A stretch of DNA of 64,000 nt, from the NCBI GenBank assembly GCA_022495995.1, contig JAFEMH010003625.1, forward strand, positions 1 to 64,000, given 5' to 3'. Source of the stretch: Adenophora triphylla var. japonica. Its lineage: Eukaryota > Streptophyta > Magnoliopsida > Asterales > Campanulaceae. Made by a program: the position numbers and the translations under genes. The notes below the pieces were generated by a model. That model saw only the letters and a program-made list of their open reading frames with translations. It ran no database searches and was not told the origin of the DNA. Positions 1-64,000 of this stretch are shown one piece after another. Numbering within the stretch: the first letter of the stretch is position 1; each line of letters begins with the position of its first letter.

Positions 1-3000
1 GATATCCTTTTCAAATTGGGACTTACCAACTCCTCATCTTGCATCTCATATGCTCACATCCCTTTCATCATCATCATCTCGCTGCTCAATGAATTTGTAT
101 GGATCTTTTCTCATTTAAAGCTTAAGCAAGCAATGAAGACTTAATCTCGTTTAGGTCATCCGGTAGGGATTGCGGTTCAAGCCTTTCACCCATAGGAAAA
201 TATTATCTCACCCCGCTAAACAATACCCCTTTCATTTCAAGATCGGCGTGTTTTGAAACCCCATTCGCCCATCACCTTTGCTCCTTGCCAAGAGAAGTCC
301 AAGCAACGCCAAAGCAGTTAACTTCGAGAGTCGACGACGCAAGGAAAGATAATTCCCAATTCCTCAAAGAGGCCTTCCAAATTATCAAAAGAAGGATTTT
401 AAATCCTCACAATTCAGCAAAAATCCTCAACGCCTCGTGAGGCTCTTCAAAAAAAAAAGAAGAAGAAGGAAAATAGAAAAGCTCAAGCAAGAACTTCAAA
501 AAAAAAAAAAAAAAAGGGGGGGACCGTCGATCCTCACCAATTCAAAGAAAAGTCCCCAACTTCTCAAAAGAAGCTCTCCAATGATCAAAAAGGAGCCCGA
601 ATCCTCGCAAGTTCGCAAAGTTCTCGATCGGCTTGGACTTCCTCTCACCATTACCTTAAATCAACCCTAAGCCATCCTCTCGCTTTTAGAGGATATTCCC
701 ATTGCCATTACCCTCGCCTTTAGCCAAAGTCAAAATCGACCTCTCATTCTTAGATGCAATCAATCTTCCCGCTGTAGATTTCCCAAACACATCCCTAAAA
801 GCCAACCTCTTATCTTTAGAGGTTCAACAAAGATAAGGCCCACTCGACCTCTCATCTTAAGAGGTCACAACTTTCCAAAATCACTCGATGGCCGATCGAA
901 GCCCTAAACCCAACTACAGCCCTTCACGGGATAGTAATTTCATTCCAAGTATTTTCGGGAGCTAAATCAAATTAATGCTTCGTTGCTTGCTTAAATTGGA
1001 GCCAAATCCCATCTCGGCTCGAATGATCGAAAAGATTGTCTGCAAATTCAAGTCTCGATTCATTCGACATTTCATGTGAGCATATTTCATTTCTCCTCCA
1101 CATGAACACTTGCCGTGGATGTCCCAGTGGGGCTTCGCATCGCGTGTCTTTTATGGACACTCTAAGGGGATATGTTATTCGAATCTCCAATCCTCAAATT
1201 CCCCGAAAAGAACTTCAAAGTCTTGAATTTTCACACTCATTCTCTCTTCATTCGAGATAAGCCCGAACTACGGGCGAGCGAGCTCTTCATAATGAAAGGG
1301 AACGCAGAGAAAGCAACCGTAATTATGGTCCTGGCCGAAATCACGAAACAAATTCCAAAAAAAAAATCTTGTTCTCATCAAGGATTGTCCCTGATACATC
1401 TTTCCGCCCCTTCCGAGCTTGATTCTCGATATCGCTGATTTTCTCCTTGTGATTAATCAAAATATTTGTTCATATGTCAGGATTTAGGGGTTGAATAACC
1501 CGAACATTAACGAAAGCGGTTTTAAGTAGCTCTTGTGATCACTTCACGAATAAAACAAGTTTTCAAGTGTCCTCGACAAGTCTTTTCTCTCTCTCCATCA
1601 TAGGGAAATAGAGCCAAACTACTTGTCTTTACGTCGGCGGGGGCTTCCATACACTTTTCCACACCTTGTGATGCTTATACTCTCTCAAAAGAGTCAAACC
1701 AAAAGCGAGAGTGTCATACACAAATTCGGGAGAAATTCCCACCTTTCAAAAGATATGCCCCCGCACGTAAATATTTACGAGTCTTGTCCAAGAATGGCGG
1801 TTGACTAAGGTCCGAAAACATGGGTGCCTCCTCTCGATTAGACTACTACGAATTTCTTCACATTGGGGATTTGCTAAGCGGTTCTCCTCTCCCAAAGTTC
1901 TCCTCGTACTTGCCTCTTCAAGCCTGGGCTTATATAGTCAGTTCTTTGGGTACACATTGGGTTCTTCACTACAAGATAGATTCGATCTTCATCGAGTTAT
2001 TTTCGGTGATTGCTTTGTATTACCAATCGATTGGGGCTCTGCTAATTGTGTCGAAATCACAACGAGGTTTATAAGATTGGGGCTTCGCCAAGTCACTTCT
2101 TCGAAATATGGACTTTGCTAAGCCGGTCCTCCTCGGACTCCAAATTTTATCAAGTCACAAGAAAGGTCTAGTCACATCAATGCCTAGATTTTCGCCAGTA
2201 ACTTGGTACATACTTCATTTCCTGTAGAAGGCGTCGGAGTCTAAGATCACGGGTTTCACCCGCATTAGCAATTCCATCAAGTCATTCTCCGAACAAGGTT
2301 TCCCGGCCAAGTCACTGGCTCACCCAAATGAAAGAAATTTCACTCATATCAACGTGCCCTAGAGCCCGGGCTGCAAGATCGCCTTCAAATGACCAAAATT
2401 GAGAGGGAAAATTCCAAACAAGACCCGGATCCGAATCCAATCTCATCAAGATTGAGGTCCATGTGATCACCGTTAACAAAACCTCATCAACAACCCTTGT
2501 TTAAAATCGTAATCGAGGGCTCTCACCTCCCCCAGCTTGCTCAAAATCTGCGTTCCAAACAGTCTCCCGAGACACATACATCCCAATGCATCCCCTTCTT
2601 CATCACCATGCATCCCCCACAAAAATATCCCAAGGGCATCATGTAGCATGCACAAAACTTGAATCAATAGGAAAAATCCTAAGTGATTGAAGATCATAAA
2701 TCATAATTTCCCCACCTTGCCAAAATCTTAGGCTAAGTGCATCTTCGAAAGCAAGTAAATGCATCATCTACAAAGCGAACACATGCAGTGATATTGTCAT
2801 AATCATTCTCGATTATCTATGCATGCATCTGTCATCATGAATGTCATATATACATCTTCCTCTCTACTAACCAATGCAGGATTCGAACGTGAAAGACCAT
2901 TTTCCTTCGCTTATTGAGACTTACCCTCAACAGTGAAGATATTTACCAAAGTCCAAAATCAATGGTTTCAACAAAATCGCAAGAAATCAAATGCCCTTTT

Positions 3001-3054
3001 TGACAAAGAGATGATTCCGGGCAAAACATGTGCGGATCACCTCCGGTGTCTACT

Positions 3055-3450
3055 GGAATCGGTCGAGACGCCCGGTTCTCAAATAGCACACGGCCGTAGG
3101 ACGCCGAAGTTCTCCAAATACGGTGCGATTCGGAATGAGTACGCCAAGTTCTCGAAATCTGATGCACGGCCGTAGACGCCAAGTTCTCAAATGCAAATCG
3201 GTCGAGACGCCAAGTTCTCAAATACAGATTCGGTCGGGGATGCCAAGTTCCCAAATATAATACGGTCGAGAGATGCCAAGTTCTCCAAATACAATTCGGT
3301 CGAGATGCCAATTTCTCAAATACAATTCGGTCGGGGACGCCAAGTTCTCCAAAATACAAATCGGCCGTGGACACAAGTTCTCAAGTACGGTTCGGGTCGG
3401 GGATGCCAAGTTCTCAAGGCTCTGACAATCGGACCGTAGACGCCAAGTTC
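3055..3450 (+). repeat. Minisatellite 1 (about 30-33 bp unit)
   Basis: Roughly ten to twelve degenerate copies of a unit containing GGTCGAGACGCCAAGTTCTC followed by AAATACA. Copies differ by substitutions and small indels. Several open frames on both strands across this block are by-products of the repeat. Confidence 0.85.
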
Positions 3451-3724
3451 TCAAAAGCAAGAAGTCCCAATGTGAAGCACAAGCTCAACAACTTCTACTG
3501 GGGTGTTGACGATCACCAAAGAAGATGCAACTCAACCAAACTCCCCTCTTCATGTAGCAAAATGCCTCCAAAGACAAAGAAATCGTCGCCAGTAAAACCG
3601 CAACCCAACAACTCTTCATCAACATCGCCCGTAGCCTCACCCTTCCTAGCCGAGTACAGTAAGCACAAAGACACGGGTACGAAGAAGCATATCTTGAGTC
3701 AACTACTTTCTTTCTAAAAGAACA

Positions 3725-3860
3725 TTATCATCAAATCTTAGGGTGACTTCCCAAAAATAGTCAAGTCTTAGGGCGACTTCCCAAAAATAGTCGAAATCTT
3801 AGGGCGACTTCCCAAAACAAGATCCAAACCTCGGGTGACTCCCAAATACCGTCAAACCAT
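3725..3860 (+). repeat. Minisatellite 2, first block
   Basis: Four copies of a roughly 29-31 bp unit reading TCTTAGGGCGACTTCCCAAA then AATAGTC. The same unit returns in a larger block at 4655-5215. Confidence 0.85.
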
Positions 3861-3886
3861 CAAAGATCATCCCCATAGCTTTTCGA

Positions 3887-3930
3887 GACTACGTCCAAGC
3901 TTGATTCCCACTCGGGATACGTAGGTAGCC
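3887..3930 (+). other. CTACG...CGTAG hairpin motif, copy 1
   Basis: Outer arms CTACG and CGTAG enclose an inner stem TCCC/GGGA, and the motif ends in GGTAGCC. Five further copies are in elements I and C. Confidence 0.6.
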
Positions 3931-4054
3931 TACCTTAGGGAATCCCAAACCACTTGACCAACACGGTCACCCTTTTCCTCGATAATCCTCGTAAGCTCAA
4001 ATCTTCCCCGCCGAGAACGCCCTCAAACAATCTCCCTCAGTGTACGAAAACCAC

Positions 4055-4315
4055 TGACTTAGGATCATACTCCCGAACTAGGTCCCCATTTAGGTTCATA
4101 CTCCTGAACTAGAAACCCCGACTTAGGATCATACTCCCGAACTAGGTCCCCATTTAGGTTCATACTCCCGAACTAAACCTCGACTTAAGAATCATACCCA
4201 CTGAACTAAGCCCCCATTTAGGTTCATACTCCCCGAACAAAACCTCGACTTAGAATCATACTTCCCTGAACTAAGTCCCCATTTAGGTTCATACTCCCGA
4301 ACTAAACTCCAACAA
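4055..4315 (+). repeat. Minisatellite 3 (about 57 bp unit)
   Basis: About four to five copies of a compound unit made of two related halves, 'GACTTAGGATCATACTCCCG' and 'CATTTAGGTTCATACTCCCG', each followed by AACTA. The two half units diverged before the pair was amplified. Confidence 0.85.
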
Positions 4316-4477
4316 AGGCTAACAAAATCCCCAATGAAGTTAACGAAATCCCGTTTCTTTTCCCATTATCATCCATTTTCCCTCGAAGAAACATAAGGCC
4401 GATCCCTCTGCTAAATGGTTAGTCCACCAATAGACCATCTATCCCAAAACCATCAAAGGGAAATCATTTCAAATCAA

Positions 4478-4600
4478 GGTTCGAGGCACCTAAGACGCCC
4501 ATCTCCAAGGTTCGAGGCACCCAAGACGCCATCATGAAGGTTCGAGGCACCCAAGACGCCATCATTAAGGTTTGAGGCACCTAAAACGCTATCACACACA
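4478..4600 (+). repeat. Minisatellite 4 (about 30 bp unit)
   Basis: Four copies of a unit containing AAGGTTCGAGGCACCCAAGA followed by CGCCATCAT, the last one the most diverged. Confidence 0.85.
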
Positions 4601-4654
4601 ACACACGAGGAAAGCGATAAAATCGCAATCATCCCCTAATTCGACAAACCGAAG

Positions 4655-5215
4655 TCATTACTAGGGCGACTTCCCAAAAATAGTCGGGTCTCGTGGCTGA
4701 CTTCCCCCAAAAGGTAAGTCAAAATCTTAGGGTGACTTCCCAAAAATAGTCGGACCCATAGGGCTTATCACTTCCCCAAAATAGTCAAATCAAGGTAGGG
4801 CGACTTCCCAAAAATAGTCAGACCTCGTCGTGGCGACTTCCCCAAAATAGTCAAATCTTAGGGTGACTTCCTCAAAAATAGTCTACGATCTTAGGGTGAC
4901 TTCCCAAAAATAGTCGTATCTCGTGGCGACTTCCCAAAAATAGTCAAATCTTTAGGGTGACTTCCCAAAAATAGTCGACCATAGGGCGACTTCCCCCAAA
5001 ATAGATCCAAATCATAGGGCGACTTCCCCAAAAATAGTCGAGATCTCAGGCGACTTCCCCAAAATAGTCAAAATCTTAGGGTGACTTCCCAAAATAGTCT
5101 CCGATCTTAGGATGACTTCCCCAAAATAGTCGAGATCATAGGGGCGACTTTCCCCAAAAATACAGTCGGATCTCGTGGCGACTTCTCAAAAATAGTCGAA
5201 ATCTTAGGGATTCAA
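4655..5215 (+). repeat. Minisatellite 2, main block
   Basis: About sixteen copies of the unit with GGGCGACTTCCCAAAAATAG, alternating between GATCTTAGGG and TCTCGTGG spacers. GGCGACTTCCC is reminiscent of the TGGCGACTCC of Tat primer sites, but the match is partial and may be chance. Confidence 0.85.
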
Positions 5216-5220
5216 AAACC

Positions 5221-5264
5221 GAACTACGACGGCTTGATTCACTCTTAAGGATACGTAGGTAGCC
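5221..5264 (+). other. CTACG...CGTAG hairpin motif, copy 2
   Basis: GAACTACGACGGCTTGATTC followed by a short weak stem and ATACGTAGGTAGCC. The outer CTACG/CGTAG arms are perfect. Confidence 0.6.
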
Positions 5265-5556
5265 TATCATTAGGTTCACCTATCGGTACCGAAAGTGGTC
5301 ATTTCCTATCCCTGGCAGAGCCAATGTACGACTCTTAGCCATCGACTCGAAAATGGCTCATTCCTATCCCCGTGAGAGCCAATGCATACGACTCTAGCCA
5401 CCCCGGACCAAAAATGGTCATCTCCTATCCTACCCGGCAGAAGTTTTCTTCCAAGCAATCGATTGCGTAACTCGTCACCTCACCGAGGTTGATACATCTC
5501 TAAAACAAGTCACTCTAGGATCGACGCCGATCAAGATAGTCGGAGAATTGGGACCC

Positions 5557-5606
5557 GAACTAATCGACCGGCTTGATTCTGACCGATCTGGGATACGTAG
5601 GTAGCC
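5557..5606 (+). other. CTACG...CGTAG hairpin motif, copy 3
   Basis: The right arm GGATACGTAGGTAGCC is kept, but the left arm has decayed (GAACTAATCG). It lies about 120 bp before the 3' LTR. Confidence 0.5.
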
Positions 5607-6017
5607 TATCGCTAGGTTCAGCCCACTCGATCACTTTTTTGAATCATCCCGTCAAATTTGGAGCCTTACTCTTAGTCGAGCGACCCCGCTTCCTTCTTCG
5701 AAAGCGCCGTCGCCGAGGGAATCTACTGTAAGTACTCCAATTTGAGCCGTTAGGCATTTTCGTTAGAAAAATTAACGGAAGTTTTAACATTCCTAACATT
5801 TCTAACATTTCTAACCAACCAAGGGTAGATTAGGGTTTGCCATTTAAAGATAAAACCAAGAAAAGAATCTCAAAAAGCAAAAGAAATTGGAAAAATCCGA
5901 ATTGGGCAAGTGTTGAAAGAAACATAAAGCTGGCCGGAATTTTTGAATTTTATTCTTCCCGGGTCCAAAGCCCGGAGCACAGTGCATTTAATGAACAAAG
6001 GCACGTTTACAATCCTA

Positions 6018-6057
6018 TCCGCGCGGACATGTTTGACATTTCCAGAGGCCTATAAAT
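6018..6057 (+). promoter_or_regulatory. LTR promoter: TCCGCGCGGA palindrome and TATA box
   Basis: A perfect 10-bp palindrome TCCGCGCGGA (6018-6027) lies 24 bp before TATAAATT (6051). The palindrome and TATA box are both conserved in the opposite LTR at 27313-27357, although the sequence between them differs. Promoter function is inferred. Confidence 0.6.
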
Positions 6058-7378
6058 TGAACCCTCCTCTCTCGCCTACACAACACAAATCACTCACAAA
6101 GAATAAAGACATTTGGCGAAAAATAGAGAGAAAACAAAGTGGGAATTCACTTGAATTGCCACCATTTTCTCTCAATCTTTCCCAAATCTCACTCACTCAC
6201 AAACACTTCAAAACACTCTCATACATACTCTCATACATACACCAATCCAAGCTCAAATCACCCCTTAGGAGGAGGATTAGAGAGAAAACATAGAGGACTT
6301 CATTGTTTATCTACTTGTTTTTTCTTTAACCAATTCAAATCATCAACCCTAAACACTTTCAAGCCCTAAACACATTCAAGCCTTTGAATCCATTCAAACA
6401 CAAAACACAAGGAAGATAGGTATAACCTCCCTCTCCTTACCCTAAAATTCATCCATGCATGCATTTTCAAACTCCAAAATGTAGTTTGTTCATCTTCTTT
6501 CTTAGATCCAAGAAGATCACCATGGAAGTTCATGTCCATGGATGATCTTCTACAAGGATCAACATTATTTTCAAATTATTCTTACTTTCTTACAAAGAAA
6601 ACACATTTTCAAAACCCTAAAAATCATTTTTCATACACCAAATCTCATTTTCAAAGGATAAAATTCCCCTTCCCAAGCAAATGAAATGCTTAGTCCTAAT
6701 GTACCCCAAGGATGGTTTGATATAGTTGATTCACCACTAAAATGTATAGTGATCACTAATCAAAACCTAGGGAAATGGGGACAAGCATGGATGCCAAACC
6801 CCTTTAAAATCATGTTTTCCTTCTTGAGAAGTTGCTGTCCAGTAGCAATTTTCTAAGACCCCAGTCCATGGTCTAATTTTTTGGACACAGATAAACTTGG
6901 AATTTGGTGTTGACTACAAAACACTTTTTGTAACCAACATCCATAGATTTCCATATATATTTTTACTTTATTTTTTGCGTGAGTAAAACTCCCTTTTTCA
7001 AATTTTCCTTTAAAAGGTCAGTTCATCAGTCTCTGGAGGTCCAGATTTCACATCTGAGATTTCCAGAAGGTTTTGGGTTCTCAAATCATCTCCAAAATGA
7101 AAAGTTCTTTTACAGAAACCTTAGTTAAGGTGTTTTGAACATTTTTCATTCTCGGACTTTTCCCAGATTTTTGAGTTTTCAAGCCCTAAAGTCCATTTCA
7201 AAATCAAGTGTCCACTGCCTTTTTCATTCTGGCAGAAATGGTTTTCAACTTCCAAAAATCTTTTGAGTACCAAATCTCAACCCAAAAATCACACCAAAAA
7301 TCATGGGATCTGTCCAAAGTCTAATAAAGAATTCCCAATTTTTACTTTCCTCAGTTTCAACTTATTTTGGCCAAAGTA

Positions 7379-7401
7379 ACACACACACACACACACACAC
7401 A
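7379..7401 (+). repeat. (CA)n microsatellite in LTR
   Basis: About eleven CA units. The orthologous site in the other LTR (25972-25998) is (TG)n on the plus strand. Confidence 0.95.
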
Positions 7402-7546
7402 AACAAATGGTTTTTTAGCTTGGAAGACTCGTTTTACGAGGCATTCCAGGTGCACACTAACGTACTTCCCGGCGTGTAACGTGACCTACGAACCCAAATC
7501 TCTAACCTCGGGCATTTTTCAAAGTTTTGGCCCTTAAAACAAAAAT

Positions 7547-7564
7547 GGCGTGGCGACTCCGTTT
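7547..7564 (+). other. Primer-site-like TGGCGACTCCG inside the LTR end
   Basis: TGGCGACTCCG (7551-7561) matches 11 nt of the real primer site seen in element II (25723-25733). An equivalent copy is present in every Tat-type LTR of this window. Confidence 0.6.
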
Positions 7565-7716
7565 GATTTCAAAAATCGGGTACATCACAGACGGGCCTGA
7601 GAGAGTTTCCCGATTCTTTAATGGCATCGGCGCCGGAGGCCTCATGACTCGAGGGCTATCTCGTTTCTGCTTCTCCTTCCTCGATCATCGCTACCATTTC
7701 TTTGACCGAGCTGAAA

Positions 7717-8160
7717 TCAATCGGGTCCGGCACCTGGATCTCTTCCCCGAATAAGCTGGCATAATCGGACCATCCCAATCATCCGAAAAGACTTCGTGGC
7801 TTTGGCTTTCGGCACGGTCAATTCAAACTCGGGTTTAGGACCTTCTGGGCGTGAGGAATTGTGGTTGTGAGCTTCTCGGAAATGTTCCACTAGGCTTGGC
7901 ACGCCTTTGAAAGTGTACTCACTCTTGATGGTAGTGGTAGCCCCGGGTATCTTGGGTAGGTCCAGAAACATTCTACGGACCGGGTTAGCTTTTGCTCCCT
8001 AAACTTGTTAAGGCTATCCCGTAGCTTCGGCCACCCTTCGTAAGAGTGGGCTCATGGTGTTACCCGGTTGTGTGGGACCCTTTACAAAGTAGTCGGCCAA
8101 ATTAGGACTCGAAGGGAGAGATTTAGGGTCGTCGACCGGGACCCTTCCCGTGATAGCTTC
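7717..8160 (-). pseudogene. Element II protease-RT linker, decayed
   Basis: The stretch encodes an 84-residue open frame (7717-7971) plus adjoining fragments in a second frame. The peptide is polar and has no recognised fold. It sits downstream of the G-patch, where Tat polyproteins carry a poorly conserved linker before reverse transcriptase. Stops and shifts separate it from the G-patch frame. The assignment rests on position only. Confidence 0.4.
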
Positions 8161-8197
8161 AAATCTTTTTCCTTTTGCAGTGTCTAATGAGGAGGCC

Positions 8198-8960
8198 TCA
8201 TATCCCGTGCCGTGGCGAGTTTTCTCGTCCTTTCACCTCGATAAGTTTGTGAGTTCCTTGTTGGTGTTTCCCTAGACCGAGGCCAGGTAGATAGCTCATC
8301 TTTCTCATCATTTTCAAGACCGGAGGGATTTTATCACGGGTGATTGTCAGATCTATGTTGCAAACTTGGGCCTTTGGAGGCTCGACCGTGAAGCCCGTTA
8401 GCGTGAGACCTTCCTCGTCATGTTTGATTTCCAGAATAGGTATTCCACTGTATCCGTGCCCTCCAAGGTGACTAAATCCCCATAAATGGTTGTCGAGTCC
8501 CCATTCGAGATGAATTTCACACACCGGTGGAGGCTTGAGGCGACCCCCTTGACTCCGATGCAGCCAAGGTCTTCCCAATAAGGCATTAAAAGTGATCGGG
8601 ATGTCAATAACCTGGAATTCCACAGTATCAATTTCTGCCCAAACCAGAGGTCCAAAGTAGCAACTCCAAGGACTCGCTCGAGATGTCGAGTCGTAAGCTT
8701 TGACCGTGAGGGAGGAAGGTTTTAAGTCCGTGGACTTGATGTCAAGCAGGCTCATGATCTTTGCCGGAAGAATGTTCATTCCGACCCATTATCAACCAGA
8801 CCCGAGGGAGGCGTCGTTCATCCAATTGGACTGTGATTGAAGAGAGGCTTGTTATGATCAGCCCCAAATTGAGGGAGGTCGAGATCTCGTGAAAGTGATT
8901 ATGTTCCCGTAGTGGATGTTTCCAATCACCGTACCACGTCATCGGGAGTAGCATCAATAG
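8198..8960 (-). pseudogene. Element II aspartic protease and G-patch, frameshifted
   Basis: The active-site region LVDNGSE lies near 8790-8810 and is followed by NILP in a shifted frame. Next come retropepsin-like strands ending in FNALLGRPWLHR (near 8570-8610). After about 90 residues comes a glycine-rich G-patch segment, MSYLPGLGLGKHQQGT (8240-8310). Protease followed by a G-patch is the arrangement also seen in element C at 50015-50650. At least two frame changes break the reading frame, so no functional product is expected. In the family this enzyme cleaves the Gag-Pol polyprotein; the role of the G-patch is unknown. Confidence 0.7.
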
Positions 8961-8999
8961 GGACCAAGGTGCGGGCTAGGCTTTCTTCCGCCTTTAGCT

Positions 9000-10860
9000 T
9001 GTAGGGATAGGATGAGGTGAGCGTGGACCATAGAGAGATGTTGGCCCGTGTTTGCTTCAACTGGGTGAGCACGGGATCCTCCTTTCCGGGTCAGAGTTTC
9101 TGGGCCAGCCTTAGCATAGGGGCGGCGGTTCTCCTCGGGTGCTTGATCCGTGGCCTTCTTATCTCGCCTTGGGATTCCCTTGGAAGATTTGCCCGGATCG
9201 GGTCAACAAAGTTAACTTCCTCATCGGTTGCTTCTTGACTAGATTTCTTCAACGCTGCTAAGGTCAACAGGGAGCCTTTTTGGCTATCGGCCACCTGGTT
9301 ACGACGGAGTCTAGCAACGGTGAGGGACTCGAGCCGCACTGCTCCTTCCCGGGCGGCCCTATAACCGCTTCCCAAGTCACAAGCTTTTGAAGTCTGGGAT
9401 TGTGTTGTTGCCCCCTGGATGGGCCCACGAGCTAGGGCGTCCTCCGATTCGCTCCCATAGTCTTCCTTGCTCACGGTTATCATACAACAAGAGTCGCTAT
9501 TGTCGGGGCTCGGCGGCTTTTCGATCTCATCCCGGTATAGTGCAACCATTCCGGTTCCTTTCTATAATACTCGTAGCCGGAGATGATTATAGCACTCTAT
9601 GTGGGAGGCGCATCCGGTATCATGCTGGTTTCCAGGACTTCTCCGAGAGCCGACATACATTCGGGGAAGGTGACCTCTTCTTGGGTAACCCCGACAAGGA
9701 GTGTTACTTTGTTCCGGGTGGATTTGATCTCGACCATGGTTATTTTCTCATTTGGGCGGATGGGAGTTAGTTTCCTCTCTCTATTAGATCTTCGACTATC
9801 GGCTGGATCGGATGCCCGAAAACCCTTTCCCCAAAGCATGGTAGGCGTTGTTGAATTCTAAGACATCCACGTGCTCGCACCCGTGAAAATTCATGGCCTT
9901 CATATCCTCGGTTTCATATTCGTCTCTCCGAAGTGTCTTCGTCGTCGCTTGCCGACAACCAACCATCGTGCTCCGGCTCCCATGGGCTCATTTCCGCATG
10001 ATTGTTCCGCATTGATTCCGGTTACGGGGCCTCGGTTGATTCTTCGCTCTCGTCATCATCATCGTCATCGTCAATCGGAATCCTCTTCCCATACTACTGG
10101 GATTCGCCGAGAGGGAACGCCGACCAAACCCGTTAGGGGAATATGGGCGCGTGCAATGCAGAAATTGGCATATGCTCCCATTCCCGGGAAGTGGTAGTTG
10201 TGACTCCGCTTCTCCTCCCAAACCGCGGGGAAGAGTGAGAGGGGTGGCACGTATTTGACTCCCGACAGATATAGAAGGAGTCCTCCTCTTCCGATTCTTC
10301 GCTGTTCTCGGGATCATATTCGGCCTCTCCCAAAGCCAACTTGCGAAGTGTACTAGCTCCGGATGCTCCTCGGCCTCTTTGCCGATAAGCCCCAAGACAG
10401 CGCCGCCAAGCTTTCTTGTTCGATTCTTCTCGATTGTTCTAACCATCTTGTGTAAATGGTTTTATCATGTTTTGACCTAACAACCCCGGGCTTCTTCAAG
10501 ATCGCCTTTCCTCTCATCCGAGAAATAGCGGGCCTCGTATTCTTGCAGGAAATCTCGACATGAGACCAAGGTGGGTTGATTCGTTCAATATCCTCGTGGC
10601 CGAGGGGAATCCGAATTCGTGGATCCTCGACAAGGTTGGCCATGGGTATTTGGGGACCTTCATCGCATCTCCCCGGGCATGAAAAGGTTCTCCGCATTCA
10701 ATCATGTTTACTCGATTATGGTTCCTCGCGTAGGATTTTTGATCGTATTAGGCCCCTCGGGGCCTTCCAACTTTCCTTGCTCTATCAATCCTGGATTGCC
10801 TTTTTCGTGAGTGAAGCAATTGTCGGGCCGATGTCCGTGAGCTTGATGAAAAGCACAATA
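9000..10860 (-). pseudogene. Element II gag-protease connecting region, decayed
   Basis: Open fragments of 80-150 residues (9091-9549, 9597-9839, 9988-10446) lie in different frames but follow one another. They are acidic or polar, with no recognised domain except a possible retropepsin-type strand near VGVTQEEVTFPEC (9620-9680). Their order fits the stretch between the Gag zinc-binding motif and protease. This is inference from order and frame. Confidence 0.45.
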
Positions 10861-12125
10861 TTTTGAGGTATCAACGGAGCATTCGGATTCCTGGGTTGGA
10901 AATTCTCCAAAGGCCGCATCAAGCCTTCTTTCACCGCCTCCTAAAGATGTCGTTCGGAGGCATTCCGAAGTTTTCGAGGTTCATGACTCGTGGTCTGGGC
11001 TCGACTGGTTTTCTGGGAGCAAAAGGAGTTGTGTTATTACATTCCTGTCCCGCGTAGTTAATAACCTCTTTTCCTTTAGCAGGAGCAGGGGCAGTGTTTG
11101 AAGGAGGAGCCCGATATCTCAGGCGTGTGCAGCAGCCGCCGGTTCGATTGTAAGCCTTTTCAAACTTAGTCGCGGAGTTAACCATGGCCCGTAAGTCTCG
11201 AGTACGGGAAGTGACCGAGGGAGGATCTCGCATGTGGTTTTCAGCATGACCGAAAGATATCCAGCTTGTTCCTCTTCGTAAGGAGGGATGGCCATTTCAC
11301 TGAGTTTCAGATTCCACCGCTTGTAGAAGTCCCCAACATTCTCGTCGGGACGCTGCACTGTTGTCTGCAGATCAACTCTATTTGTTTCCCATTCCAAGTT
11401 GGCCTTGTACTTTTCTGTGAAGGCATTAGTAATCTAGTCCCACGTGGTTCTGGCTTCAGGTTTCAAACGAAAGAACCATTTTAAGGCACTGGATTTCAAA
11501 GATAGACTGAAATAGTCAACCAACTGCTGATTGGTGCATCCTTTGGCCTTCATTGCCAAGGTATACGTGTCCGCATGAGTTTTTGGGCATGCGGTCCATC
11601 AAAGAGATCCAAGTTAGGCATCACGAATTTGTGGGCGAGAGGAACAATGGAGTCCGGTCGTAGGCCTAAGGCGTATTTCTTAGCGGTCAATTCGCAATCT
11701 GCGCTTTCATTTCCTTATGCTGTTCCATGAACCAGCCGGATGAGGGTCTTGTGGCGGAGTCATTGCGTTCAAACTAGTGGCCGAGCTAGAGAGAGGAGCT
11801 ACCACCTGGCGGCGATCGGGTGGAGGGAACGGCCGATCCGGGGACGTAGGTGAAAACCTGTCCTTGGCCCAAATTGCCCGGGGGAGCATGAGTAGGAGCC
11901 TGGGCGAAGGGATAGAACCTTGCGGCCTGCTGTTGATTTTCAACCGACAAAGTAGGTGGAGGCAGTCCTGATGTAGCCGGATAGCTTGGATTTCCAGAGT
12001 GGGGCCCATAAGTAGGCTTAGGTGCGGGCTGCTGTCCCTGACTGTTAAATTGCATGGCTGGCTAAGGCGATGGTGTATAACCCGGGGGGTACTGCGGTCC
12101 TGGTGATTCTGATGAAACTGGGATG
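10780..12125 (-). pseudogene. Element II Gag core and zinc-binding motif
   Basis: The retrotransposon Gag core is seen around 11250-11640, including WETNRVDLQTTVQRPDENV and FYKRWNLKLSEMA. Downstream, at 10800-10870, is the Tat-type zinc-binding motif KYCAFHQAHGHRPDNCF, of form C-x2-H-x4-H-x4-C. Upstream (11707-12055) is a proline- and glutamine-rich stretch. The reading frame changes several times. At 12126-12130 the coding sequence is cut by copia element B and resumes at 20287. Gag normally forms the virus-like particle and packages RNA; this copy cannot be translated as one protein. Confidence 0.75.
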
Positions 12126-12130
12126 GAGGT
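12126..12130. other. Target-site duplication GAGGT (left)
   Basis: GAGGT directly precedes the TGTTGG terminus of element B and recurs at 20287-20291. Confidence 0.95.
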
Positions 12131-13525
12131 TGTTGGGTTTTACGGGTCCATGCGCAGCGGAATTAAGCATTAAAACATAAAACCCAAGAAGCCCTAAGAT
12201 CCGTTCTATACGATTAAATTGAATTGCTATGAGATAGAATTTACCAACCTAAATTGCTTTCCGGTCTTGAGCTATCGAACGGATAATTATGTGATTCGTA
12301 ATCACAAACTTTTGATCTTCAAATCTTCGAATCTTCAACTCCTTTGGATCTTCAGATTTGAACTCTAGGTCTTTGATTTGTTTGAACAAAACTAAGACCC
12401 TCTTTTGGTAATCCACACAAATATGAATGTCGAGAACAATTCTCGGGTTGGGAATTGCTAGATTCCTAAAACTTATGGAAGAATATTGAGAGGACTTTTG
12501 ATTGCGAATTTCTATTGAAAAATTCGGCTAGGGAATTAGGTCCGATTGCACTCACATATTTATACTACAATAGTATGAATATGTCTCCTAATCGTATTAG
12601 GAGAACAGTGCCGTCAAACCGCGTAGGGCTTGATATGTCGCGCGGTATATTAAGCCATTGGCTTAATATGTCGCGCGGTATATATAGCCGATACGTAAAC
12701 TCTCAACCATTCTTCCTCCGGTTTAACCAATTCATTCTATTTGTGTGTGACCCAATAGGATTGTATTATGTTGGCAATGAGTCCGATCATATCGGCCCTC
12801 ATAAGACATAAGCGGACTCTAGCAAGCCATTATGTCTACCCAAATAACACAACGTAAGAGTTCACGTTTCCAATGGTACACTTTCATTTATCCCTTTGTC
12901 TCACGATGTTATATTGAACACAAGTCATGGTCCACGTCAACTTGTATTTGTTCAATGCTTTCTCGATCTTGAGTATAATGATAGTCCAATCATATTGGGG
13001 TGTGGCCACACGCTTTCATCATTATCACTCATTGAGGGGCCCAAGCAAAACATCTCTCTTTCGAGGGACAAATTCCATCTTGACTTATCATCCTTCCCAT
13101 CATGAATCCGATCATGCCAAAGATAGCCTTTATAGATATCGTGTTAAGATACCGTTTGACTAAAATCAAACATAACTTTCATCATGTGTAAAGTCATGAT
13201 AATCTCAGTCTAGGGACTAAATGAAGTGCCCATATGAGATTTAATTATGACATTTGACCATGACATAAATCTCATACGGGTCAAGTCCAAGCTTACTTGT
13301 TCTCTCGACAAGTACCCATAATTTCAATGTGCATCTCTATGCATATAATCATCATATGATTATCCATTGACAATTATACTAATTATTCTCTTAATAATCA
13401 GGGACGTAGATTATTACAATAAATATGCAAACTATATAATAATCAAATAATAAACATAAACGATAAAGATGATACATAACGGTTTTCAGTTAAACATAAC
13501 TAAAGCCTAGGGCATTACACCAACA
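12131..13525 (-). repeat. 3' LTR of element B
   Basis: This is 1395 bp, nearly identical to 18894-20286. The main differences by eye are at 12535-12550, a short indel near 12608 and several single bases. Confidence 0.95.
12556..12681 (-). promoter_or_regulatory. Element B LTR promoter: palindrome pair and TATA box
   Basis: On the minus strand a TATA-like GTATAAATAT (12556-12565) is preceded by two copies of a CGCGCG-centred near-palindrome (plus strand TGTCGCGCGGTA at 12636 and 12669). The copies are 33 bp apart, with complementary TATTAAGCC/GGCTTAATA between them. The right LTR has the same layout (19319-19328; 19397 and 19430). Confidence 0.6.
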
Positions 13526-13545
13526 GTCTCCCACTTGCACTAGGC
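13526..13545 (-). other. Polypurine tract of element B
   Basis: The minus strand reads GTGCAAGTGGGAGAC directly before the 3' LTR, the usual copia second-strand priming site. Confidence 0.85.
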
Positions 13546-14231
13546 TCCATTTATGTATCGAATACTCATGGATCCAACATGACCATCATGCTTCCGCCTG
13601 TGCGAGGGTCTTTGTAAGTGAATCCCTTATGTCATCATCGGTTGATACTTTGTATATTTTAACGTCTTCTCATTCTTTATGAATTCCTTGAAGAACGTCT
13701 AAGTGAGTGTTTCGATCGTCATAGTGACCTTGGTTCCATTGTTTGCACAAGTGGCACCACTATAGTCATAACAAAAGTTTCATCGATTAGTGATACTTGG
13801 AACATTTCCAAAACACTAAGCGAACTTTTGATCCAAACCGCCTACTTTTAGCTACATCATATGTTGCTAACAATTGGCCTTAGTAGTAGAATTGGCTACA
13901 ATTTCTGCTTGGAACCTTTCCAGTCAAACTGCACCTCTTATAAGCATAAACACAAATCCTAATTGCGATTCTAAAATAACTTTATCTTGACTGTCATCCA
14001 ATGGTTCTCATCATAGGATCAGATTGGTATCGACTCATCATGCTTAGAGCATATGAGACGTCGGGTCTAGTACAAATCATGGCATACATGACAGATCCAA
14101 ATGCCGAAGCATATGGAACTTCATTCATTCCCTTTTGCTCATCAATTGTCATAAGACAATGAGTATTGCTTAAGAGAAAATACCATGACCCATTGACAAG
14201 CCACTTTTCTTAGACTCTTCTAAGAATCTTG

Positions 14232-14534
14232 TTAATGTGAACACTTTGACTCAAACCAATTTATCCTTCTAGATCTATCTCTATAGATCTTGATGCCAAG
14301 GATGTAAGCGGCTTTACCCATATCTTTCATTGAGAAACCTTTCCTTGACCAAGACTTAACAGTCTTGAGTGTCGGAACTTGTTTTTCAAATGAGTAAGAA
14401 ATAAACAATAGAAATAAGACCATGCTCCCACTGAATTTCATGCATACACAAGGTTCATCTTTGTACTTGATAAAGTCAAACTCTTTGACCAATTCATCAA
14501 AACAAAGATTCCAATTCCTTGAAGCTTGCTTCAA
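14232..14534 (-). pseudogene. Element B reverse transcriptase fragment
   Basis: About 100 residues align with the palm region of copia RT: QASRNWNLCFDELVKEFDF, then CVCMKF, and MKDMGKAAYILGIKI. The catalytic YVDD segment falls in a damaged stretch and is not recognisable. RT motifs continue weakly on either side. A functional enzyme is ruled out by missing motifs and by stops. Confidence 0.75.
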
Positions 14535-15074
14535 TCCATCTCATGGATCCTTGCAACATGCATACTTTATTAGAGTTTCTTGGATCGACAAACTATTCGG
14601 GTTGTGTACTTTACACATCCTTAATAATCTTTCCATTTAAAGAAAGTCGTTTGTCATCCATTTGTCATATCACATAGTCACAATATGCGATCATGGCAAT
14701 TGAAATTCTAATGTACATCGACATTGTAATCGGCGGAAAAGGTTTCAACATAGTCAATACTATGAATTAACCTAAGTCCTTTTGCTACAATCCTTAGTCA
14801 TAAAAGTATACACCTTCACATCCATGTTGGTCTTTGAAGACCTACTTGCACCCCATTAGTTTTTACACCTTCAGGTAGCCCAATCAAGTTCCAAACTTGA
14901 TTGTCAAACATGGATTGTAATTTGGATTCCATGGTTCATAACCATCTATCCAAATTAGGAGGGGACATCGCTTCTTGATAGCAAGTAGGATCGTCATTCT
15001 TAATGACTTCCACTTTATCACTTTCCGCAACGAGAAATCATTATTCCTTGAGTTCGGATCGTGACCCATCCAAT

Positions 15075-15420
15075 CTACGATGGACTTGTGCATCTTGAAC
15101 CGGTTTCACAACTCCTTTGTGAACTTGGTTCTGTCTCTACTCTTGGTTCCATATTATTTTCGGGTTCTTGAACTTCTTTCAAGATTAATTTTACTCCCAC
15201 TAGATTCTTTATTGAGAAACTATTTCTCAAGAAACAAATCGTGTAGAGCAACAAACATTTTGTTCTCTTTGTGATTGTAAAATCAATATCCGAAAATAAC
15301 CTTGTTAGATTTGGTGCTAACTTATAAGAGATAAGTCTTTTTACATAAGATTCGCAACCCCAAATCTTCATGAAAGATAAACTAAGTTTTCTTCCATGCC
15401 ACATCTCATGTGGGGCCTTA
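15075..15420 (-). pseudogene. Element B integrase C-terminal fragment
   Basis: The peptide includes LSFMKIWGCESYVKRL followed by KLAPNLTRL, matching the region after the copia integrase core (typically W-G-C-x-A-Y-V). The catalytic D,D,E residues are not found nearby, so the domain is incomplete. Confidence 0.6.
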
Positions 15421-16448
15421 GGAACCGATTTAGTAAGGACTCAATTCAGTGTAACCGCATCATTTCTAATGCATATCCTCAAAAGGAAATAGGAAATAGG
15501 AAAGTCTAATTGACACATCATCGAACGAACCATGTCCTACAAGTTTCAATTCCTCCTTTCAGACACACCATACAATGTGGTGTTCCGGGTGGAGTCAACT
15601 TTGAAACGATTTCATAGTTTTGAGATGATTGTCAAACTTTTGGCTCAAATATTCATTACCTCGATCCAATCGAAGTACTTAATAGTTTTGCCAAGTTGTT
15701 TTGCACTTCATCTTGAAATGTTCGAAACATCTCAAACGATTCACCTTTGGACTTCATCAGATAGACATAATCATATCTAGATAAGTCTTTAGTGAAGTAT
15801 GATGAAATACCGAAATCCTCCCCTAGCAATGCTGCTTAATAGTTCACATACATCTTATGTATAATGACCAATAAGTCACTAGCCCTCCCACTATTTTAGT
15901 GTAGGGTGGTTTGGTCGATAATCCCAATAAATAAGATCAACATTCCTCAAATGATTGATAGTCATATGAGTCTAAAAGTCCATGTTAATGGAGTTTAGAT
16001 ATATGTTTCTTATTTATCTGACCAAACCGGCAATGCCATATGAACGCGTTGTTCATATTATTCGGTTTAGATTTCCATTTATATTATAGATATCTTCAAC
16101 ATTATTTTGTTTCTCATCTTCAAGGATATGAAGATCATTTAATGACATATGCATTACAATAAGGCATATTATTAAATAAATATAAAACTTCTTATTGAAA
16201 ATAAGAAAATTATATCCTTCATCATCCATTTAAGAAACATAAATAATACTCCTACTCAAATCTGGAACGTAGTCATACTTGTTCAAAACAAGTACTACTT
16301 CACAAGGTAAAGTGACTTCATAAGTCCCTTATGGCTAATGTTGCAACTCTTGCTCCATTCCCATGCATAGGTTTAATTTACCTTATTTGAGTAGCTTTCT
16401 ATTCTTTGTTCCTTGCACATTTAAACAAATGTGAGATCCAATCCGGTA

Positions 16449-16670
16449 TCATATACCCAAGAACAAGAAGTCGAAAGGAAAATATCTATCATATAGATAC
16501 TTGAAGTAGTAGCAATCATATTGCCCTTCTTCACCTTTAAGCCTTCCTAATAAGCCTTGCAACTTTGCTTCCAATGACAATCTTATTGCAATGATAGCAA
16601 ATTGCATCCTTTTGAGACACTTTGGGTTTAGCCTCTTCGGTTTTGACAACTTTTGTCCTAGGTTTAGCAA
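16449..16670 (-). pseudogene. Element B Gag zinc-knuckle remnant
   Basis: On the minus strand near 16560-16620 the sequence encodes a damaged CyHCNK knuckle whose second half has lost the expected glycine, histidine and cysteine spacing. It lies in the expected order, upstream of the integrase remnant. Confidence 0.5.
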
Positions 16671-17272
16671 CTTTTGCTTTACCTACTTTTCCTTCCTTTG
16701 TGAACCCTTTCTTGTGTTAACCATTAACACAATTCGCGGATTGCTCCTTCTTTCATCATATGAATTAAGAGCTTTCACCACAACATATATCTTTTGCCTA
16801 GCTTGCACTTGGAACATTTCCTTTTTGCGTTATGCTATAACAAAAAGAATAGTTATCATGTGCTCAAGGTTCTTCATAAGAGCCTTCAACCATGGTGGCA
16901 AATACAAGGCAAGCAATATTGTCAGAATCATCACTATGTTTCTAATGTTGCTTCCTTATTTGCCCTTTGCAACATTTGCAATGGGTTCAGTAGGAACGGA
17001 TTCGTCAAGAACGTACACATTTACCCAAGAACCATTCTTTAGGCTTCTGATCCAATCAGAATTATATGTATCGTTCCTTTCAAACTTTGTCCTTCATAAG
17101 GACGAATCGCAATTATCATTATGTAATGCTACTTCTACAACAAAATATACAAATTATATGAACACATATCAATATCAACACATTTATCATTTAAGAGCAA
17201 ATAATGTATTTTACAAATACTCCCATTAAATCATACACCTTCCAATGCAAATAAGCATAATATGTATTTAAT

Positions 17273-17590
17273 GGGCTAAGATCCAACTTTAATTTAATCT
17301 CAAGTACGCTATGGCGCACCGCTCAAGATTAAACTAATTAGGTAGAAAAACATCAATCATATCGTATATGACTCTTAGGACTAAGATCCATCTTTAATTT
17401 GATCTCAAGTACGCTATGGCGCACCGCTCAAGATCAAACTAATTAGGTAGAAAAACATCAATCATATCGTATATGACTCTTAGGACTAAGATCCATCTTT
17501 AATTTGATCTCAAGTACGCTATGGCGCACCGCTCAAGATCAAACTAATTAGGTAGAAAACATCAATCATATCATATATGACTCTTAGGAT
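17273..17590 (-). repeat. Three-copy tandem array of about 105 bp in element B
   Basis: Three adjoining units each contain AAGTACGCTATGGCGCACCG and end in TATATGACTCTTA. Units two and three are nearly identical; the first is more diverged. It lies in the leader between the 5' LTR and gag on the minus strand. Confidence 0.9.
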
Positions 17591-18554
17591 CTTTTATGAG
17601 ATTTATTTAAGACATCATATGTCTAAGCATATTTTAATCTCATCTTATGCCTTGGGTCCAAAACCATTTTGATAACCCAATTAAGTTCATCCATTTTAAA
17701 CGTATAGGAACCACCATTTCCTCATCTTGCTCGCAAACGGAATAGAATCAAAGCACCTTGCTATGGCAAGCCCACCCAAAACTATCCGAGTGGTCTCAAG
17801 TGTTTAAATCATGGATTGGCATAAAGAACTTAAAAGTTAAATGAAGGTTCTTTAAGGTAGATTATAAGCATATCAGCAAAGATAGTCATAATCATGCACC
17901 AGGTAAGTTCCCAGGAAGATAGGTGAGCCACAAGGACTACTTAAGTACCAACTCTTCCTTAGACAGAACTCTCCTAGTCATGCACAATTAGAAATCAGCT
18001 CTGATTTAGCAACATAATCACTACCTTTTATAAATAATCAATTTCCTTTTAAATTTCGCATAATTATGACTTGTTTCCATAAACAATCATAAAATCCAAA
18101 AGTTACAATGTCTAAATCTAAACATATTAGGAAACTATGAATCAATGTTTCAACTAAACATCTAATAAAATTCTTACTTGTAAAACTGACTTGTTTCATA
18201 AACAATCAGACACTAACTTGTTTCTCATAAACAATTAGTGAACTATAATTCAATGTTCAAAAACATTCTAGAATTACAACAGTTCTTCATGCAACGCAAT
18301 AATTAATAAAATCACCTTTTAAACAATTAAGCAAGCATAAGAACACTCAATAATTATGCAACGCAACAATTAAATAAACACCTTTTAATTAATTAAGCAA
18401 GCATAAACAATGAATTAATCTAGCATAGCCCTATAAACTCAATTTCCAGAAATTTATAGCATCCAGATTAAGACATAAAACATCTCAGATTGTAAACACA
18501 ATCACGTAATAGCGTAAAAATTAAACAAACCGATTACGCCTTTTTGGCTTATTA

Positions 18555-18649
18555 TGTCGCGTGACAACATCAGCCAGAGGCTTGATATGTCGCGCGACGT
18601 AACAGGCCAGATAACCTGAATTCCTCATGGCTCATCATGTCGCGCGACT
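18555..18649 (-). promoter_or_regulatory. TGTCGCGYGACA palindrome cluster in element B leader
   Basis: Three copies of the LTR palindrome at 18555, 18588 and 18638 (spacing 33 and 50). The first two keep the same 33-bp spacing as in the LTRs. Confidence 0.6.
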
Positions 18650-18875
18650 AAAGTAGCCAAGTAACAGGATTTCCAGATTTCAATCAATTCAGATTATATG
18701 CAATTAAATCATATAAAACAACCCTTTTACAGATTTAATTCAACATAATCTGAAAACGATTTTCACATTGTTTCACATAAACAATTAAAAATTCTATCAC
18801 ATTCAAAACATGCAATAAGCATATAAACAATTTATATCTTAAATCTAGCATGTTAATTCAAACTTAACCATACGA

Positions 18876-18893
18876 ACGGGGCTCTGATACCAC
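18876..18893 (-). other. Primer-binding site of element B (tRNA-Met)
   Basis: The minus strand reads TGGTATCAGAGCCCC next to the LTR end, complementary to the 3' end of initiator tRNA-Met as in most plant copia elements. Confidence 0.9.
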
Positions 18894-20286
18894 TGTTGGG
18901 TTTTACGGGTCCATGCGCAGCGGAATTAAGCATTAAAACATAAAACCCAAGAAGCCCTAAGATCCGTTCTATACGATTAAATTGAATTGCTATGAGATAG
19001 AATTTACCAACCTAAATTGCTTTCCGGTCTTGAGCTATCGAACGGATAATTATGTGATTCGTAATCACAAACTTTTGATCTTCAAATCTTCGAATCTTCA
19101 ACTCCTTTGGATCTTCAGATTTGAACTCTAGGTCTTTGATTTGTTTGAACAAAACTAAGACCCTCTTTTGGTAATCCACACAAATATGAATGTCGAGAAC
19201 AATTCTCGGGTTGGGAATTGCTAGATTCCTAAAACTTATGGAAGAATATTGAGAGGACTTTTGATTGTGAATTTCTATTGAAAAATTTGGCTAGGGAATT
19301 AGGTCTGACAGACCTCACATATTTATACTACAATAGTATGAATATGTCTCCTAATCGTATTAGGAGAACAGCCGTCAAACCGCGTAGGGCTTGATATGTC
19401 GCGCGGTATATTAAGCCATTGGCTTAATATGTCGCGCGGTATATATAGCCGGATACGTAAAACTCTCAACCATTCTTCCTCCGGTTTAACCAATTCATTC
19501 TATTTGTGTGTGACCCAATAGGATTGTATTATGTTGGCAATGAGTCCGATCATATCGGCCCTCATAAGACATAAGCGGACTCTAGCAAGCCATTATGTCT
19601 ACCCAAATAACACAACGTAAGAGTTCACGTTTCCAATGGTACACTTTCATTTATCCCTTTGTCTCACGATGTTATATTGAACACAAGTCATGGTCCACGT
19701 CAACTTGTATTTGTTCAATGCTTTCTCGATCTTGAGTATAATGATAGTCCAATCATATTGGGGTGTGGCCACACGCTTTCATCATTATCACTCATTGAGG
19801 GGCCCAAGCAAAACATCTCTCTTTCGAGGGACAAATTCCATCTTGACTTATCATCCTTCCCATCATGAATCCGATCATGCCAAAGATAGCCTTTATAGAT
19901 ATCGTGTTAAGATACCGTTTGACTAAAATCAAACATAACTTTCATCATGTGTAAAGTCATGATAATCTCAGGTCTAGGGACTAAATGAAGTGACCATATG
20001 AGATTTAATTATGACATTTGACCATGACATAAATCTCATACGGGTCAAGTCCAGTTACTTGTTCTCTGACAAGTACCCATAATTTCAATGTGCATCTCTA
20101 TGCATATAATCATCATATGATTATCCATTGACAATTATACTAATTATTCTCTTAATAATCAGGGACGTAGATTATTACAATAAATATGCAAACTATATAA
20201 TAATCAAATAATAAACATAAACGATAAAGATGATACATAACGGTTTTCAGTTAAACATAACTAAAGCCTAGGGCATTACACCAACA
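18894..20286 (-). repeat. 5' LTR of element B
   Basis: 1393 bp, TGTTGG to CCAACA, followed by the GAGGT duplication at 20287-20291. Confidence 0.95.
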
Positions 20287-21009
20287 GAGGTTTGGTAACC
20301 CATCGAACCCTGAGTGAGGAATGGGTTGGTGAAAGCTGTGGGAGGAGCAGCTGAGCTAACATCATTCTGAGGAGGGGCTCCTGACGGCTGTTGAGGCATG
20401 CCGAACTGTTGTTGTGGCCCTTTGAACTGTTGCTGCGAAGGCCCGGATTGATCAGTTCCAAACTGAGGCGGGATCCCAATTAGCTGCGGCATTCCGAGAT
20501 AACCCCAACCATGAGAAGACATTCCGTACTGGCTTTGTCCCCACTGAGGGACTGTGAACTGATTTGTGCCGTCGGGCTGCGTGGATCCAGTGGTCTGAAG
20601 CTGGGGGGCTGGCTGACCCGAAGATCGAGGAGCATGGGTTCTAGTAGTGATACCATAGGAGGTGGGTGGTGGCATCCTGGAGTAATAGGGGCGACTGAGA
20701 GTGGGATTGGCATCCTCTTCTTCTTCCACGGTGAAGGTGCCATCGGGATTGTGGCTGGCGACCAAACCATGGCTTTTAATAGCCTCCATAAGGCCCTTTG
20801 AACTGTTGCTGCGAAGGCCCGGATTGTCGCAGTCTCATCTGTTCTGCTAACTGATTCCACTGTTGTTCTGTCTGAGGGGTCCCGGGAGGCGGAGTAACAT
20901 TGTCCCCATCATTACCGGCTGATGCAGACATTCTGAATACTGGATTCGGAACAAACGGTGAAGCCGATGACGCGCTTGACTCTTCCCAACTGATCAAACG
21001 GTGACCCGG
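20287..21009 (-). pseudogene. Element II Gag, N-terminal low-complexity region
   Basis: The region encodes a proline-, glutamine- and serine-rich Gag arm, including SGPSQQQFKGPQQQFGMPQQ. It continues the coding sequence cut at 12130. A 37-bp stretch at 20420-20456 (coding for SGPSQQQFKG) recurs at 20794-20830 in another frame, so there has been an internal duplication. The right edge at 21005-21009 is the CCCGG duplication of solo LTR E, and coding resumes at 24323. Confidence 0.6.
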
Positions 21010-21894
21010 TGTGAGGGCCTCCCCAACCCCGGGACCTATAAAATCGTGCCCCAGTTGGAGGGTCCCCAAACCACCTCCTAAAAATTTTAACTTTTCCTTT
21101 AAGTATACTGAAAGTCGATTAAACTTTTGAAAATAAAACCACATGACCACTCCACTAGGAGGTGACGTCAACCTGCTTAAAAAAATGATAACCTGTTTTA
21201 ATTTACAACTGAAAGTATTTATAAAAGCTTTAAACAATGAAATTCTCCATAAATTAATAATAACCACAACTGCATTCCCAACTCCCTATCATATCATACC
21301 CTGACAACCCAAGAGATGGTCCAAACTCCTCCCCGGCCTCACCGGTCTGGTCTACCTGTCTCAGCTGAATCTAAAAAAATTAAAGGGAGAAGGGGTGAGA
21401 AAGAATCTCAGTAAGCTATTATGCATGCAGCAAGATGCCAAATAAGATGCAACACGTAAACAAGTTGTTCCACATCATATTTGGAATACGGTAAACACAT
21501 TACGTTACCTGACCTTACCTTTTTCCCGTCTGAACAATAAGTCGTACTGCGTGGGTATGGGCATACATCCTCATGGGAACCCATCCTCTATATATGTGAA
21601 CGGCTTAGGCCTATTCACACCTTACAAGACCCATTTTTTAGGGAACCATGTAAGGTATCAGTATCCTATGAACTGCTTAGGCATATCCATAGTAACTGAG
21701 CCCCAAACTGTGGCCACAGTGGGGTGGAAACGGACACAGGTATAATGAAACCCGAGCACCTTATGTTACAACTTCTCATAAGTGGTCGTATTCCATTATA
21801 CCCCCGAAATATCAGCTGATATTAAACATAACCATAATCACATTCAAGCACATAACAGTTACTTGAAGTCAAATCCACCCAATAGGATATCAAT

Positions 21895-22065
21895 ATATAT
21901 AACATGGTATAATTACTCATGTTGAACAGTATAAAACATGGTAGAATTACTCATGTTGAACAGTATAAAACATGGTACAATTACTCATGTTGAACAGTAT
22001 AAAACATGGTACAATTACTCATGTTGAACAGTATAAAACATGGTACAATTACTCATGTTTATCTT
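21895..22065 (-). repeat. 34-bp tandem repeat in solo LTR E
   Basis: About five copies of a unit containing AACATGGTACAATTACTCAT then GTTGAACAGTATAA. Each unit carries ACATG and CATGT as inverted arms. Confidence 0.9.
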
Positions 22066-22503
22066 CAATTAGTGCCACATATATATATACACCATTGAGT
22101 TACCATAATTAACAAATAATATGTATGCTCATGATCCAACCAATGATGTCGTGCAACAATTATTTCACGCACCATTTTAACATATAACCATTTTCAAAGT
22201 AATCACGTAGAGTATAACAACATACAAGTACTCTACGCGTTCACAATATCACATTTCACGACTTCCTTTTCAAATTCCATAATCAAATACCAAATTTCTA
22301 TAAACTTTGGCTCTCAAACCACAATGACTTTCAACCCGGTTCAACGCGGTATTTAGACTACTTCCCCAATTTCATTTTCACTACGTGAGACCTCATTATG
22401 TAGCTAAAGTGTTCTAATTCATCCTACGCTGAAGAGGGTTCAATCTTGTTCTAAGTGAATAGGTTTCTAAGATTTAAAAGTTAATTCAGAATTTCTGATG
22501 TAG

Positions 22504-22640
22504 GGCACGACTCGTGCCCCTTGGCACGACTCGTGCCTTTTCTCCCCATGTTACTCAGAACGACTTGGACCATTGTTCACGACTCGTTGTCACGAGTGGC
22601 AAGAAGGGTACGACTCGTGCTCCTTGGCACGACTCGTGCC
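22504..22640. promoter_or_regulatory. GGCACGACTCGTGCC palindrome pairs in solo LTR E
   Basis: The 15-bp sequence GGCACGACTCGTGCC (perfect arms around A/T) occurs at 22504 and 22523. A degenerate copy at 22607 is followed by a perfect copy at 22626. Both pairs are spaced 19 bp. A further damaged pair lies near 22576-22600. No TATA box was identified next to them. Confidence 0.65.
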
Positions 22641-24322
22641 AAGGCCAAAATCAAATTCCAGATCGCAGACATCAGTAATGTTCTACCAAATCCATTTTTC
22701 TTCCACCTTCCTCTGTTTTTCCAAGGCCAATACCAGTTCCAATCATACCAAAAATAGTTTAAATATCATTTTTTACTCATAACAACACTCAATCCATGGT
22801 TTATAACATTTATACTTCACTAATCCCAAAGGTGATTAACTATTCCATTGATTTTTCCATGTTCATCAACCCCAAGCTTCTCTACCATTTTTCCCAAGCC
22901 AAAACACATAATCAACCAAGTTCGACAAAACTTTTAACACTTTTGAGACATCAATCAAAGCATATGCTCAACATAGAAAGGAAAACCATGACAACTTACC
23001 TAAAATGGCTCTAAAATTCCCAACATTCTATTTCATCCCAACTCCATTCTCTTTACATTTCAACCAAACCAACTTCACTAGATATATATTTAGATTATAA
23101 TTATACTCCCTCTGCCAGGTGACATATTTATATTTAACAACCATATCATTTTTATCCCAATTATCACAACAGTATCCATACAACCTTATTTAACTTCATT
23201 ATAAGGAATCTAAACCATATCCTTTCATCCCTAGGTGCCATTTTAAATCAACCACCAAAATAAATATTTCAACCTATCGCAAATTCACTTATAACACATA
23301 ATATCAAGTTTATATACAACCTTTCCTATTTATTCCCAAAGGTATTTTAATGGACTAATTATTATAACAATCATGAATATCACTTAAATTCCTTTCATTT
23401 CCCTAGCCAAGAAAAATTACCCGAAAATCCCATACTCATTTCAAACCCAAACTTCTCTAGTTATGTTCAGTCATAAAAATTGACGAAAATCCCAACAATC
23501 ATATCAAGATAACACCATATATATGAAAATACTTTCTCACTTCCAAGCCAATATTATCCTAATCAATCAATCCATTTTCTTTTTATTCCTACAATCCCAA
23601 TAAATCCGATATTTACCAAAAGGTCAAACATATATTGATCCCAGGATATCAAATATCATTTAAAACACGTAATATCATCATTTCTCGTAGTATGAACAAT
23701 TATTCGAAAGAAATCATAATAACTTACTTAAAAATATGTTGAAACGGAAAGACGATCTGATCGTCTCTAAACGTTCTCCTCGCCTTCCTGATTGCTCCGC
23801 CGCAGACGGATCGCAAAACGGACTCACGATTGATTTTCAATAATTTTTAGAAGATATAATAGGAAATGGGTTTTGGAATGGAGGAAGTAATTTTCTTTCT
23901 TTTAACCGACCTCTCTGGAATACCACCGTGGAAAATGCCATGGAAATGAAAAGAAGGAGATAGATATATACTTATATATATATATACACAAATGTTACCC
24001 CTTAGCCCCTATATGATTTAAGTTGTAACAATTAACCCCTTCACCTTACAATTACACCTAGGCCCTCAACTTTATATAAACATTTATTTAAATTTTCCAC
24101 AATTAAAGTATCCAATGCAAAACTCTTATTTATTCCATCTAGGCATTAAATAATTAAAATTATTTTATTAGCATCACTAAAATGTCAAATCAATTATTAA
24201 AATGTTAAAACTAACACATAAAAATCTCAGTTGTTATGAAATGCAACCAATAAAATGCTACGGCCCCGCTCCACGTGCCCAACACGTGAGTAAAATGGTG
24301 CCTAGGTTTCGGATCGTGACAC

Positions 24323-24432
24323 CCGGTGCCCGAAACCAACCTTTGTGAGGAGCTGCGGGGGGAAAGACACGAGGGTTCAGATGTCTGGGAAGGAAGGAGG
24401 GTAGGTGTTTGGGCTTTGGACTCATGCAACAT
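24323..24432 (-). pseudogene. Element II Gag, extreme N-terminus
   Basis: An ATG at 24432 (minus) opens a frame of about 37 residues rich in serine and threonine that runs into the CCCGG insertion site. Coding then continues at 21004 across solo LTR E. Whether this ATG is the true Gag start is unknown. Confidence 0.45.
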
Positions 24433-25715
24433 GCAGTTATTTGTTCTTGTTTACTTAAAACATGTTTTATTAACCTAATCGGTTGGAAAAGATTGCTCTT
24501 CTTTTTCGCAAACTACTATGGATCCTGGATCAGTGGGCCCCGTCACTACGTCTATAAGCCCCTCGTATTCCACCTGTATTTCGACCTCCCAGGGTGGACT
24601 GCCCCGGGCGAGGGTCCTATAGGGCAAGTGGGTCCCACCGACCGAAAGAAAAACGATCCTAAAAGTCTGGCGGGTAATCGAGTCTTAACGAGCATTCGAT
24701 GTAAATTACGGACAAAGCTGACGTCAAAGGTCAAGATCATGTCCGAGGGCTCGACGAAAAGTCGGCATGATTTGGACTGATGAATGTCCACAATTGATCT
24801 TGACTTGTCGTCAATTAGGCCGTAATTAGGCATGGAATAATCATTAATCCTTGATGACTCAGTGTCATGCTGGGAGTCTGTGTATAATTTGTGCCAGTCA
24901 GAGCCGAAGTCAAGGCGCCGGTCAATATCTTGGTCAAAGTATGCGGCGAAAAACCGGCATGAGTTCAACTGATTAGGGTCCCCGAAAGATATTGAGTCGG
25001 TATGCCGACAAAGGCTTGAAAGAAAAGGTCTATACACAGACAGGGCATGACACAGACCAAACTAAAAACTAACCGGGTCTCGGACAAAGTGTGTCACGGA
25101 CAAGTGCATGGTCGACACGAGGCTCCATGGGATGTTTGGGTAGTCCTGTGCTTGCACCGAGAGGCGTAATAAGACCAAACGGGCCGCGACAAGGATTTCC
25201 CCGGGTTAGGGACGTAGTGTGCAGTGTACGGTCACGTGCGCGTAGTGTGCAAGCAGTCTATCTTCTTTTTCTGAGTAAAATAGAAATTTTTCATGTGTCT
25301 TAAAAAGTATGATGCATGATTTTTTTTTTTTGAAAATTTTCTTTTTTTTTGAAACTCCTTTTTTTTTTTGAAATTCTTTTTTTTTGAATTTTTTTTGAAA
25401 GTAAATGCACACATAAGCACATAAACACATAATTCAAAATTCGAGGCAACGGGTCCGACAGTCAAAATTTTGACTTTTCCGAGGCGGCCAAAACAACACG
25501 AAAATGTGAAAAATCGACACACACCACAAATGATTTTAAATGCCGGGACGGAAGCTTGACCCTCAAAAGCTTTTTTTTTTTGAAAACAATGATACCAGTA
25601 CGTGGGATTGTTAAACCACAATTTATTCCCGACTCGTGTTAGGAGGCGATAACGGGAAGTTTAATGGTTTCCACAAATATACCAAATATCATTTTTTTTA
25701 GAAAAAGCTTATTTG
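24433..25715 (-). other. Element II leader (5' untranslated region)
   Basis: The stretch lies between primer site and gag. It contains imperfect duplicated blocks around 24700-24780 and 24905-24980 (each with GTCAA...GCGAAAA..GGCATGA) and T-rich tracts at 25320-25395 and 25570-25580. A 161-codon open frame at 24552-25037 shows no recognisable domain and is not called as a gene. Confidence 0.5.
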
Positions 25716-25734
25716 TCCACAGCGGAGTCGCCAC
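25716..25734 (-). other. Primer-binding site of element II
   Basis: The minus strand reads TGGCGACTCCGCTGTGG one base after the LTR end. This is close to the TGGCGACTC...GGGGA site of Tat/Ogre elements, reported to use tRNA-Arg. Confidence 0.75.
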
Positions 25735-27642
25735 TGTGACGATGTTGAAATTTTCCAAACTCGCGAAAAATATTCGATTTTTCGTTTCTTTGAAAACCAA
25801 ATAAAAACCGGAAAAACGGAGTCGCCACGCCATTTTTGTTTTAAGGGCCAAAACTTTGAAAAATGCCCGAAATAGAGATTTGGGTTCGGAGGTCACGTTA
25901 CACGCCGGGAAGAACGTTAGTGTTCACCCGGAATGCCTCGTAAAACGAGTCTTCCAAGCATTAAAAACCATTTGTGTGTGTGTGTGTGTGTGTGTGTTGC
26001 TTTGGTCAAAATAAGTTGAAACTCAGAAAAGTAAAAATAGGGAATTCTTTATTAGACTTTGGACAGATCCCATGATTTTTGGTATGATTTTTGGTATGAG
26101 TTTTGAGACTCAAAGGATTTTTTGAAGTTGAAAACCATTTCTGCCAGAATGAAAAAGGCAGTGGACACTTTATTTTGAAATGGATTTAAGGGCTTTAAAA
26201 ATTCATAATCTGAGGAAACTCAGAGAATGAAAGTTGTTCCAGACACCTTAAATAAGAGTGATGTGAAATAATTTTCCATTTTGAAAATGATTTGAGGGAC
26301 CAAAACCTTCTGGAAATCTCAGATGTGAAATCTGGATTTCCAGAGACTGATGAACTGACCTTTAAAGGAAAATTTGAAAAAGGGAGTTTTACTCACGAAA
26401 AAAATAAAGTAAAAATATTTATGGAAATCTCTGGATGTTGGCTACAAAAAGTGTTTTGTAGTCAACACTAAATTCCAAGTTTATCTGTGTCCAAAAAATT
26501 AGACCATGGACAGAGGTCTTAGAAAATTGCTACTGGACAGCAACTTTCTTAAGAAGAAAAACATGATTTTAAAGGGGGTTTGGCATTCATGCTTGTCCCC
26601 ATTTCTCTAGGTTTTGATTAGTGATCACTTGACATTTTAGTGGTGAATCAACTATATCAAACCATCCTTGGGGTACATTAGGACTAAGCACTTCATTTGC
26701 TTGGGAAGGGGAATTTTATCCTTTGAAAAAGAGATTTGATGTATGAAAATGATTTTTAGGGTTTTGAAAATGTGTTTTCTTTGCAAGTAAGTAAGAACAC
26801 TTTGGAAATAATGTTAATCCTTGTAGAAGATCATCCATGGAGATGAACTTCCATGGTGATCTTCTTGGATCTAAGACAAGAAGATGAACAAACTACATTT
26901 TGGAGTTTGAAAATGCATGCATGAATGAATTTTAGGGTAAGGAGAGGGAGGTTATACCTATCTTCCTTGTGTTTTGTGTTTGAATGGATTCAAAGGCTTG
27001 AATGTGTTTAGGGATTGAAAGTGTTTAGGGTTGATGATTTGAGTTGGTTAAAGAGAAAACAAGTAGATAACAATGAAGTCCTCTATGTTTTCTCTCTAAT
27101 CCTCCTCCTAAGGGGTGATTTGAGCTTGAATTGGTGTATGTATGAGAGTATGTGTGAGAGTGTTTTGAAAGTATTTTGAGTGAGTGGGGTTTGGGAAAGA
27201 TTGAAGAGAAAATGGTGGCAATTCAAGTGAATTCCCACTGTTTTCTCCCTATTTTTCGCCAAGGTGCAGTTGCAAATTGTGTTTTTTCTCCCCTTTTTTC
27301 TGAGACTGGAGGGCTCAATTTATAACCCTCTGAAAATTGCAATACCATCCGCGCGGAGGGTTCCTGCAGCGTGCACTGTTCATTAATAGCAGCTGCAGGC
27401 TTTGGACACAAAGAATATTTTTCAAAAAAATCAAACTGGTTATGTTTTTCAACTTACCAATTCGGGATTTTCTTAATTCTTTTGCTTTTTGAGATTCTTT
27501 TGTAGGCTTAACCTTAAATAACAATGCCCACTTTACCCTTGCTTGATTAGAAAAGTTAGGAATAGTTAGAAATGTTAGAAATGTTAAAACTTTCGTTAAT
27601 TTTCTAACGAAAATTCTAACAACTCAAATTGGAGCACTTACA
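25735..27642 (-). repeat. 5' LTR of element II
   Basis: About 1.9 kb; on the minus strand it begins TGTAAGTGCTCCAATTTGAG and ends CATCGTCACA. It is homologous in inverted orientation to 5727-7589. A TGGCGACTCCG copy lies inside it at 25817-25827, 94 bp from the genuine primer site. Confidence 0.8.
27313..27357 (-). promoter_or_regulatory. Element II LTR promoter: TATA box and TCCGCGCGGA
   Basis: Minus-strand TTATAAATTGAG (27313-27327) lies downstream of the perfect palindrome TCCGCGCGGA (27348-27357), as in the LTR of element I. Confidence 0.6.
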
Positions 27643-27744
27643 CATACTCCCGTAATTACCTACCTCTTTACTCTCTACATAGTCAAAATATGATGCAAAT
27701 TATTATTTTCAGTCAATATGAATTTAAATTTGTTATCTTTGTAG

Positions 27745-27834
27745 GAAAACGGTTTCGATGACGCGAAACATTATTGGCTGACTTGAAAAGCAGAGGAATG
27801 TCCAAGGTTGAATTTGCTGGTTTCTGCTGGGGAG
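27745..27834 (+). pseudogene. Dienelactone hydrolase family exon, frameshifted
   Basis: A 90-nt segment between an acceptor (TTTGTAG) and a donor (GGTAACT) encodes ENGFDDAK in one frame, then LADLKSRGMSKVEFAGFCWGG in the next. The latter is the nucleophile region of plant dienelactone hydrolase (carboxymethylenebutenolidase-like) proteins, where the cysteine of GFCWGG is catalytic. A one-base change around 27775-27781 shifts the frame. No other exons were found in the window. It is either a remnant of a gene disrupted by element II or a captured fragment. Confidence 0.65.
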
Positions 27835-28399
27835 GTAACTAATCTTTATAGTCGTACATACATCTCTTTTTATCTGTGGATTTATATTAACAAAACATGG
27901 GTTCTGATAAACTCGCTTCTTAAATTATATTATTCAGAAATTTAGTTAGAGATGGCTGAGGATTGTTTAAAGCATGAAAATGATTTAAGTGGCCTGTTGC
28001 TAATCTACTCTATACTTTCATTCTCTCCTTCTTGGTTTTATACATTCTTGAATGACACAAATAAAAGAGAGGCAACACACATATGAACCTAGAAGCACAA
28101 CAAACATATGAAAATTACCTTGGATGAGTCAGCTGCACAAAAGATTGAATCAGATGGCGAGAAAAGAAAATAGGCACTGATGACACAATGATATTGGCGC
28201 AGGTAAAGCAGGGACTGATTTTCAACAGTGGATAATTTCGAATATTTATGTATATTTAGTAGGATATGAATTGTATCCTTAACCGATAATACATTGTCAA
28301 ATTATCTCTTATCAGTTTTTAAGATAGATGAATTTAAAATCATCACTTATCCATACAAGTTTGAATTTTAGATAGAAGTTAAATGAATAATACTTTTTA

Positions 28400-28720
28400 T
28401 TTTCAAATAATTCGATTTTCTATTGATTTCTAGAAACTGTATACGAAATTTATGGTTAAATTGTAATTTATTCTGGCATCTCTTTTAAATTTCGAAAATT
28501 ACTAATTATTTTAAATTTTCGAAAATTACTAATTATTTTAAATTTCGAATTTCTATTGATTTCTAGAAACTGTATTCGAAATTTATGGTTAAATTGAAAT
28601 TTATTCTGGTATGTCTTTTAAATTTCAAAAATTACTAATTATTTTAAATTGAAATTTAGTCTGGTATCTATTTTTAATTTCAAAAATTACTAATTATTTT
28701 AAATTTCGAAAATTACTAAT
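28400..28720 (+). repeat. AT-rich tandem duplication (about 120-130 bp unit)
   Basis: A unit containing TTCTATTGATTTCTAGAAAC and ATTACTAATTATTTTAAATT is present twice in full (28420-28545 and 28550-28650). Partial extra copies of the second half follow. Confidence 0.75.
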
Positions 28721-29394
28721 AATTATATCTCCACAATTATCACCTAAAGAGTTTGAATTATTCAAAAATTGTGCTTAAATTTAGGTAACCATTAGTTTTC
28801 AAAATTTCAAAACTGATTAAATCAATCAACTTCTAATTAAGAGGGAATTTTTATTTTAAATTGCAAATTAACTTTAACTAATAATATTACAATAATGCCC
28901 TTAATCAAGTCTTACTTGGAATAAAAATGAGTTGAAAATTGAATTGCTGACGTGGCCTTTGACGTGGCATTTTCTAGAGCCTCTAAATAGTTTTGCTATA
29001 TATATTATATATGATATGAAAATTTAATATTCCTTCCGCCCTAAATTAAGTTAATAATTAATATCTAACTAATTAGTTTAAATTTTTACATGTTCGCATT
29101 AAATTTTGTCTTCCTACAATTACTCTCTCACAATTTATTTATTTTAGTTATTTAATTTAACCAATTTACATGTCTCCAATAAAATTCAATTCGAGAGGGA
29201 GGTGAAGGTGATGTTAATTGTAACATTTAATATTGCTCTATCAAATATATCTAGCCATAAACACTTAATCAATACCAACAAATGTTGTAGTAAGATTTTT
29301 TTTTTCATATTTAACATTCGAGAATAATATTTATTTTTTGATTTAAAACATATTTTTTATAATGATACTTCCAGTTCATTTCTCGATAGCATAT

Positions 29395-29765
29395 TGTAGG
29401 AAAATAAATTATGATTTTCTCAAAACTTGAATTTCCATTGATGAACACCAGAATATATATGTTACAATTGTTTCTGGCTAAAAGAGTTCTTGCTGGAAAA
29501 GGAAAACGAAAATCAAGGAATAAAATCAAGAAGAAAAACATAATTAGGAAACTAAATCTCGTCAGAATTGGTCATGGGCGGTCGCCCACATCAACAGACG
29601 TTTCAACTTTTCTTGGCTTTGAGCATGGGCGGTCGCCCACTTGGCTTGGGCGGTCGCCCATCTGTGTACAGAGGAAATCACGTCACTTGAAATAGGAGCT
29701 GGGCGGTCGCCCATAATACCTGGGCGGTCGCCCACTTGCACAGGAACACCAGGATTGTCTTCACA
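29395..29765 (-). repeat. 3' LTR of the Ivana-like copia element
   Basis: 371 bp, TGTAGG to TTCACA on the plus strand. It lacks about 20 bp relative to the right LTR, removing one palindrome copy. Confidence 0.9.
29452..29734 (-). promoter_or_regulatory. TGGGCGGTCGCCCA palindrome pairs with TATA box
   Basis: The 14-bp palindrome TGGGCGGTCGCCCA occurs at 29575, 29626, 29647, 29700 and 29721. The last four form two pairs spaced 21 bp. A TATATATT on the minus strand (29452-29460) lies downstream, so the pairs occupy the upstream promoter region of the LTR. Confidence 0.65.
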
Positions 29766-29898
29766 CCCTCCCTCAAGTTGAGCATGGGGATTTAGAATGC
29801 CCAACTTGCTAACAAGTAAATCAAATTGTTGTTTTCCAAGAGCCTTAGTAAAAATATCTGCCAGCTGCGTCTTAGTAGGGACATAAGAATGAGAAATA
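29766..29898 (-). pseudogene. C-terminal end of copia polyprotein and polypurine tract
   Basis: Minus-strand coding for PTKTQLADIFTKALGKQQF, the conserved tail after copia RNase H, ends near 29770. The purine-rich tract CTTGAGGGAGGG follows, next to the LTR. The hAT insertion separates this from 33392-35226. Confidence 0.75.
29891..29898. other. hAT target-site duplication GAGAAATA (left)
   Basis: This 8-bp sequence recurs exactly at 33384-33391, the expected length for hAT insertion. Confidence 0.95.
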
Positions 29899-29909
29899 TA
29901 GAGATGCCC

Positions 29910-30120
29910 AAACGGTTCCGAACCGGCGGGCCGAACCGGAACCGGACCGGATAAAAACCGGAGGGAAACCGGACCGGACGAACCGTGAACCGGCTGAACC
30001 GGCGAACCGGCGGTTTGCCGGTCCGGTTAAGGTTCAAGATTTCAAAAACCGGTGAACCGCCGATTCAGGAACCGGAACCGCCGGTTCACGAACCGGAACC
30101 GGAACCGCCAACGGCTAGAT
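29910..30120 (+). repeat. Left subterminal AACCGG cluster of the hAT
   Basis: More than a dozen AACCGG or CCGGTT words in both orientations. The right end has a matching cluster at 33225-33370. Confidence 0.85.
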
Positions 30121-30491
30121 GATCTGGTGCGTCCATTTCTTGATCCGACGGTCCATGTTTAATGACCGTTAAATAACGGTCAGTGACCAAAATGTAAAAA
30201 AAAATATTTTTTTAATCGTTTTGGTCCCTAAAACGGTTTTTTTTTTATTTTGGTCCCTAAAACGTTTTTTTTTTCTTTTTCTCTCAAACCTATAAATACC
30301 CTCCCCCTCCCTTTATTTTTTTCACTACTCTCTCTCAACTCTCAACTCTCAAGTCTCAAACTCTCAATTACTTACTCTCTTTCTCTCTATCTCTCAAAGA
30401 CTCAAATCTCTCTCTCATCTCAATCTCTCAAGTCTCAAACTCTCAATTACTTACTCTCTTTTTCACATAAATTCATCTTTTCACCAAAAAA

Positions 30492-32725
30492 ATGTCTTCA
30501 TCTCGTGGCGGCCGTGGCGATAAGGGAAAGAATGTATCAAGTTCGCATCCAATTTCCCCCCCCCCTCGATGATTCCATTTGGGGCAATCTTAATGTTCAA
30601 CCTCTACCACAAGAAACGTTTAATTTGAGCGATGATGAAGTTGATACAACATTTCCAATGGGTGATCATGGTCATACCGAAGGGAGTAACACTCAAACTC
30701 AAACCACTCAAACCCAAAGTGAAGCGTGAGGGGGTGGTCAAACTCAAATCCGAGGTCGAGGTCGAGGACGAGGAGGTCGAACCACGGGAAGGTCGGACAT
30801 CATGACCGTGCACTTTTCAAAAGTGCCAATTGAAGGTACCAACCAATACACCGTTTCTTGCAACCATTGCCCTCAAAAATTTGCCTTTACCATAGAGGTG
30901 GTTATAGGACATTTAAAAGACACTTGACGACAAGGCACCCCGATCAAGTTGGAGATGCCCAAGATCAAACACAACTACAAGGATTTACGGGATCATCACA
31001 AGGTATGTCTTCGCAATTATTTAAATTTGATAATTCAACGTATAGAAGAGAAATGACAAAATATACTGCTGCTAAAGGATTACCCTTTAATTTTACTAAT
31101 GATAGATTATGGTCTCATATGGCACAACTTTGTTTAAATCCTGCGGCTAAAGAAATTAATAAAAATACAAGTACTCGTGATACTAAAGCTCAATATCTAC
31201 AAGGAAAATTAACTTTAATTAATACGTTTAAAGATTTATCCCAAAAATTGTCAATATGTGCCGATATATGGAGTGACCATTGGCAAACTCATAGCTATAT
31301 AGGAATTACATGTCTTGGGTTGATATTAGTTGGAAATTACAAAAACGATTAATTGCATATAAATCTTTTGATACTGTTCATAACGCTCAAAATATTTGTA
31401 GTAAAATTGCTAATGTTTTACAAGAATATGGATTAGTTCACAAAAATTTTTCAATTGGATTTGATAATGCCGCAAATAATACTGCTAGTCTACCATCACT
31501 CATTGATATTTGTCAACCATCTATTGGTGGTAAATTTTTTCATGTTAGGTGCATATGTCATATTTTAAATTTATGTGTGCAAGATGGTTTAACAACTTTA
31601 AAGGAACATGTAGCCCCAATTAAGGAAGTTATTGCTTATATAATGAGAAATCATAGTGTAACAAAATTGTGGATTAGATTTTGTAAAATAAATAATATCC
31701 CACCTAAAAGATTTTCCCTAGATGTTCCAAACCGATGGAATTCCACTTATAAAATGTTATTCGAATCTTATGATTTTCGTGAACTATTGTGTCAGTTTAT
31801 TCAACAAATAGAGTATTCAACTATAATATTGCCTCATCAATGGGATATTTGTAATAATTTAAAGAAAATTTTGAAAGTTTTTAAAGATGCTACCGTACAA
31901 TTATCCGGTTCTTACTATCCCACTTCACCGTTAGTTATAGAACACGCCGCTAAAATTAGTTACATATTTATGCATTTTAAAGATGATCAAATTTTAGGTG
32001 AATGTATTAACAAGATGAGAACAAAATGGCTTAAATATTTTTTGATCATTCCCCCATTGTTTTTAGTAGCTAAACTATTAGATCCTAGGATAAGAGAAGA
32101 TGGTTTAGAACAAATACTAGATTATTATTATAAGAATCTATTTCCCACCGGCTTTGATTTGTTTTTAGATAGACCTATCCCAAAGGCAAAAGACGTTGTA
32201 ATTGAGACTAAAAAAATTGTATATGAACTTTATAGAGAATATTATGATCTTTTTGGTAATATTGTTTATCCTCCTAGTAGTGAAAATGTAGGTGGTAGTT
32301 CTCAAGAAGATAGCGATTCCTTTAACTTTATAGATAATTTAATTAGTTCTAGAACTCAAAAACGTCAACGAGGTGGCTCCACTTATATTGAACTTGAAAA
32401 TTATTTAACCACTTCTTTTGAGCCTATAGACGATTTTGATATTGCAAAGTGGTGGGCACGAAGGGCAAACAACTATCCTATTCTATCATTGATAGCAAAG
32501 GAGATCCTAGCCGCTCCCGCCTCAACCGTTGCCGTAGAAGAAGTATTTAGTGTAGGAGGAAATGTCTTATCCGATCGAAGGTCAAGGTTGTCTCCATATA
32601 ATTTAGAATATCAAATGTTGCTCGGCGATTGGCATAGAGCCGAACTACGACTTCAAGATAAAAGAAGTAGTTCCGAGGAGGAGGAGGCCTTTGATGAAGA
32701 TACATCGGGGAGCGAAGCCGAATGA
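30492..32725 (+). pseudogene. hAT transposase, broken by frameshifts and a stop
   Basis: Coding probably begins at the ATG of 30492. A C-run near 30547-30556 shifts the frame and a TGA stops it at 30727-30729. A BED-type zinc finger follows (CNHC at about 30860, with the histidines in a shifted frame at 30912-30940). The RNase H-like core includes ICADIWSDHW (first aspartate, about 31260) and SIGFDNAANN (second aspartate, about 31460). The C-terminal dimerisation domain includes KWWARRANNYPILSLIAKEI and ends at 32725. Another frame change lies near 31310-31350. The family cuts and pastes DNA; this copy cannot make the full protein. Confidence 0.9.
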
Positions 32726-33074
32726 ACTACACCGCTCTTTAGACTTTTGATTAGGTTAATTGTAATTTTATAGATTAGATTATAGATTAGGTTTATTTTT
32801 ATTTAATTGTAATAGTTAGGTTGAGGTAAAGGCTCCTAAATGTCCCCCCTTATTTATAAAAGGGTAAGGTTGGTTGTCCCCCTCATTTGTAATTTTATTT
32901 TAATTAATAAAATTTAAGGGTACCGTCCCTTTTTCTTTTATATACTTTCGTTTATTTTAAAAAAAAAGTTAAGTTTTTATATGACTTTTTTGCAAAAAAT
33001 TAACTTTTTTGTAAAACTTAACAGAAATTGTTAAGAATTTAACTTGTAATTCTTTTTTTGAAGGACTGGACACT

Positions 33075-33191
33075 TGGGCGACCGCCCTAGTCATCTTGGG
33101 CGACCGCCCAAGCCTTTCATTTGTTTTTTTTTAAAATCGACACACGGGCGACCGCCCAAGTCATTCGGGCCCTTCTTGGGCGAACCGCCCA
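33075..33191. promoter_or_regulatory. TGGGCGACCGCCCA palindromes inside the hAT 3' region
   Basis: Copies at 33075, 33097 (22 bp apart), 33145 and 33177. The sequence is the reverse complement of the palindrome in the host copia LTRs, with the same pair spacing. Confidence 0.7.
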
Positions 33192-33391
33192 AGTCTTTTT
33201 TTTTTTTTTTTTTTTTTTTTTTGAAATTAACCGGTTTAGAACCGGAACCGGAACCGTACGGCCGGTTCGGAACCGGGACCGGAACCGTGACAAACCGGGC
33301 CGGTTTCGGTTCAATACTTGGTGGAACCGTGAACCGCCGGTTCGGAACCGGAACCGGCGGTTTGAACCGGATGGGCACCTATAGAGAAATA

Positions 33392-35226
33392 AGACCGTCC
33401 GAAATGGCATCACGAACAAAGTGGCAGTCAATTTCAATATGCTTTGTCCGTTCATGAAATACGGGGTTCTTGGCGATATCAAGGGCTGGCTGACTATCGC
33501 AGAAGATTTTGATCGTCTTCGGATGATGTACACCAAGACTTAAAAGTAATCCCTTCAACCATTTCAATTCACAAGTAAAGGCAGCCATAGAACGATATTC
33601 AGCCTCGGCAGACGAACGAGACACCGTGGTTTGTTTCTTCTTCTTCCAAGAGATAGGAGAATGACCAAGAAACACAAGCCATCCAGAGAGAGAACGGCGA
33701 GAAATAGGACAGGCTGCCCAATCTGAATCACACCATCCTTGCAGTGTGAGCTCACTATCAGCACGAAGAAGGATACCTTGACCAGGTGTGCTTTTGAGAT
33801 AACGAACAACTCGCAGTGCTGCATCCCAATGATCCTTGCGAGGTTCATTCATAAATTGAGACAAAATGTGAACCGAGTATGCCAAGTCTGGACGAGTGAC
33901 TGCCAAGTAAATGAGTCGACCAAGTAATCGTCTATAACGTTCTGGATCATCCAGAAGATCACCAGTGGCAAGACCGAGTTTATGATTCGGTTCAATAGGA
34001 AAGCCAGATGGCTTAGCTCCCAATAGACCAACCTCGGATATAATGTCCAAGGTATACTTGCGTTGGCACAAAAACAGGCCAGTTGAGCTACGAGCAACTT
34101 CAATGCCCAAAAAATATTTCAAGGAGCCAAGGTCCTTCATCTTGAAACATTCACTTAGATACTTTTTGAAAGACTGTAAGGCAGCGGAATCGTTCCCAAC
34201 TATAATGAGATCGTCAACATACACAAGAATGTTCATATAAATCGTACCTTTGGTGAATGTGAACAAGGAATAATCCGAGTAAGACTGCAAGAACCCATAA
34301 TGTTTCAAGGAAGCCACAAGCTTAGCGAACCAACAATGCGGGGCTTGCTTCAGGCCATAAAGGGATTTGCGAAGACGACAAACCATATTGGGTTGATTGG
34401 AATGAAAACCCGGAGGAGGTTTCATGTAGAGCTCTTCTTGAAGATCACCATGCAAGAAAGCATTATGCACATCCATCTGATGTAGTTCCCAATTCTTTGA
34501 CGCAGCAATGGCAAGAAAGGCTCGAACGGTGACCATCTTGGCCACAGGAGCAAAAGTTTCCGTGTAGTCAATTCCTTCTTTCTGATGATTGCCAAGGACC
34601 ACCAAGCGAGATTTGAGTCGTTCAACTGTGCCATCAGACTTGTACTTAATCCGATAGACCCACTGGCTGCCAAGAGCACGCTTACCATGCGGTAGAGGAA
34701 CCATAGTCCATGTGCCATTATCTTCCAGGGCACGAATTTCAGCCTGCATGGATTCCTTCCATCCATCTTGTGACATAGCCTCACGGAAAGTCTTAGGCTC
34801 TTTAGCCAAGGTAATAGCTGCAAGAAAGTTACGATATTTCACAGAAAAACTGTCACAATTTATATAGTGAGCTATAGGATAAGGGGTACCTAAGGAGCCG
34901 ATAGGAGTGGAGTGTTCGGGTGATGGACTAGCAGAAGTAACAGTAGCAGCAATATAGTCCCGAAGTAGAACGGAGGGTACTTTCGTATGCATGCCCCTCC
35001 CTAAAGCCTCTAGCTCAGAGAGGGAGGTGTATGTAGTAGAAGCAGAAGAGACTTCTGTAGGAGTAATATCTGCAGAAACTGTAGTCACGGGATCAGGTAC
35101 ATCTGTAGGAGCCACTGTCATAGGTTCTGAAACAACATCTGCCATGTCCGGATAATCTAGAAAGGCGAAATCAGCCTCTTGGTTAATAATCTCCACAAAA
35201 TCCGAGGAATGAGGCACAGACGCCAA
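33392..35226 (-). pseudogene. Copia reverse transcriptase and RNase H
   Basis: About 610 codons remain open. RT begins around DNGTWTMVPLPHGKRALGSQ and includes the catalytic ILVYVDDLIIVGND segment (about 34200-34225). RNase H follows, with CDSDWAACP (first acidic residues), SSAEAEYRSM and KIFCDSQPALDIA. The frame is cut by the hAT insertion after HFVRDAISDGL. A stop at about 35245 separates it from integrase. Copia RT copies element RNA and RNase H removes the template strand; domain order integrase-RT-RNase H confirms copia type. Confidence 0.9.
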
Positions 35227-35247
35227 ATCACTGTAAGGAAAATTGTT

Positions 35248-36536
35248 CTAAAAAAATTTCACATCTCGGGAGACAAAAAATTTCTTTGTCTCTAGATCGA
35301 ACAACTTCCACCCCTTTTTTCCAAGAGGATAGCCCACAAAAATACATTTTCGGCTACGACTGGCAAACTTATCTCCCTTCGCTTTCTGATTATGAGCATA
35401 ACACAAGGAACCAAAAACTCGAAGAGAGTCAAAGAAAGGTAATTTTCCGAACAAAACCTCATAGGGAGTCTTATTGCCTAAGAGGGGAGTGGGAGTCCGA
35501 TTGATTAAGTGAGCAGCAGTAAGAACTGCTTCTCCCCAAAAGAAAATTGGTAAATGAGCTTGAAATCTAAGAGCTCTAGCAACATTCAGAATGTGACGAT
35601 GTTTCCGCTCGACTCGACCATTTTATTGGGGGGGGTACCAACACAAGATGTTTGAAAAGTGATGCCAGTGGAGAAGAAATAATCAAGCATGCAATTAAAT
35701 TCAGTCCCATTATCAGATTGTACAACCTTAATTTTCTGAGAAAACTGACGTTCAACCATTGCAATAAAAGCCATAAACATACGAAAAACTTCGGTTTTAT
35801 CGACAAACAAATAGACCCAAACAACTCGGGAAAAATCGTCTACTAAAGTTAAAAAATATCGTGCACCACAAGAGGAAGAAAGAGTGTATGCACCCCACAA
35901 ATCGCAATGAACTTTCTCAAAAATTCTAGTAGACTTATGGTCACTAACAAGAAAACTATCTCTAGATTGTTTAGCCCTAAAACAAGTATCACAAGGTTTA
36001 AGTAAACTGCCAGAAGTACCACGAACAGGAGGAAGAAGCTTTACTACGTTCTCGGAAGGGTGCCCCAAGCGATTATGCCACAAATCCAACACAGAAGGTG
36101 ATCCAGTAAGAGAGACATTATATGCTGAAGATGTGTCACGAAAGTAGTAGAGTCCATCCCGCCTAACACCCATTCCAATCAGGTTCCTCGACAGGTCCTG
36201 TATAGCACACATAGAAGAGTTAAATTGGACAGTGCAATGAATATCGTCAGACAGTTGAGAAACTGAAATTAAATTGCATCTTAAGTTTGGAATGAAAAGA
36301 ACATGAGAGAGAGTAATGGTGTCCGTCAGACAAACGGAACCCTCAGTATGAGCCAAAACTGATAACCCATTGGGCAAACCAACAGGACAAGTCGGTATAG
36401 TCCGAGAATCAAGAAGATACGAGGCGTTTCCGGTTACATGATTTGAAGCACCTGTATCAATTACCCATGAAGCTGAATCAAACTTACCATGAAGGCGATC
36501 ATTTGAGATTTGGGTGTTACCAACGAGGCTTGCCAA
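35248..36536 (-). pseudogene. Copia protease and integrase, frameshifted
   Basis: Protease shows WVIDTGASNHVTG near 36450. The integrase zinc-binding region has HNRLGHPS and CDTCFRAKQS, and the core has VHCDLWGAY (first aspartate) and SDNGTEF (second aspartate). Near 35625-35640 a run of G on the plus strand (C on the coding strand) shifts the frame just before the catalytic glutamate region. The remainder resumes at 35248-35454 with SLRVFGSLCYAH. The protein cannot be made in one piece. Confidence 0.85.
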
Positions 36537-37573
36537 AGCCTGCCATTGTTCAGCTGTAAATGAAGAAGAGGAACCACATATGGAGATCCTACAACAGCTG
36601 CACCAACATTAACAGGGCCACGGTCTGGTGTTGTTGTAGATCCGATGCGAGAAGAGCCCCTACCTCGCCCATTCTGCGGACGACCACCGCCACGGGGATT
36701 GGATTTGCGTTGCTCAAGCCACCAATCTGGATATCCATGCAATTCAAAGCATGTAGTACTATCATGTCCCATTTTCTTACAATGAGTACATGTGAGATGG
36801 GATTTATCAGGATTGTCACGACTACGAGTTCCACCAGTACGAACAACAAAACTAACCACATCTTCAAGAACAGGTTTGGCCAGACGAACCCGCTCATCCT
36901 GAGCCACCAATTTATATGCCCTATCAAGACCAGGGAGAGGATCCATAGATAAAATATTGGTGCGAGTATTGGCATGATACTCGGAATTCAAACCCATAAG
37001 AAATTGATGAAGCTTCCCTATCTCTCTGCGATCTGCATGTTGCTGAGCAGCCGAGCAGTTGTCACAACAGGTACAATTGATCAGTGGTTCATGACTATGG
37101 AGTTCTTTCCACAACCCGGTCAATTTACCAAAATATGTGGCCACAGACATATCCTTAGTTTGCTCACAACGAGCAATAGAGGCCTTTAATTGTTGAATGC
37201 GTGGACCGTCAACCACAACATATCGATTCTTAAGGGAGTCCCACAAACGTTTAGCATCTCTAAATTTCGAGAGAGTGCTTTTAACGTTGGATTCAATAGT
37301 ATTCATGATCCAAGAAATCAACATGGCATGAATAGTATTCCAATCAGATGTGGTGCAGGGAAGAACAGGTTGAGTAATCGTACCATCTAGGAAACCAAAT
37401 TTTCGGCGAGCTTCAAGAGCCGTCTGCATATCACTAGCCCAATCATCATAATTTTCACCATTGAAACGAGTAGGGGTAATAAAATCGCCTGACCTATCCT
37501 GAGGACCAAGGTAGAACGAAGAATTGTATTCAATTTTAGGGGGATTATTAACGATAGCATCGTTCCCCGCCAT
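36461..37573 (-). pseudogene. Copia Gag
   Basis: The likely start is the ATG at 37573 (MAGNDAIVNN). The N-terminal domain contains GENYDDWASDMQTALEARRK and FGFLDGTI, then WDSLKNRYVVVDGPRIQQLK. A CTHCKKMGHDSTTC zinc knuckle lies near 36760-36810. The open frame upstream of 37573 runs into the LTR and is not meaningful. The frame ends at 36461, out of frame with protease. Whether that shift is an expression device or decay is not clear. Confidence 0.8.
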
Positions 37574-37589
37574 TGATTCAAAATTGTGT

Positions 37590-37609
37590 ATGTTGTTGCT
37601 CTGATACCA
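37590..37609 (-). other. Primer-binding site (tRNA-Met) of the copia element
   Basis: The minus strand reads TGGTATCAGAGCAACAAC, directly adjoining the LTR. Confidence 0.9.
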
Positions 37610-37999
37610 TGTAGGAAAATAAATTATGATTTTCCCAAAACTTGAATTTCCATTGATGAACACCAGAATATATATGTTACAATTGTTCCTGGATAAACGA
37701 GTTCTTGCTGGAAAAGGAAAACGAAAATCAAGGAATAAAATCAAGAAGAAAAACGTAATTAGGAAACTAAATCTCGTCAGAATTGGTCATGGGCGGTTGC
37801 CCACTGAGACCTGGGCGGTCGCCCACATCAACAGACGTTTCAACTTTTCTTGGCTTTGAGCATGGGCGGTCGCCCACTTGGCTTGGGCGGTCGCCCATCT
37901 GTACAGAGGAAATCACGTCACTTGAAATAGGAACTGGGCGGTCGTCATAATACCTGGGCGGTCGCCCACTTGCACAGGAACACCAGGATTGTCTTCACA
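37610..37999 (-). repeat. 5' LTR of the Ivana-like copia element
   Basis: 390 bp, followed by CATAT (38000-38004). Six palindrome copies, some damaged, lie at 37790, 37812, 37863, 37884, 37935 and 37955. They form three pairs (22, 21 and 20 bp) repeated every 72-73 bp. Confidence 0.9.
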
Positions 38000-38004
38000 C
38001 ATAT

Positions 38005-39240
38005 ACATTCATCCTATATATTTATTCATTTTTTAACATTTGAAAATAAATAAAAAAATTGATTTTAAAATATATTTTTTAAATGATATTTCATATTTCC
38101 TTCTCGACATCATATGTTCATGTTAAATAACTTATTTAATATTTTTTCTTTTATTACCAAATTAACAAAGTTTTCTTTTATGATTAGAATTTTATAATTT
38201 ACTACTCCTTCATTCTCTAAATGAATATATAATTTTTTATTAATAAAATCTATAATATTTGTCCAATTTATTGAAAAATTAATATATCTTCACTTTCAAA
38301 AAACAAGATTTCAAACAACAAATTTTAATTCATTTCAATTCATGTTACATTATGGTTAAAACATAAAATGATTTTATATATTTATGCTATTGCTTAAATG
38401 TTGCCAAAATTATACAAAAAAACGCATTTTTTTTGTAAGCTAAAAAAAACGTGTTTTGTTTTTCTCGCTAGTGCCAGTGTTAGTGTAAAAAAAATACTAG
38501 TATAAAGAGAGTCGGTGCATGTATTATTAAGTGCAAGTGTAAAAAAGTGTCAATATTAGTTTAACAAAATATCAGTGTAAATATTGTCAGTGCATGTATT
38601 ATTAAGTGCCAGTGTTAGTGTAAAAAATTATTAGTGTAAGTGTAAAAAAATGCTAGTACATGTATTATTAAGTGTTAGTGTAAAAAAATGTCAGTGTCAA
38701 GATTATCAGTGAATATCTTATTCAGTAACATTATAAAAGAGTGTCAGTTTAGGATAAAAAATTGTTAGTATTAGTATAAAAGAGTGTCGGTGGAAAAGAG
38801 TGTCAGTGCATTTATTATTAAATGTCGATGTAAAAATGTTTTTCATTAAAAATAGGAAAAAATAGTTTTTTTATAAAACCAACTCTTAAATGTTTGAAAA
38901 AATAAAAATTAAATATTTATTTAAAAGTATTTGAGATGATAAAATTCAATAAGCCGTAATTTAATATTTGGAAAAAATGCAAATATAATACCCCAACTAT
39001 CTTGTTTGGTTTTTATAACTAAACTAGTTTTCGTTGCAATCAAAGTACCTCATATGTTTTGGATGATCATTTAAGATATTTAGAGCTAGCGACCTCCACT
39101 TTTTCCAGTTAAGTGTGCATGTGATATGCATGTGACATAATTTATAAGGGTAAAATAAGAAGATCAATTAAAAGTAAAATAGCACAATTTTAAAAAGCAA
39201 AAGTGGAATATAATAATTTCAAAGGGCCGAATTCAAAAAA
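38005..39240. other. AT-rich intergenic sequence
   Basis: Apart from the degenerate GTGTCAGTGTAAAAAA array at 38466-38830, nothing recognisable was seen. Confidence 0.5.
38466..38830 (+). repeat. Degenerate GTGTCAGTGTAAAAAA array
   Basis: Irregular repeats of AGTGTNAGTGTAAAAAA alternate with GTGCATGTATTATTAAGTG. Spacing varies, so this is an old, eroded tandem array. Confidence 0.7.
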
Positions 39241-39408
39241 TTAATTTACACTCTCCCCCTTCCCAAAAACAAAACCCATCTCCTCCCCTCCCCTCCCATC
39301 TCCTTTCTCATTAATCTGCAAAAAACACACACACAATCTAACGGACACTCTCTCTCCTTCCTCCGGCCTCCACCAGCGACCTCACCCATACAGGTATCCG
39401 GCAATCTC

Positions 39409-39439
<31 letters not shown>

Positions 39440-39498
39440 TCTCTCTCACTCTCATGCCTCTTCTTTTACTCCGGCAACCTCTACCCTTTTCGACCTAT
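39240..39498 (+). other. CT-rich host sequence interrupted by element C
   Basis: A pyrimidine-rich segment with a (CT)n run at 39407-39446 continues after element C at 53945 as more pyrimidine-rich sequence. It resembles a plant 5' untranslated region, but no coding exon was identified. Confidence 0.35.
39494..39498. other. Target-site duplication CCTAT of element C (left)
   Basis: CCTAT precedes the left LTR and is repeated exactly at 53941-53945. Confidence 0.95.
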
Positions 39499-40506
39499 TG
39501 TAGCGTCGTGAGGAAAAAGAAGGAATAATGATTTTATCTCTTCCTTTTCATTTTTGAGTCGCCACCTATATTATTCGGTTGGAGAAAATAGGAAAACCAT
39601 TTTGAAAAAGATTTGGGTTCGGGGCTTAGGTTATGAAATGGGTAGGTCAAGGAGCATCCATTTCACCCAATCCGGAGATCGGTATTGCTAAAGAAAAGAG
39701 AGATTTTCAAAAGAAGGGAAAAACGATTTTTTTTTTAATATTATAAACAAAGGTCCATTTAACGGGGTTAAACGGAATGTAGGATCGATTGCTTCAAGAC
39801 CGCCTCCATGATTTGGAGAGGCTCTAGGCCGATCCTAGATTCTATGGACTTATACCACTCTAACAATCAATTAGAAAGGGATTTAGGAATTACCTTGCGT
39901 GAGGTGATTTGGGCAGAGTTTCGACTCAAGTTTAGAGTCGTCTCTTGACACGGACAGAGCTTCGCCTCGGTCCTTGACTTGGAGCTTGATGCTTGTTTAT
40001 CAACAAGGTCGACAAACAAACTATGAGGTGAGTTTTTAGGGTGATTTTGTAGGATTCTTTCTAGGAGAGAAACCAATAAAATGTGTGTGTTGTGAAAATT
40101 CTTCGACCTCTTGAACCTTGGAAGTCACCAAGTATTTATAGGGGTTGGGGAAGTGTTGAAGATGAGATCAAACACTTCAAGATGGTTCCAGACTCCCAAT
40201 TCTATTGGTTGGCCGGAGAGATAAAGTTTTATCCCGAAAAGAGGTTGAAATCGATGAGGGAACTGTCGTCTGCAATCTGCAGAGGGGGGATATCTCGCGC
40301 GAGACACGCCATCTCGCGGTGAGATATTGCTCCTGTGGACGCTTGTCCTTTCCTCGCTATCTCGTATGCAGTTTAGTCCCAAACTAACGGTTGTTAGTCA
40401 AAACTTAACGAAACATGACGAAATGGTGGATTTCTACTTCTTGACTCAAAGCGAGACTTAGAGTGGTATAAGTATGTTCCGATGTGTTCAGAATGGGGTG
40501 TCTACA
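39499..40506 (-). repeat. 3' LTR of element C
   Basis: 1008 bp, homologous end to end with 52931-53940. It contains a GGTGGCGACTC primer-like site near 39550-39562. Confidence 0.95.
40131..40324 (-). promoter_or_regulatory. Element C LTR promoter: palindrome pair and TATA box
   Basis: Minus-strand CTATAAATACT (40131-40142) lies about 150 bp downstream of TCTCGCGCGAGA (40293-40304) and its degenerate partner (40312-40324), spaced 19 bp. The right LTR repeats this at 53563-53573, 53725-53736 and 53744-53756. Confidence 0.65.
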
Positions 40507-40530
40507 GAGCCCCTCGGCGACATGTCTTAT
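40507..40530 (-). other. Polypurine tract region of element C
   Basis: The minus strand reads GCCGAGGGGCTC immediately before the 3' LTR. It is short but in the right place. Confidence 0.6.
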
Positions 40531-40593
40531 GAAAGAAGTCATGTCGACGATAGAAAAGACATCATTCTGAACATCGGGATGGTCGGGCCGCAC

Positions 40594-40639
40594 GGCTTCC
40601 TACGTATCTCTATCGGAGAATCAGACCATGACGTAGTTC
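40594..40639 (-). other. CTACG...CGTAG hairpin motif, copy 4
   Basis: Minus strand: outer arms CTACG/CGTAG, inner stem TCTC/GAGA, ending GGAAGCC. It lies within 140 bp of the 3' LTR. Confidence 0.6.
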
Positions 40640-40775
40640 GACTCCAAAACACGAAAAGGCTGCTTTAGGTATTTTGAAAATCATTTGAAAATCATGGAGA
40701 TTTTGTTTTTGAAAAGGTAAATTCATACTGAGGAATCAAATCAAGACCCAATTCGTAATATACTGCTGTCTCGAA

Positions 40776-41066
40776 GATTCGCCTGTCTGGGCTCCGAACC
40801 TGCGGGAACTATGTTAGAAAACAAAGGCTTACCTGTCCGGTCCTCTGAGTCCTGTTGGTTTTGTGACGATTCGCCTTTCTGGGCTCCGAATCGGGCTTTT
40901 TTGTCGTGGAGGATGACGATTCACCTGTTTGGACGTTGAATCGGGCTTTTCTGATGACGATCCACCTGTTTGGGCGTTGGACCGGACTTTTTGGTTTGAC
41001 GATCCACCTATTTGGGCGTTGGACCGAGCTTTTTCTTTGATGATTCACCTTTCTGGGCTCTGAATC
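40776..41066. repeat. Six GATTC...GAATC hairpin repeats
   Basis: Six copies of a 25-bp inverted repeat start at 40776, 40868, 40918, 40959, 41000 and 41042. Arms are GATTC/GAATC in some copies and GATCC/GGACC in others, a paired change. Loops contain YTGGGC or TTTGGRCG. Confidence 0.75.
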
Positions 41067-41294
41067 ATGTGGATTGAGTTAATCTTTAAACCACTCGGTT
41101 TTCGGGCGACTGGTGCCGTACCGGGCGATCGTGCGCATGTCACGTTTGGCTCGTTCCGTGACTTGCGGTGCCGGTTTTTCCACGTTTCCCTGCTAGTTTA
41201 TCATTTCCAAGGGCAAATGTGTCAAAATTTTGAATTTTGACGTTGCGTAGACGCTTATTGTCGAGGACAATTTGGTCACTTTCCAGAAGGTATA

Positions 41295-41349
41295 TCTCAC
41301 AGCGAGATAAGATATACCGCGCGAGACTTGTACTGTCGAGGCATATAAA
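41295..41349 (+). promoter_or_regulatory. Promoter of accessory gene 1: palindrome pair and TATA box
   Basis: TCTCACAGCGAGA (41295) and TACCGCGCGAGA (41315), spaced 20 bp, are damaged forms of the LTR palindrome. They are followed by ATATAAAC at 41343, with the start codon at 41497. Confidence 0.6.
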
Positions 41350-41496
41350 CAGCAGCTCTTGCTCATTTTGAAAATATCTTTCTCAAAATTTCTCTCCCTA
41401 GCTCGAGCCAAAGTCTTTTTCTTTGTGATTTTTCGTGGATTTGCTTGGTATCTCTCCCTCCCAATCACTTTCCAATCCTTTTTCCCTCCATAATCC

Positions 41497-43749
41497 ATGG
41501 CTCAAGAACAAAAGAATCCGATCTTGGGGAGCTATTTGCTAGGGAAGGATTACCCTTGCGATGATCTCACCTTCGATAGGCACGCACACATCTCTACCGC
41601 TGTTCGGGAGGGCTTGGTAAGAACTTCTTCTTCACCTCTTGATTCTTGCATTGCATTGAGTTTGAATTCCCTTTCCCTTGAATTCAAAATTTCATCAATG
41701 GCTTTTGTTCTTGTTCATGCCTAGAACTAGGTTCCTCTTGCATGCGTCGATTTTGTGTGTTTCTTTGGATGATTGTTGTTGCATTTTGTGTGTATGAGCC
41801 TCCTACATATCATGGATTGTAGGAGAGGTTGATTCGGATCACGAATGACACCCTTGGGCAAGCTTTTCTTGTACGCACGCCAAGTGTTTGATGAAATGCC
41901 TCAATGAAAAATTTCTTCTATTTCATTGGTTTTTTGACATGGAATGATTTCTAATGTTGCCCTCTCTGTTTCTCCTCTGTTTTGCAGTCGTATAAGTCGA
42001 CGAAGAATTGCCGAGGGAGCCCGAAGATGGCTAAGGAGGTGTGGGACAAGATCAAGGACCTTGATGGCGTTCGGGATAGGGTGGCCCAAACGGGTCTTCT
42101 GACTTTTGTTGACAATCTCCGGGGAATAAGGCGGACTCCCCAAGTTCTCCAGGCTATTTGGGAGAGGTGGTGGGACACTACCCACACCGTTCATTTGCGC
42201 TTCGGGGAAGTGACTATGACTCCTACTAATTTTCTGGCTATCACGGGGTTAGAGTTCATCGGCGATCCCCTGCCGAAGTTTTCGGGTTATAGGCCTGAGG
42301 GTCCAGCTGTGTGGAGGCAGTTGATCGGCTTCGTTCCTAACAAGGTTAAGGGATTTCGCGAGTTGACACCCTCCGGCTTGATTGAGGCCTACTCGGAGAA
42401 GCCAAATATGCACACTCGATCGGTTGGTGAGGGGTGCCCTCGGTATATCCTTTACGAGACTATTTTTTGCGAACCACTCTTCTACGGCCCGTCTTTCTCT
42501 GTTACGTTTGTTGGTTGATCTGGATGAGGTGAGCGGCTATGATTGGGGCTCAGCGGGGCTGGCCTACTACTACCACGCCATGGATGAGGCGTGTAGAAAT
42601 ACCAAGGATTCTCTGTCGGGGTATTCTTATGCCTGGGAGGTATGCCTTTTTGATTTTGTTTCTGCTCTTTGTCTGTATGCTCTGTCTGTGTTTCATACTG
42701 AATTTGATCTGTTTTCTTTGTGCAGATATGGGGCTATGCTGTTCTCGGGCTGTATAGGTTTGAGTTGGAGAGCCGGGCCCCTTTGTTTCCGGATATCAGG
42801 AGGTGGGGCCATCCGAATCGGACCGTTGATGAGGAGGAGGACCAGGATTGGACCCTGACAGTGGCGAAGGCGCGGGCTATGTTGGATACCTTCGAGTATG
42901 AGAGGCTGGGCCTATATCCTTGGACCCTGTTGGAGAGGGAGGTGCATCGTGCTCGGGATGCTATGGCAATGCAGAGGATGCTGGCATCTTTGGAGGGAGA
43001 TACCATGTATCTTGGTGAGCGGGTCTTCCCACAGCATGGCCGGGGTAGACTATCATACAGGGTGCCAGCGGATCCGCCGAGGGCGATGTATCCCACCCAC
43101 TCCATTCCGCAGGATGATTATGCAGTCTTCTCGCGGGTGATGCGGCGACGGCTTGCGTGATCGCCGGGCTTCTTATGCGGAGTTTCGCCTCGATTGATGG
43201 GTCCCTCCTCGGTGGGGGATAGGCGATCACATGCTCGTGGATCCGCCCGCTTCGCTTTCAGGTTCCTCAGCCCCTAGCACTTCCTCCCAGGCTATAGGTT
43301 CTCTGCCTTTTGCCCCAGACTACGGCCCTTTGAGCTACACGTACATGATGGGGAGCATGCCAATGGTCGGACACATCCCGTCTCCTGATCAGATCCCCGA
43401 GGGTTACCGCCTCTCGGCTAATGTCTCTTCGGTATGTTTCTGTTCGTATTATATCTCGTATTCGTCCATATAAGTGTATATGTCCGACTTCTTCTGAGCA
43501 TTTTTTTTCTTTGGTTGTCAGGTCACTCTGTCCGCGACCGATTATAATCGTGGAGCGACCAAGATGGCGGGACTGATGGCTCTGGTGTCGGACCTGTCCG
43601 AGAGGCTGTTCCACAAGGCTTCTTTGGCGGCCTCGACAGTGGCCTCGGCGGTGACCCCTACTTGCGGAGCCAAGAGATCGAGGAGGGATGGCAGCCCTCG
43701 TGGCGGTGATGGCGGAGGTGCCGGCGGCTCGAGCGACATGATGGCGTGA
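41497..43749 (+). pseudogene. Accessory gene 1: plant mobile domain protein, spliced
   Basis: An antisense gene of element C with recognisable introns. Exon 1 (41497-41616) encodes 40 residues. Exon 2 (41988-42639) includes WERWWDTTHTVHLRFGEVTM and TPTNFLAITGLEFIGDPLP, then YDWGSAGLAYYYHAMDEAC. Exon 3 starts at 42726 with IWGYAVLGLYRFELESRAP. A last exon begins at 43522. Introns 1 and 2 have GT...AG borders and preserve frame. These motifs belong to the plant mobile domain (MAIN/MAIL-like) family, linked in Arabidopsis to silencing and genome stability and often carried by transposons. A frame change near 42480-42515 and a stop at 43158-43160 suggest this copy is damaged. It has its own TATA box and palindrome pair. 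Confidence 0.8.
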
Positions 43750-44101
43750 CCTCCTCCTTTTCCCTTTATTTGATTTCTGATGATTTGTATATATTGGCCG
43801 GGTGGGCCCAGACAATTTTTCTTTTCTTTTGGTACCTGTTAGGAACAAAGTAGGTAGTACAAACAATGGTTTTTCTTAACCCCTAATCCTAGGTCTAATT
43901 AGTTAGTTAATTAGCTTTCTCGACTTTCCATGTTTTTTGGAAATGGAATGGAATGGCCGTTAGGCCACAATTTTGAGCCCTCATCTTGGTGTTTTTACTG
44001 CATGTTATGAACTGTACACACAGGTTTTTCGAGACTTGCTTTGTCAAGTCGGGGCTAGATTGTTGTTTGAGCAGAACTGTTGCTGTTTTGCCGTAGGGAT
44101 A

Positions 44102-44196
44102 TCTCGCGCGAGATAAGGTGTCTCGCACGAGACACGCTAGTCAGGCAGAGATCTCTTCTTTTCGGAATAGGATTTTGTCAGTTTTCCCTATAAAAT
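44102..44196 (+). promoter_or_regulatory. Promoter of accessory gene 2: palindrome pair and TATA box
   Basis: A perfect TCTCGCGCGAGA (44102-44113) and TCTCGCACGAGA (44121-44132), spaced 19 bp, lie upstream of CCTATAAAATC (44187-44197). The likely start codon is about 100 bp further on (44296). Confidence 0.65.
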
Positions 44197-44295
44197 CACC
44201 CTGTAGTCCGGCCAGATACCTCATTCTAGCCTTTCAAACTCTAGAGATATTTTGTTGGGGTGAAACTCTTGTCTTCTTCTTCAACCCTACGATCC

Positions 44296-45812
44296 ATGGC
44301 TTCCAAGGAGATTGCCCCAACGTCCATGATTGTCGATGATTTTTCTCTATCGTCTGAAGTGATTGCATCTTTCAAGCAAGCATCAAGGGATTTCGTGAGG
44401 TCGTTTCGCAACCGATCTCGTAATAAATTCATAGCAGAATTCGGATTCAGAATCCTTTTTACTTTGAAGAACCTCCAACCGGATTGGAGTCTTTTGCAGG
44501 GTGCTGCTCGATTTTGGGATCCCTCTATTCATCTTTTCAATTTTTCTTTGAATGAGATGGTGCCTACTGTGGAGGAATTTGCCATTATCTTGGATATGCC
44601 TTTGACTGGTGAGATTGCTGTTCCTAAGTACAATAGGAATCATTCAGAGACTTTGAATGAATTGTTAGGGATCCCCCTTGATACTTGCTATGGGTTGGTT
44701 TACCGCAAGTGGGTTGATTGCTCTTCTTTTCCGGGACGCTTCAGCGGTGCTTCAGATGATGACGCTTTTCATGTCCATAAACGGAACTTTCTGGATCTTT
44801 TCCTTTTCGGAGATGTTCTATTTACATGTAGGGGCGGCTTGGTCGACTCCCAACTTGTGGAAATTGTTCTGCAGGCTAGAAAACGTTCTAGGAACATTAT
44901 TCCGCTAATCTTGGGTGAGACCTTGCATGGTCTTGACAAGCTGCATAGGACCGGTGTCATGACTCAAGGGAGTCCTCTTCTGTTGACCATTTGGCTTAGG
45001 GAGCATCTCATTTTGGTAGGTCCCCCGTTGGAATATTCCCCTTTCACATATCATACGCGAAAGTTATTGATCAAGGATCTTTCAGTGGATGAATGGGCTG
45101 AGTTGATTGCGAAGACTGAAACTGCTGACATTCTTTGGTGTCCACCTTATTGGAGGTTGAACAAGTATGTTGCCAATACCGAGGGTTTTGACAGGGTTGT
45201 TCTTCCGGGTTTTGCGATTCCTCCTTTTATTTCCCCAAGCGGGTGCTCCGTCAGCTTGGTCAGCAGCAGGAGACTTATCTCTTCGAAGGAGTTTCTCGTG
45301 AAGTGTCTTATATTGGTTTAGAGTTTGCGCAGGCGCTAGCTCAAGCATGGGGTGAAGGAAATAGTCGGGATCGCTGGTCGAACCTTCGGACTTTTAATGC
45401 AAGCATCTTCTTGTCTGATAAGTACTTGGATTGGTTTCTTCATACCGGTCACCCTAGTGCAGAGAAGATTGATGATCTGCGGCTTTCATTGCTAGGAGAT
45501 TCTTTTGTAGCTAGTAGTATTTTGCGAAGGAGCGAGGCTCAATCTGATCCTGCTAATGTGCGAACTGATCCAACTCAGGATTTTCTTGATGGGGATTGGT
45601 ACGAGAGGCGAGGCAAAGGGATGCCTGGAAAGACGCAAGCTCTAGATAGACCCCATGTCTTCAAGAGGCTCTCGGGATCTGTTTTTAATCGTCTTGATTC
45701 TGTTTTTGATCGCCTCGAGGGATGCCCTGCTTCGAGGGGCTCAAAGCGCAATGAGGATCACGACGACGGTGGAGACCATGTCCGCCGGCCTACCAAGTTA
45801 ATGAAAGGCTAG
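44296..45812 (+). pseudogene. Accessory gene 2: DUF7745-like retroelement protein, frameshifted
   Basis: The ATG at 44296 (context ATCCATGGCT) is preferred over 44260. About 310 residues run open and include LLQGAARFWDPSIHLFNFSL and MVPTVEEFAIILDMPLTGEI, resembling the DUF7745 family of plant retroelement proteins. At the CCCC run of 45232-45236 one base shifts the frame. The continuation to 45812 includes VSREVSYIGLEFAQALAQAW and a basic C-terminus. Function is unknown in the family. It is intronless as far as can be seen and lies antisense, downstream of integrase. A sequencing or assembly indel in the C run is possible. Confidence 0.7.
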
Positions 45813-46004
45813 ATCTTTAGGAGTACCAAGAGATTGCTTTGATAGATCGATAGTTTTTTTTTTTTTTATTAGTATTTTTTTCAAGATTGCTAGCTTAGCA
45901 AATTAGTCGTTGTGGTTAGGATTTCCCTTTTGTCATTAATGAAAATGCATTTGATTAATAAAGGACAAAAGTAGATTTATTTATTAGATTAGACCGAACC
46001 TGAA

Positions 46005-46063
46005 GGCTGCCTACGTTCCTCTTTTACAGCAATTAAATAAGAGGCTCAGGTCTAACATAGTTC
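46005..46063 (-). other. CTACG...CGTAG hairpin motif, copy 5
   Basis: Minus strand: outer arms CTATG/CGTAG (one G-U pair), inner 6-bp stem CCTCTT/AAGAGG, ending GGCAGCC. Confidence 0.65.
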
Positions 46064-46107
46064 ATTTTTGAGTAAAGGACAAAATACGGCTCCGTGCAGA
46101 GGGGTAA

Positions 46108-46119
46108 TCTCGCGCGAGA
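46108..46119. promoter_or_regulatory. Single TCTCGCGCGAGA palindrome
   Basis: A perfect 12-bp palindrome between the convergent integrase and accessory gene 2. No clear partner at 19 bp; the neighbouring sequence is a CT/T-rich run. Confidence 0.7.
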
Positions 46120-46303
46120 TAAGCCTCTCTCTTTTTTTTTTTTTTTTTTTTTTCATGCACACCCTTACTTTTGCCTAGACCGCCCCTTCGGGTTTTCAAT
46201 CTAGCGGGCTTCTTTTCTTGTGCTAGCTCTAATTTTTGCCTAGGTCGTCCTTTCCGGGATTTTCAACCTAGCGAGCGATTTCTTTTTTTTTTAGGAGGGC
46301 AAG

Positions 46304-47329
46304 TCACGCGAAGTACTTCTTGAGCTTGTCCATGTTGACCGGCTTCGGTAGTTGATCCCCGTCTAAGTCCACCAGCTGAAGGGCTCCCCCAGAGAATATC
46401 TTCTTCACAATGTAGGGCCCTATCCATCTTGGTCCCCACTTGCCTAGCGAGTTGAAAGGTCCAGGACGGTGCTCACGGAGAACCAGGTCACCTACTCTGA
46501 TGTTCCTCGTCTTGACCTTTTTGTTGAAAGCTCTTGCCATTCTTCTTTGGTAAGCTTGAGTATGTTCGGCTGCTTTCAACCTTCTTTCGTCCAACAGGGC
46601 CAACTCTTTGTATCTGCTTCCTAGCCAGTCGACCTCGTTCACTTGGTTTTCTAGGAGAACCCGTAGCGATGGTATTTCCAATTCTATCGGTAAGACAGCC
46701 TCCATTCCGAACGCGAGGGCATAGGGAGTCTCTCCTGTGGCTGTTCGGACTGAAGTGCGGTATCCCCACAGTGCGAAAGGTAGCTTGTCGGGCCAGTCTT
46801 TTCCAGTGACGGCCATTTTTCTGATGATAGTCTCGATTGTTTTGTTCGCGGCTTCAACTGCTCCGTTTGTTTGAGGCCTGTAAGGAGACGACTTGTGCCT
46901 TGTGATTTTGTATTCGGTTAGTAGGCGATCGGTTTCCTTCTCGAAGTGGGACCCATTATCGGATATCATCTCTTGCGGAACCCCATACCGGCAGATGATG
47001 TTGTGCTTGATGAATTCTGCGACCTTTCTGGCATTCAGAACTTTATAGGAGGTGGCCTCAACCCACTTAGTGAAGTAGTCGATGGCTACTAGGACAAAGC
47101 AGTGTCCGTTGGCTCCTATGGGTGTGACCTTTCCAATCACGTCTATCCCCCATGTAGAGAACGGCCAAGGAGAAGTCATAGGGTACAGCAAGGAGGGTGG
47201 TGCATGCTGAAGATTGGCGTGTATCTGACACTTGTGGCACTTCTTGACCATTTTGGTACAGTCGGCTTCCATGGTCAGCCAAAAGTACCCTTGTCTGATG
47301 ATCTTTTTGGCGAGCATATTTCCGCTCAT
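46304..47329 (-). CDS. Element C integrase
   Basis: 341 open codons. The zinc-binding region holds CHKCQIH. The catalytic core contains WGIDVIGK (first aspartate), MISDNGSHFE (second aspartate) and NGAVEAANKTIE (glutamate), with the usual spacing. The C-terminal part has WGPRWIGPYIVKKIFSGGAL, typical of gypsy integrases. Integrase inserts element DNA into the chromosome. The first codons overlap the preceding RNase H frame in a different phase (47329-47365), which indicates a shift that would prevent joining to the upstream polyprotein. The domain itself looks complete. Confidence 0.9.
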   Translation of the reverse strand: MSGNMLAKKIIRQGYFWLTMEADCTKMVKKCHKCQIHANLQHAPPSLLYPMTSPWPFSTWGIDVIGKVTPIGANGHCFVLVAIDYFTKWVEATSYKVLNARKVAEFIKHNIICRYGVPQEMISDNGSHFEKETDRLLTEYKITRHKSSPYRPQTNGAVEAANKTIETIIRKMAVTGKDWPDKLPFALWGYRTSVRTATGETPYALAFGMEAVLPIELEIPSLRVLLENQVNEVDWLGSRYKELALLDERRLKAAEHTQAYQRRMARAFNKKVKTRNIRVGDLVLREHRPGPFNSLGKWGPRWIGPYIVKKIFSGGALQLVDLDGDQLPKPVNMDKLKKYFA

Positions 47330-47364
47330 ATGGGTTCCACATATGCCTTGATGAACGTGGTCTA

Positions 47365-48093
47365 TTATTTCTTGGGCCTCTTCCTCGGTGGCACAAAGGA
47401 GGTTTCCTTGGGAATGTTTCTTGAATAGGCGGCCAGCGGTGTGACGTAATTAGCGGCCAACCTCTTAAGGGCGATCTGAGTCTTCGGGTCTGTCTCAGGT
47501 GGGATGGTTCCATCTAGGATGAAATGCCAAATGTCATGGTACCATGGTTTTTCCTCAGAGTTCCCAACAGTGGCACATCCGGATAACCACTTGTCTTTGT
47601 AGTCATGGAGATCTATAACGGCGCAGTATGCAGGAGTTGCACGTCGTGTTATTTTGAAGGGTTTGACTGCTTTTCCTTTAGGGATTTCGACCAATGAAGC
47701 AAGTGTGGCCAATGCATCCGCAAACCGATTTTTGTCTCTGGGGAGGTAGTGGAACGAGACATCTTGGAATTGTTGCACCAACTCTTGGAGATGGGCATTG
47801 TATCTTTGAAGGGTTGGATCTTGGACCCTCCACTTCTTCAATGTCTGATTGATGATCAATTGGGAATCCCCGAATACCTCGAGTTCAGTCACGTTGCATT
47901 CTAGGGCTGCCTCAAGTCCCGCTATGCAAGCTTCGTATTCTGCGGTGTTGTTAGTGGCGTCAAAGTCAAGACGTATTGCCAGTGGAGTATAGATGTCGTT
48001 AGGGTCTACTAATAACATTCCAATGACGAACCCTCTCATGTTGGCTGCGCCATCGAAAAATAATTGCCACTTATTTTCTTCTTCTATACTCAT
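47365..48093 (-). pseudogene. Element C second RNase H (Tat-specific)
   Basis: WQLFFDGAANMRG carries the first aspartate; NNTAEYEACIAGLEAALEC the glutamate; LEVFGDSQLIINQ the second aspartate; and YLPRDKNRFADALATLAS the C-terminal aspartate region. This second, archaeal-type RNase H after the gypsy RNase H is a hallmark of the Tat lineage. The frame is offset from both neighbours, so it is not joined to RT or integrase in this copy. Confidence 0.85.
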
Positions 48094-48450
48094 GAGTCCT
48101 CATCAGGGAATCGCGGGTCTTCCCCCTTCACTTCGTCGCAAGGAAATTCGGCCAACTGATCTGCGAATACACTCCCCCTGACGGATTTCTGAGTGACGTA
48201 AGTGATATCATATCCCGCGAGCATGAAGTACCATTTGGCCAGTCTCGAAGACAAATTTGATTTGTCTAGGATATATTTCAGTGGATCCATTTTTGCAATG
48301 AGACGGACCGGGAAGGCTTCCATATAGTGCTTCAGCCTTTGTGATACCCAAACAAGAGCAGCACAAGATTTGTCGAGTGGAGAGTAGTTGATTTCGCTGC
48401 CTTGGAATCTGCGACTGACGAAAAGGATGGCATTCTTTGTGTGGGAGGCT
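48090..48450 (-). pseudogene. Element C first RNase H, C-terminal part
   Basis: After an in-frame TAG at about 48450, coding continues with RLKHYMEAFPVRLIAKMDPL and RLAKWYFMLAGYDITYVTQK, typical of the gypsy RNase H tail. It ends in a TGA at 48090. The stop and the following shift separate it from RT and from the second RNase H. Confidence 0.75.
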
Positions 48451-48452
48451 GG

Positions 48453-49946
48453 CTATTCTTGAGCGAGCATAGCCCCTAATGCGTTGTCTGTAACTGTGAG
48501 GTATAGCTTCAAGGGCTTCTCCTTGTGCGGTGGAACCAGGATAGGTGGGGAAGTCAAGTAGTGCTTAACTTCCTCGAATGCTTCTTGACATTCTTCGGTC
48601 CACTCTTGAGGTGCGTTTTTCTTAAGTAGCTTGAAGATAGGATCGCACATTGTAGTCAGTTGATTGATGAATCGACTGATGTATTGAAGCCTGCCCATGA
48701 ATCCCTTTACTTCTTTCTGTGTTCTAGGTGGAGGCATGTCTGTGATGGCTTTTATCTTGGCGGGATCTGCTTCTATGCCACGCTCTGTGACCATGTACCC
48801 CAAGACTTTCCCTTTGACCACTCCGAATGAGCATTTGGCGGGGTTGAGCCTCATCTTGTGCTGTCTCAGTCGATTGAAGAATTTTCTGAGATCTCTGAAG
48901 TGTTGACCATCTGTCCCTTTTGAGTGAATAATCATGTCGTCCACATATACCTCTATTTCCTTGTGGATCATGTCATGAAATAGTGTCGTGACTGCTCTTT
49001 GATAAGTAGCCCCAGCGTTCTTGAGACCAAACGGCATGACCGTGTAATAGAACGTTCCCCAAGGTGTGATGAATGCTGTTTTGTGCTGATCTTCTTCTGC
49101 CATGAGAATTTGGTTATACCCTGCGAAACCGTCGACGAATGAGCGGACTTCGTATGCAGCACTGGCATCAACCAACATGTCTATGTTCGGTAGCGGGAAG
49201 TCATCTTTAGGGGATGCCTTGTTCAAGTCTCTGAAATCAACACAGACTCGTATTTTCCCGTTTGACTTGGCTACTTGCACTGTGTTTGCTAACCATTCCG
49301 GATACTCAATCACTTTGATGAACCCTACATTCAATAGCTTCATGATTTCCTCTTTCACTTGCATTGACCATTCCGGCTTGATTCTGCGTAGTTTCTGCTT
49401 GACTGGCTTGGCGTTGGGTAGCAGTGGTATTTTGTGCTCTACAACTGACTGATTCAACCCAGGCATATCTTTGTAGGACCAAGCGAAGACGTCTACATAT
49501 TCTCTAAGGAGCTGCGTCAAGGTTTCTCTGTCTTCCCCCTTGAAGAAGCTGTCGATCTTTGTTTCTCTGGGGTCTTCCGTTGTCCCAAGATTAACCGTTT
49601 GCATTTCCTCGTCGCCAACAGGGCCATTCTTTCCACAACGACCTACTTGCTTAGCTAATTCTTTTAAGATTTGTTCGTTTTCTTGATCTATCTCATCGTA
49701 TGATTCATTATTAACGTGTTCGTTATATTGATTGTTATTAGTTAATTCATCATTCACGATGTTAGCAATCTCAGGGTACTCGAAAAGATCAAAGTTTTCA
49801 TTAAGGAAGTAAGGGAATACATGTTCAGCCACTGCCTCGATTTCCTCTTGAGTGAGTCCATCGGAGGTGGAGCCTGCTTCTAATGTAAAAGCTACGGGGC
49901 CTATCTTCCTGTGGGGATGGGGAGTGCAACCAAGCTCTTTGATCAT
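48453..49946 (-). pseudogene. Element C reverse transcriptase
   Basis: 497 codons. Key segments are KSNGKIRVCVDFRDLNKASP and DDFPLPNID (palm), MPFGLKNAGATYQRA, the catalytic EVYVDDMIIHSK (about 48930-48955), and GFMGRLQYISRFI in the connection. The start of RNase H follows (KLYLTVTDNALGAMLAQE) before the TAG at 48450. It copies RNA of the element into DNA. The RT core looks intact, but the C-terminal RNase H is cut off by the stop. The N-terminal 150 residues are acidic linker. Confidence 0.9.
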
Positions 49947-50014
49947 GAAGTCTTCATCAATAACTGGTCCTCCAGTGACGTGCCGCTTAGAATTGGCTCA
50001 TCACATTTACTGTA

Positions 50015-50650
50015 TCAGCCTTGTGTAGTCAGTAGTTGGAGCATCCCTTTGGATATTGCATGAATCTGGCTGTCTTCTAACCGGCACAGGTCTTGGAACT
50101 GTCGCAGCATGTCTTCTCCCAACACAAAGTCCCATTCACTTGTCATTTCTGCCTTCGTGCCCCACAAATCATTGGGGATTAGTGGGACGGATTCGGTTTC
50201 ATCTGGAGAAGCATCGCAATCGCTGAAGATTTCAAAGCCCGGTTGGCGCTTTCCTTTATCATCAGTCCATGGTTCTGAAAAGATAAAGTAGGGAATACTT
50301 TCCCCTTCTCGGACAAAGTAGCCATTGAGTGTCTTTCGATATGGCTTGAGGTTGTCATTCTTAGGCTTTAGGTTGTCGTAGCCTTTGTAGGTGGTTCCTT
50401 CCCACTTGATTTGAGTGAAGCCCCACTCTTCTTCGTCATCTTCATCGTGGATGGAGATGATGTATCCTAGGCCATGCTTTGTGTGAGGCTGGGGGACCGG
50501 TGGTGGTTCCGTTGTCCCTTGTAAGTGCTTTCCAAGCCCCAGTCCAGGAAAGTACCCTTTTGCTAGCATCATTCTCCAGACAGGAAGGCTTCCGGAAAAC
50601 CAAAGTGCCTTGGAGTAGTCATTTTCGTTGCAAGTTTCTATGATATTCAC
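50015..50650 (-). CDS. Element C G-patch-containing Gag-Pol linker
   Basis: 211 codons. A G-patch-like segment, LAKGYFPGLGLGKHLQGTT, is followed by an acidic region (DEDDEEEWGF), a YIIS strand and WTDDKGKRQPGFEIFSD. It ends just before RT. In element II a G-patch also follows protease, so this is the same module. No D-T/S-G protease motif is visible upstream in element C. The module's role is unknown; G-patches in general bind nucleic acid or helicases. Confidence 0.65.
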   Translation of the reverse strand: MNIIETCNENDYSKALWFSGSLPVWRMMLAKGYFPGLGLGKHLQGTTEPPPVPQPHTKHGLGYIISIHDEDDEEEWGFTQIKWEGTTYKGYDNLKPKNDNLKPYRKTLNGYFVREGESIPYFIFSEPWTDDKGKRQPGFEIFSDCDASPDETESVPLIPNDLWGTKAEMTSEWDFVLGEDMLRQFQDLCRLEDSQIHAISKGMLQLLTTQG

Positions 50651-50847
50651 AGTGCTTTCTTTCTCGATCTCAAAGAATTAATCAGAATTGAAAAGGGAAA
50701 TATTGACTAACTATTATTGAAAAACAGACTTGATACTCTTGCCCACAAATGAAGTCTTTGGGCAAGTAGTACCCGACTAAGCTAAACTAGACTACTAACC
50801 GTTTCTTTTGCAACTAAAAGTAAATAACTGAAAGAAAAAGAGACCCC

Positions 50848-51660
50848 TCATTTGTTTGAACTCATCCAAACTATTCCACCACTTGGGCAAACTCTGATGG
50901 CGTCGTTGTCAATCAAGTCTTGGACTGCATTCTTCAGGTTGAAACAATCGTTGGTGTGATGGCCATAGCATTGATGGTAGAAGCAATAGAGGTGTGGAGA
51001 TCGACCTTCCCTCTTAGGTTGGTAGCCTTCCATTGGTTTCATCTTTCCATCCTTGTGAATGCTTCTGAAGAAATGACCGAGAGTGATATTTCCGATGTCG
51101 GTGAAAACCCTTCCCTTCCTTCGCTTAGCCATTTGATTGTGGAGGTCTCGAATGTGGTTCTCATAGTGTTGCACGAAGACGTTGTGGCGAGACTGATATT
51201 CTTCCTCCATTTGCTCTTTGAGGTCACGGTAGAGAGTATTGAGGAAATACTTGACCCTCTCATCAATGTCATCTTCAATGTGGGCTTCAAGGTTGATGCA
51301 CTTTTGGGTCATGGTTTCGAGTTCACTCTTGACTTCCTCAAGCTCTTCAATCAGCATCTTCGTCTTTTCAGCTTGGATGGATTCTTCCATGTGATGCCAC
51401 GAGTCATTGTCGTTAATTTGCTGCAGGGCTTTGGCAAGTTGAGTTTTGATATCACTTAGCTCCTCTTGTACGGACGATCGTCCACTGTCGGAGTCACTCT
51501 CCATCTTTCGGAAATCCCTAGCAATGCGGGTAGAAGGCAAATCAAAGGCTTCTCTCCAACCCTCAACATGCTCCATTTCAGCGACAAGGGCCTTGGTCAA
51601 GTCTTGCAAAGTGTGTTGTTCAAGGCATTCCTTGGTCATGACATGCTTTCCGGTAGACAT
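50848..51660 (-). CDS. Element C short Gag-like protein with coiled coil and zinc motif
   Basis: 270 codons from ATG at 51660. Residues about 60-180 are heptad-rich and charged (EELSDIKTQLAKALQQI, then MLIEELEEVKSELETMTQ), predicting a coiled coil. The C-terminal part carries YCFYHQCYGHHTNDCFNLKN, the Tat-type C-x2-H-x4-H-x4-C zinc motif. The usual retrotransposon Gag core (with FYKRW-like motifs, as in element II) was not seen. So this is either a reduced Gag or one whose core was replaced. It would normally bind element RNA through the zinc motif. Confidence 0.7.
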   Translation of the reverse strand: MSTGKHVMTKECLEQHTLQDLTKALVAEMEHVEGWREAFDLPSTRIARDFRKMESDSDSGRSSVQEELSDIKTQLAKALQQINDNDSWHHMEESIQAEKTKMLIEELEEVKSELETMTQKCINLEAHIEDDIDERVKYFLNTLYRDLKEQMEEEYQSRHNVFVQHYENHIRDLHNQMAKRRKGRVFTDIGNITLGHFFRSIHKDGKMKPMEGYQPKREGRSPHLYCFYHQCYGHHTNDCFNLKNAVQDLIDNDAIRVCPSGGIVWMSSNK

Positions 51661-51789
51661 TGTGTTGGGAGTCTTGAAGTTGAGTAGCTTCGAAAACCGA
51701 TGAAGAGATCCGGATATCGTGATCTAGCCCCAACGAGTCGGAAGCGTGCTCAAAATGGCTCAGGCTCGTATTCAAGAAACGAAGCATTA

Positions 51790-51820
51790 TCCCGCGCGAG
51801 ATATGTTGTCCCGCGCGAGA
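51790..51820. promoter_or_regulatory. TCCCGCGCGAGA pair upstream of gag
   Basis: Identical copies at 51790-51801 and 51809-51820, spaced 19 bp, about 130 bp before the gag ATG. No TATA box was found between them and gag. Confidence 0.65.
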
Positions 51821-52451
51821 TAACCACACGGAAAGTCGATTTTTTATTTAGACCTAATTTTTTGTCGGAACGGAAAGTCCGTTTTGAGGGGTTTCTAAGG
51901 CCTTTATCAGAACCTAACGACTAAGCAATCAATCCGATTTTTGTAAGACAAAGCCATGTAAGATTGTTTTTTTTTGAAGGATTATATGCATATTTTTTTT
52001 TGAAGGGACATCCGAAAGGGTCATTCCAAAGGGACTTTTTCCGAAGGGACTTTTCCGAATTCTTTTTTTTTTATTTTCAATTTTGCATGGCTTTGTTTTG
52101 GTCAAAAACAAGAAAAGATCACCGAGTCAAAACCGATCGGTCACGGAGTGATCCTAAAAAGGTCAATCTACATGAGAATGTGGCGATGCAGGGCTGGAAG
52201 GCTAGGCTCCCCGCGATATGACAATCTAAGTGGATTGAATACGCGGAGTGGGATTGTCCAACTTCGGAGAGACCGGCGACTAGGTGGTTACCGTCATCCG
52301 TCCTTAGTGTGGGTCCCGGGTTGATAGAGGGTATGCAGTGCAATGACAGTTATAATATGAGTGCACGTGTGTGATAGTCAATCTAGGTGATAGAGTAAAA
52401 TAGAGAGTTTTTTTTAAAGCAAAAGAAAAACAGATAGTGGCCGCACCAAGT

Positions 52452-52500
52452 GGTTGCCTACGTTTCTCCTAAATTAGGAAGACTCAGGCCGTCGTAGTTC
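52452..52500 (-). other. CTACG...CGTAG hairpin motif, copy 6
   Basis: Minus strand: GAACTACGACGGCCTGA, inner stem TTCCTAA/TTAGGAGAA with one bulge, then CGTAGGCAACC. Confidence 0.65.
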
Positions 52501-52783
52501 CACATAACGAGAGGGAAAGAGAGATAAATAATTCAATTTACAACTCCCGAATCCCCAATGGACCGGACTTTAATTAAATAAAACCCAATCGCACGCAGTT
52601 TATAAATAATAATCAATTATTTAAAGGAAACGAAGGTTCGAGTTCTACACCTTAAGGGAGGCCTTAAGATGCGAGAACTCTGCAGATAATGAATTCTGGG
52701 ATCCCCCTTGCGTGTTCGACCCTCGTCTTGGACCACGGGATGAACAGGAGAAACCAGAAAACAACCAGATTGCCGAAGCCATA

Positions 52784-52815
52784 TCTCGCGCGAGATATGA
52801 TATCTCGCCGCGAGA
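52784..52815. promoter_or_regulatory. TCTCGCGCGAGA pair near the primer site
   Basis: A perfect 12-bp palindrome at 52784-52795 and a 13-bp variant TCTCGCCGCGAGA at 52803-52815, spaced 19 bp. Confidence 0.65.
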
Positions 52816-52911
52816 CATGCTTCATCTGAGAGCAAAAGAAATTCGAATTTACTAAATTTTTGAAAACCTCTCTTTTAATTTTGATGCAAGTTTAAGCCTC
52901 TTAATTTTAAG

Positions 52912-52930
52912 TCCCCAGCAGAGTCGCCAC
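52912..52930 (-). other. Primer-binding site of element C
   Basis: The minus strand reads TGGCGACTCTGCTGGGGAC, one base after the LTR end, matching the Tat/Ogre tRNA-Arg type site. Confidence 0.85.
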
Positions 52931-53940
52931 TGTAGCGTCGTGAGGAAAAAGAAGGAATAATGATTTTATCTCTTCCTTTTCATTTTTGAGTCGCCACCTA
53001 TATTATTCGGTTGGAGAAAATAGGAAAACCATTTTGAAAAAGATTTGGGTTCGGGGCTTAGGTTATGAAATGGGTAGGTCAAGGAGGATCCATTTCACCC
53101 AATCTGGAGATCGATCTTGCTAAAGAAAAGAGAGGTTTTCAAAAGAAGGGAAAAACGATTTTTTTTTTAATATTATAAACAAAGGTCCATTTAACGGGGT
53201 TAAACGGAATGTAGGATCGATTTCTTCAAGACCGTCTCCATGATTTGGAGAGGCTCTAGGCCGATCCTAGATTCTATGGACTTATACCACTCTAACAATC
53301 AATTAGAAAAGGATTTAGGAATTACCTTGCGTGAGGTGATTTGGGCAGAGTTTCGACTCAAGTTTAGAGTCGTCTCTTGACACGGACAGAGTTTCGCCTC
53401 GGTCCTTGACTTGGAGCTTGATGCTTGTTTATCAACAAGGTCGACAAACAAACTATGAGGTGAGTTTTTAGGGTGATTTTGTAGGATTCTTTCGAGGAGA
53501 GAAACCAACAAAATGTGTGTGTTGTGAAAATTCTTCGACCTCTTGAACCTTGGAAGTCACCAAGTATTTATAGGGATTGGGGAAGTGTTGAAGATGAGAT
53601 CAAACACTTCAAGATGGTTCCAGACTCCCAATTCTATTGGTTGGCCGGAGAGATAAAGTTTTATCCCGAAAAGAGGTTGAAATCGACGAGGGAACTGTCG
53701 TCTGCAATCTGCAGAGGGGGAATATCTCGCGCGAGACACGCTTTCTCGCGGCGAGATATTGCTCCTGTGGACAGTTTTGTCCTTTCCTCGCTATCTCGTA
53801 TGCAGTTTAGTCCCAAACTAACGGTTGTTAGTCAAAACTTAACTAAACATGACGAAATGGTGGATTTCTACTTTTTGACTCAAAGCGAGACTTAGAGTGG
53901 TATAAGTATGTTCCGATGTGTTCAGAATGGGGTGTCTACA
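52931..53940 (-). repeat. 5' LTR of element C
   Basis: 1010 bp, TGTAGC to TCTACA, followed by CCTAT. It contains a primer-site-like GTGGCGACTC (plus-strand GAGTCGCCAC at 52988-52997), 67 bp from the genuine site. Confidence 0.95.
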
Positions 53941-53945
53941 CCTAT

Positions 53946-55067
53946 CCCCTCATCTTCTTCTCTACCCCCTCGTCTCTTTGTCCGACCATCTCTTTCTTTT
54001 TTTATGTCTAGATCCAAATATAAATCTAGATATAGATCCATTTCCCTTCATCTATTTTCTTTTCAGATCTAGAACCATTTTTGAGTTTTGAGTTTTTATT
54101 TTTCAATTTTGTTGTAGTTTAATTCCGTGTTAACGTGCAAGAGGGACTGATGCTGCTGGTGTAAATCATGAAGAATTGAGACATCAAGCTCCTCAGTTTC
54201 CAGCATTGTTTTTCTACTTTCCTTGATTCTGTCACTGAACTGGTTTAACCTGATTTTTTTATTTTGATTTTCCTTGATTTTTTGATTTTCTACTTTCCTT
54301 GATTTTCTGATTTTGATTTTCTACTTTCCTTGATTTTCTGATTTTGTCTCTATTGACATCAATAGTCTTCTTCTTTGATCGGCAGAGACCTGTATCATCA
54401 TAGATGAATGGTGGGAATTTTACAAGAAATATGGGTTCATGGATAAGTTGGTTCAGGAGGTATCAAAGAGTTACAAATGATGAAGAAATACGGGTTTATG
54501 GATGTATTTATAATTTGGATATGGGGGGGTTTGTTTATAAATGGGTTGTTGATATTTTAAATTTTATGGATGAACGGTGGCGGTGGTGGTGGTGTGACTG
54601 GGTAGTGGCGGGGTGAATGGTGATGATGGGTTCTGTTAGGAATTGGTGGTGGTGATTTTATATGATCATATGATAACGTAAATAAAAAGAGAGAGAAATA
54701 GGAAAACGAAAATTAGAAAAAAGGGGGCTTATTAAAAAATTACTTATTTCATTATAAAGAAAGAAGATTTTTTTAACCTAATAGATTAATTATTATTTTT
54801 ATTGCACCTGGTGGATTAAGTTGAAAATGTAAAAAAAATAAATTAAAAATTAAAAATTATAAAATGAATTTAGTCTACCTTTTACTTTTTTTTTTTATAA
54901 AATAATAATATTTATTAAACAAAAGATATGATTATTTTTAATTATTTTTTATTAAAAATTAATTTAGTCCACCTTTTACTTTTCATATTGACACTTAAAA
55001 ACTTGATAGTTGTTTAACTTGATTTTGTGTTGAATTTCCTGTTTACCCTTCATAAAATGGGTCACAT
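53946..55067. other. Host sequence between element C and solo LTR D
   Basis: Pyrimidine-rich at first, then AT-rich with repeated CTTGATTTTCTGATTTT words (54250-54345). A 70-codon open frame at 54404-54616 has tryptophan- and glycine-rich composition and no recognised domain. No gene is called. Confidence 0.45.
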
Positions 55068-55285
55068 TGTAAGTACCCAAATCTGACTCATGCCTTCCGG
55101 TTAAGTTTTTCGGCAATTTTCCGGACTTTCCTAAAGTTCAGGAACAATTCCGGAACTGTTCCGAACCTTCCGAGGGATGAAGGGACTGCTTTAAATTAAA
55201 AAAACACGTTTTCCTTAATATGGAAAACCTTCTAGAAAGGCCACCTTGCATGATTCTAGAAACATGCTGAGTCACGAGGGATAAT

Positions 55286-55360
55286 GCTGCACGGCTGCAT
55301 TAGGAGGGAACTCCTGGCCGCACGGCTTCATTGGCGATTTCCAGACTGCCTATAAATAGA
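55286..55360 (+). promoter_or_regulatory. Promoter of solo LTR D
   Basis: GCTGCACGGCTGC (55286) and GGCCGCACGGCTTC (55316), with GCACGGCT cores spaced 31 bp, lie upstream of CCTATAAATAGAGG (55350-55363). Confidence 0.6.
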
Positions 55361-55674
55361 GGCCTCCTCTACCCATTTTGAGATAACAATTTTCAGCATA
55401 AAAACTCTCCTAAAACATCCCTACGAAAATTCAGCAAGCTGAAGGTGCCAAGAGCCACCTCCCTCCTCCTTGAAGCCTCCAAGAGTTGGGTCCATCCACT
55501 AGGCAAACTCCAAAGAAGAAGAGGTCACCACCATTGGTAACCTCTCACCCCCTTATCTTGCTTTATATTTATTATATGTGATTCTTGCTCCTTGCATTTA
55601 TATATTGCTATATATTGTTTGGGACTTGGTATATTATTGTTAAAGATCATATCTTTGAACATATAAATCATTTT

Positions 55675-56145
55675 CCCCCTCCCTTTGCATCCTTTGCATT
55701 AACATAAGCATCCTTTGCTCATAAAAATGTGATCTTTGCATTAAAGGTGCATCCTTTGCTCCTAAAAATCTCTTTTTTCACATAAAAATGATATCTTTAT
55801 GCATCCTTTGCACTTAAAAATGTAGTCTTTACAATAAAAATGCATCTTTTGCATGTAAAAATCATTTCTTTACATTAAAGGTGCATCCTTTGCACCTAAA
55901 ACCCATTCTCATGCATAAAAATGCATCATTTGCACACTAAAAATCATGTCTTTACAATCAAAGTAGCATTCTTTGCTTTCAAAATGTAGTCTTTATGCAT
56001 CCTTTGCATATAAAACACTATTTTTCCACATAAAAATGCATCCTTTGCATTAAAAATCCTTTCTTTACATAAAAAGCATCATTTGCAAAACAAATAGCAT
56101 CCTTTACACCCAAAAATGTCATCTTTTCACTAAAATGTCATATTT
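55675..56145 (+). repeat. CATCCTTTGCAT-type degenerate array
   Basis: Some twenty variants of GCATCCTTTGCAYNTAAAAAT, alternating with TCTTTACATTAAA, at irregular spacing of 20-35 bp inside solo LTR D. Confidence 0.75.
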
Positions 56146-56596
56146 TTAACATGCATTCCCCTAGTCCCCAATTGGTACTTGATGCAACCTTCGCAACGAA
56201 CCAGTGTAAAGATCCTATCTTTACATCGTTTCTTCCATTAAAGGTGCCACAATCTCTTTAGAAAGGGATAAACCTTGAACCCTATATCTCCGATTATCAC
56301 TTGAGACGAGCATGATAGCTCCAATATAAGCTCAATCGTCTCAATGTGTAGGATCGATGGGCTAAGGACACTCCTTTCTAAAGAACCCCATTTTGGACTA
56401 TAAAAGAGAGTCCTTCTCTCGATCATGCATGACCCAAGGTCAAAGAGCGATGATCACAAGTCCAAGATGAGGACGGGATCAAAGTCCCGAACACATAAAA
56501 ATTCAAGGAATCCCGAGCGACAACCAACTAAATGGTTTGTACGTCCGGAAGACGACTTGAAACATTCCCCCCTCTCTTTTCAACACATGCACACAT

Positions 56597-56601
56597 GAAA
56601 G
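56597..56601. other. Target-site duplication GAAAG (left)
   Basis: GAAAG precedes the left LTR of the Ale-like element and recurs at 61288-61292. Confidence 0.9.
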
Positions 56602-56788
56602 TATGAGAGTAAGAATTATTTGAGAGAAGTATATTTTATTATTCATAAATGTCAAATATATATACAATGATGTACTTGCTACACAAGGAAATAAGAATCC
56701 TATTCTATAATTACATCCGAGAATATCAGCCTATAATAATAAGGAAGATTTGTGTATATCAGGAGAATATTGGGGTATATCTTTATCA
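56602..56788 (-). repeat. 3' LTR of the Ale-like element
   Basis: 187 bp. On the minus strand it begins TGATAAAGATATACCCC and ends CTCATA; TG...TA rather than TG...CA ends. Confidence 0.9.
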
Positions 56789-56928
56789 CGCCCCCGCAAG
56801 ATGGACGGTCGAGGAGTATTTCCAATCTTGGAGGAAAGAGTATGAAATCGAGCCTTAGAAAGCGGCTTTGTAAGAGTGTCAGCTAATTGATCATCACCAT
56901 TAATATGAGTGACACGGAGAGAGCGATT

Positions 56929-59900
56929 CTAAACATGTTCACGAACAAAATGGTAATCCAAGCTAAGGTGTTTCATTTTAGAGTGAAACTTTGGGTTGGC
57001 TGCAACATATGTAGCTCCAAGATTATCGCAATAAATAACAGGAGTAGCAGTAGAAGATGCACCAAGTTCAAAAAGAAGGTTTTGAATCCATAAAACTTCA
57101 GCAGTAGTGGATGCAACCGCACGATACTCCGCTTCTGTAGATGAACGAGCAAGAGTACGTTGTTTACGGGAGCTCCAAGAAATAGGATTACAGCCCAAGT
57201 AGACAATGTACCCAGTAGTAGACAGAAAGGAGTCTTTATCACCCGCCCAATCCGCATCTGTAAATGCATGGAGTGTAAGGGGGGATGATTTCCGAATGAG
57301 TAAACTGTGAGAGGAGGTGCCAGCTAGAAAACGTAACAGCCGTTTCAAGGCAGTCCAATGTTCATCGCTAGGACAATGGAGAAACTGTGATAGACGATTA
57401 ACAACAAAGGATATATCGGGCCTAGTGAGTGAGAGATATTGTAAACTACCCACAATAGCCCTATATTCTGACGGATTTGAGAGAGGAGAACCAGAGCTAG
57501 CAGACAGAGAGGGGTGGACAACCATAGGAGTGGACACTGACTTTGCCTTAGTCATATGAGTACGAATGAGAATATCTTGAACATATTTTTGTTGACTAAG
57601 AAGAAGACCATTCGGATGAGGAATGACCTCGACACCAAGAAAATAGGAAAGAGAGCCAAGATCTTTTAAGGAAAAACGAGAGGAAATAGTAGATATGAAG
57701 GAGTCAAGGAGACTAGAGTTAGACCCAGTGAGGATAATATCATCGACGTAAACAAGAAGATAAATAAGGTCAGTTTTGTGACGTAAGACAAAGAGGGAAG
57801 AGTCAGAAATACAGTTTTTAAAATCAAGGGAGAGAAGATAATTTTTGAGTTCGGTGTACCAAGCACGAGGAGCTTGCTTGAGACCATATAATGCTTGACG
57901 AAGTTTGCAAACATGAGAACGGTGGGACGGATCAATGAATCCTGGAGGTTGGATCATGAAAACGTCCTCGGTGAGAGAACCTTGGAGGAAGGCATTATTT
58001 ATATCGACTTGACGAAGAGACCAAGAATTGACTGTGGAAAGAGTAAGAATAGTGCGAATAGTAGTAGGCTTGACAGCGGGACTAAAAGTTTCTGAATAAT
58101 CAAGACCAGGGCGTTGATGAAAACCTTTAGCTACAAGACGTGCTTTATGGCGAGAAATAGAACCATCCGGATTATATTTGGTACGGAAGACCCATTTACA
58201 CCCAATTAAATTTTGTGAAGGTGAGGGAGGGACAAGATCCCAGGTATGGTTTTTCATGAGGGCATCATATTCGGCTTGCATGGCGGCTCGCCAAGTGGTA
58301 CTTTTGAGGGCTTGAGTGATGGTCGTGGGTTCAGGGGTAGTTTGAAGAGAGGCATGGAGATTTAACTTTTGGACAGGTTTTCGAATGTTATTTTGAAGAC
58401 GAGTAACAGGCCGACTGGGAGGAATATTTGGAGTAGAGGAAGGATCGGCAGGAGCCTGGGTCTCGAGAGTAGGCGTTTGATTTATGGAGTCAGTTTGTTC
58501 GGAAGGAGGAGAAAGAGATGTGGCTTCAGAAGGAGTATGGGATTCTGCCAAAGGTAACGTGCTGGAAGAAATAGGTGGTGAAGTTAGGAGGTGGGGAATA
58601 TTAGGTGAAGGCTGGACAGTAGGAGTGAAGGATTGGATTATAGGGATAGTATGGGAACACCACTCATCAACTTGAATAGGATCTGTAGAGTTGTCGACAG
58701 AGGTAGAATAAGGGAAAACATGTTCTATAAATTTAACATGTCGAGAGGTATATATTTTATTAGTTTGAGGGTCGAGGCAGTAGTAGGCACTTTGTGTAGC
58801 GGAATAACCAACAAAAATGCAAGGAGAAGATCGAGGGTCAAGTTTGTGACTTGTATATGGGCGTAGCCATGGGTAGCATAAGCAACCAAAGCTACGTAGT
58901 TTAAGATAGTTGGGAGGACGATTATGAAGTTTATTGAATGGAGAAGGAAGATGGAGAGTGGGAGTAGGCATCCGGTTAATAAGGTAACAAGCAGTGGAGA
59001 AAGCCAGAGACCAAAATTTTCGAGGCAAGGATGAGTGAGTGAGCAAGGAGAGTCCTGTTTCAAAAATATGGCGATGGCGACGTTCAGAGTATCCATTATG
59101 TTTGAGAGTATGAGGAGGAGATGTGAAATGGGAAATACCATGTGAGGCAAGAAATGGACGAAGACCAAGATATTCGCCACCATTATCAGTAAAGACAGTG
59201 ATGATGGAGCGTTTAAAAAAAATTTTGACTAATAATTTGAAGTGAGAAAATACAGAAAGAGCATCGTTTTTGTTTTTAAGAGGATAAAACCACACATATT
59301 TTGAGAAGTGATCAACAAAAATGATATAGTACTTAAATCCATCAAAGGAATGAATGGGTGATGTCCAAACATCACTGTAAATAATATCAAGAGGACCATG
59401 AGATTCAATAGTATTATTAGAGAAAGGAAGTTTGTGACTTTTATTACAGTCACAAGAGTTACAATGGAAAGATGAAAAACTAGGAATACTTAAATTAAAG
59501 TTCTTGCTAATAAAACGTAAAATAGGAAAAGATGGGTGTCCTAGTCTATGATGCCAAGTTGTAGTAGAGGAGAGAGTAGCGGAATGAATAACCGGAGATG
59601 ACGGAAGCCACTCATATATGCCAGATTTAGGTTGACCCTGATGAAGAATGAGTCCCGAATGAAGGTCCTTCACAAAAAAAGAATTCGATGAGAAAGTGAT
59701 AGATACGTTATTATCACGACAAAACTGGGAAATAGATAGAATATTTCGAGACATAGATGGAACATGAAGAACATTATTCAGAGTAAAGGAAGATGAGAGA
59801 GAAGAAATAGAGGTGGAACCAGTGTTAGCAATGTTTAACCCCGAGCCGTCTCCAATAAGCAATTCTTCAGTGCCATCATAGGGGGAATGAAGAGCAAGAT

Positions 59901-61044
59901 TGTTAAGGTCATTGGTAGCATGATGAGTGGCTCCACTGTCAAGAAGCCAACTAGGGTTTGATGGGTTAGGGAGGGTAGCATGGTAGGCAGTAGGTGTATT
60001 TGCAGATTTGGTATGAGGCCGATTGGAGTTGGAATTTGGTGGTGGAGAGGGAAAGACAGCTTGAGGAAATTGTTGGCGAAACATGTGACATTGGGAGAGA
60101 TAGTGTCCTGTGTTGCGACACCATTGGCACCTGCCCTTGAATGGGGCAGTAGGACGAGGAGATGTGAAGGCAGTAGGGTTCAGATTAGGAGTGGGAAGGA
60201 TGCCTGTGTTAGGGGAAGGATTGCGAAGAGTAGAGGAGCGGGCAGGGGTTTTGGTGGTGTAGTTGATGGTGGCAGGAAAAGAAGATATGCTCTTGGGTTT
60301 ATGTTTGATTGCGAGTTCACGATTGAGAAGCTTTTCGTGCAACTCATCAAAGGAGATGGGTGTGTCACGGCTTTGGACGGCGTTGATGACATTATCAAAC
60401 TCGGGGTCATTCAATTGTTCAAGAATTCGATCAACAAGATCGTCTGAATCGAGAGGGCGGCCAAGAGAGGCGAGCTGGTCGGCGCAAGTCTTAAGTTCTT
60501 GCATATATTCGGTGATTGAACGGGGACCTTTGGTTATGGAACGGAGGCGGTCCTTGATTTGTTTTATATGGCCTTTAGTTGGGTTTGCATAAGTTTTAGC
60601 CAAAGTCTTCCATGCATCATAAGAGGTGATGCATTGGGAGATGAGAGGGACAAGAGAAGGGGAGAGGGTTCCTGCCAAGGCACCAAGAAGTAATTTGTCT
60701 TGGCGGAACCATGTATTGTAGGCTGGATTTGGTGTGGCAGCAGAAGTAGTGGCGGAGGTAGTAGTAGTGGTGGTTTTGGTGGCTGTGGTTTCAGTGGATG
60801 TGGGGGTTGTTGGCTCAGCTGTGGTGGGAGACTTGGCTGGAAGAAGATGTTTAGGAGGGGCAAGAAAGGATCCATCAATGTAGTGGTAGAGATCAAGGCC
60901 AAGAAGTGTGGATTCAATTTGTAGTTTCCACGCAATATAGTTGGTGGAGTTGAGCTTTAGGATGTGTGAAAGAGAGACCACAACGAGTGGTTTAGAGGGC
61001 TCAGCATCATTAGGAAGGAGATAGGAATTGTCGGCGGCAGCCAT
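56929..61044 (-). CDS. Ale-like copia polyprotein (Gag-Pro-Int-RT-RNase H), amber near end
   Basis: The open frame extends to 61101 within the primer-site region; the likely start is the ATG at 61044 ([13 protein letters not shown]). Domains in order: Gag ([20 protein letters not shown]), zinc knuckle ([14 protein letters not shown]), protease ([14 protein letters not shown]), integrase (HHRLGHPS, C-x2-[16 protein letters not shown]; then [11 protein letters not shown]), RT ([14 protein letters not shown]) and RNase H ([17 protein letters not shown]). A TAG at 56926-56928 ends the frame after DYHFVREHV. The conserved tail (ADTLTKPLSKARFHTLSSKI) continues in the same frame to the polypurine tract, so about 45 residues are lost to one premature stop. 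All catalytic motifs precede it. Confidence 0.92.
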
Positions 61045-61083
61045 TGAAAAGGGGAGAAGGAAGAAAAAAATTAGGGTTTGGAT

Positions 61084-61100
61084 CGGATGCTTTGATACCA
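61084..61100 (-). other. Primer-binding site of the Ale-like element
   Basis: The minus strand reads TGGTATCAAAGCATCC, directly at the LTR border; tRNA-Met type with one change from TGGTATCAGAGC. Confidence 0.85.
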
Positions 61101-61287
61101 TATGAGAGTAAGAATTATTTGAGAGAAGTATATTTTATTATTCACAAATGTCAAATATATATACAATGATGTACTTGCTACACAAGGAAATAAGAATCCT
61201 ATTCTATAATTACATCCGAGAATATCAGCCTATAATTATAAGGAAGATTTGTGTATATCAGGAGAATATTGGGGTATATCTTTATCA
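61101..61287 (-). repeat. 5' LTR of the Ale-like element
   Basis: 187 bp, followed by GAAAG. Two substitutions separate it from the left LTR. Confidence 0.9.
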
Positions 61288-61525
61288 GAAAGCACACAAG
61301 CAAGCACGAAAAATGGAATCTAGGGAGACTTGCTACGGCAAGGCACCTTGGGTGAACGACGATCCGTTCTTTCCAAGGGGTAACTTAACCTCCGAACCCT
61401 AAAAACCTTTTTTCAAAGTTTTGAGGAAATCAAAATGGTGTGGCGACTCCGTTTTTCAAATTAAACCGGATGTTTTCAAACTCGCGTGAATCCAATCTAA
61501 AAAAAAAAAAAATAGAATTTGGGCA

Positions 61526-61986
61526 CACATTCACACACATGCATTGCACATGTCAATTTAACTGAAAAAATGGATGTCGTTAGCACTAGGTACCTTAAAC
61601 GAGCATCCAAACAGATAAGGTATTGTGGTTGCAACGAAAACTAGTTTAGATATGAAAAACAAGCAAATCCTATAATTGGGACAATATATTTGTATTTTTT
61701 ACTTAATATTTTAATGTGATACAACTGTTAAACTATCAAAGAGATTTATTCTTCGGAAAAACACTCTATCAAAGAGATTGCTCAGTTTTTTATTTTATTT
61801 TATTTTTCTTTTAATCATATTGTATATTTATTAAATTATACAAAAAATATTTTTTGAATAAACAAACAAAAAAATTACATAATCATTTTTAATACTAATT
61901 CATCATAATATTATAAATTATGTCTAAATTTTCAGTCAGATATTTAAGCATTGCCTAGGTATATAGGTATTATAGGCATTGGACCT
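61526..61986. other. AT-rich host sequence
   Basis: No gene or repeat recognised between solo LTR D and the non-autonomous hAT. Confidence 0.5.
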
Positions 61987-62678
61987 AGACGTGTCCAAGG
62001 TTAAGCGTTAACCGGCTAACCGTAAGGTTAATAACCGGATTTTAACCGCCTAAACCGTTAACCGTCTAACCGCCTTAACCGCCTAACCGATAACCGTGTA
62101 ACCGAGGTTAACAAAGGTTAAGAAATTTTTACTCCGGTTAACCGCCGGTTAACCGCCGGTTAATTAACCGGTTAACTTAACCGTTAATTAACCGTTAATT
62201 TCTCTTTATATACTTCCGTTTCTTTTAAATCCGTTAAGTTTTCATTTCTTTAAAAATTCATACCTATTTTTCTATAACTTTTTGCAAAAAATATTAGTCT
62301 TAACAACTATTTAAAATAGTTTTATTTATCCAAAAAAAAAAAAAAAACAGTTCATATACGAGTTACATATTTAACGAAGCTGTTAAATATTTAAGCTGTT
62401 TTTCAAAAAGTGTTAAAAACTTAACTTTTTATTCAAAAAACTATTAAAAAGTTATTTTTTTTAACTTTAGATAAAAATCTGACATTCTTGAAAAAAAAAT
62501 AAAAAAAATAATTAACCGTTTATTAACCGGGTTAACCGGGTTAACCGGATTAACCGTTAACCGGTTAACCGTAACCGTGACTTAACGGTTAACGGTTAAG
62601 TCCGGTTAATGATTTTAACCTTCGTTAACCGCCGGTTATTAACCGGTTAACCGCGGTTAATTAACCGTGGTCACGTCT
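61987..62678. mobile_element. Non-autonomous hAT element
   Basis: 692 bp with inverted ends AGACGTGTCCAAGGTTAA and AGACGTGACCACGGTTAA. It is flanked by TTGGACCT and TTGGACCC (7 of 8 matching). Both subterminal regions are packed with TTAACCGG and GGTTAACC words. No transposase frame is present, so it would depend on a relative elsewhere. Confidence 0.8.
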
Positions 62679-62686
62679 TTGGACCC

Positions 62687-63060
62687 ACTCCGCCAAATTT
62701 TGATTGTTTTACTTGGTCCTCACCAGATACAGAAAATAACTTTTTGTGGGGTTATACGAAGAACCATATTATAACCACCTCCTAGGTTAGGCTGGTGCAA
62801 GAAATTCCAAACGGAATGAAAAAATAAAAAATTATGATTTATAAAACTCAATTTGTAGTTGGGTTATGGTGGTTGATCCTTTCCAATCATTAATTTTATT
62901 TTTATCATCGTTAGTTACGTTGAAAAGTATATGTTCAATTATTAAGATTATAATTCTGGAGATGGATATTGACAAAATCAATGAAATGAAAGATTTCTTC
63001 ATTCATATTTATCTCTATCTATATCTATTATTAACTTATTGATATTATTATTTATGCCAA
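62687..63060. other. AT-rich intergenic sequence
   Basis: Nothing recognisable seen. Confidence 0.5.
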
Positions 63061-63067
63061 AATCTAA

Positions 63068-63113
63068 GGAGAAACGTGTTTCTCCATAATTTATGGAGAA
63101 ACGGGTTTTTTCC
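63068..63113 (+). promoter_or_regulatory. GGAGAAACGTGTTTCTCC palindrome pair (left)
   Basis: The perfect 18-bp palindrome at 63068-63085 and a degenerate copy at 63095 are spaced 27 bp with ATAATTTAT between. An equivalent pair lies at 63861-63904. Confidence 0.65.
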
Positions 63114-63473
63114 ATCTCTACATCTACATCGTCACACAACAATCACGTGTCGCGGAACGATCCACGCCAACCGTCGGCGAGACCGTACGTACCGGTACCA
63201 GTTGCTCCAGAAAACCTTCCCATTGATTACTCTGTTTTTATCGCCATCATCTTTGGAGTCGCCGGTGCCATGTTCAGGGTTCGTCCTCTCTCTTTCTCTC
63301 TCTAAATATATAATTTGTCAGCTCGTTCTTCAAATCACCAAACCCCAATTTCATCCTATTTCATAATTACAGTACAAGCTTGGCTCGTGGCTTGCACTTA
63401 TATTCTGTGCCCAGTCGCTAGCTAATATGAGTAATATGGAGACTGATTTGAAGCAGATCTCCTCCGGTTTAAT
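63093..63473 (+). pseudogene. Asterix-like (PAT complex subunit) gene exons, partial
   Basis: Exon 1, ending at 63278, encodes SRNDPRQPSARPYVPVP and PIDYSVFIAIIFGVAGAMFR. Exon 2 (63373-63473, after TTACAG) encodes YKLGSWLALIFCAQSLANMS and ETDLKQISSGL before the donor GTAAAG. These match the conserved Asterix/WDR83OS family, a small ER membrane protein that helps insert multi-pass proteins. The codon where the family normally starts is GTG (63147), not ATG. The only upstream in-frame ATG, 63093, lies in the palindrome pair. The third exon was not found by 64000. This may be a real gene running off the window or a captured fragment. Confidence 0.7.
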
Positions 63474-63475
63474 GT

Positions 63476-63852
63476 AAAGTTTCTGGATATCACTTTTTTC
63501 AAAGAGTTCTGGATATTCAGAACCTTTTGAAAGGATATCCAGAACTTTTTGAAAGGATATCCAGAAATTTATTAAATGTTTCTGGATATCATTTTGTAAG
63601 TTTCTGGATATCATTTTGTAAATTTCTGGATATCATTTTGTATTTTCTGGATATCATTTTGTAATTTCTGGATATCATTTTGTAAGTTTCTGGATATCAT
63701 TTTGTATGTTTCTGGATATCATTTTGTAAGTTTCTGGATATCATTTTGTAATTTCTGGATATCATTTTGTAATTTCTGGATATCATTTTGTAAATTTCTG
63801 GATATCATTTTGTAAGTTTCTGAATATCCAGAACCTTTGAAACTGATATCCA
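63476..63852 (+). repeat. TTTCTGGATATCATTTTGTA minisatellite
   Basis: About eleven copies of a 22-24 bp unit at 63570-63830. Inverted GGATATCCAGAA words at both edges (63485-63570 and 63820-63855) give a large self-complementary block. Confidence 0.9.
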
Positions 63853-63860
63853 GAATATTT

Positions 63861-63904
63861 GGAAAAACACGTTTCTCCATAACTTATGGAGAAACGCGTT
63901 TCTC
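63861..63904 (+). promoter_or_regulatory. GGAGAAACGCGTTTCTC palindrome pair (right)
   Basis: GGAAAAACACGTTTCTCC (63861) and GGAGAAACGCGTTTCTC (63888), spaced 27 bp, in the same orientation as the left pair. Confidence 0.65.
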
Positions 63905-64000
63905 AGCAGACCTACTCATTATTTATAGGAGATGAGTTATTTTTTTCAAAGAAATTATAAGTTGAATAGTAAATTTATTTTTTTTTGGTCATTCACCAAG

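What the first reader, a model, noticed from the sequence alone, without database searches (positions are those of the whole stretch)
6018..63904. Paired short CpG-rich palindromes with fixed spacing in at least six unrelated element types
Seen directly: TCTCGCGCGAGA pairs (19-20 bp apart) in element C; GGCACGACTCGTGCC pairs (19 bp) in solo LTR E; TGGGCGGTCGCCCA pairs (20-22 bp) in the Ivana-like copia and the hAT; TGTCGCGCGRYA pairs (33 bp) in copia B; GCACGGC pairs (31 bp) in LTR D; GGAGAAACGYGTTTCTCC pairs (27 bp) around the Asterix exons. Wherever a TATA box is visible, the pair lies upstream of it. Each family has its own sequence but the architecture is shared. Spacing near two helical turns would place two dimeric binding sites on one DNA face. 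Known parallel: tandem palindromic BII boxes upstream of TATA in tobacco Tnt1. A general architecture across copia, gypsy and hAT is, to my knowledge, not described.
Basis: partly seen in the sequence, partly recalled or inferred. Interest (0 to 1): 0.9.

Follow-up and report, generated by a model that had tools for sequence, protein, structure and literature searches.

The report
Paired palindromes in plant transposon promoters
Several unrelated jumping genes in this plant DNA carry short, CG-rich mirror-image sequences in closely spaced pairs, several of them near start sites, probably docking sites for gene-switch proteins; the general idea was known from one retrotransposon group, but the sharing of sites between unrelated elements looks new.

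Summary
The pairs are real. All 16 CGCGCG hexamers in the window are YCGCGCGR and sit in exact or near-palindromic sites of families A, B and C (1.7-1.9 expected). A copia and a hAT share TGGGCGACCGCCCA. Element C, a Tat/Ogre-like gypsy, is clearest: five separate pairs, each with a 7-bp spacer and 19-19.5 bp between centres, in the U3, the leader, upstream of gag, and 18 and 57 bp upstream of TATA boxes of two antisense Plant-Mobile-Domain ORFs. Palindromes are better conserved than spacers or flanks. Most likely they are docking sites for a dimeric DNA-binding protein, host or element-encoded. The idea is not undescribed: Bousios et al. 2010 reported repeated CpG palindromes upstream of TATA, and of ENV, in Sireviruses, and called them Sirevirus-specific. 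New here: non-Sirevirus elements, constant pairing in C, one module at sense and antisense promoters, and cores shared across superfamilies. Apart from A and each element's own LTRs, no second copy and no other species could be examined; the genome search did not complete.

The parts
53725..53756 (-). C 5' LTR U3 module: TCTCGCGCGAGA, 7-bp spacer, 13-bp palindrome; 153 bp upstream of CTATAAATACT
40293..40324 (-). same module in C 3' LTR (second palindrome has one CpG to TpG change)
52784..52815 (-). C leader module, just inside the 5' LTR/PBS; a TATAAA lies 180 bp downstream, no promoter evident
51790..51820 (-). C gag-proximal module, two TCCCGCGCGAGA (plus strand), upstream of the gag ORF; no TATAAA
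46108..46119 (.). C half-destroyed module (one perfect palindrome; partner position is a CT/T tract) between the 3' ends of pol and aORF2
44102..44132 (+). C aORF2 promoter module; TATAAA 57 bp downstream, first in-frame ATG 44296
44296..45318 (+). C antisense ORF2, DUF7745 (above cut-off) / Plant Mobile Domain (just below cut-off)
41295..41326 (+). C aORF1 promoter module (one arm of each palindrome altered); TATAAA 18 bp downstream, ATG of the next open frame 41497
41955..42855 (+). C antisense ORF1, broken over frames, Plant Mobile Domain pieces (below Pfam's curated cut-off)
39499..53940 (-). element C, Tat/Ogre-like gypsy; LTRs 39499-40506 and 52931-53940 (97.7%), RT/RNaseH/integrase 46307-49997
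12636..12680 (-). B 3' LTR: two 30-bp palindromes with TGTCGCGCGGTA cores, 33 bp apart; TATAAATATG 72 bp downstream
19397..19441 (-). B 5' LTR: same pair; TATAAATATG 70 bp downstream
18555..18649 (-). B leader: three more copies of the 30-bp unit, 33 and 50 bp apart; a TATAAA lies 97 bp downstream, no promoter evident
6018..6027 (+). A copy 1: single TCCGCGCGGA, 24 bp upstream of TATAAATTG
27348..27357 (-). A copy 2: single TCCGCGCGGA, 24 bp upstream of TATAAATTG
29575..29734 (-). same element 3' LTR: two pairs plus one single (one 22-bp unit fewer than the 5' LTR)
33075..33191 (+). hAT 3' subterminal region: four TGGGCGACCGCCCA-type palindromes in two pairs, 22 and 32.5 bp, downstream of the transposase
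22504..22640 (.). E: two GGCACGACTCGTGCC pairs (19 bp each; one palindrome has two changes); element not bounded
63068..63112 (.). G pair 1, upstream of Asterix-like exons (gene name by recall); long hairpin
63861..63905 (.). G pair 2, downstream of the second exon
55289..55326 (+). D: GCACGGC direct repeat, not palindromic; TATAAATAG 25 bp downstream

Best explanation
The CG-rich palindromes, singly or in pairs, are transposon cis-regulatory sites read as DNA. Each palindrome fits one dimer of a DNA-binding protein, and in C, E, the copia and the first hAT pair two dimers would sit about two helical turns apart. At least two recognition classes occur: YCGCGCGR (gypsy-like A and C, copia B) and TGGGCGACCGCCCA (copia and hAT). 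Each class serves unrelated elements, so the readers are probably few and host-encoded; in C the element's own antisense-encoded PMD proteins are an alternative reader. The CpGs would make binding sensitive to silencing methylation. Shown: positions, spacing, conservation within elements, shared cores, TATA boxes. Inferred: protein binding, dimers, activation, methylation sensitivity.
For: All 16 CGCGCG in 64 kb are YCGCGCGR and lie in exact or near-palindromic sites of A, B or C; Markov models of order 1 and 3 give means of 1.9 (maximum 7 in 100 runs) and 1.7 (maximum 4 in 60 runs) CGCGCG, and about 0.6 YCGCGCGR. C: five separate modules, all with 7-bp spacers; mean identity 0.93 and 0.88 in the palindromes, 0.59 in the spacer, 0.41 and 0.29 in the 25-bp flanks; palindrome against spacer p = 0.0066 by column permutation. 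80-bp flanks of the C sites: 18 of 20 comparisons (LTR against LTR left out, each LTR counted) do not exceed the null 95% point of 22. B: five 30-bp units with cores and left arms alike but 15-bp flanks at 0.27 and 0.32. The A core is kept in two 88%-identical copies. C aORF1 and aORF2 each show module, TATAAA, ATG in order. CpG o/e of module against rest of LTR: 2.0 v 0.90 in B, 2.35 v 0.83 in C, 2.0 v 0.40 in A1; modules were picked for their CpG, so this only describes them.
Against: Only one window. Apart from A, and the two LTRs of each element, no second copy and no other species could be examined, so selection is inferred from repeats within an element. C's leader and gag modules, B's leader units, E, G and the hAT sites are not upstream of an evident promoter. 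Spacings differ (B 33, G 27, second hAT pair 32.5 bp). No perfect 12-bp palindromes pair up. The copia palindromes are hardly CpG-enriched by o/e (0.85 v 0.70). Two of 20 C flank comparisons exceed the null 95% point (23 and 25 v 22), the larger because the 46108 site shares a short left flank with the U3, and spacers share letters, so some modules are probably old duplicates. No known factor was identified.
Confidence: 0.57

Rival explanations
1. Mutational by-product: CpG palindromes form hairpins, replication slips on them, and tandem copies appear without being selected for.
For: The two copia LTRs differ by exactly one 22-bp palindrome-plus-spacer unit. C modules share some spacer letters, so they are likely related by duplication. 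G is one long hairpin.
Against: Duplication alone predicts spacers as conserved as palindromes; in C they are not, and methylated CpG should decay faster. It does not explain modules upstream of two antisense-ORF TATA boxes or one core in B, C and A.
Confidence: 0.17
2. RNA-level element: tandem palindromes fold as one hairpin in the transcript and serve genome packaging/dimerisation, or are siRNA hotspots as reported for maize Sirevirus palindromes.
For: Eight of nine modules fold far better than shuffles (z -3.6 to -7.8). B and C both carry extra copies in the transcribed leader. Maize palindrome regions attract small RNAs (passages).
Against: Any tandem palindrome folds so. The ninth, C aORF1, does not (z -1.4). 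Modules upstream of the aORF TATA boxes would not be in the aORF mRNAs. By hand inspection, symmetry-breaking changes keep G-U pairing in the sense RNA for some sites (C gag) but not others (B U3, B leader).
Confidence: 0.13
3. The palindromes are shared because a roughly 40-50-bp module moves between elements by recombination or as a tiny hairpin element; its spread, not its regulation, explains the sharing.
For: hAT and copia share an exact 18-mer and align over 48 columns with some similarity beyond the palindromes.
Against: C modules have largely unrelated far flanks; B and C units differ outside the core. Target duplications at modules were not searched for.
Confidence: 0.08

Closest known systems
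Sirevirus repeated motif (RM) boxes (Bousios et al. 2010, PMC2829016; passages and section 9 seen)
   Same: Short CpG-rich palindromes repeated in the LTR upstream of TATA, element-specific letters with a shared core, extra copies upstream of an internal gene (ENV there, antisense ORFs here).
   Different: Core there is CGG-CCG (in all but Tnd-1) and 8-32 copies define CpG islands; here cores are YCGCGCGR or GGGCG-CGCCC, often paired, in gypsy, other copia and hAT. That paper states the RM is absent from classic elements.
VANC targets in VANDAL transposons (PMC5735166, PMC10398659; passages seen)
   Same: Short motifs repeated in the non-coding regions of one element; repeats gained and lost; with VANC6 an unrelated element with the motif also responds.
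   Different: VANDAL encodes VANC with DUF1985/DUF287; 'palindrom' does not occur in PMC5735166; anti-silencing was shown there, nothing is shown here.
Antisense additional ORFs: Grande gene23, Retand TRP28 (PMC7264820 passages; PMC11963269 abstract, passages and discussion)
   Same: Antisense ORFs between pol and 3' LTR; Grande gene23 reported there to have its own promoter; a transcriptional regulatory role is proposed.
   Different: C encodes PMD/DUF7745-type proteins, no TRP28 found, and shows a candidate cis-site common to LTR and aORF promoters, which I did not see in the parts read.
Tobacco Tnt1 BII boxes (recalled; a passage in PMC2829016 mentions only symmetrical box I)
   Same: Repeated U3 activator upstream of TATA (recalled).
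   Different: Sequence and geometry not compared; no primary paper was opened.
Shared palindrome of maize Copia and Helitrons (PMC10760457; passages)
   Same: One palindrome in unrelated superfamilies, as with copia and hAT here.
   Different: Different letters, maize, studied for RNA structure and small RNAs.

Membership tests
Sirevirus RM boxes | palindromic repeated motif in LTR upstream of TATA | tested here: met
   B and C; A has a single palindrome, the copia only TATATAT
Sirevirus RM boxes | CGG-CCG core | tested here: not met
   cores are YCGCGCGR and GGGCG-AC-CGCCC
Sirevirus RM boxes | at least eight copies per element, defining CpG islands | tested here: inconclusive
   counting one LTR plus internal sites, C has 11, B 5; the copia has 5-6 per LTR; CpG islands not computed
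Sirevirus RM boxes | host element is a Sirevirus (copia) | tested here: not met
   for C (gypsy RVT_1/RNaseH/integrase) and the hAT; the copia lineages of B and 'Ivana' were not tested
Tat/Ogre-like gypsy with aORFs (element C) | gypsy pol with antisense ORFs between pol and 3' LTR | tested here: met
   pol 46307-49997 minus; PMD-type ORFs 41955-42855 and 44296-45318 plus
Tat/Ogre-like gypsy with aORFs (element C) | RT falls in the Tat clade by phylogeny | not tested
   RT relatives found, two of the 120 listed named as G-patch proteins; no tree built; the Tat label rests on layout and a recalled PBS type
Tat/Ogre-like gypsy with aORFs (element C) | TRP28 domain in aORF (Retand) | tested here: not met
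   no TRP28 in the ORF pieces scanned; PMD/DUF7745 signal instead
VANDAL/VANC anti-silencing | VANDAL transposon with VANC (DUF1985/DUF287) | tested here: not met
   element C is an LTR element; no such domain in the ORFs scanned
VANDAL/VANC anti-silencing | element protein binds the repeated motif and removes methylation | not testable with these tools
   needs ChIP or EMSA and bisulfite data
Tnt1 BII boxes | tandem activator bound by defence-linked factors (recalled) | not tested
   one search gave no primary Tnt1 LTR paper among 6 listed

The most novel reading that the evidence does not exclude
Element C runs a self-regulating circuit: its antisense-encoded Plant-Mobile-Domain proteins bind the paired YCGCGCGR module at the sense LTR promoter, the leader and their own two promoters, countering silencing of the element in the way VANC does for VANDAL transposons. 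Copia B, which carries the same core and showed no PMD domain in the 3 of its 7 ORFs of 90 aa or more that were scanned, exploits the protein in trans. This would give the unexplained antisense ORFs of Tat-type retrotransposons a function and a target.
Probability: 0.14. Interest if true: 0.88.

Novelty: new variant of a known kind. Interest (0 to 1): 0.56.

Why it matters
The function of the antisense ORFs of Tat-type gypsy elements is described as unknown (PMC7264820, PMC11963269). One paired site at the LTR promoter and at both antisense promoters gives a concrete cis-target to test. Cores shared by gypsy and copia, and by copia and hAT, suggest that unrelated transposons in one genome converge on, or exchange, a few docking sites. 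That would extend the Sirevirus palindrome story beyond Sireviruses, contrary to the 2010 statement that the motif is Sirevirus-specific, and would help predict which silent elements one factor could wake together.

Tried and rejected
Related elements in IMG/VR through the C and copia RT proteins and two RT alignments: no confirmed relatives. Pair patterns: 0 matches for the C pair in viral contigs and for the copia pair in GTDB contigs; neither collection is of plants. Homologues of aORF2 by phmmer: none of 2263 candidates at E <= 0.001; no PDB sequence match; AlphaFold on the single sequence was useless (mean pLDDT 32) and was not searched further. Rfam (gathering scores) and tRNA scans of the window: nothing. 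A literature search for TCTCGCGCGAGA found one bacterial paper (listing only), judged irrelevant.

Considered and rejected: comparing 5' and 3' LTRs for selection, because copies decay neutrally after insertion. Counting D as a palindrome family. Treating plain shuffles as sufficient: direct-repeat-conditioned controls were added. The PMD 'DOWN' motif of MAIL1/MAIN (PMC7156037, passages) as the same motif: its letters are not given in the passages seen. The sense-strand wobble idea: mixed signs, by hand inspection only.

Errors mended on review: the second hAT spacing (29.5, 32.5); a statement that all palindrome changes in C fall in one half (one of six does not). Best-explanation confidence lowered from 0.58 to 0.57 because of the second hAT spacing.

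Rows dropped before counts: one search leaves out the C 3' LTR copy, leaves the half-destroyed 46108 site out of the five-module means, and removes the central base of 3 of 11 palindromes (13-mers). leave out tandem arrays listed by hand from the TRF output. Pfam was run on 40 of the 109 stop-to-stop ORFs of 90 aa or more listed, a piece of an ORF counting as that ORF. No paper was read in full. Bousios 2016 and Gomez-Orte 2013 are known only through citing papers.

Full report
WHAT WAS CHECKED. The window is 64,000 bases of plant DNA; the named best matches of two retroelement proteins are mostly eudicots (Vitis, Cuscuta, Beta and others; lists capped at 120, many rows unnamed).

THE OBSERVATION. 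Spacing, centre to centre: C 19-19.5, E 19, copia 20-22, hAT 22 and 32.5, B 33 (and 50), G 27 bp. Allowing one mismatch, similar 12-bp palindromes within 40 bp form 14 clusters against means of 0-0.2 in shuffles, and 8 against 0 with at least 2 CpG; demanding perfect 12-bp palindromes gives no pair at all. Because real DNA is full of short direct repeats, I also asked how often a direct-repeat locus is palindromic with at least 2 CpG: 19 of 66 against a mean of 5.5, maximum 12 in 500 draws. Ten of the 19 are the sites discussed here. Without the CpG condition the excess is smaller, 36 of 98 against 20.6, maximum 30 in 200 draws. LTR copies inflate both counts. D is a direct repeat and A has one palindrome, so the element types with palindrome pairs are B, C, E, the copia, the hAT and the G pairs, of which E and G could not be assigned to a bounded element.

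SHARED CORES. The window has 16 CGCGCG; all are YCGCGCGR and all lie in exact or near-palindromic sites of A (2), B (6) or C (8). Markov models of order 1 and 3 predict 1.9 and 1.7 CGCGCG and about 0.6 YCGCGCGR. These 16 are not independent, since LTRs come in twos. B and C agree further out: ATATGTCGCGCG at 5 of 6 B sites and ATATCTCGCGCG at 4 of 8 C sites. The copia and the hAT share TGGGCGACCGCCCA, the same way round relative to their coding strands, with an exact 18-base match and a 48-column alignment. So 'each family has its own sequence' fails, and the sharing is the more interesting fact.

ELEMENT C. Pfam places integrase, RNase H and RT on the minus strand at 46307-49997, with a weak G-patch match (just below cut-off) before them, and two plus-strand ORFs with Plant Mobile Domain or DUF7745 signal between pol and the 3' LTR (PMD scores lie below Pfam's curated cut-off, DUF7745 above it). 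This is the antisense-ORF layout described for Tat-type elements; no RT tree was built. Modules sit in the U3 (TATAAA 153 bp downstream), just inside the 5' LTR, upstream of the gag ORF, and 57 and 18 bp upstream of TATAAA boxes that precede the aORF2 and aORF1 start codons at 44296 and 41497 (transcription starts are inferred). A sixth, at 46108, has lost one palindrome. Across the five intact modules the spacer is always 7 bp; palindromes are 0.93 and 0.88 identical, spacers 0.59, flanks 0.41 and 0.29. Spacer letters are not random (A and G recur at positions 2 and 4), so common descent of modules is likely. What needs explaining is that the palindromes outlast their surroundings although CpG usually decays fastest. 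In the 11 pooled palindromes five of six changes fall in the left half and positions 8-12 never vary, too few to lean on.

ELEMENT B. Two 30-bp units in the U3, 70-72 bp upstream of TATAAATATG on the coding strand, and three in the leader. Unit cores and left arms are alike (0.81, 0.78), right arms less so (0.59), and 15-bp flanks are unrelated (0.27, 0.32). A: both copies keep TCCGCGCGGA 24 bp before TATAAATTG while nearby bases differ.

TATA. Of 20 entries tested (LTR copies counted singly, E on both strands), 11 have TATAAA within 200 bp downstream, among them D, which is not palindromic, and the B and C leader sites at 97 and 180 bp, which may be chance. Nine do not: copia (both LTRs), C gag, C 46108, hAT, E (both strands), G (both). 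Random windows: 11.7%. LTR U3 regions hold TATA boxes anyway, so the informative cases are the two antisense ORFs, 2 of 2.

HOW IT PROBABLY WORKS. Best reading: palindromes as dimer sites, often two close together, near sense and antisense promoters, recognised by one of a few proteins. Inferred, not shown: binding, activation, methylation sensitivity. Rivals are slippage (the copia LTRs differ by one 22-bp unit), RNA hairpins (8 of 9 modules fold with z from -3.6 to -7.8, one with -1.4; any tandem palindrome does this) and exchange of a small module between elements.

WHAT IS KNOWN. Bousios et al. 2010 (PMC2829016; passages including the abstract, and section 9) reported palindromic repeated motifs in 13 Sireviruses, all but one with a CGG-CCG core, upstream of TATA and, in ENV-bearing elements, upstream of ENV (77 of 79 linker copies), and called them Sirevirus-specific. 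PMC10760457 (passages) notes one palindrome common to maize Copia elements and Helitrons. VANC work (PMC5735166, PMC10398659; passages) shows element proteins binding repeated motifs, one affecting an unrelated element. On antisense ORFs, PMC7264820 (passages) reports an own promoter for Grande gene23, and PMC11963269 (abstract, passages and discussion) proposes regulatory roles. I saw no report of one palindromic pair at LTR and antisense promoters; that rests on ten answered literature searches of open-licence papers only, and on parts of the papers opened.

VERDICT. A real and non-random feature, partly misdescribed, belonging to a known kind (palindromic promoter repeats of plant LTR elements) but in new hosts and with a sharper layout. 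The lack of independent copies and of a second species is the main weakness.

Noticed in passing
41497-45809: Element C carries two antisense PMD-type ORFs rather than one; the first is broken over frames or contains an intron.
   Followed up: partly
29899-33383: hAT transposon with an 8-bp duplication GAGAAATA at 29891 and 33384, inserted in the pol region of the copia; both ends carry AACCGG-rich palindromic subterminal repeats.
   Followed up: partly
56602-61287: Copia with an uninterrupted 1401-aa open frame and 187-bp repeats 98.9% alike: a young, possibly intact element.
   Followed up: no
7540-7570 and 25780-25830: Family A ends in GTGGCGACTCCG, resembling the primer-binding site beside C's LTR, so A may be a Tat-type gypsy LTR.
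   Followed up: partly
63478-63828: Tandem array of a 22-bp unit (TTTCTGGATATCATTTTGTAA-like) beside Asterix-like exons (name by recall), flanked by the two G palindrome pairs.
   Followed up: no
806-865: A palindrome pair without CpG (CCTCTTATCTTTAGAGGT type), 42 bp apart.
   Followed up: no
17276-17589: Three 105-bp tandem copies, 97% alike, inside copia B.
   Followed up: no
8201-8788: G-patch fragment on the minus strand, probably the remnant of another gypsy element.
   Followed up: no
3056-5209: Cluster of minisatellites, mostly with units of about 30-33 bp.
   Followed up: no
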